NCBI RefSeq assembly: GCF_021184025.1
Contig: NZ_CP036537.1
Coordinates: forward strand, 5,361,001 to 5,425,000
Source of the DNA: Rhodopseudomonas boonkerdii
GTDB lineage: Bacteria > Pseudomonadota > Alphaproteobacteria > Rhizobiales > Xanthobacteraceae
Direction: 5' to 3'
DNA length: 64,000 nucleotides
Shown here: positions 1-64,000 of the stretch, in pieces
Layout: each line of letters begins with the position of its first letter
Position numbering within the stretch: position 1 is the stretch's first letter
Position numbers and translations under genes: made by a program
Notes under the pieces: model-generated
Told to the model about the DNA's origin: nothing
What the model saw: only the letters and a program-made list of their open reading frames with translations
Database searches by the model: none

Positions 1-2
1 CG

Positions 3-95
3 CAGCTTGAAACATTGGCGCAGTCGGCGCTGGCCGGTGCATCCACCGCGCCATCCGGCGGCAGCGGTAGCGGGACGCAGGCTCCGGTATGCTGA
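3..95 (+). CDS. Unknown protein, C-terminal end only
   Basis: An open frame enters from the left edge and ends at TGA 93-95. Only about 30 residues are visible, rich in Gly, Ser and Ala near the end, and they give no family assignment. Its stop overlaps the ATG of the PLD-type gene at 89 by seven bases, which suggests translational coupling. In defence islands a PLD nuclease gene often follows a helicase or methylase gene, but nothing here shows which partner this is. Confidence 0.5.
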   Translation, partial: QLETLAQSALAGASTAPSGGSGSGTQAPVC

Positions 96-1174
96 TCGTC
101 CAGAACGCCGCAGAACCGGCGCGCTTGCGCAATGCTCTCGTCGATATGGTCGCGGCGGGCGCCATCGATATCCGCGCCGCCTCCGCATACGTCACGCTCG
201 GCGGCGCAAACATATTGCTGTCTGCCGTCGCAAATGCCGTGGGGCCGGCCGCATTCGCGGCGATGCCCAAAACCCTTGTGACATCCTTTGATTTCGGCCT
301 TACCGAACCTCAAGCCTTGCAGCATTGGCGCGGGCTGGCGAACGCCACTGTTCTGGTGTCGGGCGCGCAGAGGCTGGCGCAGGGCTCGCTTATGCCGCTG
401 CGCGCCTTTCATCCCAAACTATACGTCTTTGGCACCGATCCCCAAACATGCTGCACGCTGGTCGGCTCGGCGAACCTGACCAGCCGCGGTTTTAGCGTGA
501 ATACCGAGGCGGCATGGGCACAGCAGGGCGTTCCGCGCGCCGATGCCGATGAAGCCTTCGACAAGGCCCGCTTTGAAACGACTGCTCTCACCGACGACTT
601 GCTCGCAGCCTATACCGCCCTGCGACAGGCCCAGCCGCCGCCCCCCGAAATCGAGCAGGAGGCACAGCCTGTAGCAGCACCGGCACCGGTGGCGGGTGCC
701 GCGTTGCCCTTGTTCCGCGTCGCCATTGAAACCGGAGTGATCAACCCCGCCGACTATGCCGCCATGTGGGTTCACGGCGAGGCCCTTCAGGGCGGATCGA
801 GCAACCAACTGGAGCTGCCGCGCGGCGGACACCGGTTCTTCGGCTTCGTGTTCGACCAATACGACTATCCGCATAACTTGATAATCGGTGAGCCCGTCCT
901 CCGCAGCGGCGCGCGCGTGTGGAACGACCGGCGACTGACTTGGCATGGCAATAACAAGATGGAGCGGATGAACCTGCCGACTGCCGCACAGGGCGGGTTC
1001 AATTATGCCGACTCGGCGGTCATGTTCCGCCGCCTGACCAACGATTCCTTCGAGCTGATCGTGACCCCCTGGGAGTCCGACCTTGCACGTTCGTGGCGGC
1101 AGGCCTCGGCACAGCGTCAAACGCTTTTTCGCCTCGGCACGGTGGCCACCAACAGGGTTGTCGGTTTGCTGTAA
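89..1174 (+). CDS. Phospholipase D-like domain nuclease (defence-type)
   Basis: A 361-aa protein with one PLD superfamily active-site region. HPK is at about residues 108-110, followed by GSANLTSRGF at about 126-135 and a Glu near 140, the H-x-K...GS-N...E pattern of PLD-fold phosphodiesterases and nucleases. No second HKD motif is evident, so activity would need a dimer, as in bacterial Nuc and BfiI. There is no signal peptide, so it should be cytoplasmic. It is coupled to the truncated gene before it and converges on the ATPase gene. PLD proteins with this motif spacing are common in restriction and phage-defence loci. A DISARM DrmC role was considered, but the necessary neighbours are not visible. 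Confidence 0.7.
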   Translation: MLIVQNAAEPARLRNALVDMVAAGAIDIRAASAYVTLGGANILLSAVANAVGPAAFAAMPKTLVTSFDFGLTEPQALQHWRGLANATVLVSGAQRLAQGSLMPLRAFHPKLYVFGTDPQTCCTLVGSANLTSRGFSVNTEAAWAQQGVPRADADEAFDKARFETTALTDDLLAAYTALRQAQPPPPEIEQEAQPVAAPAPVAGAALPLFRVAIETGVINPADYAAMWVHGEALQGGSSNQLELPRGGHRFFGFVFDQYDYPHNLIIGEPVLRSGARVWNDRRLTWHGNNKMERMNLPTAAQGGFNYADSAVMFRRLTNDSFELIVTPWESDLARSWRQASAQRQTLFRLGTVATNRVVGLL

Positions 1175-1342
1175 AGCAGCGAATTTAATCGTCTTGTACG
1201 GCTGCCCAGATTGTGGTGCCTCCGCGTGCGCGGACCGGGCTCTATGCCGCCGGATGTGCCGGCTCTACGGAGCCAGCCATGCTGTCTCCGCCCATTCGGG
1301 TGACGATCCCTGGCACGAAGCATTCAGGGCGAACGAGCTTGG

Positions 1343-3961
1343 TCACGGCAAGGCGTTCTGCCGGACCCGGATCGAATCCGCCCAATCCGCAAGAGTCTTG
1401 ATGTCGGCAAGGATGTCGTCGGGCGGCGGCACCGCGCCGTCCCGTGCGCGCGACGGGTCGTGCGCGTCCACGAGGTCGCTGCACTTCTTGAAATTCTTGC
1501 GGAATGTCTCGACATCCGCGTCTTCAATGACAGTCACCCGTTTCAGGTTCTTCGTGTCGATATAGTCCCGGTGGCGGTGGATGACCCCGGCAAAGGCGAC
1601 ATCTTCCAGCCCGCGCTCCCACGTCGCCCGCAGCCGGTCATAGATTTTCACGGCTGCGTCCCGGTATCCTTCTTCATCGTTCGCGTCATACAGATTCCGC
1701 GCCTCTCGCGCCGCCTTTTCCAGCTTATCAACCCGGTCGCGGATACCGGCGTGCTGCCAGGGCAAGCCGTCCGTGACCATGCCCGTCCCGGCTGGCCCTC
1801 GCGACAGGCTGACGAGCTTCATAGGAACAGCCTCGCGGACGGCCTTGTCGTGAAGGTCGTTCACGAACACCATGTCATGGGTGAAGACGATAATCTGGCG
1901 GGTTGCGGATTCTTCGACAAGCCGGTCCGCCACCTTTTCGCGCCAGCGATGATCGAGCGATGTCACCGGGTCATCGAACACCAGCGCAGATTTATGCTGG
2001 GCCGTCGCCAGTTCGGTGAGGAACGCGGCGAGAGCGACGCAGGTTTGCTCACCCTCGCTCAGGACCATGTGGACCTTGGCTTTCGGGTTGGCAAAGAGGC
2101 GCACCTGGTAGTTGGGCGAGCCGTACTGCCCGCCCGAGCGCACGATTTCCACGCGCACTTTCTCCGCTGCGAGACGGACGATTTCCGACTGGAACTGGTC
2201 GCGCATTTTCGGGGTGATGACATTGTCGGCGATATCGTTGCCGAGCTTGGTGATGGCGTTGGTTGCCGTGTCAGTGATGCAGGCGCGGACAATGCGCAGG
2301 TCATCAAGTCGCTTGATTTCTTTCTTTGCGGTTTCGAGAAAGTCGGCAACCGCCGCCCGGTCTGTCAACGAGTCACGTTCGAGGATCAGCCGGTCGCGGC
2401 CCTCAGCGTCGGCCGCTTCGTCAAGTTCCGCAGCATAGGCTTCCAGAGTGGCCGCTAACGCCTCCAGCTCCGCCTTCGGTGACGGCGAAAACGGTGGCAG
2501 GATTAGCGGGTCAGCGGTCGAAAGGGCGCGAAGGCATTTCAGGCGGCGCAAATCCGCGCTGGCGACAAAGCGCAAAACCTTGCGGGCAAGGCCGGGGTTC
2601 TGGAGGGCGATGCGCTGGCGCGCCTGCGCGATCACGCGCACGTCCGGTTGCCGCGCCGTGAATGCGGCAAGAGCCTCGGAATAGTCCTGCTCGGCGCGCG
2701 CCGCTTGTGATTCGGCATCCGCGCGGACGAATGCCTCGAAGCTCCCCAGCCGGTCCTTGGCCTCCGCATGCAGCGCCTGGTGACACAGGACGCAGGCTTC
2801 GTCCCCTGTGGGCGGGAAAGGCGCGCCGGGATAAGCCGTTTGTTCCGAATAGCGGCGGGCGGCCTCCCATAGCGCCCGCCATGTTTCCCCGCCGACACCG
2901 GGAATGGAAAGGCCGTCAAAGGTCTCGCGCGCGGCAAGATCGGCCGCCGCCCGCTTGTCCCGCGCCGCGTCCGCCAGCGTTTTCATCCCGGCCAGCTTTT
3001 CATCCCCATAGGCGGCGGCAAGCCTGTCCAGGGTAGCGATCAGCAGCCGTACATTGCCGGCAAAAAGCCTCTGTTCGGCGGCAGCGTCCGCCGGGTTTTT
3101 CAGCAGGTCTTCGTCAAGGCGTGCCAGCCGCGCCCGCTCGTCGGCGCTCATCTCACCAAGTTTCTCAAGCGCGGCAAGATCGGTGTCATGGCTCAGTGCC
3201 GACATGATCGCGCCGACCGGCGTGGCCGGGTTCCACGTCGGCTTATCGAAGACCGGGTCGCGGACCGCATTGAGCTGGGTTTCTTCAGCACCCAGTTTCT
3301 GCTTGAGCGCCTGGCAAACACCGGCGAGGTCGTCGGGAATATCCAAGCCGAAGGGCCTGAACGCCACTTCGTTCTTTTCCTGCACATGCACCGAGCCGCA
3401 GTCCCGGTCAAAGACGCTGACGGCAGACAGCACCGCGTCCGGCTTGCCGTCGTCGGTCCAGCTGACGGGCGGTGCGGCTACACCGTCCTTGAGAATCGAA
3501 AAAGTGCCGGTCGCTTTGCCGGCGGGCGGCGGGTTGTACGCATCCGGCATGATCTCGCCCGCCTTGCGCGCGCGGCAGGCGCGCTTGAGCACTCGCCCGT
3601 AACCCGACTTGCCGGACCCGTTCGGCCCGTACACGATGGTGAGCCCCGCCGCTTCAAACGGTAGGGACTGGCCGGGGGCAAGCTGGTTTACACCGGCGAT
3701 ATCCCCGACGCTTGCCAGTGCTATCGACTCGCCGCCGGCGGGGGCGGCCGGCAAATGCGCGGCTTCGAGGGCCGCCGGTTCCAACGCAATACCTTCGGCA
3801 CCGTGCTCCTTCTTGCACAGGGCCAGGATGTCCTTCACCCCATCGTCATCGGGCGTTCCGCCGGTCACGATCCGGCGCAGGGCATCGCGTTGCCAAAGCG
3901 GGCGGTCAGCCGACCAGTCGAGTATGGTTTCGAGAACGGTCTTGTTTGCTTTCTTGTTCAT
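1343..3961 (-). CDS. SMC-like AAA_13 ATPase with zinc-hook motif (PrrC/RloC superfamily)
   Basis: An 872-aa P-loop ATPase of the split-ABC type. Walker A GPNGSGKS lies at about residues 112-119, the signature LSEGEQ at about 634-639, Walker B LVFDDPVTSLD at about 660-670 and a switch FTHD at about 693-696. The two halves are separated by a long Ala/Glu/Arg-rich, probably coiled-coil insert carrying CVLC at about 390-393, like the Rad50/RloC zinc hook. This layout fits the AAA_13 family that includes the anticodon nucleases PrrC and RloC. The C-terminal 170 residues contain a conserved Trp-Glu-Arg helix, but no confident anticodon-nuclease triad was recognised. The start was set at the first Met before the conserved N-terminus; the frame stays open far upstream into the divergent promoter region. 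Confidence 0.75.
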   Translation of the reverse strand: MNKKANKTVLETILDWSADRPLWQRDALRRIVTGGTPDDDGVKDILALCKKEHGAEGIALEPAALEAAHLPAAPAGGESIALASVGDIAGVNQLAPGQSLPFEAAGLTIVYGPNGSGKSGYGRVLKRACRARKAGEIMPDAYNPPPAGKATGTFSILKDGVAAPPVSWTDDGKPDAVLSAVSVFDRDCGSVHVQEKNEVAFRPFGLDIPDDLAGVCQALKQKLGAEETQLNAVRDPVFDKPTWNPATPVGAIMSALSHDTDLAALEKLGEMSADERARLARLDEDLLKNPADAAAEQRLFAGNVRLLIATLDRLAAAYGDEKLAGMKTLADAARDKRAAADLAARETFDGLSIPGVGGETWRALWEAARRYSEQTAYPGAPFPPTGDEACVLCHQALHAEAKDRLGSFEAFVRADAESQAARAEQDYSEALAAFTARQPDVRVIAQARQRIALQNPGLARKVLRFVASADLRRLKCLRALSTADPLILPPFSPSPKAELEALAATLEAYAAELDEAADAEGRDRLILERDSLTDRAAVADFLETAKKEIKRLDDLRIVRACITDTATNAITKLGNDIADNVITPKMRDQFQSEIVRLAAEKVRVEIVRSGGQYGSPNYQVRLFANPKAKVHMVLSEGEQTCVALAAFLTELATAQHKSALVFDDPVTSLDHRWREKVADRLVEESATRQIIVFTHDMVFVNDLHDKAVREAVPMKLVSLSRGPAGTGMVTDGLPWQHAGIRDRVDKLEKAAREARNLYDANDEEGYRDAAVKIYDRLRATWERGLEDVAFAGVIHRHRDYIDTKNLKRVTVIEDADVETFRKNFKKCSDLVDAHDPSRARDGAVPPPDDILADIKTLADWADSIRVRQNALP

Positions 3962-4189
3962 TCTGTTGCCCCCGGTACCCGGCCCTTTCCCCGTATAGTT
4001 GATAGCGCCGAAAGCCCGCCAATATTGTCTCAGTAACAGGCCGCATCCACGCCCGCGCAGGATAGCATGTAACCTGCGGCAGTGCCCGGTCAGGGGCCAG
4101 GTGGGCGCTGCCCTCCCACTCTCGGGCCGGGGTTCTGCCGCTCGGGCTTCGCAATATGATGGCAGCAGGATTCTGACGAGGTTCAGCAC
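3962..4189. promoter_or_regulatory. Divergent intergenic region of defence genes
   Basis: The space between the ATPase gene (leftward) and the 71-aa gene (rightward) should hold both promoters. No well-conserved -35/-10 pair was found. Open frames crossing it on both strands have no recognisable protein features. Confidence 0.35.
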
Positions 4190-4405
4190 ATGCCGGAAAT
4201 GGATGATAGCGGGCGGCATGAGGTCTTGCACATGGCATCCTTCCTGAGTCGCGCGGTTGCCAGCGAGCTTTGCGAACACGCGCAAGTGCAGGCGAATCCC
4301 GAATGGAAGGCACTGGCCGACTCGGCAGCGGAATCTCTTTGGGCGCTCTATCAGGCGGTCGGCGGGACACATCTTGGGGACGATGGCACCATATCCAGGG
4401 AATAA
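4190..4405 (+). CDS. Small hypothetical protein of the defence cluster (71 aa)
   Basis: A 71-residue acidic, helical protein with the core HEVLHMASFLSRAV followed by an NPEW segment and LWALYQAVGG. The regular amphipathic pattern and normal codon usage suggest a real gene rather than a chance frame. I recall similar short proteins near sporadically distributed defence genes but cannot name a family. It lies 107 bp upstream of the TIGR04141 gene, on the same strand, and divergent from the zinc-hook ATPase. It could be an inhibitor, adaptor or immunity partner; that is guesswork. Confidence 0.5.
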   Translation: MPEMDDSGRHEVLHMASFLSRAVASELCEHAQVQANPEWKALADSAAESLWALYQAVGGTHLGDDGTISRE

Positions 4406-4512
4406 GCCTGCAATACTTAGGCTTGTGTCGCTCGTCATTGACATGCGTCCCCGTCTTCTTTCTGCTATCGCAGGTTTAAGAAGCGAGATGTTGATCGCGC
4501 GCCGGGGGCGGC

Positions 4513-6156
4513 ATGGCAAAGAGCAGGGCTTTCTCGATATACCTTCTCAAGGAAGGCTATGATGCTGCCAACGCGCTGCGGGAGGACCATGCGCTCGATG
4601 ACGATATCGGCGCGCAGGGCCTGCCGGAAGGCGCAACGCTGTTCGTGCTGGATAGCGACCCGCGCCCGCCATGGTGGAAGTCATATTTCAACGTCGAGAA
4701 AAACCTGACGCAGGTCAACAAGGGTGCCCTGGTGTTTCTGCCGGTCGGCGGGCGGTGTTTCGCGCTCTCCTTCGGCCATGTCGCCCATAACTTGATCGAC
4801 TCCAGCTACGAATATGATTTTGGGCTGCGGGTAACATTGAACAGCCTTGACCCGCACAAGCTTAAAAGCACCGACACGCTCGATCCCGGTGCGGCCAAGC
4901 GCCAGCGGACGCAGCTTCCGATCGAGTCTGAGCTGACGCTGTTCGATTTCGACCGTGACAGCACGATCTTGCGCAGCTTGACCGGCAAGGTCCGCGATGA
5001 GCACAAGGAACTGTTCCGGCACGCCACAGGCGGCAGTAATTTGCGTATCAGCACGGATGTCGAGGCCGACCGGCTGGCGGCGCTGTGCGAGAAGCTGCTC
5101 GATCTATATCAGAGCGAGGAATACAAGGCCGCTTTCCCGGACATCCAGAACATCATGCCGGTCCGTGATCCGGCGCAGATCGAGGCGCTGAACGGCCAAC
5201 TCCTAGCGGCCTTTCGCGCGCGCAATCCCGACCTCAACCTCACGGTTCCGGAAATCATCAACTACAGCGACAACCTCTACGCCGCCTTCGCCGGAGCCGG
5301 GCGCAGCCGCGTCTATGACGATGTCTATATCGGGCGGTACTACGAGTATCTGGATGAACATGGGATCGACCTGAATGCTCTGGGCGTCGAGGATTTGCGC
5401 CGTCACGCGCTGGTCCTGACCGACGAGGACGGAAACAGCCGCGACCGCTACAGCATCTTCAAGAGCCTGGTCTTCGACACGACGCTGGAGGACGCGCAAG
5501 GCGAAACCTTCCATCTTTGCGAAGGCAATTGGTACCGCATCGACGATACCTATATCGCGCGGCTTAGCGCCTATCTCGATCCGCTATGCGCGGACAGCGA
5601 TCTCCCGCCCTACGATCATCCGAGCGAGGGCGAATACAATGCGGCCGTTGGGGCGGGGGACGCGGCTATCGCCTGCCTTGATACAAAGAATATCAGCCCG
5701 GATGGGCAAAGCGCGGTGGAGCCTTGCGACCTGCTGGCGGTCCGCGACGGCGTCGCTGCCTTCTATCATGTCAAAGTCTCGACGCTCTCGGCTCAGTTGA
5801 GCCATCTGTTCAATCAGGGCGTAAACGCCATCGAATTGATGCGGCTGGAACCGCAGGCCGTTGACAAGCTGGAGGCGCTTATCCGGGAAGTGCTTGCCGA
5901 TGGCGATGCGGATGCGATGGTCACGCTCGTTCGTGACCGGAAATGCCGCATCGTCTTCGGCATCGTGACCCGGAAAGACCCCGCCGGGCGGTCGCTGAAC
6001 CTGCCCTTGTTCTCCCGCATCAGCCTTATGCGCGGCATGAAGGCGCTCCAGCTTATGGACGTTCCGGGGCGTGTGATTTTCATCGCGGACCAGGTTGTGG
6101 CAGCGGAAGGCCGCAAGAAGAAGCGGAATAAGAAGGACGTGCCTGATGAGGTGTAA
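4513..6156 (+). CDS. TIGR04141/DUF6119 sporadically distributed protein
   Basis: A 547-aa protein. It opens with a strand containing FSIYLLKEGYD, has ALSFGHVAHNLI at about residue 80, and then FGLRVTLNSLDPHKLK, the order typical of the TIGR04141 (DUF6119) family. The family is named for its patchy spread and sits in defence and mobile islands; its biochemical role was not established to my knowledge. The C-terminal half contains CDLLAVRDGVAAFYHVKVS, an acidic-residue and lysine arrangement that could be a degenerate PD-(D/E)XK nuclease core (D...h-x-K); this is inference. The last 15 residues are strongly basic. The ATG follows a purine-poor leader, so the start is moderately certain. Confidence 0.75.
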   Translation: MAKSRAFSIYLLKEGYDAANALREDHALDDDIGAQGLPEGATLFVLDSDPRPPWWKSYFNVEKNLTQVNKGALVFLPVGGRCFALSFGHVAHNLIDSSYEYDFGLRVTLNSLDPHKLKSTDTLDPGAAKRQRTQLPIESELTLFDFDRDSTILRSLTGKVRDEHKELFRHATGGSNLRISTDVEADRLAALCEKLLDLYQSEEYKAAFPDIQNIMPVRDPAQIEALNGQLLAAFRARNPDLNLTVPEIINYSDNLYAAFAGAGRSRVYDDVYIGRYYEYLDEHGIDLNALGVEDLRRHALVLTDEDGNSRDRYSIFKSLVFDTTLEDAQGETFHLCEGNWYRIDDTYIARLSAYLDPLCADSDLPPYDHPSEGEYNAAVGAGDAAIACLDTKNISPDGQSAVEPCDLLAVRDGVAAFYHVKVSTLSAQLSHLFNQGVNAIELMRLEPQAVDKLEALIREVLADGDADAMVTLVRDRKCRIVFGIVTRKDPAGRSLNLPLFSRISLMRGMKALQLMDVPGRVIFIADQVVAAEGRKKKRNKKDVPDEV

Positions 6157-6734
6157 TTGGCAGCCGCCTCCGATAAACGGCCCTTAAAAACCCTACGGGA
6201 GTGGTGGGGTGCTCTGGCGATCTTAGAACACCAAAAAATTCCGTAGTGATCCCACTTTTTCATACTTCGATTCTGTACAGTTGAGACTGCCAAGCGGTCC
6301 AAAACAGCCGCAGTTATGAGATCTATGTCGGAGCGTATAATCGGCGGTTATCTCAGGTGGAGCTATACCGCCCGGCTGGTGGTGCGGGAACCGTAACTTC
6401 AGGCGCACCGCTAGAACCTCGCTATCATGTTGATAACTAAAGAGATAGCAGATCAATTTGTGCGGTAATCGGCGGTGTTTGGCGGGACGTGCGAGATACC
6501 GATGAGCACTACGTTTGCTCTATAGCCCTCCAAAATGAAACATGAAGATCGGCCGAAACCCGCTGAAATCAAGCGGGTTTCAGCCGCTTACATTTGATTT
6601 CGCGTTTTACGCACGCTTGTTCGCCAGAGCCACGTTCCCATCGACAGCGTAAGGAGGGACCGGCATCATAGGCACATTGCCACGCGAAGGAGCAAAACAA
6701 GAGCAAACCGCGCCAGCCGTAAAGGAGCAGAGTC
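6157..6734. other. 578-bp gene-free region between defence island and ICE backbone
   Basis: This stretch is more AT-rich than its surroundings and has no open frame with recognisable content. It holds one strong hairpin (6555-6581) and, just before the next gene, a clear AGGAG Shine-Dalgarno sequence. It looks like a junction where cargo meets the conserved backbone, but no repeat bordering an insertion was seen. Confidence 0.5.
6555..6581. terminator. Strong hairpin, possible bidirectional terminator
   Basis: A perfect 10-bp stem (GAAACCCGCT paired with AGCGGGTTTC) with a 7-nt loop. It is not followed by a clear T-run, so it may instead be a transcription barrier or a protein site. It separates the defence island from the membrane-protein gene. 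Confidence 0.4.
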
Positions 6735-7160
6735 ATGGCCGTTGTGATGCTGATGAGCGTTATCCTGATCGCGATGCTTTGCGTCGCGGCCTATACGCTT
6801 GCGGTCTATGCGCTGCCCTTCATGCTCGGATTGACGGCCGCGCAGTTCGCCTATCACACCGGCTCCGGCTTGATCGGCGCGGGATTGGTCGGCTTGGTCG
6901 CGGCCGGCGCAGCCTTTGGCATCCTGGCGCTTCTCTTTGACTCGCTACGCTCCCCGATCCTGCGCCTCGTCGTGGCGCTGATCTTCGCAGCGCCCGCCGC
7001 CGTGGCCGGCTATGCGCTTGTCCACGGCGTCACCAAGGAATCGGTCCCGTCCGAAATCTGGCGGCAAATCTTCTGCATCATCGGCGGCGGCTTTGTCGGG
7101 ATTTCGGCCTTGCTGCGACTAGCAGCACCTTCGGCCGGTGGAGCTGCGCCCGTTCGCTAA
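6735..7160 (+). CDS. Small integral membrane protein (hypothetical)
   Basis: A 141-aa hydrophobic protein with about four membrane segments: an N-terminal one starting MAVVMLMSVILIAML, a Gly/Ala-rich one around residues 44-66, one around 74-92 and one near 112-128. AGGAG lies 9 bp before the ATG, so the start is firm. It belongs to no family I recognise by name. Similar small membrane proteins lie next to ardA in related ICEs, so it may help establishment or entry exclusion; that is inference. A terminator-like hairpin follows 25 bp downstream. Confidence 0.55.
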   Translation: MAVVMLMSVILIAMLCVAAYTLAVYALPFMLGLTAAQFAYHTGSGLIGAGLVGLVAAGAAFGILALLFDSLRSPILRLVVALIFAAPAAVAGYALVHGVTKESVPSEIWRQIFCIIGGGFVGISALLRLAAPSAGGAAPVR

Positions 7161-7184
7161 ACCAACGACATGATGTCAAACTGA

Positions 7185-7204
7185 CCCGGCGCTAAAGCGC
7201 CGGG
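7185..7204 (+). terminator. Terminator-like hairpin after membrane-protein gene
   Basis: A perfect 9-bp inverted repeat (CCCGGCGCT / AGCGCCGGG) with a two-base centre, followed by GCTTTGTC. It begins 24 bp after the stop codon of the membrane protein. Confidence 0.5.
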
Positions 7205-7504
7205 GCTTTGTCACTGGCGGCCCTCCGGCTCACTACGGCGCTATTTGGGAGCGCGTTCGCCTCCGGGCCGGCGCGGCTGCCGCCGCGTTCTGCTCGATAG
7301 GTTGCTAAGGGCTTTGCCCTCGCGCCAGCAAGGTAAGTGGAACCGTCCGGGGCGGTATCCCCAGCCTTCCGCGCTTCGCTTGTGCAGGCCGGGTGATCCC
7401 CTCCACCCCGGCCGCCCTTGCTCGTTGCTACCCCAGTCTCGGCGACGGCCAGAAGGTCAGCGCGGCGCACCGCTTCGCTGACCTTTAGACCGAGGATCAG
7501 AGAC
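7205..7504 (+). promoter_or_regulatory. Long GC-rich leader of ardA
   Basis: About 300 bases without a plausible gene lie before ardA and include several GC-rich stem-loops. The last one, at 7453-7485, pairs AAGGTCAGCG with CGCTGACCTT across 13 nt and ends 19 nt before the ATG, so it could mask or expose the ribosome-binding region. Confidence 0.45.
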
Positions 7505-8032
7505 ATGACCAACGCAGCCACCAACATCCCCCGCATCTATGTCGCCTGCCTTGCAGCCTACAACAACGGCCATCTGCATGGTGCATGGATCGACGCGGAT
7601 CAGGACGCCGACCAGATCAGGGACGAGATTTCCGCGATGCTCGCGCGTTCACCGATCAGGGGCGCGGAGGAATATGCCATCCATGATTATGAGAGCTTCG
7701 AGGGCGTCACCATTCAGGAATATGCCGGCATCGAGAAGGTCGCCCGCATGGGCGCTTTCATCGCCGAGCATGGCGCACTCGGCGCGGGCTTGCTGGAGCA
7801 ATTCGTCGGCGACATCGACCAAGCGGAAACAACCTTGCAGGATTGCTATCATGGCCAGTTCGCCAGCCTTGCCGACTACATGGAGGAGCTGACTGCCGAG
7901 AGCGTCACGATCCCCGACGCCCTGCGCTACTATATTGATTGGGATGCGATGGCGCGCGATGCCGAAATGGGCGGCGAGTTCTTCACGATCGAAACCGCCC
8001 GCGACGAGGTGCATGTCTTTTCCAAATGCTAA
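7505..8032 (+). CDS. ardA: Antirestriction protein ArdA
   Basis: A 175-aa acidic protein with ArdA family features: an N-terminal IYVACLAAYNNGHLHGAWID, a central EEYAIHDYE segment and a C-terminal acidic helix ending near FFTIETARDEVHVF. ArdA mimics the bent DNA bound by type I restriction enzymes and protects DNA entering by conjugation. The ATG at 7505 is chosen because the conserved N-terminus starts right after it; the frame upstream reads through the leader without conserved content. It is likely expressed early after transfer. A stem-loop in the leader and a hairpin just after the stop frame it as a single-gene unit. Confidence 0.9.
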   Translation: MTNAATNIPRIYVACLAAYNNGHLHGAWIDADQDADQIRDEISAMLARSPIRGAEEYAIHDYESFEGVTIQEYAGIEKVARMGAFIAEHGALGAGLLEQFVGDIDQAETTLQDCYHGQFASLADYMEELTAESVTIPDALRYYIDWDAMARDAEMGGEFFTIETARDEVHVFSKC

Positions 8033-8041
8033 GACTATGAG

Positions 8042-8071
8042 TTGCTTTGCCTGTCTTTGCGGGCAAAGCAA
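8042..8071 (+). terminator. Hairpin terminator after ardA
   Basis: A 10-bp perfect stem (TTGCTTTGCC / GGCAAAGCAA) with a 10-nt loop, starting nine bases after the ardA stop. No strong T-tract follows. Confidence 0.5.
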
Positions 8072-8265
8072 TCTGCCGCATCATCGGCATATCGGATTTG
8101 CAGGATGGTAAAATCTTTCAAATGAAGTTAAGAAGAAAGTAATAATAAACGTCCGCTCTAAGCGAACAACGTTCCAGATTATTCCAGCTATTTCCAGTGT
8201 TGGCGATTTCGGAGACTCTCTATCCGGGCGTTGTCTCGCGCGCTCGTGAGTAGAGAGGGTGCGCC
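8072..8265 (+). promoter_or_regulatory. AT-rich promoter region of the FseA-like gene
   Basis: An unusually AT-rich stretch (about 8,100-8,150, including AAGTAATAATAAA) interrupts the GC-rich surroundings just before the DUF6499 gene. It is the best place for a promoter of the regulatory cluster. No specific operator was identified. Confidence 0.35.
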
Positions 8266-8481
8266 ATGCTTCGCATTGATTGGCGTGCGCCCGCGTCTTA
8301 CGGGCACGCAAAAGCTATTCCTCCCGCCGGCTTCGCTTGGGAGTATCTTCGTCGCCATGAGGATTATCATCGCGACTTCCAGACCATTTCCCGCGTGAAG
8401 GAGCCGGCTGCAAACGAGCTGGAAGCATTCACGCAGCGATGGGGTTTGCGATTTCCCCTGCGATCCCGAAACCCCGCCTGA
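8266..8481 (+). CDS. DUF6499 domain, N-terminal half of an FseA-like activator
   Basis: A 71-aa frame with the DUF6499 'transcriptional regulator' signature: AGFAWEYLRRHEDYHRDF around residues 21-38, then AFTQRWGLRFP. In the usual family the protein continues into a DUF2285 domain. Here the zero frame runs seven more codons after CCC and stops, while the expected continuation (CDPETPPDRQSLFWIP) is in the +1 frame. This split is like msi172/msi171 of ICEMlSym(R7A), where a programmed +1 frameshift makes FseA, the activator of the excisionase gene. A damaged gene is the alternative, but both halves are otherwise well kept. Confidence 0.75.
   Translation: MLRIDWRAPASYGHAKAIPPAGFAWEYLRRHEDYHRDFQTISRVKEPAANELEAFTQRWGLRFPLRSRNPA
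8452..8461 (+). promoter_or_regulatory. Putative +1 programmed frameshift site (UUU-CCC-C)
   Basis: Zero-frame codons are TTT CCC CTG. Skipping one C gives TTT CCC TGC GAT CCC GAA, which restores the conserved start of the DUF2285 part. CCC-N is a known +1 slippery context for tRNA-Pro. The zero-frame stop TGA follows at 8479. Confidence 0.6.
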
Positions 8482-8539
8482 CCGGCAATCTCTGTTCTGG
8501 ATTCCAAGCCTACAGCCGCACGCGGTTCTCCTGTCCCCG

Positions 8540-9049
8540 GTGCAACATTGCGAAGGGGCAACCGAACCTATCGTGACGCTGGCGCATTTGTCCGGCCTCG
8601 ACCTACGGCACGCGGCGGACGGATGGCACGGTCTCTGGCATGTCGATGGCGTCACGCATCAATTCTGGCTGCCCCAGGCCGTGCCAGACGTGGCGGCCTT
8701 CTACGCTGTATCCTTGCCGATGGATTCCTTCATGGAGCTTCGCGCTCATGCCGCGCGCCGTTTCTGGCGATCCCTCAACGGGCGAGCGCCCGGCGCGGAC
8801 TTCCGAACCTTGCCCGCCCAGCTCCGCCGATTTCATATCCTGTCCCTGCGCGCACTTGACGCTCGCTTGCGCGGCGAAAGCTATCGCACCATCGCGGAAG
8901 TGCTGCTCGGCTTTCGCGGGACAAAGGAGGATTGGGAAGTCGATCCCCGAAAGAACCAAGCCCGACGACTGGTCGCGCACGGCCTGAAAATGATGCGGGG
9001 CGGCTACCGCCTCTTGCTACACTATCCGATCAAATCGCCAGCCGAGTGA
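8540..9049 (+). CDS. DUF2285 domain, C-terminal half of an FseA-like activator
   Basis: This is the frame downstream of the shift. Its homology begins upstream of any good start codon, at about 8459 (conserved DRQSLFWIPSLQPHAVLL), and continues from the GTG at 8540 to SLRALDARLRGESYRTIAE and the DUF2285 end LVAHGLKMMRGGYRLLL. No RBS precedes 8540, which supports frameshifting rather than separate initiation. Fused, the product would be about 260 aa (8266-9049), close to a full DUF6499-DUF2285 protein. In ICEMlSym such a protein activates rdfS and is blocked by a small DUF2285 anti-activator; a candidate for that lies just downstream on the other strand. Confidence 0.75.
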   Translation: MQHCEGATEPIVTLAHLSGLDLRHAADGWHGLWHVDGVTHQFWLPQAVPDVAAFYAVSLPMDSFMELRAHAARRFWRSLNGRAPGADFRTLPAQLRRFHILSLRALDARLRGESYRTIAEVLLGFRGTKEDWEVDPRKNQARRLVAHGLKMMRGGYRLLLHYPIKSPAE

Positions 9050-9063
9050 AACGCAGGTAACAA

Positions 9064-9351
9064 TCAGCGCCCGGCCGCGACCGCCTGTTCCAAGATTCGC
9101 CGATAGCCTGCGCGTGAAAGCCATTCGGCGCGCGCAAGATGGCTTTCCCAACATCGCCGCGTCAGCGTTTCGTCGCCGATCGGATCACGATGCAGGACGA
9201 TTCGCGCAACTTCGTTCCAGTCCGCGCCGTCCGTCTTCGCATCGAGAAGGCGGAGATAGGTGACGTAGTGCTGTTCGTCATAAGGCGTAATGTCGTTTCC
9301 CGCTGGCGCTTCGTCGTCCACATCGGGATCGAGTTCGACAGGCTTTCGCAT
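9064..9351 (-). CDS. Small DUF2285 protein, QseM-like anti-activator candidate
   Basis: A 95-aa protein with the small-DUF2285 pattern: an acidic N-terminus, ITPYDEQHYVTYLRLLDAK, GADWNEVARIVLHRDP, then CWESHLARAEWLSRAGYRRIL. The frame is open for 66 more codons upstream, but conserved sequence starts at the Met at 9351. Stand-alone DUF2285 proteins of this size include QseM of ICEMlSym(R7A), which binds and inhibits the activator FseA. It is convergent with the FseA-like gene (stops 14 bp apart) and divergent from the excisionase gene, so its promoter faces that operon. The function is by analogy; the family call is firmer. Confidence 0.7.
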   Translation of the reverse strand: MRKPVELDPDVDDEAPAGNDITPYDEQHYVTYLRLLDAKTDGADWNEVARIVLHRDPIGDETLTRRCWESHLARAEWLSRAGYRRILEQAVAAGR

Positions 9352-9811
9352 GTCTGCTCCCCGTATCCGAGAGGGTTTGTCTGCGGTGCGCCCCCGCAAA
9401 CGGTGCTCTCTGACTCTGGTGATCGGGGAGTTAGTAACCGCATGACACGGCCCCACGGCCTTTAGTTCGGAGAACCTGTTGCATACGCCGCAGGCTCCCC
9501 GACCATAGGTCGAAGAGTGGTGCCAATTCGGCGACACCATCCTAGTCATGAGGGGTTACTACGCCCCAGAGCGGCGCGTCCGCTCCACTTTCATATCTAG
9601 CCGAACCGCGCCCGGATGTCTTTCCCTAAACGGAGCGACAGGCAATGACACGCTGAAATCCATCGACTTTTCAGCTTGCCGCCGGCCCCGATGGGGGTGC
9701 CGCCAGCGCATAGGCGCAAATGCGGCACGCTACGCGCCGCCGATCCCCCGCCAAGGTTCGCCACAGCCCGCCGAAGTTTTCGGCGGCCACATCAACGAAC
9801 CAGAGGTGACT
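9352..9811. promoter_or_regulatory. Divergent control region between QseM-like and excisionase-like genes
   Basis: About 460 bases without a convincing gene; the rightward frame crossing it shows no conserved content before 9812. It contains the dispersed inverted-repeat element at 9693-9752 and a stable 8-bp hairpin (CCGCCGAA / TTCGGCGG, 9768-9786) about 25 bp before the excisionase-like start. Confidence 0.5.
9693..9752 (+). repeat. Dispersed control element, copy 1 (GTGCCGC-N18-GCGGCAC)
   Basis: The core is GTGCCGC at 9697-9703 and GCGGCAC at 9722-9728. Flanks are shared with the copy at 33858-33917: a G-run before, then GCTACG, GCCGCCGATCCCC and CCA after. The block ends 60 bp before the excisionase-like ATG. 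It is probably an operator; an FseA-type activator site is the leading guess. Confidence 0.6.
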
Positions 9812-10084
9812 ATGGCCATCCGCCGCAATGCGGAGCTGCCGCCGCGCCTGTTGCGCACACAGGAAGCCGCGCGCTTTCTCGGCATCTCCATCCGCACGCT
9901 TGAAAAACATCGCACCTACGGCACCGGCCCGACCTATCGCAAGATCGGCGGCCGTGTCCTCTACACCGTTCGCGACCTTGAAGCCTGGAGCGCGGTTGGC
10001 ACCCGCAAATCCACGCGCGACAAGAACGCCGGCACGGTCTTTCCCGCTCGCCCGCTTACGCCCGACGAGCGGGGCAAGCTCTGA
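9812..10084 (+). CDS. Excisionase-like winged HTH protein (RdfS/AlpA type)
   Basis: A 90-aa protein with a MerR/excisionase-type HTH: LLRTQEAARFLGISIRTLEKH, then a wing TYRKIGGRVLYTVRDLEAW. Size and fold fit recombination directionality factors and plasmid AlpA-like regulators. The first gene of an ICE replication/processing operon is the usual place of such a factor, and its stop abuts the repA start. AGAGGTGA lies 4-6 bp before the ATG. It could direct the serine recombinase toward excision or regulate repA; sequence alone does not separate these. A hairpin and the dispersed inverted-repeat element lie in its leader. Confidence 0.8.
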   Translation: MAIRRNAELPPRLLRTQEAARFLGISIRTLEKHRTYGTGPTYRKIGGRVLYTVRDLEAWSAVGTRKSTRDKNAGTVFPARPLTPDERGKL

Positions 10085-11110
10085 ATGCTGCGCGACGATC
10101 ACAGACCGGCGCAGCCGACCGACAGCAGCGAACGCAGCCGGCTCGACCCCTTCATAGTCGCGACGGGCGACGCCGCGCCGCGCGACCAACGCGATTTGAT
10201 GGAGCGGCCGTTTTTCTCGCTGGCGAAGACACCGCGCACCAGGCCGATTCTCTACAAGGCTGCCGATGTCGAGGTGCAGGTGCTCGCCATGCCCGAACAC
10301 GGCATGGCGACCATATGGGACGCCGATGTGCTGATATGGGCGGCCTCGCAGATCGTCGCGGCCGAGAATAGCGGCCTTCGCACGTCGCGCTTCTTCCGCT
10401 TCACGCCTTACCATCTGTTGCGCGCCATCGGGCGGCCGACCGGCAATCATCAATATCTGTTGCTGAAAGCCGCGCTCGCGCGCCTGCAATCGACCGTCAT
10501 CGCCACAACGATCCGCAACGGCCCGCATTGGCGTCGCCGGCAATTCTCCTGGGTGAATGAATGGGAGGAAATGACGACGCGCGCCGGCCGCGTCGAGGGC
10601 ATGGAGTTCGTCCTACCCGAATGGTTCTACAACAGCGTCATTGACCGTTCGCTAGTTCTCACCATCGACCCGGCCTATTTCCGGCTCACAGGTGGTATCG
10701 AGCGTTGGCTTTACCGTGTCGCGCGCAAGCACACCGGCCACCAGCGCCACGGCTGGACGTTCGAGGTTTCGCACCTTCACGCGAAGTCCGGCAGCCTCGC
10801 GCGGCCGTCAGACTTCGCGCTCGACATCCGCCGCATCGCCGAGCGCCAGCGGCTCCCCGGCTATCGGCTCCAGATCGAGTGGGAGAACGGCCGCGAGCTG
10901 CTGCTTATGCGGCCGGCAAAAGCATCCACAGTGCCTGTTGAAAACCGTGTGGACGCCATCGGCACATCAGGCGCACGCACTATCGGCACATCAGGCGCAA
11001 ACCGTCCGCCGGACTCTATAGAAGAATCTAACAGAGAATCTAACTCTTGTTATTTGGCGCGCGCGCAAGCGCGCCGTGGTGCCGGTGCCGCCCCGAAGGG
11101 CGAGCCATGA
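10085..11110 (+). CDS. repA: Replication initiator protein A
   Basis: A 341-aa RepA-type plasmid initiator. The conserved part runs from about residue 38 (LMERPFFSLAKTPRT) through FFRFTPYHLLRAIGRPTG and ERWLYRVARKHTG to FALDIRRIAERQRLPGY. The family initiates replication of plasmids and of excised ICEs. The ATG directly follows the excisionase-like stop. The C-terminal 70 residues are low-complexity and carry a repeated IGTSGA peptide, encoded by two 18-bp direct repeats that may be iterons. In related ICEs a ParA gene commonly follows; here only a 21-codon frame is present. Confidence 0.85.
   Translation: MLRDDHRPAQPTDSSERSRLDPFIVATGDAAPRDQRDLMERPFFSLAKTPRTRPILYKAADVEVQVLAMPEHGMATIWDADVLIWAASQIVAAENSGLRTSRFFRFTPYHLLRAIGRPTGNHQYLLLKAALARLQSTVIATTIRNGPHWRRRQFSWVNEWEEMTTRAGRVEGMEFVLPEWFYNSVIDRSLVLTIDPAYFRLTGGIERWLYRVARKHTGHQRHGWTFEVSHLHAKSGSLARPSDFALDIRRIAERQRLPGYRLQIEWENGRELLLMRPAKASTVPVENRVDAIGTSGARTIGTSGANRPPDSIEESNRESNSCYLARAQARRGAGAAPKGEP
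10922..11056. other. Candidate replication origin inside the 3' end of repA
   Basis: In order: two opposed DnaA-box-like sites (GCATCCACA at 10922-10930 and the complement of GCGTCCACA at 10948-10956), two identical 18-bp direct repeats at 10958-10975 and 10982-10999 (24-bp period), then an AT-rich stretch at 11015-11056 with two GAATCTAAC repeats (11024 and 11036, 12-bp period). This is the layout of iteron origins. No experimental support is visible. Confidence 0.45.
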
Positions 11111-11172
11111 CACGCGCGTCCGGCATGGCGCTCGCGCGCAATCCTCATCCCATCCCCGGAGACGCACAATGA
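11107..11172 (+). CDS. 21-codon ORF bridging repA and the DUF2840 gene
   Basis: Its ATG overlaps the repA stop (ATGA at 11107) and its TGA overlaps the ATG of the DUF2840 gene (ATGA at 11169). The peptide starts MTRASGMALARN. The position is where related ICEs usually carry parA, so it may be a coupling peptide or the scar of a parA deletion. No protein family can be assigned. Confidence 0.35.
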   Translation: MTRASGMALARNPHPIPGDAQ

Positions 11173-11687
11173 CCCGTCGCGCTTATCGCGGCGCGCACGG
11201 CCGTCCGCTGCCGGACGGGCCTGCGCCCTTCACGACACTGGTTGAACTCACCTTCGACAAACGCAAGGTCGAGCACTGGATACGCTTCGGCCGCAAGAGC
11301 TACGAACAGATACTCGACCGTCGCCGCAGCGTCGTCGGCTTCGCGCCGGAGAGCACATTCGCCTTCGTCCGCTGGGCTGCCGGCGAGCATGGCACGATCA
11401 TTTCCCGCATCGACATCGTGCGCGCCATCGGGCGCGGCGAGCCGTTCCAGACATTGCCCTTCGTCCGCCCCGGTGGCGACATCCTGTTGCGGCTGGATAG
11501 CTGGCCGAAGGTGCAGCGCGCGCTTGCCGTCATCGACGCCGTGGAGGCGCTGGGCCTCGACCCCGCCGATGTATCGCCGGACTACTGGCGGCACGCGCAC
11601 AACCGCCTGACCGCCAATCTGGAGCCGAGCGCCTACACGCCCGAACGTCATGCCGCATGGATCGGGCGGCGGAGGATCGGTCCATGA
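11169..11687 (+). CDS. DUF2840 family protein
   Basis: A 172-aa protein of the DUF2840 family, a constant neighbour of TraF in Rhizobiales and sphingomonad ICEs. Conserved stretches include TTLVELTFDKRKVEHWIRFG, SVVGFAPESTFAFVRWAA and LLRLDSWPKVQRALAVID. No catalytic motif, signal peptide or membrane segment is seen. It probably works in DNA processing or pilus maturation with TraF; this is inferred only from conserved order. It overlaps the preceding mini-ORF and the following traF by ATGA junctions. Confidence 0.8.
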   Translation: MTRRAYRGAHGRPLPDGPAPFTTLVELTFDKRKVEHWIRFGRKSYEQILDRRRSVVGFAPESTFAFVRWAAGEHGTIISRIDIVRAIGRGEPFQTLPFVRPGGDILLRLDSWPKVQRALAVIDAVEALGLDPADVSPDYWRHAHNRLTANLEPSAYTPERHAAWIGRRRIGP

Positions 11688-12229
11688 CGCGCGCCGGCCT
11701 CCTTATCGCGACGGCGCTCGCTGCCGTTGGCGTCGGCTATCCCGGCCTCACGCCGATGCCGGTCAAACTCATCTGGAACGCATCGGCCAGCGCGCCAATC
11801 GGCTTTTACACAATCGACTTCGACGGCCCGTTTGACGTGACTGATCTTGTCGCCGTCGATGCACCCGAACCGCTCGCGACCTTTCTTAGCGAGCGCGGCT
11901 ATCTGCCAAAGGGCGTGCCTCTGTTGAAGCGCGTGCGCGCCGTTTCCGGCCAGACCGTTTGCAGGATCGGCCACGTCATCACCGTCGATGGCATCATTGC
12001 CGGTGCCGCGCTCGAACGCGACCGCATCGGCCGTGCGCTACCCGTCTGGCAGGGCTGCCAGCGCATCCATACCGGCGAAATCTTCCTCATGAACTGGCAA
12101 GTCCGCGACAGCCTGGACGGCCGGTATTTCGGGCTGATTTCCACGGACCAGATCATCGGCCGAGCGGTGCCGCTCTGGACCGACGAGGACGGCGACGGCC
12201 GCTTTCAATGGCGCGCGCCGACGCGCTGA
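11684..12229 (+). CDS. traF: Conjugative transfer signal peptidase TraF (S26)
   Basis: A 181-aa S26-family serine protease. A single N-terminal membrane anchor (GLLIATALAAVGVGYPGL) is followed by the nucleophile region SASAPIGFYTI and the general-base lysine in LLKRVRAVSG, the Ser/Lys dyad of TraF. TraF trims and cyclises the TrbC pilin in RP4-type systems; a trbC gene is present about 12 kb downstream. The ATG at 11684 overlaps the DUF2840 stop. The frame extends a little upstream, but the membrane anchor begins at this Met. Confidence 0.9.
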   Translation: MTRAGLLIATALAAVGVGYPGLTPMPVKLIWNASASAPIGFYTIDFDGPFDVTDLVAVDAPEPLATFLSERGYLPKGVPLLKRVRAVSGQTVCRIGHVITVDGIIAGAALERDRIGRALPVWQGCQRIHTGEIFLMNWQVRDSLDGRYFGLISTDQIIGRAVPLWTDEDGDGRFQWRAPTR

Positions 12230-12267
12230 CTTCGCACTTCCCCAAACCAACCAGAAGGAGACTGACC

Positions 12268-12600
12268 ATGCCTGCCAATATCTTTGAACCTACCGCCAAC
12301 GGTTACGCCGGCCGCGTCCGGCTGTTCGGAATCGACGAGGCAATCGTGCTCGTCGCCATCGAGCCGAGCGACGCCGACAATGCGCCGGCCTACCGCATCC
12401 ACCTCGACGACGAGGACGGCCCCGAAATCGGCGGCGGCTGGAAACGTGTCGGCGAACGCGCTGGCGACTACATCGCCCTGGAGATCGACAGCCCGCTTTT
12501 CCCCGCGCTGTTTCGTCCGGCGCTGTTCCAGGCCGACGACGAGGGGCGCACCTTCCGGCTCGCGTGGAAGCGGCCGAAGCCACGCGAGGATCGGAGCTGA
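12268..12600 (+). CDS. DUF736 family protein
   Basis: A 110-aa protein of DUF736. It shows the N-terminal YAGRVRLFGIDEAIVLVAIE, a central PAYRIHL and the C-terminal LFQADDEGRTFRLAWKRP typical of the family. DUF736 proteins are small soluble beta-rich proteins of conjugative elements with unknown role, nearly always between traF and the relaxase gene, as here. AGAAGGAG lies 8-10 bp before the ATG. Confidence 0.85.
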   Translation: MPANIFEPTANGYAGRVRLFGIDEAIVLVAIEPSDADNAPAYRIHLDDEDGPEIGGGWKRVGERAGDYIALEIDSPLFPALFRPALFQADDEGRTFRLAWKRPKPREDRS

Positions 12601-12603
12601 TCG

Positions 12604-13491
12604 GTGCGGTTTCCGATCATCCCTTTGTTCGCGGGAATGCACTCGCATCCCTTCGTCCCGCTCGGCGACAAGACGGCCGGCGCGCGCAGCGAAGGTCAAG
12701 GGCGGCCATCGGCCGGCGCTTCGCGCGCACCCTTTACCGTAGCGAGCACGCTGGCAGGCTGGCGTCATAGCGGCGACGGGGCGGCATGGCGTTGTGCCGT
12801 CCTGTTGCTCGCCGGGGCGCTTTCCGTCTGCGCCGGGCCGCGCGTGGCCGCCGCGCAATCCGCGCCGGTCGCGCGTCCCGCCGCCGATCCTTATGCCGCT
12901 CACATCGCCGAGGCGTCGCAGCGGTTCGGCATCCCCGAACGCTGGATTCGCGCCGTGCTGCGCGCCGAGAGCGCGGGCGACAAGGGCGCGATTTCGTCGG
13001 CCGGGGCGATGGGATTGATGCAGATCATGCCCGACACCTGGGCGGCCCTGCGCGTTCGCTACCAGTTCGGTCGCAATCCCTACGACCCGCACGACAGCAT
13101 CATGGCGGGCGCGGCCTATCTGCGCGAAATGTGGGACCGCTACGGCAATGTCGTGGCGATGCTCGCCGCCTACAATGCCGGTCCCGCGCGCTATGACGAG
13201 CACCGTTCGACCGGCCATCCACTGCCGGCCGAGACGCGCGCCTATGTCGCCGCGCTCGCGCCGATCCTTGGCGGTGCGGCCGCATCCGAGGCACCGCCAC
13301 CGCCGCCCGACTGGCGCGACGCACCGCTCTTTATCGTGCGGCCGAACGACAGCCGGGCGACGGTCGCGCCGTCATCAGACGCGCAATCCGGCGACGCTCG
13401 CGCGACCGTTCCGGTGCGCGATCCCGCAGCTACGGCATTGCAAGACGGCAGCATTTTTGTGGCCCGCGCGAGCGTCGGGGATACGCCATGA
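12604..13491 (+). CDS. Conjugation-associated lytic transglycosylase (SLT)
   Basis: A 295-aa frame with a Slt70-type domain: IPERWIRAVLRAESAGDKGA (catalytic Glu in RAESAG), SSAGAMGLMQIMP, then YNPYDPHDSIMAGAAYLREM-like and AAYNAGPARYDEH segments. The enzyme opens peptidoglycan for the type IV secretion channel. The start is uncertain: GTG 12604 gives a long basic leader before the hydrophobic CAVLLLAGALSVCAG and the cleavage-like AAAQS near residue 86, so the true start may be later. The C-terminal 80 residues are Pro/Ala-rich and not conserved. Confidence 0.85.
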   Translation: MRFPIIPLFAGMHSHPFVPLGDKTAGARSEGQGRPSAGASRAPFTVASTLAGWRHSGDGAAWRCAVLLLAGALSVCAGPRVAAAQSAPVARPAADPYAAHIAEASQRFGIPERWIRAVLRAESAGDKGAISSAGAMGLMQIMPDTWAALRVRYQFGRNPYDPHDSIMAGAAYLREMWDRYGNVVAMLAAYNAGPARYDEHRSTGHPLPAETRAYVAALAPILGGAAASEAPPPPPDWRDAPLFIVRPNDSRATVAPSSDAQSGDARATVPVRDPAATALQDGSIFVARASVGDTP

Positions 13492-13808
13492 AGGTGGCAT
13501 TCCCGCGCTCGGCGGCGCTCGTTCCGGTGTGCGGTCAGGCCGGTTTGCGTCTGGCTGCATACCGGGCCGGAGACGCAGAAAGGGGCGAAGGAGCGGAGGG
13601 CAAGATAAAGGAAACCGGCACTAGGTCGGCCGGATTTCTGAAATTGTTGTTGTCTGCACACTGGTTAGGGGGTCCGCGAGCGGCACCACGGTTTTTAATC
13701 CCGCGTGCCGCGATGTTGCGCAAAGCCTTGGCTTTGCTGAGTTTCGACCGGCACCATGACCGCCGAACGTCCGATTTTCTTGAGTTTTGGCCGAAGGCGC
13801 GTCCATGA
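13488..13808 (+). CDS. Doubtful 106-codon ORF between transglycosylase and relaxase genes
   Basis: The ATG overlaps the transglycosylase stop and the TGA overlaps the relaxase ATG, so the frame fits exactly between them. The peptide is basic, has no recognisable domain, and composition drifts toward AT-rich near its end. The same interval is the natural place for oriT, so the frame may be only a coupling device or chance. Confidence 0.3.
   Translation: MKVAFPRSAALVPVCGQAGLRLAAYRAGDAERGEGAEGKIKETGTRSAGFLKLLLSAHWLGGPRAAPRFLIPRAAMLRKALALLSFDRHHDRRTSDFLEFWPKARP
13600..13804. other. Candidate oriT region upstream of the relaxase gene
   Basis: The interval contains a perfect 7-bp inverted repeat with a TT centre (CAAAGCC/GGCTTTG, 13721-13736), a GTTTTTAAT tract and a G-run (GGTTAGGGGG). 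Origins of VirD2-like relaxases usually lie just upstream of the relaxase gene. No nick consensus such as ATCCTG was recognised. Confidence 0.35.
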
Positions 13809-15868
13809 GCGCCGATGACGAAATCCGCTTTCGGCCGAAGCCCGGCCGTATCCGATCCGATGCGCCACGAACGGGCAAGACCAAGAGCTTTCTCACCCAG
13901 GCGAAGAAGATCGCGCGCCAGCACAGCACCGGCCCGTCCAGATCGTCGCCGCGATCATCGCCGCGTCTAGTTAAGACCCCGACCGCTAAGGGCGGCAAGG
14001 GCGCGCGCTCGACTGGAGGACCGGGCGTCCGGCGCGGTCGCGGCGCGGCCTTCGTTCGCGCCCGCACCTTGTCGGGCGGCTGGCGTCACAGCGCGCCCGG
14101 AATGCGCCGCATCGTCGTCAAGACCCGCTACGTCAAGGAAGCCGGCAGGAATGGAAGGGCAGCCGCCCATCTTCGCTACATCCAGCGCGACGGCACATCG
14201 CGCGATGGCGAGCGCGGCCAGCTCTATTCGGCGATCGAGGACCGCGCCGATGGCGCTGCTTTCCTTGAGCGCGGCCAGGAGGATCGCCACCAATTCAGAT
14301 TCATCGTCTCGCCGGAGGACGGCGCGGACCTATCGGACCTGACAGCCTATACTCGCGACCTCATGCGTCAGGTGGAAGCCGACCTTGGCACGAAACTCGA
14401 TTGGGTCGCGGTCAATCACCACAACACCGGCCATCCCCATGTCCATGTCATCGTGCGCGGCAAGGAAGACCTGGGCGAGAACCTTGTCATCAACGGCGAC
14501 TATCTTGCCAACGGCATCCGCGAGCGGGCGAGCGAATTGACCACGCTGGAGCTTGGTCCCGTCACCGAGATCGAGCAGACCCGCAAGCTGTCAGCCGAGA
14601 TCGACCAGGACCGTTTCACCCGCATCGACCGGGCGATGGCCGAGGAAGCAGACGACCGATTCCTCGACCTTCGCCACGAGCCGGCCGAGCCGCGCCGCCA
14701 GTTCAATCGCGCGCTGCGCCTTCGCCGTCTCGCCAAGCTGGAGAAGATGGGGCTTGCGACCGAGCACGCGCCGGGCGTTTGGGAGTTGAGCGAGCGCATG
14801 GAGCCGACCTTGCGCGACATGGGCGAGCGCGGCGACATCATCCGCAACATGCACAAGGCGCTAAAGGCCGATGGCCTGGAGCGCGACCCGCTCACCTTCC
14901 AAATCCATGACGGGCCGCCCGAGACGCCCATCGTCGGCCGTGTCGTCGATAAATATCTGTCCGACGAACTGGGCGAGAACCTGACCGTTGTAGTGGACGG
15001 GATCGACGGCCGGACCCATCACGTCGCCGGCATCGACCCGGCGCGCGTTGAAGATGCGCGGATCGGCAGCGTCGTCGAGATCGGCCCGCCAGACACCGCG
15101 CAGCGGCCATCCGACCGGAGCATTGCCGCCATCGCCGAGGATGGCGTCTATCGGCCGAGCCGCCATCTGGAGCAGGCGAAGTTCGAGGGGCGTGTTCCGG
15201 GTGGCGACTATGAGGGCTATGTCGATGCCCATGTGCGCCGGCTGGAGGCTTTGCGCCGAGCCGGGATCGCCGAGCGGATCGACGCCGACCAATGGCGCAT
15301 CCCCGAGGATTTCGAGAGCCGCGCCGCCGCATACGACGCCGGCCGCAATCGGCAGGCCAGCGTTCGCGTCCTGTCGGTGCTCGACCTTGAAAAGCAGATC
15401 AGCGCGGACGGCGCAACGTGGCTCGACCGGCGGTTGATCACGCCCGACGCATCCGACCTTGCAGCGACCGGGTTCGGCCAACAGGTGCGCGAGGCGATGG
15501 ACAGTCGCCGCGAGCATCACATCGACCAGGGCGACGCTACGCGTCGACAGGACGGCCGGACCTTCTATCGGCGCAATCTTCTCGCGACGTTGCGCGAGCG
15601 CGAGGTTGCCAGCGTCGGGGCGGAGATCGCCGCGAGCAAGGCGCTGCCGTTCCGCGCAGCTACGGACGGCGAAACCGTCAGCGGCAAGTTCACCGGCACC
15701 GTGCAGCTCATCAGCGGCAAGTTCGCCATTGTCGAGAAGGCGCACGAGTTCACGCTTGTTCCTTGGCGGCCGGTCATCGACCGTCAACTCGGCCGCGAGA
15801 TTATGGGCGTCATGCAGGGTGGATCGGTATCGTGGCAGTTGGGGCGATCGAGAGGGCCGTCGCTTTGA
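13805..15868 (+). CDS. VirD2-like relaxase with DUF3363 domain (RlxS type)
   Basis: A 687-aa DNA-nicking transferase. After a basic, disordered N-terminus (residues 1-95) comes MRRIVVKTRYVKE and the histidine cluster NHHNTGHPHVHVIVRG at about 204-219, the metal-binding 3H motif of MOBP relaxases. Candidate nucleophile tyrosines lie near 109-125. The C-terminal two thirds is DUF3363, ending in a typical SVSWQLGRSRGPSL. It should cut oriT and pilot the strand to TraG. The ATG at 13805 overlaps the preceding frame's stop. The gene ends intact, with the cargo insert starting right after. Confidence 0.9.
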   Translation: MSADDEIRFRPKPGRIRSDAPRTGKTKSFLTQAKKIARQHSTGPSRSSPRSSPRLVKTPTAKGGKGARSTGGPGVRRGRGAAFVRARTLSGGWRHSAPGMRRIVVKTRYVKEAGRNGRAAAHLRYIQRDGTSRDGERGQLYSAIEDRADGAAFLERGQEDRHQFRFIVSPEDGADLSDLTAYTRDLMRQVEADLGTKLDWVAVNHHNTGHPHVHVIVRGKEDLGENLVINGDYLANGIRERASELTTLELGPVTEIEQTRKLSAEIDQDRFTRIDRAMAEEADDRFLDLRHEPAEPRRQFNRALRLRRLAKLEKMGLATEHAPGVWELSERMEPTLRDMGERGDIIRNMHKALKADGLERDPLTFQIHDGPPETPIVGRVVDKYLSDELGENLTVVVDGIDGRTHHVAGIDPARVEDARIGSVVEIGPPDTAQRPSDRSIAAIAEDGVYRPSRHLEQAKFEGRVPGGDYEGYVDAHVRRLEALRRAGIAERIDADQWRIPEDFESRAAAYDAGRNRQASVRVLSVLDLEKQISADGATWLDRRLITPDASDLAATGFGQQVREAMDSRREHHIDQGDATRRQDGRTFYRRNLLATLREREVASVGAEIAASKALPFRAATDGETVSGKFTGTVQLISGKFAIVEKAHEFTLVPWRPVIDRQLGREIMGVMQGGSVSWQLGRSRGPSL

Positions 15869-16065
15869 TGGGTGCCGCAGAGATCATACTTCCATCAACT
15901 GTCCTCGATGTCAGATTAGAAATGACCACGGGGCGCATCTCTAGGTGGTTGGTAAAATCGGCCGCTTGGCAGGTCCTGACGGAACGTTATGTTCCACGCG
16001 GTCAACCCCCGCCCGAAGCGAAAGCTTCCCCCCATGGTCAGTTTGTATTGCTCAGGAGAGAATAA
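15868..16065 (+). CDS. Small hypothetical ORF after the relaxase gene
   Basis: A 65-codon frame whose ATG overlaps the relaxase stop (ATGA). The peptide has no known domain. Base composition changes to more AT-rich inside it, so it probably marks the junction between backbone and the inserted ArsR-MFS cargo. It may not be expressed as a functional protein. Confidence 0.3.
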   Translation: MGAAEIILPSTVLDVRLEMTTGRISRWLVKSAAWQVLTERYVPRGQPPPEAKASPHGQFVLLRRE

Positions 16066-16106
16066 ATGCGCGCCTACATCTGGCGTTCGCGGATGTTCGC
16101 TAATCA

Positions 16107-16880
16107 TCATTTCTGTTGCAGTGTCGCCTTGCACTCATTCGCAAAATTGATCCCGAACAACTCCCATAGCTTGTCGTATCCCAAGTCGGTAATGAGAACA
16201 GTGCGGACGTCTGGCAAACGTTCAATCCATCTTAGCTCGAAGAAACGCGCAGCTATGGCGGCTCCCAGTGCACCTCCGGCGTGTGGACGTCGTTCACTCC
16301 AGTCTAGACACGATCTACAAAAGGCTCTTCGAGAGCGCCTCGGCTCAAGATCAACACCGATTTTGGCCAGAAATGTCGCTCCGTTTGGGGTCAAGCGGAA
16401 CTGCTGACCGGCCGGCTTTAGATAGTCACGTTCAATGAGCGCATTAGTCACCGCCACGCCCAATTTTCCCGCAAGATGATCGTAACAGGTTCGAGCCAGG
16501 CGCATCGCCTCGTCTCGTGGACCCGGCCTGCGGTGACGCCGCGGCGTTTCGGATGCCACCAGGGTCAGAGCTTCGAGAGCTTGGCCAACCGTGGGACTGG
16601 CCAGCCGATAGTAACGGCATCGCCCCTGGGCTTGCACAACAAGAAGCTCTGCGTCAGTAAGCTTGGCGAGGTGGCTACTCGTCGTCGGAGCGGATACGCC
16701 GGCACAATAGGCAAGCTCACTCGCGGTGCGTGCACGGCCGTCCATAAGAGCGCTCAGTATGTTCGCGCGGGCCGTGTCGCCCATTAGAGCAGCGATTGTT
16801 GCAATGTCGATACCGTACACCATTGCCCGATCATGCCAACAATTTGGCTTCATGTCCTGGGTGATTATTTCGACCAGCAT
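16107..16880 (-). CDS. ArsR-family winged-helix regulator
   Basis: A 257-aa regulator: ALMGDTARANILSALMDG, then the HTH LAYCAGVSAPTTSSHLAKL and wing VVQAQGRCRYYRLA. The C-terminal region ends in RSCLDWSERRPHAGGALGAA, a pattern of larger ArsR-like regulators that control transporters. It lacks the classic ELCVCDL metal site, so the ligand is probably organic. It is transcribed away from the MFS gene; the 220-bp gap holds a perfect dyad that is a likely operator. Met at 16853 or 16823 are possible later starts. Confidence 0.8.
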   Translation of the reverse strand: MLVEIITQDMKPNCWHDRAMVYGIDIATIAALMGDTARANILSALMDGRARTASELAYCAGVSAPTTSSHLAKLTDAELLVVQAQGRCRYYRLASPTVGQALEALTLVASETPRRHRRPGPRDEAMRLARTCYDHLAGKLGVAVTNALIERDYLKPAGQQFRLTPNGATFLAKIGVDLEPRRSRRAFCRSCLDWSERRPHAGGALGAAIAARFFELRWIERLPDVRTVLITDLGYDKLWELFGINFANECKATLQQK

Positions 16881-16896
16881 CGAAGCATCGAATAAA

Positions 16897-16914
16897 TTCG
16901 GAAAGATATCCGAA
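16897..16914. promoter_or_regulatory. Dyad operator candidate for the ArsR regulator
   Basis: TTCGGA and TCCGAA arms with a 6-bp centre lie 17 bp upstream of the regulator's start, in the divergent region shared with the MFS gene. The position fits autorepression. Confidence 0.45.
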
Positions 16915-17100
16915 CACTTCGATCGTCAACTAAACGTTCGTTCTGGACGCGCGTTATTCTGATTTGCAGTGTGTCCTGCGACGCCGGGCCAATCGGCGCG
17001 CCATAAGCGGGGGAGGCTCGTGCTCCGGGGACATGTTGACGAAGAGTCGCCCTAAGCCCTCCACCGTGCTGACACAACCACAGGCGGAGGAAACAAAACA

Positions 17101-18732
17101 ATGGGTACTCTTGTAGCTAAAACAACTACGGACCCGGCAGATTTGACGACGAATGCGGCAACGCACGAAGCTAAAGTCCTTCTGGCGGCTAGCGCAGGCT
17201 CGGCTTTTGAATGGTACGACTTCTTTCTCTACGGATCACTCGCCATTTACTTTGGCGATCTGTTTTTTCCGAAGGGGAGCGGGCCTGCCGGATTCCTCGC
17301 GAGCCTCGCCATCTTCGGCGCTGGCTTCGTGGCACGCCCCTTCGGCGCTGTCGTATTTGGCCGACTGGGCGATCTTATTGGGCGCAAGTATACATTTCTC
17401 GCGACCATCTTAATCATGGGCTTCTCGACGGCGGCTGTAGCGTTCCTTCCTACGTTCGAGCAGATTGGATGGGCGGCACCAGTTATTCTCGTAATTCTGC
17501 GTCTCGCGCAGGGCCTTTCCGTCGGCGGCGAGTATGGAGGTGCCGCAATCTATGTTGCCGAGCACGCACCGGCACATAGGCGCGGATATAAGACAAGCTG
17601 GATTCAGATTACGCCCATTTTAGGTCAACTTCTGTCGATGATTGTCGTCGTGGGCTGTATTTTCCTCATCGGTCAGGAGGCCTTCGCCGCTTGGGGCTGG
17701 CGCGTGCCATTCGCACTCTCCCTCATTCTTCTTGCGCTCTGCGTCTATGTCCGGCTCCAGCTCAACGAGTCGCCAGCATTCCAGCATATGAAAGCTGAGG
17801 GCACGCTCGCTAAATCTCCTCTTCTAGAGAGTTTCACCATTCCAGGTAACATGCGGCGGCTGATCGTCGCCCTTGCTGCTGCCGCTGGTATGGGGGCGGC
17901 AGGATACGCCTCGCAGATTCAAGGTCTGTATTTTTTGCAGGCAGTGCTCGGTGTCGATAGGATGACGAGTTTCTTGATTATCGGCGCAGCATTGATCGTA
18001 GCGACGCCTCTCTTCGTTTTGTTCGGAGCTCTCTCCGACCGCCTTGGTCGCCGTCCGATAATCGCTGCCGGCCTCGGACTCTTCGTGGTTGCTTGCTTTC
18101 CTGTCTATCATGCGATTACGCGAGCCGCGAATCCGGCGCTCGCTGATTTCCAGAGACAGACCATCGTGACGGTGACAGCAAGCAATTGCCGTTTCACGGT
18201 CTTTCCTACACCCAACATGAAGCCGAGCGAATGCGATCGGGTTAGAGCAGTGCTGAATGGAGCAGGTGTCTCGTACAGTTTGCTTCCGGGGCCAATGGGC
18301 GCCGAACCGACCACGCGGATCGGCAATAGGGAGATCGTAGGTTCTGATGCTACATCGCTCAAGCGGACATTAGTAGAAGCTGGACTTCCGAGCCGGGCCG
18401 ATCCCGCGCAGATCAATACGATGGCCGTTGTCCTGCTACTTGTTGCCCTCCTGACCAGCTACGCGGCGGCATTCGGGCCGATGGCGGCATGGCTCGTTGA
18501 ACTTTTCCCTGCAAAGGTGCGCTATACTTCGGTCTCACTGCCTTACCACCTCGGCACGGGCCTTATCGGTGGAATGGTCCCGCTCTTTGTATCGGCACTC
18601 TCAGTTTGGGCGGGCAATGTTTACTTCGGTTTCTGGTATCCGGTGATCATCACAGCCGTGGCCTTCTTAATGGTAGTGATGATTCCAATCGAGCCAAATC
18701 CATCTGACGAATTGCGCGATGAGACGCTCTGA
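17101..18732 (+). CDS. MFS transporter, metabolite:H+ symporter (MHS) type
   Basis: A 543-aa inner-membrane carrier. It opens with SAGSAFEWYDFFLYGSLA, the MHS hallmark, and has GRLGDLIGRK between TM2 and TM3, a QGLSVGGEYGGA segment, and GALSDRLGRRP in the second half. An extra soluble insert of about 80 residues (about 350-430, including two Cys) lies in the C-terminal half, longer than in short family members. MHS carriers import organic acids, betaines or aromatic acids; the substrate cannot be read. An AGGAGG Shine-Dalgarno sequence lies just upstream. The divergent ArsR gene probably controls it, and the NTF2-like gene follows on the same strand. Confidence 0.85.
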   Translation: MGTLVAKTTTDPADLTTNAATHEAKVLLAASAGSAFEWYDFFLYGSLAIYFGDLFFPKGSGPAGFLASLAIFGAGFVARPFGAVVFGRLGDLIGRKYTFLATILIMGFSTAAVAFLPTFEQIGWAAPVILVILRLAQGLSVGGEYGGAAIYVAEHAPAHRRGYKTSWIQITPILGQLLSMIVVVGCIFLIGQEAFAAWGWRVPFALSLILLALCVYVRLQLNESPAFQHMKAEGTLAKSPLLESFTIPGNMRRLIVALAAAAGMGAAGYASQIQGLYFLQAVLGVDRMTSFLIIGAALIVATPLFVLFGALSDRLGRRPIIAAGLGLFVVACFPVYHAITRAANPALADFQRQTIVTVTASNCRFTVFPTPNMKPSECDRVRAVLNGAGVSYSLLPGPMGAEPTTRIGNREIVGSDATSLKRTLVEAGLPSRADPAQINTMAVVLLLVALLTSYAAAFGPMAAWLVELFPAKVRYTSVSLPYHLGTGLIGGMVPLFVSALSVWAGNVYFGFWYPVIITAVAFLMVVMIPIEPNPSDELRDETL

Positions 18733-18921
18733 CTTGCGGCAATCTCGGGGCGATGCGCTGCCAGTTTTAATAGTGCGTTGGTCTGACGGTTTTGCTTCGT
18801 CCCTCATCGAAACGCTTGTGATTGTGAAACCAAGGGTAAGCGCTACATGAACGGCTGAGTGGCGGCGTGTTGTATATGCCGCCCAACCCTTCCTCTCACC
18901 GTCCAACAGGAGAATTCCGCT

Positions 18922-19407
18922 ATGAGCTCCGTCTCAAATACATCGACGACCGAGGCACAAGCTGTTCGTATCTATGAACTGTGGGACAAGTACCTTCGCG
19001 AGGGTAATATGGGGGGCATGGCGACTATCTACGCCGAGGATGCCACGGTTCAGAGTCCGCTCGTGCCCACGTTCTTTGGCCCTGGCAAGGGCATCGCGCG
19101 GGGCAAGCAAGAGGTGTTGTTGTTTCTCCAGGAGACCGTGAAGCGGCGGCCGGACGAAAAAGTCCACTGGCATCGCGACGGCTACCTCTGGAATGGCCGG
19201 ACATTAATATGGGAGTACCCGGCGGAAACACCATACGGACATTACCAAGTTGATCTGGCTGAATGTATGGACCTCGAAGCCGGCCTAATCAAACGTCACC
19301 GGATTTATTGGGGATGGTTCGCGGTCGAGATGATGAAGGAGTCGACTGTTAAGAAGGCGCTGGAGGGTCGGCTCGGCGCGAATCTTCTCAAGTCGCTGGA
19401 GGCATGA
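18922..19407 (+). CDS. NTF2-like (SnoaL-type) protein
   Basis: A 161-aa cone-fold protein: an N-terminal helix (IYELWDKYLREGNMGGMATIY), then AEDATVQSPL and alternating strands ending with KRHRIYWGWFAVEMM. The SnoaL/ketosteroid-isomerase-like fold includes isomerases, dehydratases and ring-hydroxylase small subunits. AACAGGAG lies about 11 bp before the ATG. It is 189 bp after the MFS gene in the same direction, so both may serve uptake and conversion of one organic compound. The reaction is unknown. Confidence 0.7.
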   Translation: MSSVSNTSTTEAQAVRIYELWDKYLREGNMGGMATIYAEDATVQSPLVPTFFGPGKGIARGKQEVLLFLQETVKRRPDEKVHWHRDGYLWNGRTLIWEYPAETPYGHYQVDLAECMDLEAGLIKRHRIYWGWFAVEMMKESTVKKALEGRLGANLLKSLEA

Positions 19408-19446
19408 ACGCAATCCTTGCATCACAGCGAATTGGTAAGCTAGGCG

Positions 19447-20448
19447 ATGCGGCGACGTTCAACGTCAATGGTTGATCGTCAATGGGGCGTGCCGACCCAG
19501 TTGGGTTCGCGCATTCCCCTTGTGTCGCTCGTTCAGACACTCGCCGTCGCCGAACACTTGAACTTCCGTCACGCTGCCAATGCGCTCGGCGTCAGCCTGT
19601 CGAGCGTCAGTGCCCGCGTGAAGGCGCTGGAGGAAGACCTTGGCATCCTCCTGTTCGAGCGTCACGCGCGAGGCGTGCGGCTGACAGAAGCCGGTCGTCG
19701 CTTCGTCGAAAGTGTCGCAACCGGCGTCGATCAACTCGACCATGCGGTGAAGACGGCCGGCATGGCGGCGTCGGGAGAGTGGGGCCGGCTTCGCATCGGC
19801 GTCCACGCCATGACCTCACGCAGCTTTCTCGCCGAGTTGATCGCACAATATCGCGAAGATCATCCCGGCATCGAGGTCGAGATTACGGAGGGGACGGCCC
19901 GCGAAACCGTCATGCAGCTTCGCGCCGACCGGCTCGACATCGTGTTCGTCGCCGGCACGCCCGAACTGCCCGACTGCCATTCTCGGAGGATATGGACCGA
20001 ACCGATCGTCGCGGCGGTGCCGGATCGGCATCCGCTCGCCGAAATGTCCGCCGTCACCTGGGCAGATTTGGCGGGCGAGACGTTCCTTGTCCGCCACGGC
20101 GGCACCGGCCCCCAGGTTCATGACCATATCGTGCTGCGCCTTGCCGGACGCTGGCCCGCGTCCTCCATCCAGCGCTTCGATGTCGAACGCGGCACCCTGC
20201 TTTCTATGGTCGGACAGGGCTTCGGCATCACGATCGTCGGCGCGGCTACATCGCTGCTGCCATCGTCCAGCGTCGTCTTCCTTCCGATCGCAGACGAGTC
20301 GGAGCCGGTCCCTTTTTCGGCCGTTTGGTCGCCGTTCAACCGCAGCGCGGTGCTGCGAAACCTGCTCACACTCGCCAGCAAAATGGGTCAGGCTGACCCG
20401 ACCGGATTAAGCCGCCGTGATTCGTCTCGGCCGATCGCACAGCAGTAA
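19447..20448 (+). CDS. LysR-family transcriptional regulator
   Basis: A 333-aa LysR protein. The HTH is at about residues 28-85 (VSLVQTLAVAEHLNFRHAAN, SLSSVSARVKALEEDLG, LLFERHARGVRLTEAGRRF), followed by an effector domain starting GRLRIGVHAMTSRSFLAEL. Codon use and GC match the ICE backbone rather than the AT-richer cargo before it. It lies directly upstream of traG and may regulate the transfer genes; a conserved 26-bp element precedes both traG and trbB. GC-rich ICEs with this order make that plausible, but no LysR box was proved. ATG 19468 is an alternative start. Confidence 0.85.
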   Translation: MRRRSTSMVDRQWGVPTQLGSRIPLVSLVQTLAVAEHLNFRHAANALGVSLSSVSARVKALEEDLGILLFERHARGVRLTEAGRRFVESVATGVDQLDHAVKTAGMAASGEWGRLRIGVHAMTSRSFLAELIAQYREDHPGIEVEITEGTARETVMQLRADRLDIVFVAGTPELPDCHSRRIWTEPIVAAVPDRHPLAEMSAVTWADLAGETFLVRHGGTGPQVHDHIVLRLAGRWPASSIQRFDVERGTLLSMVGQGFGITIVGAATSLLPSSSVVFLPIADESEPVPFSAVWSPFNRSAVLRNLLTLASKMGQADPTGLSRRDSSRPIAQQ

Positions 20449-20472
20449 CGACGGCGGACGGGAGCCTAAGCA

Positions 20473-20498
20473 CAACCCGTCCTATTTGCCGCCGATAG
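20473..20498 (+). repeat. 26-bp element upstream of traG
   Basis: The sequence CAACCCGTCCTATT-T-GCCGCCGATAG recurs with one mismatch at 23058-23083, before trbB. It ends 95 bp upstream of the traG ATG. Confidence 0.65.
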
Positions 20499-20593
20499 TA
20501 TCCGGCAACCCTCTCGCATCCTCTTTCCTGTTGCCTGTCCCATAATTGCTTACTCTCTGATCGGCTCCGTCTCTTGTTTCGACTGGAGCTTTT

Positions 20594-22579
20594 ATGCGTG
20601 GAGGTCGAATCCTTTGGGGTCAGATCGCCGTGGTTTTCACCATTGTTGTGGTGACGACCTGGACGGCGACGCAATGGACGGCGTGGCGGCTTGGTTTTCA
20701 GGCGCAACTTGGCAATCCGTGGTTCGAGCTGGCCGGCTGGCCGATCTACTACCCGCCCGCGCTGTTCTGGTGGTGGTATGCGTTCGACGCCTATGCGCCG
20801 TCGATCTTCGTCGAGGGTGGCATCATCGCGGCGTCCGGCGGTATCCTCGCCATCGTCGCGGCCATCACCATGTCTATCATCCGGGCGCGGGAGGCACGCA
20901 ACGTCGCGACCTATGGCTCGGCGCGATGGGCCGAAGACAAGGAAATCCGTTCGGCCGGATTGCTCGGCCTCGATGGCGTCGTGCTCGGCCGATACGAGCG
21001 CGATTACCTGCGCCACGACGGCCCGGAGCATGTCCTTTGCTTCGCGCCGACCCGCAGCGGCAAGGGCGTCGGCCTCGTGGTCCCGACGCTGTTGACGTGG
21101 CCAGGAAGCTGCATCGTCCACGACATCAAAGGGGAGAACTGGACGCTGACAGCCGGCTTCCGCGCGAAGCATGGCCGCGTCCTGCTGTTCGATCCGACCA
21201 ACGCCAAATCGTCGGCCTACAACCCGCTGCTGGAGGTCAGGCAAGGCGAATGGGAAGTCCGCGACGTGCAGAACATCGCGGATATTCTCGTCGATCCCGA
21301 AGGCAGCCTCGACAAGCGCAACCATTGGGAAAAGACCAGCCACAGCCTGCTAGTCGGCGCGATCCTGCATGTCCTCTATGCCGAGGCCGACAAGACCTTG
21401 GCGGGCGTCGCCAACTTCCTGTCCGACCCGCGCCGTCCCATCGAGGCGACGTTGCGCGCGATGATGGACACGCCGCACCTGGGCGAAACTGGCGTTCATC
21501 CCGTCATCGCCTCGTCGGCGCGTGAGCTGTTGAACAAGAGCGAGAACGAGCGGTCGGGCGTGTTGAGCACGGCCATGTCGTTCCTGGGCTTGTATCGCGA
21601 TCCCGTTGTGGCGCGCGTCACGGCGCGTTGCGACTGGCGCATTGCCGATCTTGTCGGAAGCAAACAGCCCGTCAGTCTCTATCTCGTCGTGCCGCCGTCC
21701 GACATCAACCGCACCAAGCCGCTCATTCGCCTGATCCTCAATCAGATCGGCAGGCGGTTGACCGAGGAATTGAACACCACCAGCAAGCGCCATCGGTTGC
21801 TGTTGATGCTCGACGAGTTTCCCGCGCTCGGCCGCCTCGACTTTTTCGAGAGCGCCTTAGCCTTCATGGCGGGCTACGGCATCAAGAGTTTTCTGATCGC
21901 GCAGAGCCTCAATCAAGTTGAACGCTCCTACGGCCCGAACAATTCCATCCTCGACAACTGCCACGTCAGAGTCGCCTTCGCCGCGAACGACGAAAGGACG
22001 GCCAAAAGAGTCAGCGACGCGCTCGGCACCGCGACCGAAATGCGTGACTCCACCAATTACGCCGGCCACCGCCTCGCGCCGTGGTTGGGGCATTTGATGG
22101 TGTCACGGCAGGAGACGGCACGGCCGCTGCTTACGCCGGGAGAGGTGATGCAGCTCCCGCCATCCGACGAAATCGTGATGGTTGCCGGCACGCCGCCGAT
22201 CCGGGCGACCAAAGCCAGATATTTCGAGGACGCGCGGTTCATGGAACGCATCCTGACCCCGCCCGATCCGGCAGCCGATCCCACCGCCGCGCCGTCATCC
22301 GATGACTGGACGAGCCGCGTGGTGTCGGCAGCGAAGCCCACAGTCGCGCCCGCGCCCGGAGCGGCCGAGGGCGATCCGGCCAATGCCGGCATCCGCCGCG
22401 AGCCGGAATTGCCGGAGCATGAGGAAATCATCGCGCCGCCGCGTCCGCCCGAACAGGAGTTCGATTTGCTGGTCGACGAGCCGGACGTTGACGCCGCCAA
22501 GGCCCGCGCCATGCGCCAGCGGATGCGGATCGTCGCGCGGCAAGCGTCGCTCGACCCCGGCGACGGCATCGAGCTTTGA
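20594..22579 (+). CDS. traG: Type IV secretion coupling protein TraG
   Basis: A 661-aa VirD4/TraG ATPase. Two N-terminal membrane segments (about 8-28 and 70-95) are followed by Walker A APTRSGKG at about 151-158 and Walker B LLLMLDEFPALG near residue 400. The C-terminal 110 residues are acidic and Pro-rich, possibly for relaxosome contact. The protein links the relaxase-DNA complex to the Trb channel. GGAG lies 5-6 bp before the ATG. It forms an operon start with the copG-like gene, separated from the trb genes by a second regulatory gap. Confidence 0.95.
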   Translation: MRGGRILWGQIAVVFTIVVVTTWTATQWTAWRLGFQAQLGNPWFELAGWPIYYPPALFWWWYAFDAYAPSIFVEGGIIAASGGILAIVAAITMSIIRAREARNVATYGSARWAEDKEIRSAGLLGLDGVVLGRYERDYLRHDGPEHVLCFAPTRSGKGVGLVVPTLLTWPGSCIVHDIKGENWTLTAGFRAKHGRVLLFDPTNAKSSAYNPLLEVRQGEWEVRDVQNIADILVDPEGSLDKRNHWEKTSHSLLVGAILHVLYAEADKTLAGVANFLSDPRRPIEATLRAMMDTPHLGETGVHPVIASSARELLNKSENERSGVLSTAMSFLGLYRDPVVARVTARCDWRIADLVGSKQPVSLYLVVPPSDINRTKPLIRLILNQIGRRLTEELNTTSKRHRLLLMLDEFPALGRLDFFESALAFMAGYGIKSFLIAQSLNQVERSYGPNNSILDNCHVRVAFAANDERTAKRVSDALGTATEMRDSTNYAGHRLAPWLGHLMVSRQETARPLLTPGEVMQLPPSDEIVMVAGTPPIRATKARYFEDARFMERILTPPDPAADPTAAPSSDDWTSRVVSAAKPTVAPAPGAAEGDPANAGIRREPELPEHEEIIAPPRPPEQEFDLLVDEPDVDAAKARAMRQRMRIVARQASLDPGDGIEL

Positions 22580-22590
22580 AGGACACGCCC

Positions 22591-23052
22591 ATGACCACCA
22601 AAACCCGGATGAACGTCTATTTCGAGTTCGAGCTATTGAAACAGGTCGAGGCGCTGGCGCTGCGCCGGCAAGTCTCCAAATCCGCCATCGTCGAGGCGGC
22701 CGTCGCATCCTTCCTGTCCGGCGACACTTCGGATCGGCTGGAGGCGGCCATGTCGCGACGCCTCGACAAACTCGGCCGCGAGATCCACGCGCTCGACGAG
22801 GATCTGGCCGTGCTCGGCGAAACCGTTTCGCTGTTCGTCAACATCTGGCTTGCCTCCACGCCGCCGCTGCCGGAGAACGCGCAAGCATCCGCCCGCGCGA
22901 AAGGAGCCGAAAGGTTCGAGGGCTTCATGCAGACGCTCGGTCGGCGTCTTGCGACCGGCGACAGGTTCCTGAAAGAGTTGTCACGTGATGTCGATTCGCT
23001 CCGTGACAGTTATCCGCAAGATCAATCCGGGGCGACTGGCGATCAATCCTGA
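22591..23052 (+). CDS. CopG/ribbon-helix-helix protein
   Basis: A 153-aa protein whose first 45 residues form a ribbon-helix-helix: RMNVYFEFELLKQVEALALR then VSKSAIVEAAVASFL. A longer helical region follows. Such proteins sit between traG and trbB in this ICE family and may repress the trb promoter or join the relaxosome. The ATG at 22591 is preferred over the upstream TTG because GAAGGA precedes it at normal spacing. The 26-bp element starts six bases after its stop. Confidence 0.8.
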   Translation: MTTKTRMNVYFEFELLKQVEALALRRQVSKSAIVEAAVASFLSGDTSDRLEAAMSRRLDKLGREIHALDEDLAVLGETVSLFVNIWLASTPPLPENAQASARAKGAERFEGFMQTLGRRLATGDRFLKELSRDVDSLRDSYPQDQSGATGDQS

Positions 23053-23057
23053 ATATT

Positions 23058-23083
23058 CAACCCGTCCTATTCGCCGCCGATAG
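23058..23083 (+). repeat. 26-bp element upstream of trbB
   Basis: A 25/26 match to the element upstream of traG (20473-20498). It ends about 103 bp before the trbB start, a spacing close to that at traG, so it probably acts in transcription of the trb operon. Confidence 0.65.
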
Positions 23084-23186
23084 CCGCCGATCACCGCATC
23101 CGCTTCGATAGTTGTTGAATCGGTCCGACTTCCGCCTCTCTTAATCAGCCCCGTTGCGGGGACCGTCAATTGCGCCCCGTCAGGAA

Positions 23187-24173
23187 ATGGGGCCGAGATT
23201 GACCACCACACATCATAAGCCGGAAGCGATCCAGCGCGGCGCGCGCATGTTGCGCACCGCGCTCGGCGCAGTCATCGCGCGCTTCCTCGAAGACCCGGCC
23301 GTGGTCGAGGTGATGCTGAATCCAGACGGCCGTATCTGGATCGACCGTCTCTCCGAAGGGCTGGCCGATACGGGCGAAACGATGTCGCCCGCCGATGGCG
23401 AACGCATCGTGCGGCTCGTCGCACATCATGTCGGCGCGGAGGTTCACGCGCGATCCCCGCGCGTCTCGGCCGAGCTGCCGGAGAGCGGCGAGCGGTTCGA
23501 GGGGCTTTTGCCGCCAGTCGTCGCAGCACCAGCCTTCGCCATTCGCAAGCCCGCCGTCGCGGTGTTCAACCTCGATGATTACGTAGCGGCAGGCATCATG
23601 TCCGCAGACCAGGCCGCGACGTTGCGCGCGGCCGTCGCGTCGCGTGCAAACATCCTCGTCGCGGGCGGCACATCGACCGGCAAGACCACGCTGACCAATG
23701 CGCTGCTTGCCGAGGTGGCGAAGGGCGCGGATCGCGTCGTCATCATTGAGGACACGCGCGAGCTGCAATGCGCCGCGCCCAACCTCGTCGCCATGCGGAC
23801 GAAGGACGGCGTGGCGACGCTCTCCGACCTTGTGCGCTCGTCGCTGCGCCTGCGTCCTGACCGCATCCCCATCGGCGAGGTGCGCGGCGCGGAAGCGTTG
23901 GACTTGCTCAAAGCCTGGGGCACCGGCCATCCGGGCGGCATCGGCACCATCCATGCCGGCACCGGCATCGGTGCGCTGCGTCGCCTTGAACAGCTCATTC
24001 AAGAGGCTGTCGTCACCGTCCCGCGCGCCCTGATCGCGGAAACCATCGACCTCGTTGCCGTCCTCGCCGGTCGCGGTTCCGCGCGCCGGCTGGCCGAACT
24101 CGCCCGCGTCGAAGGGCTGGGGCCGGACGGCGATTACCGCATCACCCCCGCCAGCACAGGAGAACCCGAATGA
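23187..24173 (+). CDS. trbB: Conjugative transfer ATPase TrbB (VirB11-like)
   Basis: A 328-aa hexameric secretion ATPase. It has Walker [11 protein letters not shown] at about 159-168, the Asp box [27 protein letters not shown] and a His box [12 protein letters not shown]. It powers pilus assembly and DNA transfer at the inner membrane. The start is ATG 23187, behind a CAGGAA site; TTG 23199 is also possible. It heads the trb operon and overlaps trbC by four bases. Confidence 0.95.
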
Positions 24174-24502
24174 TTCAATCCGTCTCGCATATCCGTCACC
24201 GCCTCGCGACAGCCACGGCTTTCGTGACCGTCACGTTGCTCACGGCCCCGGCCGCCCATGCGTCCGGCTCGTCGATGCCGTGGGAGCAGCCCTTGCAGCA
24301 AATCCTGCAATCCATCGAAGGGCCGGTTTCCAAGGTCATCGCCGTCATCATCATCATCGTCACCGGCCTGACACTGGCGTTCGGCGACACGTCAGGCGGC
24401 TTCCGCAGGTTGATCCAGATCGTATTCGGCCTGTCGATAGCTTTCGCCGCGTCGAGCTTCTTCCTGTCGTTCTTCTCGTTCGGCGGCGGGGCGCTCGTTT
24501 GA
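24170..24502 (+). CDS. trbC: TrbC prepilin
   Basis: A 110-aa VirB2/TrbC pilin precursor: a signal region with TAPAAHASGSSMPWEQPL at the processing site, then two membrane helices around 52-72 and 82-105. It would be trimmed by signal peptidase and TraF. The ATG overlaps the trbB stop; the TGA overlaps the trbD ATG. Confidence 0.9.
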   Translation: MIQSVSHIRHRLATATAFVTVTLLTAPAAHASGSSMPWEQPLQQILQSIEGPVSKVIAVIIIIVTGLTLAFGDTSGGFRRLIQIVFGLSIAFAASSFFLSFFSFGGGALV

Positions 24503-24783
24503 TGGCGGCCGTCCTCGAACAACTCGACGCGGTGCCGGGATTTTCCATTCCCGTCCATCGGGCGCTGACCGAGCACATCATGCTCGGCGGCGCACCGCGC
24601 TCCATCGCGATCATGAACGGGACGCTGGCCGGGGCCGTGGGCCTGGGCCTGCGCCTCTGGCTTGTCGGGCTGGCGATATGGGCCATCGGCCATTTCGCAG
24701 CGGTATGGGCGGCGAAGCGCGACCCGCTCTTTGTCGAGGTTGGCCGCCGCCATTTGCGCATCCCCGCGAACCTTGCAGCGTGA
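24502..24783 (+). CDS. trbD: TrbD (VirB3-like) inner-membrane protein
   Basis: A 93-aa protein with the VirB3/TrbD pattern: GFSIPVHRALTEHIMLGGAP, a membrane segment (about 37-66) and a short basic tail VGRRHLRIPANL. It helps anchor the TrbE ATPase at the membrane. Its start overlaps the trbC stop by one base. Confidence 0.9.
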   Translation: MAAVLEQLDAVPGFSIPVHRALTEHIMLGGAPRSIAIMNGTLAGAVGLGLRLWLVGLAIWAIGHFAAVWAAKRDPLFVEVGRRHLRIPANLAA

Positions 24784-24793
24784 GGGCACGGCC

Positions 24794-27250
24794 ATGATGA
24801 ACCTTGCCGAATATCGCCGCACCGCCAGCCGGCTTGCCGACTTTCTGCCGTGGGTGGCGCTCGTCGCCGAAGGCGTCGTTCTCAACAAGGACGGCAGCTT
24901 TCAGCGCACGGCGCGCTTTCGCGGTCCCGATCTGGATTCCGCCGTCGCGGCCGAGCTGGTCGCCGTCGCCGGCCGCATCAACAACGCCTTCCGCCGTCTC
25001 GGATCGGGCTGGAGCATTTTCGTCGAGGCGCAGCGCAGCGAAGCCGCGACCTATCCCGACAGCACCTTTCCCGATCCCGCATCGGCCTTGCTCGACGCCG
25101 AGCGCAAAGCCGGTTTCGAGGAAGCCGGCACGCATTTCGTGTCGGGCTATTTCCTGACCTTCCTCTATCTGCCCCCGGCCGAGGAAGCCGCTCGCGCCGA
25201 GACATGGCTTTACGAGGGCCGGGAGCAATCCGGCGTCGATCCGCATGAAGTGCTGCGCGCCTTCATCGACCGCACCGACCGCGTGCTCGCCTTGCTCGAC
25301 GGCTTCATGCCGGAATGTGCATGGCTCGACGACAGCGAGACGCTGACCTTCCTTCATTCCTGCGTCTCGACGAAACGCCATCGCGTCCGCGTTCCCGAAA
25401 CGCCGGTCTATCTCGACGCGCTGCTTACAGACGAGCCGTTGACCGGCGGGCTGGAGCCGCGCCTTGGCGGCCAGCATCTTCGCGTCCTCACCATCATCGG
25501 ATTTCCGACCGCGACCACGCCCGGCCTGCTCGACGATTTGAACCGGCTGGCGTTTCCATATCGCTGGAGCACGCGCGCGATCCTGCTCGACAAGACCGAC
25601 GCGACGCGGCTGCTGACCCGCATCCGCCGTCAATGGTTCGCCAAGCGCAAAAGCATCGCCGCGATCCTGAAAGAGGTGATGACGAACGAGGCGTCCGTTC
25701 TCGTCGATACGGACGCGGCGAACAAGGCCGCCGACGCCGACATGGCCTTGCAGGAGCTTGGGGCGGACGTGGCGGGCATGGCCTATGTCACGGCCACCAT
25801 CACCGTATGGGATGCTGACCCGCGCGTCGCAGATGAGAAATTGCGGCTGGCCGAAAAGGTCATCCAGGGCCGCGACTTCACGGCGATGGTCGAGACGGTC
25901 AACGCCGTTGACGCATGGCTCGGCAGCTTGCCCGGCCACGCCTACGCGAACGTCCGGCAGCCACCCATCAGCACTTTGAATCTCGCCCACATGATTCCGC
26001 TTTCTGCATTGTGGGCGGGGCCGGAACGGGACGAGCATTTCGGTGCGCCCCCTCTGCTTTATGCAAAGACCGAAGGCTCGACCCCGTTCCGGTTTTCCCT
26101 TCACGTCGGCGATGTCGGCCATACGCTCGTCGTCGGCCCGACCGGCGCGGGTAAGTCCGTGCTGCTCGCGCTCATGGCGCTCCAGTTCCGGCGCTACGCC
26201 CGAAGCCAGGTTTTCGCGTTCGACTTCGGCGGTTCGATCCGCGCCGCGTCGCTCGCGATGGGCGGCGACTGGCACGACCTGGGCGGCGGCCTGACCGAAG
26301 GTTCGGACGCCTCCGTTTCGCTCCAGCCGCTCGCGCGCATTCACGACACCTACGAACGCGCCTGGGCGGCCGACTGGATCGTGGCGATCCTCATGCGCGA
26401 AGGCATCGCGATCACGCCGGAGGTGAAGGAACATATCTGGACGGCGCTGACTTCGCTCGCCTCCGCGCCGGTCGGGGAACGCACCATCACCGGCCTTGCG
26501 GTGCTGTTGCAGTCCAACGACCTGAAACAAGCCCTTCGGCCGTATTGCGTCGGCGGCGCATACGGCCGGCTGCTCGACGCGGAGTCCGAACACCTTGGTA
26601 GTTCGGACGTGCAAGCGTTCGAGATCGAGGGGCTTGTCGGCACCGGGGCCGCGCCCGCCGTGCTCGCCTACCTGTTCCATCGCATCGGCGACCGCCTCGA
26701 CGGCCGCCCGACGCTGCTCATCATAGATGAAGGCTGGCTTGCTCTGGACGACGAGGGTTTCGCCGGCCAGCTCCGCGAATGGCTCAAAACGCTGCGCAAG
26801 AAAAACGCCAGCGTCATCTTCGCCACGCAAAGCCTGTCCGACATCGACGGCAGCAACATCGCGCCCGCGATCATCGAAAGCTGCCCGACGCGGCTTTTGC
26901 TGCCGAACGAACGCGCCATCGAGCCGCAGATCACGACCATCTATCGGCGATTCGGATTGAACGACCGGCAGATCGAGATTCTGGCGAGGGCGACGCCCAA
27001 GCAGGATTACTATTGCCAGTCGCGGCGCGGAAATCGCCTGTTCGAGCTGGGCCTGTCCGAAGTCGGCCTCGCGCTCTGCGCCGCATCCTCAAAATCCGAC
27101 CAGACGCTCATTGCGCAGATCGTCGCCGACCACGGCCGCGACGGTTTCCTCGCCGCGTGGCTCGCAGCCCGCGATGTCGGTTGGGCCGTCGATCTTCTCC
27201 CCGGCTTCTCGACGCTCATCCCCCAAACCGAAAAGGAGTCCTATCCATGA
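24794..27250 (+). CDS. trbE: Conjugative transfer ATPase TrbE (VirB4-like)
   Basis: An 818-aa VirB4-family ATPase. The N-terminal CagE/TrbE domain (about 1-420) is followed by Walker A GPTGAGKS at about 448-455, Walker B TLLIIDEGWLAL in the C-terminal third and SVIFATQSLSDID. It drives pilus biogenesis and substrate transfer on the cytoplasmic face. GGGCACGG precedes the ATG. It overlaps trbJ by four bases. A long antisense frame over it is a GC shadow. Confidence 0.95.
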   Translation: MMNLAEYRRTASRLADFLPWVALVAEGVVLNKDGSFQRTARFRGPDLDSAVAAELVAVAGRINNAFRRLGSGWSIFVEAQRSEAATYPDSTFPDPASALLDAERKAGFEEAGTHFVSGYFLTFLYLPPAEEAARAETWLYEGREQSGVDPHEVLRAFIDRTDRVLALLDGFMPECAWLDDSETLTFLHSCVSTKRHRVRVPETPVYLDALLTDEPLTGGLEPRLGGQHLRVLTIIGFPTATTPGLLDDLNRLAFPYRWSTRAILLDKTDATRLLTRIRRQWFAKRKSIAAILKEVMTNEASVLVDTDAANKAADADMALQELGADVAGMAYVTATITVWDADPRVADEKLRLAEKVIQGRDFTAMVETVNAVDAWLGSLPGHAYANVRQPPISTLNLAHMIPLSALWAGPERDEHFGAPPLLYAKTEGSTPFRFSLHVGDVGHTLVVGPTGAGKSVLLALMALQFRRYARSQVFAFDFGGSIRAASLAMGGDWHDLGGGLTEGSDASVSLQPLARIHDTYERAWAADWIVAILMREGIAITPEVKEHIWTALTSLASAPVGERTITGLAVLLQSNDLKQALRPYCVGGAYGRLLDAESEHLGSSDVQAFEIEGLVGTGAAPAVLAYLFHRIGDRLDGRPTLLIIDEGWLALDDEGFAGQLREWLKTLRKKNASVIFATQSLSDIDGSNIAPAIIESCPTRLLLPNERAIEPQITTIYRRFGLNDRQIEILARATPKQDYYCQSRRGNRLFELGLSEVGLALCAASSKSDQTLIAQIVADHGRDGFLAAWLAARDVGWAVDLLPGFSTLIPQTEKESYP

Positions 27251-28014
27251 CCATTCGTCGTTTTCGTTCGCGCGCCGTCTTCATGGCCGCGTCCATGCTC
27301 GCCGCGCCGCTTGCCGTTTTCCCCGTCTTTGCGCCGCCGGCTGCCGCTCAATGGATCGTATATGACCCGACCAACTACGCGCAAAATGTGCTGCAAGCCG
27401 CACGCGCGCTCCAGCAGATCAACAACCAGATCACCAGCCTGCAAAATCAGGCGCAGATGCTCATCAATCAGGCGCGCAATCTGGCGAGCCTGCCGTTTTC
27501 GGCGCTCCAGCAGATTCAGCAGAACGTCCAGCGCACGCAGCAACTTTTGAGCCAGGCGCAGAACATCGCCTTCAACGTCCAGCAGATCGACCAAGCGTTT
27601 CAAAGCCAATACGGCAATGTGTCGATGTCGGCGAGCGACCAGCAGCTTGTCGCCGATGCTCGCACCCGCTGGAAAAACACCGTGGGCGGCCTGCAGGACG
27701 CCATGCGCGTTCAGGCCGGCGTCGTCGGCAACATCGACAGCAACCGCACGCAGATGTCGGCGCTTGTCGGCCAGAGCCAGGGCGCGACCGGCGCGCTCCA
27801 GGCGACGCAGGCAGGTAATCAGATTCTCGCGCTCCAGTCGCAGCAGCTTTCCGATCTTGTCGCGCTTCTCGCGGCCAATGGCCGGTCGAGCGCGCTGACC
27901 GAAGCGGAACGAGCGGCAGCCGCCGAACAGGGACGCGAGCAGCGCCGCCGCTTCCTGACGCCGGGCAGCGGCTACCAGCCCGGCAACGCGCAGATGTTCA
28001 ACAACGGCAATTGA
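27247..28014 (+). CDS. trbJ: TrbJ (VirB5-like) transfer protein
   Basis: A 255-aa periplasmic protein with a signal peptide (about 1-35, ending APPAAAQ) and WIVYDPTNYAQNVLQAARAL, the family opening. A long Gln-rich coiled-coil region follows. VirB5 homologues are minor pilin components at the pilus tip. The C-terminal 60 residues are low-complexity. Confidence 0.9.
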   Translation: MTIRRFRSRAVFMAASMLAAPLAVFPVFAPPAAAQWIVYDPTNYAQNVLQAARALQQINNQITSLQNQAQMLINQARNLASLPFSALQQIQQNVQRTQQLLSQAQNIAFNVQQIDQAFQSQYGNVSMSASDQQLVADARTRWKNTVGGLQDAMRVQAGVVGNIDSNRTQMSALVGQSQGATGALQATQAGNQILALQSQQLSDLVALLAANGRSSALTEAERAAAAEQGREQRRRFLTPGSGYQPGNAQMFNNGN

Positions 28015-28024
28015 GGGCGAGCGC

Positions 28025-28303
28025 ATGGACGGCAAGTTGCTGGCGCGCATCGGCGCAATCGTGTTCGTCGCCATCGCCATCACGGCGACGGCCATCGAAA
28101 TGACGCGCAAGGAAGACGTACTGGCGCAGGCGCCGACACGTCTCATCCAACCCGACCGCGATCCGCTGCGCGAAGGGCAGCGGCGATGCCAGCAGCTTGG
28201 GGCAAAGGCGGCCGACGACCCGGAATGCCTGCGCGTATGGGCCGAAACCCGCGACCGCTTTCTCGGCCGGACCCGCGCGCCGGCCGCCCCGGAAGGGCGG
28301 TGA
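28025..28303 (+). CDS. trbK: TrbK-like entry-exclusion candidate
   Basis: A 92-aa protein with one N-terminal membrane segment (IGAIVFVAIAITATAIEM) and a conserved pair of cysteines in RCQQLGAKAADDPECLRVWAE. Position between trbJ and trbL and the two-Cys C-terminal motif match the alternate TrbK family. In RP4, TrbK mediates entry exclusion; whether this unrelated-looking version does so is inference. A GGGCGAGC site precedes the ATG. Confidence 0.8.
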   Translation: MDGKLLARIGAIVFVAIAITATAIEMTRKEDVLAQAPTRLIQPDRDPLREGQRRCQQLGAKAADDPECLRVWAETRDRFLGRTRAPAAPEGR

Positions 28304-28306
28304 CGC

Positions 28307-29626
28307 ATGGGCGGCGCGGGAGTCATCGACAATTTTCTCGGCACCTTCACCCGCTACATCGACAGCGGGTTCGGCCTTCTCGGCGGCGAGGTGGCGTTCA
28401 TCGCCACGACGCTCATTGTCATCGACGTGACCTTGGCCGCGCTCTTTTGGTCATGGAGCGCGGACGACGACATTTTCGCCCGGCTCGTCAAGAAGACGCT
28501 GTTCGTCGGTGTCTTCGCCTACCTCATTTCCAACTGGAACAGCCTCGCGAAGATCGTCTTCGATAGCTTCGCCGGCCTGGGCCTGAAAGCGAGCGGGACG
28601 GGATTTTCGGCCGCAGACCTGATGCGGCCCGGCAAGGTCGCGCAAACCGGCCTCGATGCTGCCCGGCCGCTGCTCGACTCGATTTCCGACCTTATGGGTT
28701 GGGTCGCCTTCTTCGAGAACTTCATACAGATCGCCTGCCTGCTGTTCGCCTGGGCGCTCGTCATCCTCGCGTTCTTCATCCTCGCCATCCAGCTTTTCGT
28801 CACGTTGATCGAGTTCAAATTGAGCACGCTGGCGGGCTTCGTGCTGATCCCGTTCGGCCTGTTCGGCAAGACCGCCTTCATGGCCGAGCGCGTGCTTGGC
28901 AACGTCATTTCCAGCGGCATCAAGGTTCTGGTGCTGGCTGTCATCGTCGGCATCGGTTCGACGCTGTTCTCGCAATTCACGCAAGGCTTCGGCGGACAGA
29001 CGCCGAGCATCGACGACGCTATGGCCATCGTGCTCGCGGCGCTGTCGCTCGTCGGCCTTGGCATTTTCGGTCCCGGCATCGCGTCCGGCCTCGTCAGCGG
29101 CGGGCCGCAGCTTGGCGCGGGCGCGGCGGTCGGAACCGGCCTTGCCGTTGGCGGCGCTGCCCTTGCCGCAGGCGGTGCAGTCGGCCTTGCCGCAAAGGGA
29201 GGTGCAGCCGCCGTGCGCGGTGGCGCGACCACAGCCGGCGCGGCATCCGCCGCCTATAGCCTTGGTTCGTTCGGCCACTCCGGCGCGGCTGGCGTCGCTT
29301 CCGGCCTGGGCGGCGTAGCGCGCGCCGCAGGCAGCGCGGCCACATCGCCGCTGCGCCGGGCGACGGCAAGCGTCAAGTCCAGCTTCTCGGATGGTGTGAA
29401 GGCCGGGTTCGGCGCGACCGGCGGCACATCGACCGCTGGCACGGTTGGCGGCTCGGCCGAAGCCGCATCTTCGCAGGCCACTGGCGCGCGGCCCGGCTGG
29501 GCGCAGCGAATGCGACAGGGCGGGCACACCGCCCATGCCGTCCAGACGGCCGCGCACGCCGTCCGCTCCGGCGACGGCCATGCCTCCAGTTCTTCCGTCA
29601 ACCTCTCTGAAAGCGACCGCACATGA
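28307..29626 (+). CDS. trbL: TrbL (VirB6-like) polytopic channel protein
   Basis: A 439-aa inner-membrane protein with at least five membrane segments between about residues 28 and 260. The Gly/Ala/Ser-rich C-terminal region (about 265-439) is low-complexity, as usual for TrbL. VirB6-type proteins form the inner-membrane part of the DNA channel. It begins four bases after the trbK stop and overlaps trbF. Confidence 0.9.
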   Translation: MGGAGVIDNFLGTFTRYIDSGFGLLGGEVAFIATTLIVIDVTLAALFWSWSADDDIFARLVKKTLFVGVFAYLISNWNSLAKIVFDSFAGLGLKASGTGFSAADLMRPGKVAQTGLDAARPLLDSISDLMGWVAFFENFIQIACLLFAWALVILAFFILAIQLFVTLIEFKLSTLAGFVLIPFGLFGKTAFMAERVLGNVISSGIKVLVLAVIVGIGSTLFSQFTQGFGGQTPSIDDAMAIVLAALSLVGLGIFGPGIASGLVSGGPQLGAGAAVGTGLAVGGAALAAGGAVGLAAKGGAAAVRGGATTAGAASAAYSLGSFGHSGAAGVASGLGGVARAAGSAATSPLRRATASVKSSFSDGVKAGFGATGGTSTAGTVGGSAEAASSQATGARPGWAQRMRQGGHTAHAVQTAAHAVRSGDGHASSSSVNLSESDRT

Positions 29627-30312
29627 GCATCTTCAAACGACCCGCCGTGCATTACGGCAAGACCCCACAACCCGAAACGCCATATCAGCGCGCCGCGCAG
29701 GTTTGGGACGAGCGGATAGGTTCTGCTCGCGTCCAGGCGCGCAACTGGCGCACTATGGCGTTCGGCAGCCTGCTCCTGACGGCGGGCTTCGCTTCCGCCC
29801 TTGTCTGGCAGACCGCACGCGGGACTGTCGTGCCCTGGGTGGTTCAAGTGGACAAGCTCGGCCAGGCGCAAACCGTCGCGCCGGCCACCGCCGACTATCG
29901 GCCGACAGACCCGCAAGTGGCGTGGCATCTGGCGCGCTTCATCGAGCAGGTCAGGAGCATCCCGGCCGATCCCATCATTGTCCGGCAGAACTGGCTTCGC
30001 GCCTACGAATGGACGACCGACCAGGGCGCGGCGGCGCTCAACGATTATGCGCGCGCCAACGACCCGTTCGCAAAAGTCGGCAAGCAACAGGTGTCCGTCG
30101 ATGTGTCGAGCGTCATCCGTGCCTCGCCCGACAGCTTCCGCGTCGCCTGGACCGAGCAGCACTATGAAGACGGCAAGCTCGCCTCGACGGAGCGGTGGAC
30201 CGCGATCCTGACCATCGTGATCCAGCCGCCGCGCGACGCCGACCGACTGAAAGCCAACCCGCTCGGCATCTACGTCAACGCAATTTCGTGGTCGAAGGAA
30301 ATGGCGCAATGA
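29623..30312 (+). CDS. trbF: TrbF (VirB8-like) scaffold protein
   Basis: A 229-aa bitopic protein: a short cytoplasmic part, one membrane segment (about 43-62, SLLLTAGFASALVW), then the VirB8 periplasmic NTF2-like domain with VPWVVQVDKLGQ and VAWTEQHYEDGKL. It nucleates the envelope-spanning complex. It overlaps trbL and trbG by four bases each. Confidence 0.95.
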   Translation: MSIFKRPAVHYGKTPQPETPYQRAAQVWDERIGSARVQARNWRTMAFGSLLLTAGFASALVWQTARGTVVPWVVQVDKLGQAQTVAPATADYRPTDPQVAWHLARFIEQVRSIPADPIIVRQNWLRAYEWTTDQGAAALNDYARANDPFAKVGKQQVSVDVSSVIRASPDSFRVAWTEQHYEDGKLASTERWTAILTIVIQPPRDADRLKANPLGIYVNAISWSKEMAQ

Positions 30313-31262
30313 GCAAGGGTTTCCGCAAACCCGCATTTGCCGCTGTCTTGCTGTCAGCGACCGCGCTCGCCGGCTGCGCAACCTATAAGCCGCCACAAAT
30401 CAGCTACGACGCCAACGTGCCGCCTTTGCCGGCCGTGCCCGCTGCCGTCACCGACACGACGCCGAAGCCGCTGCATATCCCGCCAGCCTGGACCCCGACC
30501 AAGGGGGGCGCGGCTGCCGGCACGCCGCTCGCCCGCGTCGAGAACGCCAACGCCGCCGCCCGCGTGCAGCCGCGCCGCGAAGGCTATTACAACGCCATCC
30601 AGATTTATCCCTGGAGCGACGGCGCGCTCTATCAGGTCTATGCCGCGCCCGGCCAGATCACCGACATTGCGCTTGAGCCGGGCGAGAGCCTGACCGGCGC
30701 GGGACCGATTGCGGCCGGCGACACGGCGCGCTGGATCATCGGCGACACGGAATCCGGCTCCGGCGTCACGCGCCGCGTGCATATCCTTGTGAAGCCGTCC
30801 CGGCCGGACATCACGACGAACCTTGTCGTGACCACCGACCGGCGCGTTTACATGCTCGAGCTGCGCTCGGATCAGAAGCCCTATATGCCCGCCGTGGCCT
30901 GGGCCTATCCGCAGCCGCCAGCCGGGCAGCGGGCGAGCATTCCGGCAACGCCGGTTATTCCGGCCGCCGCGGCGCGCAACTACCGCTATGGCCTGACCGG
31001 CGACAATCCGCCTTGGAAGCCGGTCGCAGTCTATGACGATGGCCGCAGGGTCTATGTCGAGTTTCCGCGCGGCATCGTGCAGGGCGAGATGCCGCCCATC
31101 TTCGTCATCGGGCCGGGCGGCGAAGCGCAGATCGCCAACAGCCGCATCTATCAAAACATCCTGATCGTGGATCGCCTGTTCGGCGCGGCCGAGCTGCGCC
31201 TTGGCGGCGGCAAGAGCCAGCAGACCGTCAGGATTGTCCGCACGGACGGGAGGCCATCATAA
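30309..31262 (+). CDS. trbG: TrbG (VirB9-like) protein with lipobox
   Basis: A 317-aa protein with a lipoprotein signal (SATALAGCATY, Cys at about 21). Its domains are VirB9-like: an N-terminal part with YNAIQIYPWSDGALYQVYA and a C-terminal beta domain with YDDGRRVYVEFPRG. It forms part of the outer-membrane core complex with TrbI. Many TrbG proteins have such a lipobox. The stop TAA shares a base with the trbI ATG. Confidence 0.95.
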   Translation: MSKGFRKPAFAAVLLSATALAGCATYKPPQISYDANVPPLPAVPAAVTDTTPKPLHIPPAWTPTKGGAAAGTPLARVENANAAARVQPRREGYYNAIQIYPWSDGALYQVYAAPGQITDIALEPGESLTGAGPIAAGDTARWIIGDTESGSGVTRRVHILVKPSRPDITTNLVVTTDRRVYMLELRSDQKPYMPAVAWAYPQPPAGQRASIPATPVIPAAAARNYRYGLTGDNPPWKPVAVYDDGRRVYVEFPRGIVQGEMPPIFVIGPGGEAQIANSRIYQNILIVDRLFGAAELRLGGGKSQQTVRIVRTDGRPS

Positions 31263-32425
31263 TGACCGACACCGAAACCAACACCGCCGCCCCGATGCGG
31301 CTTCGCGCGGAGCCGCCGCGCGTCACCCGCTTGTCGCGCAAGGTGCTCGCCAGCGCGGCGGCTGTCGCGCTCGTCGGGATCGGAGGAACGCTGATCTATG
31401 CGCTCCAGACCCGCGCGCCTGGCAATGACGGCAAGGAGCTTTATTTGACTTCCAACCGCCAGCCTGCCGATGGCCTCGCCGGGTTGCCGAAGGATTACAC
31501 CGGCCCGGTGCTCGGCCCGCCGCTGCCGGGCGACCTTGGCCGTCCGATCCTCGACGCGCAGAACAGGGGCCAGCCGGTCGTGCCGCCGACGATCACCGCG
31601 CCGACCGTGGATCGCGCCGAGGAACGCCGGCTTGCCGAGGAAGAAGCCGCACGCACCAGCCGCGTGTTCTTCCAGACCGAGGCACGCGCCGGAAGCCCGG
31701 CCGCAACGCCGGGCGGCGCGACCATGCCAGGACTTCCCGGCCTCGACCTTGCTGGCGTGACAGGGCAGCCCGGCCAGCAGACCGCGCAGGACAAGCAGCT
31801 TGCTTTCCTCAATGCGCCCGTCGATCGCCGCACCACATCGGCGGATCGCATCACGGCTCCGGCATCGCCTTTCGTGCTCCAGGCCGGGGCCGTGATCCCG
31901 GCCGCGCTCATCACCGGCATCCGTTCCGATCTTCCGGGGCAGATCACCGCCCAGGTGACGGAGCCGGTTTATGATAGTCCAACCGGCCGCATCCTGCTCG
32001 TGCCGCAGGGCACGCGGATCATCGGCCAGTATGACAACAACGTGCAATTCGGCCAGCGCCGCGTGCTGCTCGTCTGGAATCGTCTCATCCTGCCGAACGG
32101 CCGATCCATCGTGCTGGAGCGACAGCCAGGCGCGGACAGCCAGGGCTATGCCGGGCTGGAGGATGGCGTCGATTATCATTGGTGGGATTTGGCGAAGGCC
32201 GCCGGCCTCTCGACGCTGCTCTCCGTTGGAGCCGAGCTTGCTGTCAATGACGAGGACCGGCTGTTGAGCGCCATCCGCAACGGCGGCCAGGACACCATCA
32301 ACGACGCAGGCCAGCAGATCATTCGCCGCCAGCTCAACGTCGCCCCGACGCTCACCATCCGGCCGGGCTTCCCCGTCAGGATCGTGGTCACACGCGACCT
32401 TGTGCTCGAACCCTACCGGAGCTGA
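31262..32425 (+). CDS. trbI: TrbI (VirB10-like) core-complex protein
   Basis: A 387-aa VirB10-family protein. One membrane segment (about 24-45) is followed by a Pro-rich periplasmic linker and a C-terminal beta-barrel domain with PFVLQAGAVIPAALITGIRS, RILLVPQGTRIIGQYD and a final PVRIVVTRDLVLEPY. It couples inner-membrane ATPases to the outer-membrane pore. Confidence 0.95.
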   Translation: MTDTETNTAAPMRLRAEPPRVTRLSRKVLASAAAVALVGIGGTLIYALQTRAPGNDGKELYLTSNRQPADGLAGLPKDYTGPVLGPPLPGDLGRPILDAQNRGQPVVPPTITAPTVDRAEERRLAEEEAARTSRVFFQTEARAGSPAATPGGATMPGLPGLDLAGVTGQPGQQTAQDKQLAFLNAPVDRRTTSADRITAPASPFVLQAGAVIPAALITGIRSDLPGQITAQVTEPVYDSPTGRILLVPQGTRIIGQYDNNVQFGQRRVLLVWNRLILPNGRSIVLERQPGADSQGYAGLEDGVDYHWWDLAKAAGLSTLLSVGAELAVNDEDRLLSAIRNGGQDTINDAGQQIIRRQLNVAPTLTIRPGFPVRIVVTRDLVLEPYRS

Positions 32426-32427
32426 CC

Positions 32428-32655
32428 ATGACCAGACTGAAACTCGGCGCGATCCCCGACGACAAGCCCGTCAAGGTGACGATGGAGTTGCCCGCGCCGC
32501 TCCATCGCGATCTTGTCGCCTATGCCGAAATCCTCGCCCGCCAGACAGGCCAGCCGCTCACCGATCCCATGAAGCTCATTGTGCCGATGCTCGAAAGATT
32601 CATCGCCACGGATCGGGAGTTTGCGAAGGCACGGCGCGCGGCCGGACGGGATTGA
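32428..32655 (+). CDS. DUF2274 family protein
   Basis: A 75-aa DUF2274 protein: LGAIPDDKPVKVTMELPA, LHRDLVAYAEILARQTG, then a helical end. The fold looks like a ribbon-helix-helix protein, so it may be a small DNA-binding regulator. It is the regular last gene of trb operons in this ICE family, three bases after trbI. Confidence 0.85.
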   Translation: MTRLKLGAIPDDKPVKVTMELPAPLHRDLVAYAEILARQTGQPLTDPMKLIVPMLERFIATDREFAKARRAAGRD

Positions 32656-32699
32656 TCGCACAAACTTGACCGGCCACTTGGCACATGGCGGGAACGCCG

Positions 32700-32713
32700 A
32701 CGTTCGCGAACGT
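32700..32713. other. Perfect 14-bp palindrome between convergent genes
   Basis: ACGTTCGCGAACGT lies between the ends of the DUF2274 and permease genes. With no central loop it suits a dimeric protein site better than a terminator. No second copy was noticed. Confidence 0.3.
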
Positions 32714-32724
32714 ATTTGCAACGT

Positions 32725-33696
32725 CTAAGCCGTTGATCGCTTGGCCGCTCCAAGTTTCGGAATCAGCCGCATGTAGATCAATTCGCTTATCAGCTCGACC
32801 AGTGTTTGCGTGACGATGATCGCCGGCAGGATTGGCACCGCACCCGACACGGCGAAAGCAAGCGGCAATACTACGAGCGAATTTCTGGTGGCGGCGCTGA
32901 ACGCGATCGCGCGGCCGGCCGCTGCCTCAAGGCCGAACAGCCGGCCGACGCCCCAACCGATCAGGGGCGCAAGGATCGCAAAGGCGACATAGACCGGCAG
33001 CACGCGCAACGCGCCGTCGATCGCCGGCCCGAGCTGCGGGACCACGGCGGCGATGACGACGAACAGAACGAGAGCGGTCGCCGGGACGGGCAAGACCCCG
33101 AGAACCGTTGCAACACGCTCTCCCGCCCGGCTGCGGCCTGCACATATCTGCACGAGGGCGGCCAGCACGAGGGGAACCGCGATCAGCCAGACGAAGGCAT
33201 GAACGAAAGGCCCGATCTGCACGAGGTTCGCCGCATCGGCCCCGAGAAAGAAGCCGAGATAGACCGGCAGCAGCACCATTTGCAGGATGAGCAGCGCCGG
33301 CGTGGACGCCAGCAGCAGCCGGGCAACGGCGCGGCCCAGATGCGAGAACGTCACAACATAGTCGATGCAGGGCGTCAGCAGGACGAACAGGACGCCAAGG
33401 CGCAACATCGGGTCGGCCGGCAGGAATTGAACGAGGACCGCAACGAGGATCGGCACCACCACGAAATTTGTCACGAGCAACGCCGCAAGGAACCGGACGC
33501 GCGCGAAGGCTCGGCCGAGGTCGGCAAGGGGAACCTGCAGGAAGGTGACGAACAGCATCAGCGCCAGCGCCGGATTCACGGCGCTCTCTAGCGCGGTCGT
33601 TCCCGGAACGAGCAAAGCGATTATCGCAGCCAGAACGACCGCGCCGAAATAGATTTTGACCTGCTGTGTTTCGAGGATTTCCCGAATGCTGTTCAA
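32725..33696 (-). CDS. ACR3/bile acid:sodium symporter superfamily permease
   Basis: A 323-aa protein with about ten membrane segments. It begins MNSIREILETQQVKIYFGAV, as in ArsB/ACR3-like proteins, and has LTPCIDYVVTFSHLG, where the Cys matches the conserved cysteine of ACR3 arsenite carriers. AFSAATRNSLVVLPLAFA corresponds to the second crossover motif of the BASS fold. Arsenite efflux or organic-anion transport are both possible. It is transcribed against the trb genes and is cargo of the ICE. No arsenic genes such as arsC lie beside it. Confidence 0.75.
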   Translation of the reverse strand: MNSIREILETQQVKIYFGAVVLAAIIALLVPGTTALESAVNPALALMLFVTFLQVPLADLGRAFARVRFLAALLVTNFVVVPILVAVLVQFLPADPMLRLGVLFVLLTPCIDYVVTFSHLGRAVARLLLASTPALLILQMVLLPVYLGFFLGADAANLVQIGPFVHAFVWLIAVPLVLAALVQICAGRSRAGERVATVLGVLPVPATALVLFVVIAAVVPQLGPAIDGALRVLPVYVAFAILAPLIGWGVGRLFGLEAAAGRAIAFSAATRNSLVVLPLAFAVSGAVPILPAIIVTQTLVELISELIYMRLIPKLGAAKRSTA

Positions 33697-33857
33697 ATTC
33701 TTGCTTTCGATAAAAGCGGCGAAGCTACCGATTCAAGCGAGAGTTTCGCGACGATTCCTGCAACGCCGCATGAAATATCTTTCTCCTACCAGCGCCGGAA
33801 CCGCAATGGGCCAATTTCCACCATCACCATAGGGGCCGCCTCAGCGTCCACCGGGAA

Positions 33858-33917
33858 AGGGGTGCCGCCAGCACGACAGCGCGAATGCGGCACGCTACGG
33901 GCCGCCGATCCCCCTCC
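33858..33917 (+). repeat. Dispersed control element, copy 2 (GTGCCGC-N18-GCGGCAC)
   Basis: GTGCCGC at 33862-33868 and GCGGCAC at 33887-33893 are spaced exactly as in copy 1 (9693-9752), with shared flanks. The block ends 65 bp before the first gene of the integrase operon. Confidence 0.6.
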
Positions 33918-33981
33918 ATGCTTCGCCTAATTCCGTGGCTTCGAACCGCCCGGAATCCCGCAGCGAACCACGGAGGATTCC

Positions 33982-34296
33982 ATGCCCGCGAAACGCCGCC
34001 ACGCCCATAGGGGCCGCCCGCGCAGGCAGGCTCCGCACACGCTTCCCGATGACCTTTACGACTATGACGACGATCCCGCACCGCGCATCAGTTCGCCGCG
34101 CGCCAGCTCGCCCGATGCCTTCGACGTGGAGAAGCTGCCCGTCATCGACGACTGGCCGGAAAAGGTGCCGATCACCGAGGCCGAGGTTCAGGTGTTCGAG
34201 CGATGGTTCGCCGATGTCTTCGACGAGATGTTCGGCCCGCTTCCAGCCGTACCCGGCTTGACAAAGTTATCCTCTGATGATAACGAAAAGCCATGA
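33982..34296 (+). CDS. Hypothetical protein, first gene of the integrase operon
   Basis: A 104-aa protein. A basic N-terminus rich in Arg/His/Pro is followed by an acidic part (DDLYDYDDDP) and an ordered C-terminal half with VPITEAEVQVFERWFADVFDEMFG. It is conserved in similar ICEs as far as I recall, without a known function. CGGAGGA precedes the ATG at good spacing. Its last codons carry an AT-rich dyad and its TGA overlaps the TumE-like ATG, so it is probably co-translated with the toxin-antitoxin pair. Confidence 0.6.
   Translation: MPAKRRHAHRGRPRRQAPHTLPDDLYDYDDDPAPRISSPRASSPDAFDVEKLPVIDDWPEKVPITEAEVQVFERWFADVFDEMFGPLPAVPGLTKLSSDDNEKP
34266..34284. promoter_or_regulatory. AT-rich dyad before the toxin-antitoxin genes
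   Basis: GTTATC and GATAAC arms with a 7-bp centre lie nine bases upstream of the TumE-like start, inside the end of the previous gene. A likely autoregulatory site for the HTH antitoxin. Confidence 0.4.
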
Positions 34297-34646
34297 GCGA
34301 GGATCGTGATCCGAGCCTTGACACGCTTCTCGACCTCGATGGCCAAGTGCTCGTCGTCGATCCCGCAGGCGGTCATTGGGTCAAGTTCATCGTAACCCGC
34401 GTTCCGGCATCGCCGGAGAAGCCGCACGGCCTCGATTATTCGCTCACGCTTCACGGGCCTTCGGGCGAACGGTTGGTCGGCTTCGACAACGCCCATCCGG
34501 TCGGCCGAGGCAGGCGCGGCGAGCCGCTGGACCATCGGCATCGCCACCAGACCGTGAAGCGTTACGCCTACGAGGACGCGGCCACGCTGCTGGCCGACTT
34601 CTGGCGGGCGGTGGATGCGGTGTTGAAGGAGCGAGGCGTGATATGA
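34293..34646 (+). CDS. TumE-like toxin (DUF6516)
   Basis: A 117-aa protein of the DUF6516/TumE family: an N-terminal strand region, then GLDYSLTLHGPSGERLVGFDNAH, DHRH and a C-terminal YEDAATLLADFWRAVDAVL. The family is the toxin part of two-gene modules with an HTH antitoxin; the target is not known to me. The ATG overlaps the stop of the previous gene and its TGA overlaps the antitoxin ATG. In an ICE, such a pair would prevent loss after excision. Confidence 0.7.
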   Translation: MSEDRDPSLDTLLDLDGQVLVVDPAGGHWVKFIVTRVPASPEKPHGLDYSLTLHGPSGERLVGFDNAHPVGRGRRGEPLDHRHRHQTVKRYAYEDAATLLADFWRAVDAVLKERGVI

Positions 34647-35041
34647 CGACACTGAAAGTCGGGATTGCCGACTACGAAGAAATGAAGGCCCGCACCATGC
34701 GGATTGCCAGGGGCGAGGAAAAGCCTTCGCCTGGCGATCCGAACGTGTGGTTTCCGTCGATGGAGTCCTTCGCGCAAATCCTTTCGATGGGAAACCGGGA
34801 GTTGCTGCGCGTCATCGACGAGCAAGCGCCGGGTTCGCTGGAGGAACTGGCCGAGATCACCGGCCGGGCGAAATCCAACCTGTCACGCACCCTGAAACGG
34901 ATGGCCAGCTACGGCTTGATCCGCATGGAGAAGGGCGACGGCCGCAAGCTCGCGCCCAAGGTGATCCACGACCGATTAGAACTAGACCTGCCGCTGACCG
35001 AGCGCGCGGGGCCGCGCAAGGCGGCAGGAGGCCGGCAATGA
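34643..35041 (+). CDS. HTH antitoxin (TumA-like, HVO_A0114 family)
   Basis: A 132-aa winged-HTH protein: an N-terminal part with FAQILSMGNRELLRVIDEQ, then the HTH SLEELAEITGRAKSNLSRTLKRM and wing YGLIRMEKGDGRKLAPKV. This matches the HVO_A0114-type putative DNA-binding proteins that pair with DUF6516. It follows the toxin by an ATGA overlap and overlaps the recombinase start in the same way, so antitoxin and recombinase levels are probably linked. Confidence 0.7.
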   Translation: MTTLKVGIADYEEMKARTMRIARGEEKPSPGDPNVWFPSMESFAQILSMGNRELLRVIDEQAPGSLEELAEITGRAKSNLSRTLKRMASYGLIRMEKGDGRKLAPKVIHDRLELDLPLTERAGPRKAAGGRQ

Positions 35042-37128
35042 ACGTCCATAGTCCCATCGTCCACAATCCAAACGTCGCGCTGCGCGCCGCCCTCTATCTG
35101 CGCGTCTCGACGACGCGGCAGGCCGAGCATGACGTGTCGATCCCCGACCAAAAGCGCCAGGGCGAGGCGTATTGCCAGGAACGCGGCTACCAGCTTGTCG
35201 AAACATTCGTGGAGCCGGGCAACAGCGCCACCAACGACCGCCGCCCGGAGTTCCAGCGGATGATAGAGGCTGCCACCGCGAAGCCGGCATCGTTCGATGT
35301 CGTCGTGGTTCACAGCTTCTCGCGCTTCTTCCGCGACGAATTTGAAATGGAATACTACTACCGGAAGCTGGCGAAGAATGGCGTCAAGCTCGTCTCCATC
35401 ACCCAGGAGCTTGGCGACGATCCGATCCACGACATGATGCGGCGGATCATGTCGCTATTCGACGAATACCAGTCGAAGGAGAATGCCAAGCACGTCCTGC
35501 GCGCCTTGAAGGAGAACGCCCGGCAAGGTTTCTGGAACGGCTCGCTGCCGCCCATCGGCTACCGCGTGGTCGCGGCCGAGCAGCGCGGCGCGAAGGTCAA
35601 GAAGAAGCTGGAAATCGACCCGCTGCACGCCGACACGATCCGGCTCATCTACCGGCTTGCGCTGGAGGGCGCAGGCTCGTCCGGCCAGATGGGCGTCAAG
35701 GCCATCGTCAAATATCTCAATGGCAAGGGCATCTTCACGCGCGACGGCGGGCGTTGGGGCATCGGGCAGGTTCACCGCATCCTGACCCGGCGCACCTACA
35801 TCGGCGAGCATCGGTTCAATCGCCGCTCCAAAAAGGGCGAGGTGAAGCCCGAAGACGAGGTTATCACCGTTCAGGTGCCGGCGCTGGTCGAACGCGAGAC
35901 GTTCGACACGGTGCAGCAGCTCTTGCAGGCCCGCAATCCCAAGGTCGAGTTGCCGGCGCGCGTCGTGATCGGGCCGACGCTGCTGACGGGCATCTGCTAT
36001 TGCGGCAATTGCGGTGGAGCCATGACCATCCGCACCGGCAAGGGCGGGCGCTATCGCTACTATGCGTGCTCGATCAAGGCGCGGCAGGGCGAAACCGGCT
36101 GCAAGGGCCGTGCGATCCCGATGGACAAGCTCGACCGCATGGTGGTCGGCCATATCGAGGAACGCTTGCTCGATCCCGACCGGCTGGAGGAATTGCTTGG
36201 CACCGTTCTCGGCCGTCGTGACGATCAGGCCGAGCGTCGCCGGCAGCACATCGCCGAACTGGAGCGGCGGGCGACCGAATCGGAATTGCGGCTCAAGCGC
36301 CTTTACGACGCCATCGAGGCGGGCGTCGCCGATCTTGACGACCCGGCGCTCAAGGAACGGATCGCCGGCCTCAAGGTCATCCGCGATCAGGCCAGGGCCG
36401 ACGCCGACAGGGCGCAAGCCTTGCTCGACAGCCCCGGCCACAGCGCCATCACCCCCGCCATGATTCGGGGATTTGCGCGCCGCGCCCGCGAGCGCATCCG
36501 GGGCACGGAGGGCGGCTATCGGCGGGATCATCTGCGCTCGCTGGCGCAGCGTGTCGAGGTCGCCGACGACGCAATCCGCATCATGGGATCGAAGACGGAG
36601 CTGCTAAGGACGCTTATTGCCGGCCAAGTGCGGGCATCGGCGGCGGTCGGCGTGCCCAGAAGGGTTCCGGGATGGCGGAGAGAGAGGGATTCGAACCCTC
36701 GAAACGGTTTCCCGTTTACACGCGTTCCAGGCGTGCGCCTTCAACCACTCGGCCACCTCCCCAGTGCGCCTCTCATGACGGCTGCACGGCCGATTTGCAA
36801 GAGACCCCCGCCAAGGATCGGTGATTTTTCGCAATTATATGGAAAACATGGGCATTTCCGTACTGCGCGGGTGTCCGCGCAGCAGATGAACCCTGTCGAC
36901 GGGCGTATCTCAGTGCAGGCGGGACGTCGCCGCCGTCGAGGCGACCGAATGAACCGGCCAGACCACGGGCGTTTCCCCCGGGATATTGTCGTTCTGCGCG
37001 GAATCGTTGAGCGCATGGGATTCGCGCAACGCATGCACGAAATCGCCGAACCACTCCTGAATCGTGCCGGCGCGCAGCTTCACCATCATGGCCTCCCAGC
37101 GCATCCGGCGCTCAAGCAACGGCATTGA
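35038..37128 (+). CDS. Large serine recombinase (ICE integrase), reading into tRNA and host DNA
   Basis: The frame codes for 696 aa. The resolvase domain has [11 protein letters not shown] with the catalytic Ser at about residue 24 and [18 protein letters not shown] recombinase domain follows ([20 protein letters not shown]), then a zinc-ribbon region ([10 protein letters not shown]...YYACS, about 318-362) and a coiled coil (about 390-480). From about residue 545 the frame is the antisense of tRNA-Ser (tail [13 protein letters not shown]) and then of otsA. The ICE-encoded part is therefore about 545 aa, and its stop comes from host DNA. The ATG overlaps the antitoxin stop. Confidence 0.9.
36673..36762 (-). 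tRNA. tRNA-Ser (GGA), ICE attachment site
   Basis: Read on the minus strand it starts GGGGAGGTGGCCGAG, has anticodon loop CTGGAAC (GGA), a long variable arm (AAACGG-GAAA-CCGTTT) and a T arm GAGGG-TTCGAAT-CCCTC, and ends TCTCTCC-G-CCA with encoded CCA. Length is 90 nt. The 3' end faces the ICE. The acceptor stem contains G3-U70 and G7-U66 wobbles, perhaps because the 3' strand was replaced on integration. Confidence 0.95.
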
Positions 37129-38385
37129 GACTGCGGTCGCGATAGCGCGCGCCATGCCATCGATATCGTGCGGATTCACCAGCAAGGCCGTGTCGAGCTC
37201 ATTCGCCGCCCCGGCGAACTTCGACAGCACAAGAACGCCCGGATCCACCGGGTTCTGGGCAGCGACATACTCCTTCGCCACCAGATTCATGCCGTCATGC
37301 AGCGGCGTCACCACGCCGACATGCGCGGCACGGTAGAGACCGGCGAGAACGGTCTGGCTGAAGCCCTTGTTGAGATAACGGATCGGCGTCCAGTCCACCT
37401 CGCCGTGGTGGCCGTTGACGTCGCTGACCAGCTTGGCAAGCTGATTCTGCAGATCGCCATAAGCTTCGATATTGCCGCGCGACAATGTCGCAATCTGCAG
37501 CAGCGAGACCGAACGCTTGAGCTGCGGTTGCAACGTCAGCATCCGATCGAACGCCTCGATGCGGTTGATCAAGCCTTTCGAGTAATCGACACGATCGACG
37601 CCGATGGCGAGCTTCTCGCCGTTCAGGCTGCGGCGCAAACGCGACACGTCGGGATGAGACGACGACTTCGCAGCGAAAGCGGCGAACTTGGCCGGATCGA
37701 TGCCGATCGGGAATACGGCGCAGCGCGATGCGCCGTAACGTGACTGCACCGTGCCGGCGGAAACGACAAGACCGAGATCGCTCTCCGCATAGGACAGGAA
37801 ATTGTCGCAATCGGAGTCGGTCTGGAAGCCGATCAGATCATAAGCGAGCATCGCCTCGACCAGCTCGCGATGATGCGGCACGCCGCTGAAGACATCGCGA
37901 GTCGGCCACGGCGTATGCAGGAAGAAGCCGATTGGATGCGTTACGCCGAGCTCGCGCAACTCTGCGCCGAGTGCGAGGAAATGATAATCCTGAATCCAGA
38001 ACGCCGTATCCGGCTTGCGGAACTTGAGCAGCGCGCGCGCAACGAACGAATTTACTTCGCGATAGGATTGATAGTGATCGAGCGACGTGCGGATCAGATC
38101 GGTGCGGGAATGCAGCGCGGGCCACAGCGCCGAATTGGCGAAGCCTTCATAATAGCCGGCATAATGTGCAGCCGGCAGATCGAGCATCGCCAGCGCGCCC
38201 GCGCCGAGTGCTTCAATTTCAGCGAACGGTTCTTTCTGCGCGCCCTCGCGCAAACGACCGGAGGAACCAACCCAAATCGCGCCCGACTTCTCCACCACGG
38301 GCAGCAATGCTGCTGCCAATCCTCCCGTCATCGGTTCGTTGGCCGAAGCGCGAGAGACACGATTTGAGACGACGACGAGATTCAC
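36910..38385 (-). CDS. otsA: Trehalose-6-phosphate synthase
   Basis: A 491-aa GT20 glycosyltransferase (UDP-glucose + glucose-6-phosphate to trehalose-6-phosphate). It begins MNLVVVSNRVS, with TGGLAAAL for substrate binding, FWIQDYHFLALG and IGVDRVDYSKGLINR. Length is normal. It is the last gene of an MFS-otsB-otsA unit transcribed leftward, ending about 150 bp from tRNA-Ser. The product is an osmo- and desiccation protectant. Confidence 0.95.
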   Translation of the reverse strand: MNLVVVSNRVSRASANEPMTGGLAAALLPVVEKSGAIWVGSSGRLREGAQKEPFAEIEALGAGALAMLDLPAAHYAGYYEGFANSALWPALHSRTDLIRTSLDHYQSYREVNSFVARALLKFRKPDTAFWIQDYHFLALGAELRELGVTHPIGFFLHTPWPTRDVFSGVPHHRELVEAMLAYDLIGFQTDSDCDNFLSYAESDLGLVVSAGTVQSRYGASRCAVFPIGIDPAKFAAFAAKSSSHPDVSRLRRSLNGEKLAIGVDRVDYSKGLINRIEAFDRMLTLQPQLKRSVSLLQIATLSRGNIEAYGDLQNQLAKLVSDVNGHHGEVDWTPIRYLNKGFSQTVLAGLYRAAHVGVVTPLHDGMNLVAKEYVAAQNPVDPGVLVLSKFAGAANELDTALLVNPHDIDGMARAIATAVSMPLLERRMRWEAMMVKLRAGTIQEWFGDFVHALRESHALNDSAQNDNIPGETPVVWPVHSVASTAATSRLH

Positions 38386-38554
38386 AAGATTCCCTCCTGA
38401 TGGCTAGCCCAAGCCTATGATAAACGTTCGTTCATCAATATGGTTCCTGGCCGCCATTCGACCCGAATAACACCAAATTCGGGCAAGCACCGGTGGAACC
38501 CGGCTTATTCAAGATGCTCTGTCGCTACATAACGACGCGGCCGCGCGATGCAGA

Positions 38555-39379
38555 TTATGCGATCTTCGCATCGTCGATGAGAAGTCGTCCGAGCCATGCA
38601 CGCACATCGCGAGGTTCTGCGAAGTGGCCCGCAACGCCTTGCGCATGGCGGCCTACAGAGAAGGCAAGGCCGTTCATGCCAGGCATGATGGCGAACACAC
38701 TTTCATCGGTGACATCGTCGCCAATGAAGATGGGACGCCGGCCCTTGAACGGCTCATGCGTCATCAGTTCGATCACTCCGGTTGCCTTGGTGAATCCGGA
38801 ATGCTTGATCTCGCAGACGAACTTGCCGGGCAGGATTTCCATCGGCGCATTCGGCAGATCGGCGCGAATCGCAGAGACCGCGTCATAAATCGCCTTCTCT
38901 GCATGCGGTGCAAGGCGATAATGCAGCGCAAGCGAATAGCCCTTGTCTTCAAGCAGAATGCCGGGGCTGAGCTTGGCGATGGCAGCGAGACGGCGCTTCA
39001 ATTCCTTGTCCATCGGCGGCGCATGCGCGGCGACGGATTCGACATCGCGCGCGAGTCGCATCTCGGCACCATGGCCGCCGACCGCAGGAAATTGCTGGGG
39101 TGCAAAGATCAAATCGATATCGTTGATCGAGCGTCCGGACACCAGCGCAAGCGCACCGTTCGTACGCTGCAGCAGCTTGCCCATATGCGTGGCGAGATCC
39201 GGCGGCACCCAGACTTCGCGCGGGGTTGGTGCCATATCGAGCAACGTTCCGTCGATATCCAGCAGCAGCGCGCACTCGCTGAGGTGCGGCAGCTTGACAT
39301 TCACATGATCGAAGATCGCCGATGCTGCGGGTGGCGCGTCGTCCATGGCAATTTCGATGATGTTCTGCGGTGAGGTCAT
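38555..39379 (-). CDS. otsB: Trehalose-6-phosphate phosphatase
   Basis: A 274-aa HAD phosphatase: motif I LLLDIDGTLLD at about 43-53, LVSGRSINDID for motif II, GKFVCEIKHSGFTKATG and motif IV FIGDDVTDESVF. It converts trehalose-6-phosphate to trehalose. The start is the Met at 39379, four bases after the MFS stop. otsA follows after 169 bp. Confidence 0.95.
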   Translation of the reverse strand: MTSPQNIIEIAMDDAPPAASAIFDHVNVKLPHLSECALLLDIDGTLLDMAPTPREVWVPPDLATHMGKLLQRTNGALALVSGRSINDIDLIFAPQQFPAVGGHGAEMRLARDVESVAAHAPPMDKELKRRLAAIAKLSPGILLEDKGYSLALHYRLAPHAEKAIYDAVSAIRADLPNAPMEILPGKFVCEIKHSGFTKATGVIELMTHEPFKGRRPIFIGDDVTDESVFAIMPGMNGLAFSVGRHAQGVAGHFAEPRDVRAWLGRLLIDDAKIA

Positions 39380-39383
39380 AATG

Positions 39384-40877
39384 TCACTCCGTCGCGGCCA
39401 GCGGCCGTGCAACTGATTCAAGCGGCTTGCGTTCCGCAGCGATGGCATGGCGCCAGCCGACGACCGCCGCGACGATCATCAGGACTGCGCCAAGAAGATA
39501 ACCCGCGAACACGCTGCCACGCGAGCCGGTATCGATGAGCACACCGAACAGCGCCGGACCGGCGATGCCGCCGATGCCGGTGCCGATGGCGTAGAACAAC
39601 GCGATCGCCAGCGCACGGACCTCGATAGGAAAGGTCTCGCTGACAGTCAGATACGCGGCGCTGGCGGCGGGCGAAGCAAAAAAGAAGATCACCATCCACG
39701 CAATGGTCTGTGTTTGCGCGCTCATGGCGCCAATAGAAAACAGATAGCCGGAAATGGCGAGCAGAATGCCCGACATGCCATAAGTGAAGGCGATCATCGC
39801 GCGGCGGCCGACGGTATCGAACAGCCGCCCAAGCAGCAGCGGTCCAAGAAAGTTACCCGCGGCGAAGGGCAGAAGATACCAGCCGACATGGCTGGGCGAG
39901 ATGCCGTAGAAATCCGTCAGGATCAGCGCATAGGTAAAGAAAATCGCATTATAGAAGAATGCCTGCGCCGCCATCAGCACCAGACCGACCAACGAGCGCT
40001 GGCGATAGGACAGGAGCAGCGTTTTTGCCACCTCCGTCAACGGCGTATGATCGCGCTGCGTCAACCTAATCCTGGGCAGCGAGGCGATCACCGCGGGCGA
40101 GACCTTCTGATGCGCGGAGGCTTCGATCGACCGCACGATGTCTTTGGCGCGCTCCGGTTGGCCATGGATCATCAGCCAGCGCGGGCTTTCCGGAATCCAC
40201 ATGCGCATGAACAACACCACGAGACCGATGGCCGCGCCGGTGAAATAGGCGATGCGCCAGCCATAAGTCTGCGACACCACGGCGGGATCGAGCAGCACGA
40301 TCGCACAAACGGCGCCCATGGCGGCGCCGAGCCAGAAGCTCCCATTGATGACCAGATCGGTCCAGCCGCGATAGCGCGCCGGCACCAGTTCCTGAATGGT
40401 TGAATTGATCGCCGTATATTCACCGCCGATGCCCGCACCTGTGAGGAAGCGAAACAGCGCGTAACTCGCGAGATTCCACGAGAAGGCGGTGGCGGCAGCC
40501 GCGGAGAGATAGAGCGCGAGGGTGATGAAAAACAGTTTCTTCCGGCCGATGCGGTCGGTCAACCAGCCGAAGCCGAGCGCGCCGATCACGGCGCCGGCGA
40601 GATAGGCACTGCTGGCAACGCCAATATCGAGATTGCTGAATTTGAGAACCGGATCGTCCTTGAGCGCCCCGGATAAGGCGCCGGCCAGCGTGACTTCGAG
40701 GCCGTCGAGAATCCACGTGATGCCAAGCGCAAGAACAACCCGGGTGTGAAATCCGCTCCAGTGCAGATTGTCGAGGCGCGCTGGAATGTCCGTCTCGATC
40801 ACCCGCGCCCCCTGCGCGGGCAAGCCGTCAGGTGCGGTTACAGTTGCGCCGCTCATATCGCGTGGTCCGGCAGGCAT
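39384..40877 (-). CDS. MFS transporter in the trehalose operon
   Basis: A 12-TM carrier of about 497 aa from the chosen start. It has the sugar-porter-like motif WLTDRIGRKK, an FLTGAGIGGEYTAINSTIQE segment and RMWIPESPRW at the end of TM6; PESPRW is a sugar-porter hallmark. The substrate is unknown; operon position suggests a sugar or compatible solute. The frame stays open to 41,105, but upstream sequence looks non-coding; Met 40877 or 40856 is likely. Confidence 0.8.
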   Translation of the reverse strand: MPAGPRDMSGATVTAPDGLPAQGARVIETDIPARLDNLHWSGFHTRVVLALGITWILDGLEVTLAGALSGALKDDPVLKFSNLDIGVASSAYLAGAVIGALGFGWLTDRIGRKKLFFITLALYLSAAAATAFSWNLASYALFRFLTGAGIGGEYTAINSTIQELVPARYRGWTDLVINGSFWLGAAMGAVCAIVLLDPAVVSQTYGWRIAYFTGAAIGLVVLFMRMWIPESPRWLMIHGQPERAKDIVRSIEASAHQKVSPAVIASLPRIRLTQRDHTPLTEVAKTLLLSYRQRSLVGLVLMAAQAFFYNAIFFTYALILTDFYGISPSHVGWYLLPFAAGNFLGPLLLGRLFDTVGRRAMIAFTYGMSGILLAISGYLFSIGAMSAQTQTIAWMVIFFFASPAASAAYLTVSETFPIEVRALAIALFYAIGTGIGGIAGPALFGVLIDTGSRGSVFAGYLLGAVLMIVAAVVGWRHAIAAERKPLESVARPLAATE

Positions 40878-41120
40878 GGGCAACCGCCTCCCCGGCTTCC
40901 GCAGCAAGGCGACGGGCGGACAGGCCCAAAACAAGAGCCACCAAATGCCCGCCGGCACAGGGTGCTCCGGTTGTCGCGCGTCATATCCACGGCCGACTAA
41001 CAAGAAAACACGCACGAAGGTTCCGCCGGTCTGGCGGGACGTCGCTTGCGCTCCGCGACCGCACGTCAAACTGCCAGCAACCCGGGTCGTGCTTGACAGG
41101 GGCAACTTCGCCTGCCTTAT

Positions 41121-41135
41121 TGCGATTAGTTCGCA
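41121..41135. promoter_or_regulatory. Fur-like dyad upstream of the TonB-dependent receptor
   Basis: TGCGA-TTAGT-TCGCA, followed by overlapping TTCGCATTAGCATTTGCA, lies about 30 bp before the receptor start. It resembles Fur/Mur-type operators of alphaproteobacteria; the metal is not determined. Confidence 0.45.
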
Positions 41136-41165
41136 TTAGCATTTGCAGGTAGAGTTGGGGGCGAC

Positions 41166-43247
41166 GTGGGTTTGAATTTGAGGAATTGGTCATCGGCGGC
41201 GGCGCTTTCGGGAGCTACCTGCATCCTTGGGGCGAGTATCGGCAGCACCCTCGCGCAAGAGGCGCTGTCGGAGATTGTCGTCACGGCCGAGCGCGAGAAG
41301 AAGGAGGCCGACGCCTTTCAATCCACGTCGCAATTCTCCGGCGATATGCTGCAACGCGCCGCCTCGTCCTCGCTGGCCGATCTGCTGGCGACCCAGCCCG
41401 GAATCGCAGCTTCGACCTTCGCCCCGGGGGCGAGCCGGCCGAATATTCGCGGCCTCGACGATTATCGCGTACGCATCCAAGAAAACGGCGTCGGCAGCCA
41501 GGACGTTTCCGATTTCAGTCAGGACCATCAGGTGCCGGTAGACCCGCTCACCGCCGACAAAGTGGAGGTGATCCGCGGCCCCGCAACGCTCCGCTACGGC
41601 AACCAGGCCATTGGCGGCGTGGTGAATGCGGTCAACAATCGCATTCCGGAAGCGCTGGTGCCAGGTGGCTTCGCAGCCAAGATCAAGAGCGGCGGTTCAT
41701 CCGTGGACAGCAGTGCCGATGGCGCTGCGAGCCTGGACGCGAGCGGCAACAATGTCGCCATCCACGTGGATGCATTCGCCCGTCGCGCCGGCGACTATCG
41801 CATTCCCGGCGGCGGCGTGCAGGCCAATACGCGCCAGCAATCGGAAGGGCAGGCGATCGGCGGCTCCTATATTTTCGACGGCGGCTATATCGGCACTGCC
41901 ATCCAGCACATCACCAGCCTCTATCACATCCCGGGTGTTGCCGAATCCGAAAGCCGCACGCGGATCAGTCTCGAACAGACCAAGTGGACGACAAAAGGCG
42001 AATGGCGTGCGCCGAACGACAAGATCGATGCAATCCGTTTCGCCGTGGGTGTCAGCAACTACAAGCACAAGGAACTCGGTATCGGCGACGATGGTGTCGA
42101 TGGCCTGCAAAACACCATCACCAACAAGGAGATCGAAGGCCGCTTCGAACTTGACCATGCGGCAGTATCGACACCGCTCGGTGCGCTCACCGGCAGCTGG
42201 GGCATTCAAGCCAGCAATCGCAAGCTCGGCACTGCCGGCCTACTCGGCGGCCTGCTGGCGCCGACCGATACGGATGCCGTCGGCGGCTTCGCCTTCGAGC
42301 AACTGCAGCTCTCCGACACGCTGAAACTGCAGGCCGCAGGCCGCGTCGAAGCACTATCCGTGTCCGGTACAGCCGCGACTTTCCCCGCCAACTTCCTGCC
42401 ACCGCCGGATACGTTCACCGAAACCGCACTGACGCGACACTTCACACCGATGAGCTTCAGCTTCGGCCTGCTTCAGTCGTTGCCATGGGACATGGTGGTG
42501 TCGGTCAATGCCAGCCGCACCCAACGCGCGCCGGCTGCACCCGAACTGTTTTCGCGCGGCTCGGACGGCGCCTCGGGTACTTTTGTGATTGGCAATCCAG
42601 ATTTGAAAATCGAGACCGCGGAATCAGTCGAACTCGGCCTGAAGCGCACCACCGGTCAGTTCCGTTTTGAGGCCAGCATTTACTACACGCGCTATCTCGA
42701 TTTTATTTACAAGCAGCTCACCGGCAATTTCTGTACTGACGTCTTCGCCAGCTGCGGAGAAACAGGTCCCTTGATGCAGGTCGCCTACGGCCAGCGCGAT
42801 GCGAATTTCCGCGGTGCCGAGTTGCTGGCGCAGCTCGATGTGGCTCCCGTCCATGACGGTATGCTCGGCCTCGATGGACAGTTCGACGTGGTGCGCGCCA
42901 CTTTTGCCGATGGCAGCAATGTGCCGCGCATCGCACCAATGCGTGTCGGTGGCGGCATCTGGTGGCGCAGCGCGGCATGGTATGCCCGGCTCGGCCTGTT
43001 GCATGCCTTCACGCAGGACGACATCGCAGCATATGAAACGCCGACCAACGGCTACAATCTGCTGAAAGCGGAAGTGAGCTACACGCACACCTTCACCAAA
43101 ATCGATGGCGGGTTGCGCGACATCACGTTCGGCGTGGTCGGCGACAACCTGCTCGACGAGCGCATCCGCAACCACATTTCATTCAAGAAAGCCGAGGTGT
43201 TGCAGCCCGGCCTTGGCGTCCGGTTGTTCACGACCCTGCGATTTTAG
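41166..43247 (+). CDS. TonB-dependent receptor, ZnuD-like
   Basis: A 693-aa outer-membrane receptor. A signal peptide (to about ALAQ, residue 31) is followed by the TonB box EIVVTAER and a plug with SRPNIRGLDDYRVRIQENG, VEVIRGPATLRYGNQAIGG. The wording of the plug resembles ZnuD-type metal receptors. The barrel ends with an aromatic residue (LRF), as expected for BAM targeting. It starts at GTG. exbB, exbD and tonB follow in the same direction, so this is a dedicated uptake unit. Zinc, another metal or a chelate is possible. Confidence 0.85.
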   Translation: MGLNLRNWSSAAALSGATCILGASIGSTLAQEALSEIVVTAEREKKEADAFQSTSQFSGDMLQRAASSSLADLLATQPGIAASTFAPGASRPNIRGLDDYRVRIQENGVGSQDVSDFSQDHQVPVDPLTADKVEVIRGPATLRYGNQAIGGVVNAVNNRIPEALVPGGFAAKIKSGGSSVDSSADGAASLDASGNNVAIHVDAFARRAGDYRIPGGGVQANTRQQSEGQAIGGSYIFDGGYIGTAIQHITSLYHIPGVAESESRTRISLEQTKWTTKGEWRAPNDKIDAIRFAVGVSNYKHKELGIGDDGVDGLQNTITNKEIEGRFELDHAAVSTPLGALTGSWGIQASNRKLGTAGLLGGLLAPTDTDAVGGFAFEQLQLSDTLKLQAAGRVEALSVSGTAATFPANFLPPPDTFTETALTRHFTPMSFSFGLLQSLPWDMVVSVNASRTQRAPAAPELFSRGSDGASGTFVIGNPDLKIETAESVELGLKRTTGQFRFEASIYYTRYLDFIYKQLTGNFCTDVFASCGETGPLMQVAYGQRDANFRGAELLAQLDVAPVHDGMLGLDGQFDVVRATFADGSNVPRIAPMRVGGGIWWRSAAWYARLGLLHAFTQDDIAAYETPTNGYNLLKAEVSYTHTFTKIDGGLRDITFGVVGDNLLDERIRNHISFKKAEVLQPGLGVRLFTTLRF

Positions 43248-43374
43248 CCGTCATGACCTTGGAATCGCTCCAGTTTCGCTCTGAACATGTCGCCGCGGTG
43301 GCGACATCCCCGGTGCCGGACGATATGGTCCGGCCCGCTCCGCCATTCACCACGACCAACGGAATGCAGCCTCG

Positions 43375-44151
43375 ATGACCGGTCCCCGCTCCACTTTCCT
43401 TGTCGCCGCTGCGCTTGCGACGCTCACCGTCGGGCCGGCTTCCGCCGCCGGTGCCGAGGCGCTGCTGCCGGCAAACCTCTCCCCCTGGGGCATGTTCCAG
43501 AATGCCGATATCGTGGTGAAGGCCGTGATGATCGGCCTCGCCTGCGCCTCGCTCGTCACCTGGACCGTGTGGCTTGCGAAGACCATCGAGCTGCGCCGCG
43601 AGACGAGCCTCGCCAATCGCCGTCTCGAAATGCTGGAAAGCGATACCTCGCTGCGGCAAGTCGAACGCGAAAGCGCCGACGCCCGCGACGCCGTCGCGCA
43701 ATTGATCCACACAGCCGTGCGCGAGACCGAACTCTCGCATGGCATCTTCGATGACGGCTTCAAGGAACGCATCGCACTCCGGCTGGAGCGTGTCGAAGGC
43801 GCGATGGCGCGGCGTATCGCCCGCGGCACCGGCATCGTCGCCACCATCGGCTCGACGTCGCCCTTTATCGGGCTGTTCGGCACCGTCTGGGGCATCATGA
43901 ATGCCTTCATCGGCATCGCCGAGACCAAGACCACTAATCTTGCCGTCGTCGCGCCCGGCATCGCGGAAGCGCTGCTGGCCACCGCGCTCGGCCTCGTCGC
44001 AGCGATCCCTGCGGTCATGATCTACAACGCGCTGGTGCGCAGCATCACCGGCTATCGCGCATTGCTCGGCGATGCCTCGGCCCAAGTGATGCTGCTGATC
44101 AGCCGCGACCACAGCCGCCGCGGCATGCCGATGGCGCGGGCAGCAGAGTAA
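43375..44151 (+). CDS. exbB: TonB-system energiser ExbB
   Basis: A 258-aa protein of the MotA/TolQ/ExbB family: signal-like N-terminus (about 1-25), a TM near 52-72, a cytoplasmic loop, and two TMs with GSTSPFIGLFGTVWGIMNAF and EALLATALGLVAAIPAV. Together with ExbD it uses the proton gradient to drive TonB. It lies 127 bp after the receptor gene. Confidence 0.95.
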   Translation: MTGPRSTFLVAAALATLTVGPASAAGAEALLPANLSPWGMFQNADIVVKAVMIGLACASLVTWTVWLAKTIELRRETSLANRRLEMLESDTSLRQVERESADARDAVAQLIHTAVRETELSHGIFDDGFKERIALRLERVEGAMARRIARGTGIVATIGSTSPFIGLFGTVWGIMNAFIGIAETKTTNLAVVAPGIAEALLATALGLVAAIPAVMIYNALVRSITGYRALLGDASAQVMLLISRDHSRRGMPMARAAE

Positions 44152-44161
44152 GAGCGAACCG

Positions 44162-44599
44162 ATGGGCTCACGATTGGGCGGACGTAGCGGCGCGGCAGAC
44201 GATCTCGAAGTCAATCACGAGATCAATGTCACGCCCTTCATCGATGTGATGCTGGTGTTGCTGATCATCTTCATGGTGGCAGCGCCGCTCGCGACTGTGG
44301 ACATGGGCGTCGATCTGCCGGCCTCCACTTCCGAACCGCAGCCGCGGCCGGACAAGCCTGTCTTCGTCACCGTCAAGCCGGACATGACACTCGGTATCGG
44401 TGAGGACGTAGTGCCGCGCGACGGGTTCGGCGACGCGCTCGGTGCCGCGACGAAGAACAACAGGGAGGAACGCATCTTCGTGCGCGCCGACAAGGCCGTC
44501 AGCTATGGCGAGCTCATGGCGGTGATGAACATGCTGCGCGATGCCGGCTATCTGAAGGTCGCGCTGGTCGGCCTCGACGGACGCGCCACCCCGCAATGA
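44162..44599 (+). CDS. exbD: TonB-system subunit ExbD
   Basis: A 145-aa protein with EINVTPFIDVMLVLLIIFMV, where the membrane Asp is the essential proton-coupling residue. The periplasmic domain follows. It starts ten bases after exbB and overlaps tonB by four bases. Confidence 0.95.
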   Translation: MGSRLGGRSGAADDLEVNHEINVTPFIDVMLVLLIIFMVAAPLATVDMGVDLPASTSEPQPRPDKPVFVTVKPDMTLGIGEDVVPRDGFGDALGAATKNNREERIFVRADKAVSYGELMAVMNMLRDAGYLKVALVGLDGRATPQ

Positions 44600-45432
44600 A
44601 CGCTTTCGCACTGCACCAACCCGGCGACCGCGCCGCCTTGCGCTGGGCAGGCTCGGCACTGGCGATCGTCGCCGTGCATGCCGGCCTGATCGCGGCCGGC
44701 GTCGCGCTGTATCAGAACCACGCGCCGCCAGGCGCCGCCGAAACGACGATCATGATCGACATGTCGCCGGTCTCGGCGGCACCGGAAACGCCGCCGCAGG
44801 ACGTTGCGCCGGGACCGGAAATGCAGCAGGCCGATGAGCCTTCGGCACCGCCGCCCGAGCCGCAGACCCGGCAGCAGGTGGAAGAACAGATCCCGCCGTC
44901 TCCGCCGATGGAAAAAGCGGAGGTCGCTGCGCCGCACGAACAGAAGGTCGAACCGCCGCCACCTGAACCCGAGGTGGCGCCGGAGCCACCAAAACCGACG
45001 CCGGTGAAGCCCAAGTCCGTTCGGGCCGAAGTGAAGAAGAAGCCGAACGACACCAAGGCCGCGCCGCGCACCACTGCGCCGCAACGCGCCGAGCACGTCG
45101 CGCCGACGACGTCGGCCGCCATGGCCGGTGCCTCGCGCGCCGCGATCGCGAGCTACAACCAGCTCGTTCAGGCGCATGTGCAGCGTTTCAAACAATATCC
45201 GTCCGGCGCGCGCAGCGGGCAGGCCGGCAAGGTCCGCACCGTGGTGGCGTTTACCCTGAGCCGATCCGGCAACGTGCTGTCCGTGCGGTCGATCGGCTCG
45301 TCGGGTAATCCCGCGTTCGATGCGGAAACCGTAGCGACGGTGCGCCGCGCGCAGCCCTTCCCACCGTTCCCGGCCGAGATGGCGCTGTCGAGCCAGTCCT
45401 TCACGCTACCGCTGTCCTACGATTTGCGGTGA
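44596..45432 (+). CDS. tonB: Energy transducer TonB
   Basis: A 278-aa TonB: one membrane segment (about 16-38), a long Pro/Glu/Lys-rich periplasmic spacer (about 55-165) and a C-terminal TonB domain with YNQLVQAHVQRFKQYPSGAR, FTLSRSGNVLSVRSIGSSG and PFPPFP. It transmits energy to the receptor encoded upstream. It ends 14 bp from the convergent binding-protein gene. Confidence 0.9.
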   Translation: MNAFALHQPGDRAALRWAGSALAIVAVHAGLIAAGVALYQNHAPPGAAETTIMIDMSPVSAAPETPPQDVAPGPEMQQADEPSAPPPEPQTRQQVEEQIPPSPPMEKAEVAAPHEQKVEPPPPEPEVAPEPPKPTPVKPKSVRAEVKKKPNDTKAAPRTTAPQRAEHVAPTTSAAMAGASRAAIASYNQLVQAHVQRFKQYPSGARSGQAGKVRTVVAFTLSRSGNVLSVRSIGSSGNPAFDAETVATVRRAQPFPPFPAEMALSSQSFTLPLSYDLR

Positions 45433-45445
45433 AGCCTCTTCGCTG

Positions 45446-46771
45446 TCATTGCGCCGGATTCGCCCGCTCGAATTGCCGCAGCAACCTGTTGCCGCGCTCC
45501 ACCGCCGTATCGAGTGCCTGCTGCGCCGACTTCTTTCCGGCAAAGGCGGCTTCGAGCTCATCCTCGATGGCATCGCGGATCAAGGTGAAGGAACCGAGCC
45601 GCAATCCGGTCGAATTCTCCGTCGGCGGTTTCAGCGTGATCTGCTCGATCGATTTCTCGGTGCCGGGATTGCGCAGATAGAAACCTTGCGCCTTCGTCAA
45701 CTCGTAAGCCGCGCGTGTGCTTGGAAGATAACCCGTGTTCTGATGCCACGCCGCCTGAATGTCCGGCTGCGACAGGAACGCGAAGAACCGCGCGACGCCC
45801 TTGTATTCGTCGCGCGGACGATCGCGCAACACCCACAGCGTGGCGCCGCCGATCATCGAGTTCTGCGGCGCACCGGCGACGTCCGGCCAGTATGGCAACA
45901 TGCCATAACCGACATCGAATTTCGCATTGGCAAGAATATCGGCGCGTGTGCCGGAAGAGCCCAGAAAAATCCCGCACTCGCTCTTCTGGAAGCGCGGCTC
46001 CGCCGCAGTCGCCCGACCGCTATAGTCGAACACCTTGGTCTTCTGCCATTCGGCGAGCTGCGCGATATGACGTATCATGATCGGATTGTTGAAGGTCAGC
46101 TCGGCATCAAGGCCGCCGAGGCCGTTCGATCGGGTCGCCAGCGGAATGTTATGAAAGGCCGAAAAATTCTCCACATTGATCCACGATGGCCATGCCGTGG
46201 TGAAGCCGCATGGCGTTCCGGCGGCGCGCAGCCGCTGCGCCATCGCGCCAAGCTCGGGCCAGGTCTTCGGCGGTTCATCGGGATTGAGGCCGGCGGCACG
46301 AAACAGATCCTTGTTGTAGTACAGAATCGGCGTCGAGGCATTGAACGGGAACGACAGCATGTTGCCGGCCGTATCGGTGTAATAGCCGGTGATCGCCGGC
46401 AGGTAGGCCGAAGGGGTAAATGTCTCGGCCTGGTCGCGCATCAGCTCATAGACCGGATAGGTCGCGCCCTTGGCGGCCGTCATGGTCGCGGTGGCGATCT
46501 CGTTCACCTGCACGATGGCCGGCTGGCTGCGGGAGCGGAAGGCGAAGATCGCCGCTGTCACCGTTTCCGTATAATTTCCCTTATAAATCGGGACGATACG
46601 GAAACCGCTCTGGGTGGCATTGAAATCGGCCGCCAGTTTCTCGACCTGCCGTCCCAGTTGCCCGGACATGGCATGCCACCATTGCACTTCGACGACCGCC
46701 CGCGCCGGAGCCGTCGCCAGCAGGAGCGCCGTGACGAGCGCACAACATCCGGGCGCCAGTTTCCGCATCAT
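45446..46771 (-). CDS. UgpB-like ABC transporter solute-binding protein (orphan)
   Basis: A 441-aa extracellular solute-binding protein, family 1. The signal peptide (ALVTALLLATAPARA) precedes VEVQWWHAMSGQLGRQVEKL, the UgpB-type opening. Further matches are FPFNASTPILYYNKDLFRAA and FLGSSGTRADILANAKFDVG. It probably binds sn-glycerol-3-phosphate or glycerophosphodiesters. No ugpA, ugpE or ugpC lies next to it. The frame extends upstream to 47,377, but the signal peptide sets the start at 46771 or 46768. Confidence 0.8.
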   Translation of the reverse strand: MMRKLAPGCCALVTALLLATAPARAVVEVQWWHAMSGQLGRQVEKLAADFNATQSGFRIVPIYKGNYTETVTAAIFAFRSRSQPAIVQVNEIATATMTAAKGATYPVYELMRDQAETFTPSAYLPAITGYYTDTAGNMLSFPFNASTPILYYNKDLFRAAGLNPDEPPKTWPELGAMAQRLRAAGTPCGFTTAWPSWINVENFSAFHNIPLATRSNGLGGLDAELTFNNPIMIRHIAQLAEWQKTKVFDYSGRATAAEPRFQKSECGIFLGSSGTRADILANAKFDVGYGMLPYWPDVAGAPQNSMIGGATLWVLRDRPRDEYKGVARFFAFLSQPDIQAAWHQNTGYLPSTRAAYELTKAQGFYLRNPGTEKSIEQITLKPPTENSTGLRLGSFTLIRDAIEDELEAAFAGKKSAQQALDTAVERGNRLLRQFERANPAQ

Positions 46772-46880
46772 CCAAGCCTGCCCTCTTGCAGTGCCGATCG
46801 GGACCGGCGTGTCATCAGTCCGTCGCCGGAAGGCCTCGCCCTTCAGCGACACACGAAAATGACGTTTTCGATAAGATTCT

Positions 46881-46930
46881 AGAGCACGATCCCGATAAGT
46901 GGATATCGGTTTCCGGACAAGATCATGCTT
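46881..46930. repeat. Dispersed intergenic repeat (GATC-type, Rhizobiales)
   Basis: AGAGCACGATCCCGATAAG... ending in GACAAGATCATGCT is a diverged copy of a short palindromic repeat common in Bradyrhizobiaceae intergenic DNA. A related copy is near 63705-63765. Confidence 0.5.
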
Positions 46931-47041
46931 CCGTGAAGAAAGCCCCGGAACCGGCCGGCTGCAAGCAGATTCATCATGACGCCGCAGGACTGTGTTGAAT
47001 TCCGATGCCTTTCGGTTCAATCGCCAGTATAGCTGCAGGGC

Positions 47042-49168
47042 TTGGATAGACCTTGTTCGCCAGTTGAACCTTTCCCAAAGCCAGATGACACACTCGTGGT
47101 GACAAGCCCGCATCGTGAAGTATCCGAGGGTCAGGAAGGGCTGGCGGCACAAGGCCGAACCGGCATTGTGGGACTTGTGCGCGCGATTCCGATCCGCTGG
47201 CGCATTCTCTCTATCGCGGCGCTGAATTCCGCTGTGGTCCTCGTCCTCGCCGGCCTGATCTGGAGCGGCTCGCGCGTGCTCTCCTCGGCCTGGGAGGATG
47301 TCCGGCAGGTGCGACAATCCGATCAGGTGCTTGCGCTGCTGGAAAGCGAGACCGGCCGGCTGCAGAACCTGATCCATCGTTACATCAACCAGCCGAGCCC
47401 GGAACTCTTTGCCGAGATTCTGCTGCTGCGCGAAGCGGTGCTTGGCACGCTGAACACCCGCGCGTCCACGGATCCGATGATTTCGGGGTCAGTGGCGGAA
47501 CTGGAGCGCGTGACGGAGCGCTTCCTCAGCGGCTTCGGTGAGCTCCGGACGTTGCAAAGCACCATCGCCAAGACTTACGAAGACCAGGTGCTCGGGCCCG
47601 CCAAGGACATGGCAGGGCTCTATTCCATCATAGAAGGCGCCACCGGCCAGCGCGATGCCCTGATCTGGCCGGCACTCGGCAAATCCCGCGAAGCCTTCAC
47701 GGCGATGCTGGTGGCAGCGAATTCCTATTATCTCTCGCTTGCCTCGGCCTCGGCGGAGGAAGCCCGCCGCAACACCGAGATGATCGAACGCACCATTCCG
47801 GTCATGACCGACCTCGCCGACAACGACCTGCAGCGTATCGCGTTGCAGCGCCTGAAAGGGAGCGCCAGCGCGTTGCGCGACGGTCTCACGAAACTGTCGG
47901 AACAACTGTCCAGCCGCACCGATCTGCTCCGCAATTCCATCGATGCCAGCCAAGCTGAAACCATCGCCGCCATCGACGGGTTGTCGGTGAAGATGCGCCA
48001 GCGCGAACAAAGCGCGCAGACCACCTTCGCCCGTACGCTGGCGGCCATCTCGCGCAACGTGATGGTGATTGCCGGCGCCTTTCTCGGTATCATTCTCACC
48101 GCAGGCATCATCATCACGCTCAGCATCCGCATGCCGCTGCGGCAGATCATGACCTCGATGCGGGCGATTACCTCGGGCGACCTCGATCGCAAGGTGCAGG
48201 GCACCACGGCCACCGACGAGATCGCCGCCATGGCGCGGGCGGTCGAAGTCTTTCGCCAGAACGCCATTGCCAAGCGCGACGCCGAAAACGAGCTGCGTGC
48301 GGCCAAGGAAAAGGCCGAGAGCGCATTGCTCGAACTCAATACGGCCCAGCAGAACCTGATCGACGCGGAACGGCTCGCCGCGCTCGGCGGCCTCGTCGCT
48401 GGCGTGGCCCATGAGGTCAACAACCCGATCGGCATCAGCCTGACGGTGGCATCGAGCTTCGCACGTCGCGCCGAGATGTTCGACGCGGAACTCCGCTCGA
48501 AATCACCGCTGAAACGCTCGCAGCTCGAAGATTTCGTCAGGACGTCGCAAGACGCCGCGCAGCAACTGGTCGCCAATCTGCATCGCGCCGGCGACCTCAT
48601 TCAGTCCTTCAAGCAGGTGGCGGTCGACCGTTCCCATGCCGAACGCCGCCAGTTCAACCTCGGCGAGGCCACCGACCAGATCATCGCCAGCCTGCGGCCG
48701 GTGCTGAAGAAGGCGCCGATCACAATTTCCGTGGACGTGCCCGATGGTCTCCTGGTCGACGGCTATCCCGGCTCCTACGGCCAGATCCTGACCAACCTGT
48801 TCCTGAACGCCGCCAACCATGCGTTCCCAGGCGGGCAGCCGGGAGCGATTTCGATCACGGCCAAGCCGCGCGGCGCCGACGACATAGAGATCAGTTTTAC
48901 GGACAATGGTGTCGGTATGAGCCCTGAAGTACAACGGCAGGCGTTCGATCCGTTCTTTACCACGCGCCGCAATGACGGGGGCACCGGCCTCGGACTGCAT
49001 ATTGTCTATAACCTGGTCACCCAGCAGCTGGGCGGCCGCATGATGCTGGAGTCCCGCCCGGGACAAGGCACGACATTTCGCATTATCATGCCGCGGACTG
49101 CCACCGGCGTCGCTGGCTCATTCGACGGAACGATGCAATGGCCGACCAGGACGATGTCCTCTACCTGA
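47042..49168 (+). CDS. Membrane sensor histidine kinase
   Basis: A protein of up to 708 aa. TM1 (about 55-76) and TM2 (about 338-360) flank a 260-residue helical sensor region; HAMP follows (RMPLRQIMTSMRAITSGDLDR). The kinase core has LAALGGLVAGVAHEVNNPIG with the phospho-His, the N box NLFLNAANHAF and G boxes DNGVGM and GGTGLGLHIVYN. The start is unclear: TTG 47042 or GTG near 47096-47099. Its end overlaps the next kinase gene by 31 bp, so the two and the following regulator form one operon. Confidence 0.85.
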   Translation: MDRPCSPVEPFPKPDDTLVVTSPHREVSEGQEGLAAQGRTGIVGLVRAIPIRWRILSIAALNSAVVLVLAGLIWSGSRVLSSAWEDVRQVRQSDQVLALLESETGRLQNLIHRYINQPSPELFAEILLLREAVLGTLNTRASTDPMISGSVAELERVTERFLSGFGELRTLQSTIAKTYEDQVLGPAKDMAGLYSIIEGATGQRDALIWPALGKSREAFTAMLVAANSYYLSLASASAEEARRNTEMIERTIPVMTDLADNDLQRIALQRLKGSASALRDGLTKLSEQLSSRTDLLRNSIDASQAETIAAIDGLSVKMRQREQSAQTTFARTLAAISRNVMVIAGAFLGIILTAGIIITLSIRMPLRQIMTSMRAITSGDLDRKVQGTTATDEIAAMARAVEVFRQNAIAKRDAENELRAAKEKAESALLELNTAQQNLIDAERLAALGGLVAGVAHEVNNPIGISLTVASSFARRAEMFDAELRSKSPLKRSQLEDFVRTSQDAAQQLVANLHRAGDLIQSFKQVAVDRSHAERRQFNLGEATDQIIASLRPVLKKAPITISVDVPDGLLVDGYPGSYGQILTNLFLNAANHAFPGGQPGAISITAKPRGADDIEISFTDNGVGMSPEVQRQAFDPFFTTRRNDGGTGLGLHIVYNLVTQQLGGRMMLESRPGQGTTFRIIMPRTATGVAGSFDGTMQWPTRTMSST

Positions 49169-50892
49169 TCGAAGACGACGGCGAGGCTCCGAGCGAGCCT
49201 CATGCCCGCAGATGGAAGATCGCCGTCATCGACGACGATCAGGCGGTGCATGAGGGCACGCGCTTTGCGCTCAGCGACTATACGCTGAACGGGCAGACAT
49301 TGGAGATCCTCTCCGCCTATTCAGCCGCCGAAGGCCGCGAGCTGATGCGCCAGCATCCCGATGTCGCCGCCGTGCTGCTCGACGTCATTATGGAGACCGA
49401 CGATGCCGGCCTCGCCCTCGTCGAATATATCCGCAACGAGCTGCGCAACGAGACCGTCCGCATCATCCTGCGCACGGGCCAGCCCGGCCAGGCGCCGGAA
49501 CGCCGCGTCATCGTCGACTACGACATCAACGACTACAAGGCGAAGACCGAACTCACCGCCGACAAGCTGTTCACTTCGCTGACCGCAGCGCTGCGCAGCT
49601 ATCAGCAGCTCGAACGCATGGTCCAGACGCGGCGCGGACTCGAAATCATTCTCGATGCCGCCTCCACGCTGTACGACTTCCGCTCCATGCAGCGGCTTGC
49701 CGAAGGCGTACTGACCCAGATCGCCTCGCTGCTCAATGTGGATTGCGCAGGAATTCTCGTCCTGCGCGACGGCGGCGGAGTTCAGCAAGATTTTGCCGTG
49801 CTGGCGGGCTCCGGCTGCTACAGCCGCTTCATCGGCTGTCCGACGCCGGACTCGCTGGATTCCGATCTGCGTCAGATGGTGGAAGATGCCTTCCGTCGCC
49901 GCAAGCACGACTTCAACGATCACCGCACGGTGCTCTATGTGCGCACAGGCTCGGGCCGCGAGGTCGTCGTGCTGCTGCAGGCCGAGCGTGAGCTGTCCGA
50001 GACCGACCGCTCGCTGGTCGAGATTTTCGGCAGCCGGCTTTCGATCGCTTTCGACAACGTGATCCTCTATCAGCAGCTTCAGGCCGCCAATACCCAGCTG
50101 GAAGATCGCGTCACCCAGCGTACCCGCGCGCTGATGCAGGCCAATCGCCGCCTCTCGACCCAATGGCTGCGGCTGCAGCGCGCCAACGGCTTCAAGAACG
50201 AGATTCTCGGCACTGTCGCCCACGACCTGAAGAATCCACTCGGCGTCATTCTCGGCCGCACCGAGATGTTGACCGAACTGATCGCCGCCGGCTCGGCCAA
50301 GGAAAACGTCGCCACGCAGATCGACCATATCCGCGACGCCACCAAGCGCCTCACCGCCATGGTAGATCACCTGATCTCCGATGCGATCGCCGATGCCTTC
50401 GACATTACCATCCGCCGCGAGCCGGTCGATCTGTCGGCACTGGTCAGCGACGTCGCGGAGGCCAATCGTCCGTCCGCGGTCAACAAGCAGCAGCAAATCG
50501 CGGTGTCATCGCCCGGCCATTCCGATCTCACCATGTGCGATGCAGACCGCATGCGCGAGGCGATCGACAATCTCGTCAGCAACGCCATCAAATATTCGCC
50601 GATTGGCGGCAAGATCGATATTGTCGTCAATGGCGATGCCGATCGTGTCCGCATCAGCGTCAGCGATCAAGGCGCCGGTCTTTCGCCGGAAGATCTCGAC
50701 CGCCTGTTCGGCCGCTTCCAGCGGCTCTCCGCCAAGCCGACCGGCGGTGAAAGCTCGACCGGTCTTGGCCTCTCCATCGTCAAACGCATCGTGGACATGC
50801 ATGGCGGCGAAGTGACTGCCGACAGTGCCGGACCCGGGCAAGGCGCCACCTTCACTATCACGCTGCCGGCGGCGATCGAGGCCCGGCCATGA
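49138..50892 (+). CDS. Hybrid REC-DUF3369-histidine kinase
   Basis: A 584-aa soluble protein. An N-terminal receiver (IAVIDDDQAVHEGTRFAL; phospho-Asp in VLLDVIMETDD) is followed by a DUF3369 sensor domain, a coiled coil (LEDRVTQRTRALMQ), HisKA with GTVAHDLKNPLG and an ATPase domain (DNLVSNAIKYSP, GLGLSIVKRIV). It could receive phosphate from the membrane kinase and relay it. It overlaps both neighbours (31 and 4 bp). Confidence 0.9.
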   Translation: MADQDDVLYLIEDDGEAPSEPHARRWKIAVIDDDQAVHEGTRFALSDYTLNGQTLEILSAYSAAEGRELMRQHPDVAAVLLDVIMETDDAGLALVEYIRNELRNETVRIILRTGQPGQAPERRVIVDYDINDYKAKTELTADKLFTSLTAALRSYQQLERMVQTRRGLEIILDAASTLYDFRSMQRLAEGVLTQIASLLNVDCAGILVLRDGGGVQQDFAVLAGSGCYSRFIGCPTPDSLDSDLRQMVEDAFRRRKHDFNDHRTVLYVRTGSGREVVVLLQAERELSETDRSLVEIFGSRLSIAFDNVILYQQLQAANTQLEDRVTQRTRALMQANRRLSTQWLRLQRANGFKNEILGTVAHDLKNPLGVILGRTEMLTELIAAGSAKENVATQIDHIRDATKRLTAMVDHLISDAIADAFDITIRREPVDLSALVSDVAEANRPSAVNKQQQIAVSSPGHSDLTMCDADRMREAIDNLVSNAIKYSPIGGKIDIVVNGDADRVRISVSDQGAGLSPEDLDRLFGRFQRLSAKPTGGESSTGLGLSIVKRIVDMHGGEVTADSAGPGQGATFTITLPAAIEARP

Positions 50893-51623
50893 GCACGAGC
50901 CCGCATATCGTCGTCGTAGACGACGAAGCGCCTGCCCGCGAGATGGTCGGCGATTATCTGAAGATGCACGGCTTCACTGTCACGCTATGCGACGGCGGCA
51001 AGAGCCTGCGCGGCGAGATCGAAACCCGGTTGCCGGATCTCGTGGTGCTCGACCTCAACATGCCCGAAGAAGACGGACTCTCGATCATCCGCGATCTCAA
51101 GAGCCGCACCAACGTGCCGGTGATCATGCTCACGGCGACCGCAAGCCCCATCGATCGGGTCGTCGGCCTCGAACTCGGCGCCGACGACTACATTGCAAAG
51201 CCCTGTGAACTGCGCGAGTTGATGGCACGCATTCGCTCGGTGCTGCGCCGAAGCGTGGCCTCACAGAAGGCAGCGGAGGCTGCGCCGGCCGCGAAGTCGA
51301 GGGATCATCTCGTCCGCTTCGGAACCAAATGGCTCGATCTCGAAGCCCAGGCACTGCGCGACGAGGAGGGTAACGAACATCCACTCACCGCCTCCGAATT
51401 CGGCCTGCTGAAAGTGTTCGCGGCCAATCCGAAGCGTGTGCTGTCGCGCGAGCGGCTGCTCGAACTCGCCAATGCGAGGGATGCTGAAGCCTTCGACCGC
51501 GCCGTGGACCTCCGCATCATGCGCATCCGTCGCAAGATCGAGCCCGATCCGGCGAAACCAGCCGTGATCCGCACCATCCGCGGCGGTGGCTACCTGTTCT
51601 CACCCGCCGGCGAAAAGGCCTGA
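50889..51623 (+). CDS. OmpR-family response regulator
   Basis: A 244-aa regulator: receiver with IVVVDDEAPAREMV and phospho-Asp in LVVLDLNMPEEDG, Lys in DDYIAKPCELRELM, then a winged-helix trans_reg_C domain ending RTIRGGGYLFSP. It is the DNA-binding output of the three-gene phosphorelay. Its ATG overlaps the stop of the hybrid kinase. Confidence 0.95.
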   Translation: MSTSPHIVVVDDEAPAREMVGDYLKMHGFTVTLCDGGKSLRGEIETRLPDLVVLDLNMPEEDGLSIIRDLKSRTNVPVIMLTATASPIDRVVGLELGADDYIAKPCELRELMARIRSVLRRSVASQKAAEAAPAAKSRDHLVRFGTKWLDLEAQALRDEEGNEHPLTASEFGLLKVFAANPKRVLSRERLLELANARDAEAFDRAVDLRIMRIRRKIEPDPAKPAVIRTIRGGGYLFSPAGEKA

Positions 51624-51714
51624 CATTTCTCCCCGACCCTCCCGCTTGCAGAGGGAGGGGACAACGCCGCGATCACCGCATCCATCTGAAATCATTGAAT
51701 TTTTGTCCCCGAAT

Positions 51715-51741
51715 GTTTCGTCGCCCGAGCCGCGACGAAAC
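51715..51741. promoter_or_regulatory. Perfect 10-bp dyad upstream of the ECF sigma gene
   Basis: GTTTCGTCGC / GCGACGAAAC with a 7-bp centre. A second, similar dyad (GAAACG...CGTTTC, near 51820-51845) overlaps the leader of the sigma gene. Both could be control sites; the first might also be a terminator of the preceding operon. Confidence 0.4.
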
Positions 51742-51859
51742 AAAACTCCCCTGTCACGAAACCATTTTCCGCTTTTCAAGCCGCCATTCTGAAACCGGCG
51801 ATCCTTAACAACTGGCCTTAACGAAACGCCCGTCACCGACGTTTCATTGGGAGCCAGCC

Positions 51860-52471
51860 ATGTCGAACGTCATCGCCATCAACCCCGCCGGCCGCCAGGG
51901 AATCATCACCGCCCGCACCACCACGGACGAGATGCTGCTGGAACGGATTGTCGAAGGCGACCGCAGCGCGATGCATACACTCTATGCCCGGCATAATGTG
52001 CGGGTCTACCGCTTCGTGCTGCGCATGCTGCGCGATGTCGCCGCGACGGAAGATCTGGTCAGCCAGGTGTTCCTCGATGTGTGGCGCACCGCCAGCCAGT
52101 TCGAAGGCCGTTCCCAGGTCTCCACCTGGCTGTTGTCGATCGCGCGCTTCAAGGCGCTCACCGCACTGCGGCAGCGCAAATACGAAGACATCGATCAGGA
52201 CGAGGTGATGGGTGTTGCCGACAGCGCCGACACGCCGGAAGCTTCACTGGATCGCAGCCGCACCAACGAGATCCTGCGGGCCTGCGTGGCCAAACTTTCG
52301 CCGGCGCACCGCGAGATCGTCAACCTCGTCTACTATCATGAGAAGTCGGTGGATGAAGTCGCCGGGATCGTCGGCATTCCTGCCTCCACCGTGAAGACGC
52401 GCATGTTCTACGCCCGCAAGCAGCTCGCCGACCTCTTGAAGAATGCCGGGATCGACAGCCTTGCTGCCTAA
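51860..52471 (+). CDS. ECF-type RNA polymerase sigma factor
   Basis: A 203-aa sigma-70 family factor. Region 2 has MHTLYARHNVRVYRFVLRM and DLVSQVFLDVWRTASQFEG; region 4 has LSPAHREIVNLVYYHEKSV and VGIPASTVKTRMFYARKQL. No anti-sigma gene lies beside it. GGGAGCCAGCC precedes the ATG. The regulon is unknown; an envelope-related L,D-transpeptidase gene follows. Confidence 0.9.
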   Translation: MSNVIAINPAGRQGIITARTTTDEMLLERIVEGDRSAMHTLYARHNVRVYRFVLRMLRDVAATEDLVSQVFLDVWRTASQFEGRSQVSTWLLSIARFKALTALRQRKYEDIDQDEVMGVADSADTPEASLDRSRTNEILRACVAKLSPAHREIVNLVYYHEKSVDEVAGIVGIPASTVKTRMFYARKQLADLLKNAGIDSLAA

Positions 52472-52666
52472 TCTGTTTCTACTCCCGACCGACAAACTTT
52501 CACACCCGGACAGGATGCCATCCTGATCCGGGTTTTCCTTTGCCGCGCCTCCATCGGACCGTCTCACCCCATAAACATGCACCGGCGCCATCGCGTGAAT
52601 TCATGGTTCACGCGCATGCGCCGCGATGCTATGCACAGATCAACCGTCAAATCGGGAGATGCCGAA

Positions 52667-53269
52667 ATGATCGATCTTCGCCGCCTGCTCGGGCTCACTC
52701 TCATCGCTGCAGCCGGACTAGCATTGTCGATCACGCAAGGTCGCGCGCAGATGCAGCGTCCCGATGTCGGCGACGAGCCCGGCCTGATCGCCGACGATTC
52801 CATCGAACTGCCGCCCGAGTATCAGAAGCAGATGGTGCTCTACCGCACCACCGAACCGCCGGGCACCATCATCATCTCCACCGCCGAGCGCTATCTCTAT
52901 CTGGTGCAGGGCAATGGCCGCGCGCTGCGCTACGGCATCGGCGTCGGCCGCGACGGTTTCCAGTGGCAGGGCCTCGTGAAGATCTCGCGCAAGGCCGAAT
53001 GGCCGGACTGGACGCCGCCCGCGGAAATGATCCAGCGCCAGCCTTATCTGCCGCGTTTCATGGCCGGCGGCCCCGGCAATCCCATGGGCGCCCGCGCGCT
53101 CTATCTCGGCGCCACTGTCTATCGCATCCACGGCACCAACCGGCCCGACACCATCGGCACCGCCGTTTCGTCCGGCTGCTTCCGTCTCGTCAATGCCGAT
53201 GTCAGCGATCTCTATGAGCGCGTGCCCGTCGGCACCAAGGTCGTGATCCGGCAGAAGCCCGAAATCTGA
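52667..53269 (+). CDS. L,D-transpeptidase (YkuD)
   Basis: A 200-aa exported enzyme. A signal peptide (LLGLTLIAAAGLALSITQG) precedes a YkuD domain with the catalytic motif HGTNRPDTIGTAVSSGCFRL. It forms 3-3 crosslinks in peptidoglycan or attaches lipoproteins. GGGAG lies 8 bp before the ATG at 52667; upstream Met codons would spoil the signal peptide. Confidence 0.9.
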   Translation: MIDLRRLLGLTLIAAAGLALSITQGRAQMQRPDVGDEPGLIADDSIELPPEYQKQMVLYRTTEPPGTIIISTAERYLYLVQGNGRALRYGIGVGRDGFQWQGLVKISRKAEWPDWTPPAEMIQRQPYLPRFMAGGPGNPMGARALYLGATVYRIHGTNRPDTIGTAVSSGCFRLVNADVSDLYERVPVGTKVVIRQKPEI

Positions 53270-53332
53270 GGTGGCGTTCGCCACGACGACTCTCTGCATC
53301 ACATAACGCCATCAATCGGGGGCTGAATTCTC

Positions 53333-54379
53333 ATGGCGATGAAGCGCACTTTCGTGACCGGCCTTGCCATCGGCCTCGCGGTCGCCACCGCCGTGGCCGC
53401 CGCCGCCATCACCTATGAACGCTACGACACCAAGACGCTGAAGCGCACCATCAAGCGCGACGCCGTGCTGTGCGGCGTCAATCAGGGTCTGCCGGGCTTC
53501 TCGGCGCCGGATGCGCAGGGCAACTGGAGCGGGTTCGACGTCGATTTCTGCCGCGCCGTCGCCGCCGCCATCTTCGACGATCCGAAGAAGGTGAAGTTCG
53601 TCGGCCTCGATGCCAGTGAGCGTTTCAAGGAATTACAAAGCCGCAAGATCGACATCCTCGCCCGCAACACCACCTGGAGCATGTCGCGCGAAAGCAATCT
53701 GGCGCTCTATTTCCCCGCTGTCTCCTATTATGACGGCCAGAGCTTCATGGTGCCCAAAACGCGCAACATCGACTCCGCGCTCGAGCTCGACGGCAGCAAG
53801 GTCTGTGTTCAGGACGGCACCACAACCGTGCTGAATGCAGCGGACTATTTCCGCGCCAACAACATGAAATATACGGAAGTGAAGCTCCCGAAGCTCGATG
53901 ACGTGCTGAAGGCCTACAACTCCGGCCAGTGCGATACCTTTACTGCGGACGCCTCGCAGCTCTACGCGTTGCGCCTGACGCTGGCGAAGCCGGACGATCA
54001 CGTCATACTGCCCGATGTCATCTCGAAAGAACCGCTGGCACCGGTCGTCCGCCAGCGCGACGATGACTGGATGATGATCGTGAAATGGACGCTCTATGCG
54101 ATGATCAATGCCGAGGAACTCGGCATCACCTCCAAGAATATCGACGAGGCGCTGAAATCGAAGAAGCCCGACGTGATGCGGCTGGTCGGCACCGAGGGTG
54201 CCTATGGCGAGGATCTCGGCCTGTCAAAGGACTGGGCCGCGCGCATCATCCGCCATGTCGGCAATTACGGCGAAGTCTATGAGCGCAATGTCGGCGACGG
54301 TTCGAAGCTGAAGATCCCGCGCGGCCTGAACCAGATCTGGAGCGCCGGCGGCATTCAATACGCGCCGCCGATTCGCTAA
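53333..54379 (+). CDS. Amino-acid ABC transporter binding protein (AapJ-like)
   Basis: A 348-aa family 3 solute-binding protein: signal-like N-terminus (about 1-25), then LCGVNQGLPGFSAPDAQGNW, SGFDVDFCRAVAAAIFDD and RKIDILARNTTWSMSRE, typical of AapJ/BztA general L-amino-acid binding proteins. No permease genes lie adjacent. It is on its own strand unit after the L,D-transpeptidase gene. Confidence 0.9.
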   Translation: MAMKRTFVTGLAIGLAVATAVAAAAITYERYDTKTLKRTIKRDAVLCGVNQGLPGFSAPDAQGNWSGFDVDFCRAVAAAIFDDPKKVKFVGLDASERFKELQSRKIDILARNTTWSMSRESNLALYFPAVSYYDGQSFMVPKTRNIDSALELDGSKVCVQDGTTTVLNAADYFRANNMKYTEVKLPKLDDVLKAYNSGQCDTFTADASQLYALRLTLAKPDDHVILPDVISKEPLAPVVRQRDDDWMMIVKWTLYAMINAEELGITSKNIDEALKSKKPDVMRLVGTEGAYGEDLGLSKDWAARIIRHVGNYGEVYERNVGDGSKLKIPRGLNQIWSAGGIQYAPPIR

Positions 54380-54400
54380 CCAACACTCCTCACTGTCCAC

Positions 54401-54502
54401 TGTCATCGCCCGGCTTGACCGGGCGATCCAGTAGACACTGACTTTTGAAATAGAATACTGCGCCTGTGTTTACTGGATCACCCGCTTTCGCGGGTGATGA
54501 CA
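54401..54502. repeat. Paired palindromic repeat element
   Basis: Two inverted copies, 54401-54433 and 54471-54502, each start or end with TGTCATC and contain their own small palindrome (CCCG...CGGG) next to GATCCAGTA. They lie in the gap between convergent genes. The structure resembles REP/BIME-like elements of this bacterial family and may also terminate transcription in both directions. Confidence 0.65.
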
Positions 54503-54530
54503 GGCGGAGGCGGAACGACCTACATTCCCC

Positions 54531-55667
54531 TCAATACTTCTTCAGCTTCGCTAACTGATCCGCGTGATAGTTGCTGTCGCCCAGCAGCTCCTGGCACACC
54601 CGTGCGCGCTTCATGAACAGGCCGATGTCGAACTGGTCGGTCATGCCCATGCCGCCGTGCATCTGCACGCCCTCCTGCACCGCCAGCGTCGCCGTGGTGC
54701 CGGCCTTCGCCTTGGCGACGGCCACCGCAGCCGCTGCGTTCGGGGCCTCAGCGTCGAGCAACTGCAACGCCTTCATCGCGGCGGCGCGCGTCACTTCGAT
54801 CTCCGTATAGAGATGCGCGGCGCGGTGTTGCAGCGCCTGGAACTCACCGATCAGCTTACCGAACTGCTTGCGTTCTTTCAGATAGGTCACCGTACGGCCG
54901 AATACCTCGTCCGACAGCCCCACCATCTCCGCCGCAGCAGCAGCCCGGCCGATATTCAGCACGCGGTCGAGCAGCGCACCGCCCTGGTCGACTTCGCCGA
55001 GCACGCTGTCGGCATCGACAGCGACATTGTCGAATGCGACTCGCGCCGCGTTATGCGCATCGACCATGACTGTGCGCTCGATGGTGATACCTGTCGCCTT
55101 GGGATCGACGGCGAACAATGTCAGCCCTTCGCGCTCGCCCGGCGTACCGCCGCTGCGCGCGGCGACAATCAGGAGATCGGCCACATGACCGTCGACCACG
55201 AAAGCCTTGTCGCCGCTGAGTTTGAAACCGTTGCCGGCGCGCTCCGCCTTCATCGCGATGTGGTGCGGACGATGCTTGTTGCCTTCATCCACGGCCAGCG
55301 CGGCGAGCAGCGAACCGTCGACGATCTTCGGCAGCCAGGCCGCCTGTTGTGCCTCGCTGCCGCCGCGCAGCGCAGTAACCGATAGCACCGAGGTGGCAAA
55401 GAACGGCGACGGCATCAGCGTGCGCCCGATCTCCTCCATGATGACACCGGCCTCGACGGCTCCAAGCCCGCTGCCGCCATGGGCTTCCGGCACCAGGAGA
55501 CCGGCAAAGCCCATTTCGGCAAAGGTCTTCCAATGATCGCGTGAGAAGCCGGTCGCGTCCTTGCTGTCGCGCAGCTGCCGGAAATGGGCGATCGGCGCCT
55601 TGTCGCCGATGAAGCCGCGCGCGGAGTCGCGGAGCATGGTCTGTTCTTCGTTGAGGAGGAGAGGCAT
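54531..55667 (-). CDS. Acyl-CoA dehydrogenase, subunit-like
   Basis: A 378-aa FAD-dependent acyl-CoA dehydrogenase. N-terminal EEQTMLRDSARGFIGDKAPI, a middle region with LSGDKAFVVDGHVADLLIV and a C-terminal QMHGGMGMTDQFDIGLFMKR. It lies downstream of a second, different member on the same strand. Such adjacent pairs often form heterotetramers in steroid or side-chain degradation. The usual catalytic Glu is not obvious here, which would fit the non-catalytic partner of a pair. Confidence 0.85.
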   Translation of the reverse strand: MPLLLNEEQTMLRDSARGFIGDKAPIAHFRQLRDSKDATGFSRDHWKTFAEMGFAGLLVPEAHGGSGLGAVEAGVIMEEIGRTLMPSPFFATSVLSVTALRGGSEAQQAAWLPKIVDGSLLAALAVDEGNKHRPHHIAMKAERAGNGFKLSGDKAFVVDGHVADLLIVAARSGGTPGEREGLTLFAVDPKATGITIERTVMVDAHNAARVAFDNVAVDADSVLGEVDQGGALLDRVLNIGRAAAAAEMVGLSDEVFGRTVTYLKERKQFGKLIGEFQALQHRAAHLYTEIEVTRAAAMKALQLLDAEAPNAAAAVAVAKAKAGTTATLAVQEGVQMHGGMGMTDQFDIGLFMKRARVCQELLGDSNYHADQLAKLKKY

Positions 55668-55700
55668 GGGATGATCCGATTTCGGTTGTTCTCATTCAGT

Positions 55701-55805
55701 CCCTCATGGTGAGGAGCGCGCCACTTGCGCGCGTCTCGAACCATGAGATGTGGAGTTCCATCGCCATCCTTCGAGACGCCGCTGCGCGACTCCTCAGGAT
55801 GAGGG
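55701..55805. repeat. REP-like palindromic element between dehydrogenase genes
   Basis: It begins CCCTCATGGTGAGGAG and ends CTCCTCAGGATGAGGG, with GTCTCGAACCATGAGA and ATCCTTCGAGACGCCGCTGC inside. A close copy is at 58553-58661. This is a dispersed element type of Bradyrhizobiaceae. Confidence 0.7.
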
Positions 55806-55821
55806 CGGAGTGGAGGCCAAG

Positions 55822-57006
55822 CTACGCCCCCGGCAAATCCAGGATGCGCTTGGCGACGATCCCCAGCATCACTTCGCTGGTGCCGCCTTCGATGGAATTC
55901 GCTTTGGTGCGCAGCCACGCACGTGGTCTGGCGCCTTCATGCGACCGCGGGCTCTCCCACTCCAGCGCGCCGATGCCGCCGGCCGACATCAGAATTTCAT
56001 AGCGACGTTTGTTGAGTTCGGTGCCATAATATTTCATCGCCGATGAAAACGCCGGATGCCCCTGCCCGGCCTTGGCGAGATCGACCGCGCGCTCGGCTGC
56101 GCAGGCGAGAGCCGCCTCGTCCACCTCGAAACTCGCGATCTGCCCGCGCAGCATCGCATCGTCGAGCCGTCCTTGCGCATCCACACCGACCGAATCTGCC
56201 GCGATCTGGCCGAGCGGACGGCCGACGCCGCGCTCGCCCATCCCGGAAATCATCGCGCGCTCATGCTGCAGCAGATACTTGGCGACATCCCAGCCGCGAT
56301 TGACGGTGCCGACCACATGGGATTTCGGCACCCGGACATTGTCGAAGAATGTCTCGCAGAACGGTGATTTGCCGGAGATCAACAGGATCGGCTTGGTGGA
56401 GACGCCCGGCGAGGTCATGTCGAACAGAATGAAGCTGATGCCGTCATGTTTCTTCGCCGCGGGATCGGTGCGCACGAGGCAGAAGATCCAGTCGGCATAA
56501 TTGGCGTAGGACGTCCAGATCTTCTGGCCGTTGATGACGTAGTGATCGCCGTCGCTCTCCGCGCGGGTCTGCAGCGAGGCGAGATCGGAGCCGGCATTGG
56601 GCTCGGAATAGCCCTGGCACCAGCGGATCAGACCGGCCGCGATCTTGGGCAGATGCTCTTTCTTCTGCTCGTCGTTGCCATATTTCAAAAGCGCCGGCCC
56701 GAGCATCCAGATGCCGAAGCTCGACAGCGGTGGCCGTGCGCCGATCCGCGCCATCTCTTCACGCAGGATTTTCGCCTCGGCGCCATCGAGACCGCCGCCG
56801 CCATATTGTTTCGGCCAGTCCGGCACGGTCCAGCCCTTGTCGCGCATACGTTCGAACCAGAGGCGCTGCGGCTCCGATGCGAATTTCGTATTACGTCCGC
56901 CCCAGAACACATCCTCGTCAGCCGTCACCGGTTTGCGCATTTCCGGCGGGCAGTTGGCCTCCAGCCAGGCGCGGGTGTCGCTGCGGAATTGATCGAGATC
57001 CGACAT
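55822..57006 (-). CDS. Acyl-CoA dehydrogenase
   Basis: A 394-aa enzyme with QGYSEPNAGSDLASLQTRAE (FAD/substrate region), GQKIWTSYANYADWIFCLVR, and the C-terminal SIEGGTSEVMLGIVAKRILD. It oxidises an acyl-CoA to the enoyl-CoA. The start is Met 57006; the longer open frame is not conserved. A 154-bp gap with a repeat element separates it from the second dehydrogenase gene. Confidence 0.9.
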   Translation of the reverse strand: MSDLDQFRSDTRAWLEANCPPEMRKPVTADEDVFWGGRNTKFASEPQRLWFERMRDKGWTVPDWPKQYGGGGLDGAEAKILREEMARIGARPPLSSFGIWMLGPALLKYGNDEQKKEHLPKIAAGLIRWCQGYSEPNAGSDLASLQTRAESDGDHYVINGQKIWTSYANYADWIFCLVRTDPAAKKHDGISFILFDMTSPGVSTKPILLISGKSPFCETFFDNVRVPKSHVVGTVNRGWDVAKYLLQHERAMISGMGERGVGRPLGQIAADSVGVDAQGRLDDAMLRGQIASFEVDEAALACAAERAVDLAKAGQGHPAFSSAMKYYGTELNKRRYEILMSAGGIGALEWESPRSHEGARPRAWLRTKANSIEGGTSEVMLGIVAKRILDLPGA

Positions 57007-57182
57007 CGGGTGTTTCCTGTTGTTTGTGGGCAGACGCACCGCATCCGCCATTGTTGTCGCGCGAAGCTTACCCGGCGGATCGTGGAATTCAATGCCCTGT
57101 CGCGCCGCACGAAGACGCGCTAGCCTTGGCATTCCAGCGTTTCGCCGGACGACAAACGAACAAGAACACACGAGGAAATCCC

Positions 57183-57728
57183 ATGCGCCTGAAACTTCTT
57201 TCGCCTGGCGAAATGAGCGTCGATCAGAAGGCGATTTATGACGAGTCCATTGCCAGCAAACGCGGCAAGCCGCCGGAGCCGATGATGGCCTGGCTTGCCA
57301 GCCCCGAGATGGCGCGTCACGCCACGCGGCTCGGCGCTTTCCTGCGCTACGACACATCGCTCTCTGCGGCGCATGCGGAGTTGGCGATTCTCGTCACAGC
57401 CCGGCATTGGACGGCGCATTTCGAATGGTACGCGCACAAAAAGTTCGCGCTCGCCGGCGGCCTCGACCCGGCCATCATCGAGGACATCAAGAATCGCCGT
57501 ACGCCAACTTTCACCGAAACGAAGGAGCGCGTGATCTATGATGTAGCCAAATCGCTGCATGAAGCGCAGGGACTATCGCAGCCGCTGTATGACGAGGCTG
57601 TCGACGTGCTCGGCGCCAAGGCACTTGTCGAGATCATCGGCCTGTGCGGTTACTACACGATGGTCTCGATGACGCTGAACACCTATCAGTTCGGCCTGCC
57701 GGACGGGCAGGTGTCGGAGCTCTTGTAA
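57183..57728 (+). CDS. Carboxymuconolactone decarboxylase-like protein
   Basis: A 181-aa all-helical protein of the CMD/AhpD superfamily. It has AHAELAILVTARHWTAHFEW and VEIIGLCGYYTMVSMTLNTY. The AhpD CxxC redox pair is absent, so peroxidase activity is unlikely; a lyase or binding role in ring or acyl degradation is possible. It is divergent from the dehydrogenase genes and may share their promoter region. Confidence 0.85.
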   Translation: MRLKLLSPGEMSVDQKAIYDESIASKRGKPPEPMMAWLASPEMARHATRLGAFLRYDTSLSAAHAELAILVTARHWTAHFEWYAHKKFALAGGLDPAIIEDIKNRRTPTFTETKERVIYDVAKSLHEAQGLSQPLYDEAVDVLGAKALVEIIGLCGYYTMVSMTLNTYQFGLPDGQVSELL

Positions 57729-57737
57729 CGCTCGACC

Positions 57738-57825
57738 GTAGGGCGGATGAGCGAAGCGTAATCCGCCGGCCGAGTTCATGGTGGAAACTCCGCGGCGGAT
57801 TACGCCTTCGGCTCATCCGCCCTAC
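57738..57825. repeat. Long hairpin repeat (GTAGGGCGGATGAGC type)
   Basis: The arm starting GTAGGGCGGATGAGCGAAGC at 57738 pairs with its near-complement ending GCTCATCCGCCCTAC at 57825. It starts 10 bp after a stop codon and may act as terminator. A partial copy lies near 58695-58735. Confidence 0.7.
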
Positions 57826-57931
57826 GGCAGTGAGCTTTTTAGAAACGATGGGTTTCGCGAAGACGCTCTACCCATCCTACAGCACCGTGCCTAAATCCTC
57901 CTGATCGCATCATCACATCAGGAGCCTCGTC

Positions 57932-58429
57932 ATGCCCACCGCCAACCCGCCGATTCCCGCTGGTACGCGGATCGGGCATGTCCATCTCAAGGTCGCCGAT
58001 CTCGATCGGGCACTCGGCTTCTATCGGGATGTACTCGGCTTCCAGGTCAAGCAACGCTATGGCGACCAGGCGGTGTTCATTGCTGCCGGCGACTATCACC
58101 ATCATATCGGACTCAACACCTGGGAGAGCAAAGGCGGCCATCCGCCTGCGCCCGGCACCACCGGCCTCTTCCACACCGCTATCCTCTATCCGACCCGGGC
58201 CGCCCTCGCCGATGCCTTGCATCGGGTGCGCGCCGCCGGCATCCCGCTGGACGGCGCCAGCGATCACGGTGTCAGCGAGGCGCTGTATCTGCGCGACCCC
58301 GACCAGAACGGCGTGGAGCTCTACTGGGACCGTCCGGAAAGCGAGTGGCCGCGCGACGCGAATGGCGAGATTGCGATGTTCACGAAGCGATTGGATGTGG
58401 AAGACTTGTTGAAGGCGAGAGAAGTCTGA
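57932..58429 (+). CDS. VOC-family (glyoxalase/dioxygenase-like) protein
   Basis: A 165-aa protein with two beta-alpha-beta-beta-beta halves. The first has IGHVHLKVADLDRALGFYRD, the second GLFHTAILYP and GVELYWDRPESEW. The metal-site residues His (HVHL), His (FHTAI) and Glu (VELYW) are visible, as in glyoxalase I and extradiol dioxygenases. It follows the CMD-like gene on the same strand; the substrate is unknown. Confidence 0.85.
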   Translation: MPTANPPIPAGTRIGHVHLKVADLDRALGFYRDVLGFQVKQRYGDQAVFIAAGDYHHHIGLNTWESKGGHPPAPGTTGLFHTAILYPTRAALADALHRVRAAGIPLDGASDHGVSEALYLRDPDQNGVELYWDRPESEWPRDANGEIAMFTKRLDVEDLLKAREV

Positions 58430-58529
58430 CCTCCACTCCGCCCTCATCCTGAGTGTCTGACTGGAAACGCGGTCCGTAGTTTGGCGCTGCTGGTTGCCTA
58501 GGCGGGACGCAACACACTCTGTCCCTCCC

Positions 58530-58661
58530 GCCTGAACGCAGTTGCGTTCAGGCTGAGGTGAGGAGGCGCGTAGCGCCGTCTCGAACCATGAGATGGCTTG
58601 GCTCGAAGCCTTTTCGGCCATCCTTCGAGACGCCGCTGCGCGGCTCCTCAGGATGAGGGAC
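58530..58661. repeat. REP-like element with an adjoining hairpin
   Basis: A 24-bp hairpin (GCCTGAACGCA-GT-TGCGTTCAGGC, 58530-58553) is followed by a close copy of the element at 55701-55805. The whole 58430-58718 gap is repeat-rich and holds no gene. Confidence 0.65.
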
Positions 58662-58718
58662 GGAGAATCGAGATCCTGAGAGTCTCCACCGCGAAGTTGG
58701 CCGGCGGATTAAGCTTCA

Positions 58719-59942
58719 TTAATCCGCTCTACGGCCGCGAATCATGATCATCATAGCTGCAATCACCTGCAGTGCCATGCAGCTATAGAACGGCACACTG
58801 TAGCTGCCCGAAATATCCCTCAGCCAGCCGACAATGCCCGGCCCGAATGCGTAGGTGACCTGCGTCACCGAAGTGATCAGGCTCACCAGCACGCCGAAAG
58901 CGCGTGGATCGAATTCGCGCTGCACGATCAACGCCGGCAGTGTGATCAGATTCCCCACCGAGAATCCAAACAAGGCGCAGGCGACAAACACCAGCGGCGC
59001 GCTCTGCGTATTGACGACGATGGCCAGCGCCACCGCCTGGCTGAGAAAGGACAAGGCCGACGCCAGCCGCTGATTGAGCCGATCGATCACCGTCGAGAAC
59101 AGCACGCGGCCGACGACGGCCATGATGGTCATTAACGAGACTGCCGCGGCCGCGCGCTCGCGGCCGATCACCGGATCCAGAAACGAGATCAGGTGCACGA
59201 TGAATCCGACCTGCGCAAACAGTCCCAACGCGAAAGCGATGGTCACCGTGAGGAACGCCACATTACGCATCGCCTCGGCACGAAAACGCGTCGATGACGG
59301 CGTGTTGGCCGCCGCCACATGGCCAACGCCGGCGCGATGCGGCGGATGGCCGACAAACAGCAGGATCACCGGCACCAGCAGCAGCAACATCGCCGCGACG
59401 GCCGCCACCGTGGCGCCGGCGAAGCCGAACGCATTGCTCGCCGCCACCATCAATGGCACGCCGACGATGCCACCAAAACTCGCGCCGTTGAGCGCGAGGC
59501 TGATCGCCATGCCGCGCTTCTTGTCGAACCACAGGCCAAGCGTGTTGGTGATGGCACCGAGGCTGGTGCCGGCCCAGCCGAAGGCGAGCAGAACGTTCAC
59601 TGCATAGAGCTGCCAGGGCGCCGTGATCTGGCCGAGCAGGATCGTGGCAACGCTGAGCATGCCGACGCCGGCAAGCAGCGTGTTGCGCGGCCCGAGCATC
59701 CGCATCGCCTCGCTGACAAAGGCAACCATCAGGGCGCCGACGAGATAGAAGAAGGTCGTCGCCGTCGCGATGATCGAGGCTGGCCAACCGTGTACGCGCT
59801 GAAGTTCCGCGAGATAGACGCTTTGTCCATAGAAGCCGAGCGCCCATCCGAAAGTGGCAAGCACGAAGCAAACACCTACGATCCGCCAGCCCTCATAACG
59901 AATCGAAGTTTCGCCGTCTGTCCCGTGTGAAGTTGCGTCCAT
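58719..59942 (-). CDS. MFS transporter, oxalate/monocarboxylate-like
   Basis: A 407-aa, 12-TM carrier: WRIVGVCFVLATFGWALGFYG at TM1, FVSEAMRMLGPRN between TM2 and TM3, AFGWAGTSLGAITNTLGLWF, and KKRGMAISLALNGASFGG. The pattern fits the OFA/monocarboxylate porter branch. The substrate may belong to the nearby acyl-CoA or ring pathway. The start Met 59942 follows an unconserved longer frame. Confidence 0.8.
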   Translation of the reverse strand: MDATSHGTDGETSIRYEGWRIVGVCFVLATFGWALGFYGQSVYLAELQRVHGWPASIIATATTFFYLVGALMVAFVSEAMRMLGPRNTLLAGVGMLSVATILLGQITAPWQLYAVNVLLAFGWAGTSLGAITNTLGLWFDKKRGMAISLALNGASFGGIVGVPLMVAASNAFGFAGATVAAVAAMLLLLVPVILLFVGHPPHRAGVGHVAAANTPSSTRFRAEAMRNVAFLTVTIAFALGLFAQVGFIVHLISFLDPVIGRERAAAAVSLMTIMAVVGRVLFSTVIDRLNQRLASALSFLSQAVALAIVVNTQSAPLVFVACALFGFSVGNLITLPALIVQREFDPRAFGVLVSLITSVTQVTYAFGPGIVGWLRDISGSYSVPFYSCMALQVIAAMMIMIRGRRAD

Positions 59943-60159
59943 TCCGGATCTGCTTTCGTTACGTTTCCTCAGCACATGCTGCTCTGCGACAACACGCCGC
60001 GTGAGATGTAGCACCGTTCCACGCATTAACCACCCGTTTTACCGGGAAAATCCTGCATTCCTTAGCTTCGCGGCCAAGCCATCCGGTCGATCACGTTCTT
60101 GGCAGGTGAACTCGGCGACGCCATATGCTAGGGACATTGCAGATGGAGGATTTGAAACC

Positions 60160-60714
60160 GTGAACGCTCTTGCTGAAGTGACCGAACAGACCGACCGCTC
60201 GCTCCTGATCGTTGAGGACGACAAGCCGTTTCTGGAACGCCTGTCACGCGCGATGGAGACACGCGGCTTTACCGTTACCTCCTGCGATACCGTCTCCGAC
60301 GGCCTTGCTCATATCGGCAAATCGGCGCCGGCTTTTGCCGTGGTCGATCTTCGCCTCGGCGACGGCAACGGCCTCGATGTCGTGTCCGCGTTGAAGCAGC
60401 AGCGCCCGGATGCGCGCGCCATCGTGCTCACCGGTTATGGCAACATCGCCACCGCTGTGACCGCCGTGAAGATGGGCGCCGTCGACTATCTGTCGAAGCC
60501 GGCCGATGCCGATGACGTCGTCAATGCACTGCTTGCAATCGACAGCGACAAGTCGGAACTGCCGAGCAATCCGATGTCGGCCGACCGCGTGCGCTGGGAA
60601 CATATCCAGCGCATCTATGAAATGTGCAACCGCAACGTCTCGGAAACCGCGCGCCGCCTGAACATGCATCGCCGCACCCTGCAGCGCATTCTCGCCAAGC
60701 GCGCCCCGCGGTAA
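60160..60714 (+). CDS. actR: Redox response regulator ActR/RegA
   Basis: A 184-aa regulator of the RegA/PrrA/ActR family. The receiver has SLLIVEDDKPFLERL and phospho-Asp in AFAVVDLRLGDGNG; the C-terminal Fis-type HTH is MCNRNVSETARRLNMHRRTL, almost invariant in the family. It controls redox, carbon and nitrogen metabolism. The GTG at 60160 behind GGAGGA gives the normal length. The partner kinase (RegB/ActS) is not next to it; an MFS gene is divergent. Confidence 0.9.
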   Translation: MNALAEVTEQTDRSLLIVEDDKPFLERLSRAMETRGFTVTSCDTVSDGLAHIGKSAPAFAVVDLRLGDGNGLDVVSALKQQRPDARAIVLTGYGNIATAVTAVKMGAVDYLSKPADADDVVNALLAIDSDKSELPSNPMSADRVRWEHIQRIYEMCNRNVSETARRLNMHRRTLQRILAKRAPR

Positions 60715-60727
60715 GCGCGCCTAACAG

Positions 60728-61222
60728 CTAGAGCTCATTCGGCAAGGCTGCATGACCTTGAGGGTCGTGCAGCCTGTTGAGTCTGTAGGCTGCCGTCATT
60801 GCGAAACGCAACATCATGGATTTGCGCGTCGCAGCCGCAAGCCTGTGTTCCGGCGCCTCGCATTGCACATGCGCGCCATAGGCATCCGCCACGATCAATC
60901 CGGTATCGGCAGGGAAAATCTCGCAGGGCAAATCCTGCGTGAAAGCAAAGAACAGCCGGTCGCAATGGGCGCGGTAATCCGGCCATTTCTGGTCGGCGCG
61001 CAAATCCTCCACCGATGATTTGATCTCGACGATCCAGATCTCGCCCTTCTCGTTCATCGCCACCAGATCCGCCCGCCGCCCCGAAGGCAGCGGCAGCTCG
61101 GCAACACACGAAAATCCGAGCGAGCGCAGCAGGCGCGCGGTTCCACGCGCGACAGCCAGCGCCGTTTCGGACTGACGGCGATCGAAAATCAGCGTCGGGG
61201 TTTGAACGGCGGTCGATTCCAT
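60728..61222 (-). CDS. mmcB: MmcB-family DNA repair nuclease
   Basis: A 164-aa protein with the PD-(D/E)XK-like core GRRADLVAMNEKGEIWIVEIKSS (Asp, Glu, Lys visible) followed by DLRADQKWPDYRAHCDRLFF. MmcB contributes to mitomycin-type damage repair in Caulobacter. It converges on actR with 13 bp between stops. Start Met 61222 is preferred; Met 61267 is also possible. Confidence 0.85.
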   Translation of the reverse strand: MESTAVQTPTLIFDRRQSETALAVARGTARLLRSLGFSCVAELPLPSGRRADLVAMNEKGEIWIVEIKSSVEDLRADQKWPDYRAHCDRLFFAFTQDLPCEIFPADTGLIVADAYGAHVQCEAPEHRLAAATRKSMMLRFAMTAAYRLNRLHDPQGHAALPNEL

Positions 61223-61392
61223 AGCGACGAACTTAGCCGATTTCGGCGGGAGCACCCAATACATCCCAACGAGGCCGGCCGCTGGAATGTCGCTGTGCTG
61301 CCTCCGTGTTGCCACACGCGACAAAACCGGCGCTGCCAATGACCGTGTCCATTCACCCGCGCGTGATCAAGCGAAAGAACCGGAGACAATCC

Positions 61393-62520
61393 ATGAGCTT
61401 AGCCCGTATCGGCCGTGTCGCCCTGATCGTCGCTGCCGCAAGTCTGCCTCAAGCCGCTTTCACGTCATTTGCGCACGCAAAACCCACCGTAGAGGTCGCT
61501 TTCGTGCTGGATACGACCGGCTCTATGGCCGGCCTGATCGAAGGCGCGAAACGCAAAATCTGGTCGATTGCCACTTCGATCCTTGACCAGAATCCCGATG
61601 CCGACATCCGTATGGGACTCGTCGCCTATCGCGACATCGGCGATGAGTATGTGACGAAGAAATTCGACCTCACCACCGATATTCAGGATCTCTATGCCAA
61701 TCTGCTGCAAGTGAGAGCGCAGGGCGGCGGCGACTGGCCCGAAAGCGTCAACGAGGCGCTCGATGTCGCCATCAACAAGCTGCAATGGTCCAAGGGTGGC
61801 GATATCAGGCGCATCGTGTTCCTGGTCGGCGACGCCCCACCGCATATGGATTATGCGCAGGATACTAAGTACGAGACGACGATGAAGGTGGCGCAGCAGA
61901 AAGAGATCATCGTCAACGCCGTCCTTGCCGGCGGCGCCCGCGATACCGAACGCGCCTGGCGCGACATCGCCCAGCGCGGCGACGGTCGCTTTATCGCGAT
62001 CCCGCAGGATGGCGGACAGGTGGTGATCATCGAGACGCCGTATGATGAGGAGATCATCATCCTGCAAAACGAGATCAACAAGACCGTGATCCCCTACGGT
62101 CCCCGCACGCTGCAGAAGCGCACCGAGGAAAAGACGCGGCAGTTATCGGAAGTCGCCCGCGCAGCGCCAGCCTCGGCATCGGACATGGCGAGCTATATCA
62201 ACAAACGGGCAAAGCTGTCGTCGGAGGCTGTAACCGGTGGCGGCGATCTGGTCGCCGATGTGGCGTCGGGCAGCAAGAGGCTCGATGGCGTCAAGGATGA
62301 TGAGCTGCCGGAGTCGCTGCGAAAACTGTCGATGCGGGATCGCACGGCTGAGCTCGAAAAGCAGATGACCTTACGTAAGGAGCTTAACGCCAAGCTCACC
62401 GCGCTGGTCGTCAAACGTGACGCCTATGTGGCCGCGCAGCGCGACAAGACGGGGGCACCGAAGGCCTCGTCCTTCGATCGCGAGGTGGAGGCGACATTGA
62501 AAGTGCAGCTCAAGAAGTAG
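61393..62520 (+). CDS. Secreted von Willebrand A domain protein
   Basis: A 375-aa protein: signal peptide (VALIVAAASLPQAAFTSFAHA), then a VWA domain with MIDAS motif VAFVLDTTGSMAGLIEG, RMGLVAYRDIGDEYV and IVFLVGDAPPHMD. The C-terminal 150 residues are charged and helical. It probably binds a partner in a metal-dependent way in the periplasm or outside the cell. CGGAGACA precedes the ATG. Earlier Met codons would lengthen the leader. Confidence 0.8.
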   Translation: MSLARIGRVALIVAAASLPQAAFTSFAHAKPTVEVAFVLDTTGSMAGLIEGAKRKIWSIATSILDQNPDADIRMGLVAYRDIGDEYVTKKFDLTTDIQDLYANLLQVRAQGGGDWPESVNEALDVAINKLQWSKGGDIRRIVFLVGDAPPHMDYAQDTKYETTMKVAQQKEIIVNAVLAGGARDTERAWRDIAQRGDGRFIAIPQDGGQVVIIETPYDEEIIILQNEINKTVIPYGPRTLQKRTEEKTRQLSEVARAAPASASDMASYINKRAKLSSEAVTGGGDLVADVASGSKRLDGVKDDELPESLRKLSMRDRTAELEKQMTLRKELNAKLTALVVKRDAYVAAQRDKTGAPKASSFDREVEATLKVQLKK

Positions 62521-62643
62521 TTTAACATCGGAATAGTGGCCCCTCGCCGCCCGGCTTCACCGGGCCGGTGCGGGGATGCGGCCCGCTCGAATTTGCATCG
62601 CGCTTCCTCTTCCATCCGTAAGAAAAATCGGCATTGTGGCGCG

Positions 62644-63309
62644 ATGACAGAGAACGCACCCAAAGCTCAAGCCGGCGGCACCATCATTCCGGTGACGCTG
62701 TTTCAGCAGAACTGCATGCTCCTGTGGGACGAAGCCACCCGACAGGCGGTGGTGATCGATCCCGGCGGCGACGTGCCGCTGATCCGGGAGGCAATTGCCA
62801 AGGCCAATGTGCAGGTCGGGCAGATTTGGCTCACCCATGGCCATATCGATCATGTCGGCGGCGCCGCCGAACTGCGCGATGCGCTGAAGGTCGAGATCAT
62901 CGGCCCGCACAAGGCCGACGAATTCCTGCTCGACAACGTCGAGTCCTCAGGCGCCAATTACGGCATCGCCGGCGTGCGCAACTTCAAGCCGGACCGATGG
63001 CTCGAGGAGGGCGATATCGTCAGCGTCGGCGGCCTCTCCTTCGAGATCCTGCACTGTCCCGGCCATTCACCCGGCAGCGTCGTCTATTACAGCAAGGGTA
63101 TGAAATTTGCCCATGTGGGCGATGTATTGTTTGCCGGCTCTGTCGGCCGGACCGATCTCCCGGGCGGGAGCCACGAGACGCTGATCAGCTCGATCATGAA
63201 CAAGCTGATTCCCCTCGGCGACGATGTAGGTTTCATCTGCGGTCACGGACCAGGGTCCAGCATCGGCCAGGAGCGGATGACCAATCCCTTTCTCACAGGG
63301 ATGGCCTGA
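62644..63309 (+). CDS. Metallo-beta-lactamase-fold hydrolase (glyoxalase II-like)
   Basis: A 221-aa enzyme with the metal motif THGHIDHVGG, further His in HCPGHSPGSV and Asp in HVGDVLFAGSVGRTDLPGG, and a final CGHGPGSSIGQER. It belongs to the YcbL/glyoxalase II-like group, thioester hydrolases. Length is typical. It lies 124 bp after the VWA gene. Confidence 0.9.
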   Translation: MTENAPKAQAGGTIIPVTLFQQNCMLLWDEATRQAVVIDPGGDVPLIREAIAKANVQVGQIWLTHGHIDHVGGAAELRDALKVEIIGPHKADEFLLDNVESSGANYGIAGVRNFKPDRWLEEGDIVSVGGLSFEILHCPGHSPGSVVYYSKGMKFAHVGDVLFAGSVGRTDLPGGSHETLISSIMNKLIPLGDDVGFICGHGPGSSIGQERMTNPFLTGMA

Positions 63310-63319
63310 CCGAGAACAC

Positions 63320-63571
63320 TCAGCCGACGTGGTCGGGATTGATCCAGTCCTCGATCTGCGAGGCCGCGATGGTGCGCTTCGGCTGATAGGGATTCAGCGT
63401 GCCGGCCGTTGCGGTCCAGCCTTTTGCGAGGATCTCGCGGGCAAAGATCTTCGCATCGATTTCGGATTTGAACGTCTTTGTCGTCCGCGCCGGGCCCGGA
63501 GGGCGGGGATCCGATTTCACGGCACGGTCTGGCCCGAAGGCAACATACCAAGTATCAGGTTTCGTCATCAT
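63320..63571 (-). CDS. Hypothetical protein (83 aa)
   Basis: A small soluble protein: TWYVAFGPDRAVKSDPRPPG, TKTFKSEIDAKIFAREIL, and TLNPYQPKRTIAASQIEDWI. The pattern is well formed and codon usage fits, so the gene is real; a short conserved Rhizobiales family of unknown role seems likely. Its stop converges with the hydrolase stop, 10 bp apart. Confidence 0.65.
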   Translation of the reverse strand: MMTKPDTWYVAFGPDRAVKSDPRPPGPARTTKTFKSEIDAKIFAREILAKGWTATAGTLNPYQPKRTIAASQIEDWINPDHVG

Positions 63572-63658
63572 GATGCGTAGTAACGCCAAATGTGACAAAA
63601 AGTTGCACGTATTGCGGCAACTCTCTTTTTTGTAGCGAAGTTGCAGAGCTTAACAAGA

Positions 63659-63683
63659 CAGGCCGCCCAACCGGAGCGGCCTG
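63659..63683 (-). terminator. Hairpin downstream of the DUF1236 gene
   Basis: CAGGCCGC / GCGGCCTG, 8-bp stem with a 9-nt loop. On the minus strand it lies about 95 bp after the DUF1236 stop and is followed by TGTCTTGTT. Confidence 0.45.
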
Positions 63684-63704
63684 CAGTTTGGAAGAGTGCG
63701 CTTC

Positions 63705-63765
63705 CATGATCTCAGTCCGGCAAACTCCCCCAAAAAGTGGGCTGGCCTCCGGACAAAACCATGCT
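63705..63765. repeat. Second diverged GATC-type intergenic repeat
   Basis: CATGATCTCAGTCCGG ... CCTCCGGACAAAACCATGC resembles the element at 46881-46930. It is degenerate. Confidence 0.4.
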
Positions 63766-63777
63766 TCAATAGAGGTC

Positions 63778-64000
63778 TCAGTCGATCACCTCGACGATCC
63801 GACGGGTGCCTGGCTCGACCAGAACCGTGCGGCCGTTGACCACGGTGTAGCGATATTCACGCGCCGCGCGATATTCGGCCGGAACCTCGTAATAGGTCAC
63901 GCCGCTTGCAGGTAATACGGCGCCGACACGGACCTCGCGGTCATAGGTATAGGACGGACGATGCTGTTCGACGACATAGCTGCGGAAGCGCGGGCGATCG
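63778..64000 (-). CDS. DUF1236 family protein, C-terminal part
   Basis: The last 74 residues of a gene entering from the right edge. VTYYEVPAEY and YRYTVVNGRTVLVEPGTRRI match the C-terminal DUF1236 repeat of small exported Rhizobiales proteins. The stop is at 63778-63780. The N-terminus is outside the window. Confidence 0.8.
   Translation of the reverse strand, partial: DRPRFRSYVVEQHRPSYTYDREVRVGAVLPASGVTYYEVPAEYRAAREYRYTVVNGRTVLVEPGTRRIVEVID

What the first reader, a model, noticed from the sequence alone, without database searches (positions are those of the whole stretch)
9693..33917. Same 60-bp inverted-repeat element before the excisionase/rep operon and the integrase operon
GTGCCGC-N18-GCGGCAC with matching flanks occurs at 9693-9752 and 33858-33917, each about 60 bp upstream of the first ATG of an operon. 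The two operons encode the presumed directionality factor plus replication/transfer genes, and the toxin-antitoxin plus serine recombinase. A shared activator, perhaps the FseA-like protein, would switch excision, replication and stabilisation together.
Basis: partly seen in the sequence, partly recalled or inferred. Interest (0 to 1): 0.75.

Follow-up and report, generated by a model that had tools for sequence, protein, structure and literature searches.

The report
Twin FseA boxes on a mobile element
A mobile DNA element carries the same regulator-binding promoter twice, once before its transfer genes and once before its cut-and-paste recombinase genes, so one activator probably switches on both at once, where the best-studied relative switches them on one after the other.

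Summary
GTGCCGC-N18-GCGGCAC lies at 9697-9728 and 33862-33893; 51 of 60 bases agree, the only pair of 60-mers in the window alike at 50 or more positions. Read as GCCGCC-N16-TGCGGC, each copy has the 6-16-6 layout of the FseA box of ICEMlSym-R7A. Copy 1 precedes rdfS, beside fseA and a qseM-like gene. Copy 2 precedes a small ORF, a TumE/HTH pair and a large serine recombinase ending at tRNA-Ser. The 80 loci returned by a capped pattern scan put the box before rdfS (39), the small ORF and recombinase (33, plus one cut locus) or an AlpA gene beside a tyrosine integrase (4); three are interrupted or cut. No second copy was seen in 40 kb of 20 divergent elements, and not every element with this box has two. 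Best reading: an FseA-dependent promoter was duplicated and placed before the excision module, making wiring parallel (FseA to transfer, FseA to excision) where R7A is serial (FseA, RdfS, intS). FseA binding is inferred, not shown. The small ORF accompanies this recombinase even without box, toxin or HTH gene, and may be its directionality factor.

The parts
8266..8481 (+). FseA part 1 (DUF6499); WGL codons at 8440-8448 mark the expected +1 frameshift site
   Evidence: PF20109 3.1e-24; frames; codons; frameshift itself inferred from the known family
8540..9049 (+). FseA part 2 (DUF2285 / RovC DNA-binding domain), other frame
   Evidence: PF10074 1.8e-30
9064..9351 (-). QseM-like DUF2285-only protein, divergent from rdfS
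   Evidence: PF10074 1.1e-6
9697..9728 (+). Box 1, FseA-box-like; hexamers 9699-9704 and 9721-9726, 16-bp spacer
   Evidence: geometry from PMC10359603
9729..9757 (+). Promoter-like core: GCTACG (-35-like), 17 bp, CAAGGT (-10-like)
   Evidence: conservation; assignment inferred
9812..10084 (+). rdfS-like wHTH (HTH_17)
10085..15868 (+). Operon after rdfS: RPA replication initiator, DUF2840, S26 peptidase, SLT, DUF3363 relaxase
20594..32669 (+). T4CP and trb genes to TrbI (31262-32425), then a DUF2274-like ORF (about 32400-32669)
   Evidence: DUF2274 named at that place in relatives
33862..33893 (+). Box 2; hexamers 33864-33869 and 33886-33891, 16-bp spacer
33894..33922 (+). Promoter-like core: GCTACG, 17 bp, CATGCT
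   Evidence: conserved in relatives; assignment inferred
33982..34296 (+). orf104, undescribed small protein; candidate recombination directionality factor
   Evidence: no family in Pfam, NCBIfam, PHROGs; neighbour of the recombinase
34293..34646 (+). TumE (DUF6516) toxin-like
   Evidence: PF20126 3.5e-8
34643..35041 (+). wHTH protein, probable TumA-like antitoxin or regulator
   Evidence: PF25212 1e-19
35038..36627 (+). Large serine recombinase (homology ends near 36627; the ORF reads on through the tRNA)
36673..36762 (-). tRNA-Ser(GGA); its 3' end is the likely right junction of the element

Best explanation
The two elements are copies of one FseA-dependent promoter. FseA, made by +1 frameshifting and probably held back by the QseM-like protein, would bind each 28-bp box as a dimer just upstream of a poor -35 and switch on two operons in parallel: rdfS-rep-traF-relaxase (replication and transfer) and orf104-(TumE-HTH)-serine recombinase (excision, plus optional stabilisation of the excised circle). 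Shown: sequence, geometry, conservation, gene order, association with FseA-type trb elements. Inferred: duplication as the origin of box 2 and its placement after the trb operon, FseA binding, activation, and that orf104 sets the direction of recombination.
For: Box geometry equals the R7A FseA box: nnCGnn-N16-nnCGnn next to the -35. Of 51 other rdfS promoters read, 24 have a perfect 6-bp inverted repeat 102-116 bp before the RdfS match, with lineage-specific arms; four control stretches of the same width give 0-2 of 51. FseA is found upstream in 34 of 39 rdfS-class loci; four of the other five have under 1.3 kb upstream, the fifth has its QseM gene displaced. Of 30 places with 2 or fewer mismatches in 397 genomes, 14 precede rdfS, 14 orf104, 1 AlpA, 1 a recombinase remnant. 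Of the 80 loci returned by a capped pattern scan: 39, 33, 4 and 4 other, one of the four being a cut orf104 locus. Six genomes have both boxes on one contig and strand 21-36 kb apart. Box present in 12 of 14 readable recombinase loci that have the HTH gene, 0 of 10 with orf104 but no HTH gene at 1 or fewer mismatches. Same core spacing after both boxes: GCTACR, 17 bp, CATGGT-like.
Against: No binding or expression data. The scan patterns fixed the arms and GCTA, so arm conservation in those sets is by construction; only one search was picked by the recombinase, and there by loci that have the box. Of 19 genomes with boxes at 2 or fewer mismatches only 8 have both kinds; 6 show only the rdfS one (four of one genus with another spacer) and 5 only the recombinase one (drafts and the pattern's fixed spacer bases may hide some). 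Two elements with trb genes and the recombinase operon lack box 2 (G351, G403). The spacer is conserved although single changes there had no effect in R7A, so another factor may also read this promoter. Box arms hardly vary among two-box elements, so the two boxes could not be shown to co-vary. No sigma-70-like promoter was found around box 2, as expected for an activator-dependent promoter but not proof of one. One 1-mismatch arm match lies after the trb genes of G318; its 62-bp context is at background.
Confidence: 0.77

Rival explanations
1. The boxes are read mainly by another factor of the element (RdfS, the HTH protein or RPA) or of the host; FseA is only a neighbour.
For: [quoted passage not shown] The spacer is more conserved than FseA binding needed in R7A.
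Against: The HTH gene is not found in the 4 AlpA loci, which keep the box, and box 1 occurs on a Ketogulonicigenium plasmid beside genes annotated DUF6499, DUF2285 and helix-turn-helix. RdfS had no consensus motif in R7A.
Confidence: 0.12
2. Box 2 is a passive relic of a promoter duplication, or a recombination repeat, without present function.
For: In G039 the rdfS-type promoter is fused to an orf104-type leader, as if the two repeats had recombined. Some elements do without box 2.
Against: In loci picked by the recombinase and having the box, arms and the -35-like hexamer are 0.95-1.00 identical while upstream DNA is 0.30; a box also stands before the module when that is a tyrosine-integrase one.
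Confidence: 0.08
3. The inverted repeat acts in RNA (attenuator or terminator) rather than as an operator.
For: It is an inverted repeat.
Against: 18-bp loop, no terminator-like site around box 2, and it sits upstream of promoter-like hexamers at a fixed distance.
Confidence: 0.03

Closest known systems
FseA box of PrdfS, ICEMlSym-R7A (PMC10359603; abstract, sections 10, 18, 25 and passages read)
   Same: Two inverted hexamers with conserved central bases, 16-bp spacer, next to the -35, upstream of rdfS, with FseA (DUF6499 + DUF2285, +1 frameshift).
   Different: Arms here are GCCGCC/TGCGGC; a second copy precedes the excision module, which the parts I read do not describe.
RdfS-intS cascade of R7A (PMC11963761; passages read)
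   Same: Excision and transfer are induced together, starting from FseA.
   Different: There FseA acts on rdfS and RdfS then activates intS; here the recombinase operon has its own FseA-box-like site, and the recombinase is a serine one.
Tripartite ICE3 cascade RdfS to rdfG/rdfM (PMC5882170; passages read)
   Same: Several excision modules tied to one induction signal.
   Different: Further RDF genes depend on RdfS, not on an FseA box.
TumE-TumA toxin-antitoxin (PMC10584680; passages read)
   Same: DUF6516/TumE gene beside an HTH protein gene.
   Different: Placed between orf104 and the recombinase, behind an FseA-box-like promoter; absent in some elements.

Membership tests
FseA box | Two inverted hexamers with conserved central pair, spacer 15-16 bp | tested here: met
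   Both copies GCCGCC-N16-TGCGGC; definition
FseA box | Directly upstream of a -35 element | tested here: inconclusive
   GCTACG, 17 bp, CAAGGT/CATGCT follow both; no mapped start, no sigma-70 hit around box 2
FseA box | Located upstream of rdfS (box 1) | tested here: met
   Box 1 precedes rdfS
FseA box | Located upstream of rdfS (box 2) | tested here: not met
   Box 2 precedes orf104 and the recombinase, so box 2 is filed as works like an FseA box
FseA box | Bound and activated by FseA | not testable with these tools
   Needs EMSA and reporter assays
FseA family | DUF6499 and DUF2285 in two frames with WGL site | tested here: met
   PF20109 and PF10074, frames and WGL
ICEMlSym-R7A-type ICE | rdfS, traF, relaxase, trb, fseA backbone | tested here: met
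   backbone list in PMC8627217 (passages)
ICEMlSym-R7A-type ICE | Tyrosine integrase IntS | tested here: inconclusive
   Serine recombinase at the right end, no IntS among the ORFs scanned in the window, but the left end was not located
TumE-TumA | TumE domain with adjacent HTH antitoxin gene | tested here: met
   PF20126, PF25212
TumE-TumA | Toxicity neutralised by the partner | not testable with these tools
   -
Recombination directionality factor (orf104) | Switches the recombinase to excision | not testable with these tools
   Only gene association; model of low confidence

The most novel reading that the evidence does not exclude
One FseA lineage rewired the control of its element from a chain to a fork: by duplicating its own promoter in front of an exchangeable excision module it lets FseA directly start transfer and excision, and the module's first gene, orf104, belongs to an undescribed family of directionality factors for large serine recombinases that insert at tRNA 3' ends.
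Probability: 0.42. Interest if true: 0.7.

Novelty: new variant of a known kind. Interest (0 to 1): 0.58.

Why it matters
It would extend the known targets of FseA from one promoter to two and show that control of excision in this family need not pass through RdfS. The box is a marker by which such elements and their excision modules can be found, and it points to a likely directionality factor for a group of serine recombinases found at tRNA genes, a kind of protein that is hard to find by sequence. It also raises a testable problem: how a new recipient makes recombinase for integration if that operon depends on FseA.

Tried and rejected
RNA attenuator or terminator: rejected. A second box in FseA elements at large: not seen in 20 of 20 divergent rdfS elements over the 40 kb read, which start about 2 kb upstream of rdfS. 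FseA or its N-terminal part was matched in 18 of these 20 (not in G158 and G109b); the end of the trb genes is not reached in G109b and only just in G109a. In one search my script picked a wrong repeat in 6 elements; one search rescanned them with hand-set arms. Co-variation of the two boxes inside divergent elements: could not be tested, because none had two. The element's left end: not found; flanks of two relatives gave no usable match. Structure of orf104: AlphaFold mean pLDDT 63.7, one helix at 66-84, so no fold search was made; no PDB match for the family profile. Box in viral contigs: none for the one exact pattern tried. The marker I called orf102 (minus strand) is probably the antisense of a DUF2274 gene on the plus strand, as annotated in relatives; it was used only for position. 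My first translation of rdfS from 9813 was out of frame and was corrected. Paper searches for an FseA box before an integrase or for this small protein (listings, open-licence PubMed Central only) showed none in titles or abstract starts; of the listed papers I opened passages or sections of five, so this is weak evidence of absence.
Full report
Observation. Each is GTGCCGC-N18-GCGGCAC (9697-9728 and 33862-33893), with 0 hits in 100 shuffles of the window. Over the quoted 60 bases 51 agree, and among all same-strand pairs of 60-mers in the window only this pair reaches 50 of 60.

Identity. Pfam places DUF6499 at 8266-8481 and DUF2285 at 8540-9049 in another frame, with a WGL motif at 8440-8448, and a second, DUF2285-only protein on the minus strand. 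This is the FseA/QseM pair known from ICEMlSym-R7A. PMC10359603 (abstract, sections 10, 18, 25 and passages) describes the FseA box as two inverted hexamers with conserved central bases and a 16-bp spacer beside the -35 of rdfS, and a logo from 439 alphaproteobacterial rdfS promoters. Our sites read GCCGCC-N16-TGCGGC and are followed by GCTACG, 17 bp and CAAGGT or CATGCT. I read 51 other rdfS promoters; 24 of 51 have a perfect 6-bp inverted repeat (14-18 apart) 102-116 bp before the RdfS match, with arms that differ by lineage, against 0, 0, 1 and 2 of 51 in four control stretches of the same width. The other 27 show at best imperfect versions. So box 1 is, by layout and place, the FseA box of this element.

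Second box in relatives. In 397 genomes of the order, 26 had a match with up to 3 mismatches, 38 places in all. I fetched and annotated 32 of the 38 (all 30 with 2 or fewer mismatches and 2 of the 8 with three). Of the 30, 14 precede rdfS, 14 precede orf104-recombinase, 1 precedes an AlpA gene (PF05930, 4.1e-11) convergent to a tyrosine integrase, and 1 runs into a recombinase remnant; of the 2, one precedes rdfS and one nothing recognised. The 30 lie in 19 genomes: 8 have both kinds (G000, G150, G260, G295, G300, G355, G425, G426), 6 only the rdfS box (G207, G351, G359, G370, G372, G422), 5 only the recombinase box (G039, G193, G307, G393, G401). In six genomes (G000, G295, G300, G355, G425, G426) a pair lies on one contig and strand, 21-36 kb apart; in G260 the pair spans the ends of its single contig; in G150 the two are on different contigs. 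The 39 and 33 hold 38 and 27 distinct 100-base promoter sequences. Of the four others one is an orf104 locus cut by the stretch end (L231, by eye), one has what looks like a transposase gene just after the box (L189, by eye), one is cut by the stretch end (L202), one is a deletion into the recombinase (L211). By their titles the hosts include, in my recalled taxonomy, Hyphomicrobiales, Rhodobacterales, Sphingomonadales, Caulobacterales and one gammaproteobacterium (Modicisalibacter). In plasmids, 12 records hold one place each; of the 4 that I opened, 3 have orf104-type modules and 1 rdfS.

Not by construction. The patterns fix arms and GCTA. In 12 loci picked by recombinase similarity and in which a box was then found, mean pairwise identity is 0.30 upstream, 0.95 and 1.00 in the arms, 0.83 in the spacer, 0.95 in GCTACR, 0.74 in the 17 bp, 0.84 in CATGGT and 0.48 further downstream. 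Of the 42 recombinase matches in 397 genomes I had 30 as loci. Fifteen have the HTH gene; one is cut by its contig; 12 of the other 14 have the box. The two without are G351 and G403; in G403 orf104 follows the DUF2274-like gene directly, with no room for a promoter. Ten loci have orf104 but no HTH gene; none of the 10 has a box with 1 or fewer mismatches, and one has a 2-mismatch match in an unlikely place.

Lineage. Twenty divergent rdfS elements were read for 40 kb each, from about 2 kb upstream of rdfS onward; FseA or its first part was matched in 18. None has a second copy of its rdfS promoter: the next best ungapped match is 31-36 of 62 positions, against 52 of 62 in the window; a 41 of 62 value in G109b is the box read on its other strand. 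G109b does not reach the end of its trb genes within the stretch and G109a barely does. The second rdfS of this same genome has other arms, GGGCGAA/TTCGCCC. So the second box marks some elements with the GTGCCGC-type box, best explained by duplication of about 60 bp of promoter. In G039 an rdfS-type promoter is joined to an orf104-type leader with fseA and qseM beside it, as expected from recombination between the two copies.

What box 2 controls. TumE is found in 24 of 33 orf104-class loci and the HTH gene in 32 of 33. orf104 is within about 1.1 kb upstream of the recombinase in 24 of 30 loci by tblastn; in 5 more (L033-L037) a small ORF with a similar motif (an acidic pair and proline, then EL and E) is seen by eye, as also before the more distant recombinase of this genome; the last (L016) is cut by its contig. 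Pfam, NCBIfam and PHROGs show no family for the window's orf104; one relative has a single weak PHROGs match (E 0.024, unknown function). With the AlpA case this makes orf104 the best candidate for the directionality factor. That is inference; the structure model is poor.

Boundaries. The recombinase homology ends 46 bp before tRNA-Ser(GGA), whose 3' end faces the element. In relatives the homology that includes this tRNA starts within a few bases of that 3' end. Of 55 recombinase loci 5 are too short; 41 of the other 50 (40 of 48 distinct) have a tRNA gene 37-61 bp downstream with its 3' end towards the recombinase: 20 Ser, 18 Arg, 2 Asn, 1 Trp. The left end was not found.

Mechanism and limits. 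In R7A, FseA activates rdfS and RdfS then activates intS (PMC11963761, passages); in tripartite ICEs RdfS activates rdfG and rdfM (PMC5882170, passages). Here a box before the excision operon would let FseA act on both at once. Steps shown: sequence, geometry, conservation, gene order. Steps inferred: duplication, binding, activation, the role of orf104, the role of the toxin pair in keeping the excised circle.

Noticed in passing
G000:C1:820451-854252 (L346, L347): A second FseA-type region in the same genome: rdfS with box arms GGGCGAA/TTCGCCC, and about 32 kb away a 42% recombinase with its own small upstream ORF.
   Followed up: partly
L095 (G039:C9), 9918 onward: FseA-QseM, then an rdfS-type promoter fused to an orf104-type leader and recombinase: probable deletion between the two boxes; the FseA match there has an internal stop.
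   Followed up: partly
window 36627-36762 and relatives: This large serine recombinase family lies beside tRNA 3' ends (Ser, Arg, Asn, Trp) in 41 of 50 readable loci, a site choice more familiar (recalled) from tyrosine integrases.
   Followed up: partly
L388 (Enterobacter pKPC_CAV1176), L391 (Brevundimonas pBH3a): The box-orf104-DUF6516-HTH-recombinase module also occurs on plasmids, in L388 after trb genes, in L391 beside resistance genes.
   Followed up: no
L389 (Paracoccus sp. TOH p2): Box, a hypothetical and an HTH gene followed by a recombinase gene in the opposite orientation.
   Followed up: no
window 32725-33696 (-): A bile-acid-symporter-like gene sits between the trb end and box 2; in many relatives the box stands directly after the trb end.
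   Followed up: no
window 9697-9728 and relatives: The spacer holds a second, not concentric dyad (GCGC-ATAG-GCGC) and is conserved beyond what FseA binding needed in R7A; cause unknown.
   Followed up: no
G094 element at about 39.35 kb: A related AlpA-tyrosine integrase pair (70% and 79%) occurs in a divergent FseA element; no box is seen in the 330 bp read before it.
   Followed up: partly
G207, G359, G372, G422 (L074-L077): Four genomes of one genus share a rdfS box with the same arms but another conserved spacer, and no second box was found in them.
   Followed up: no
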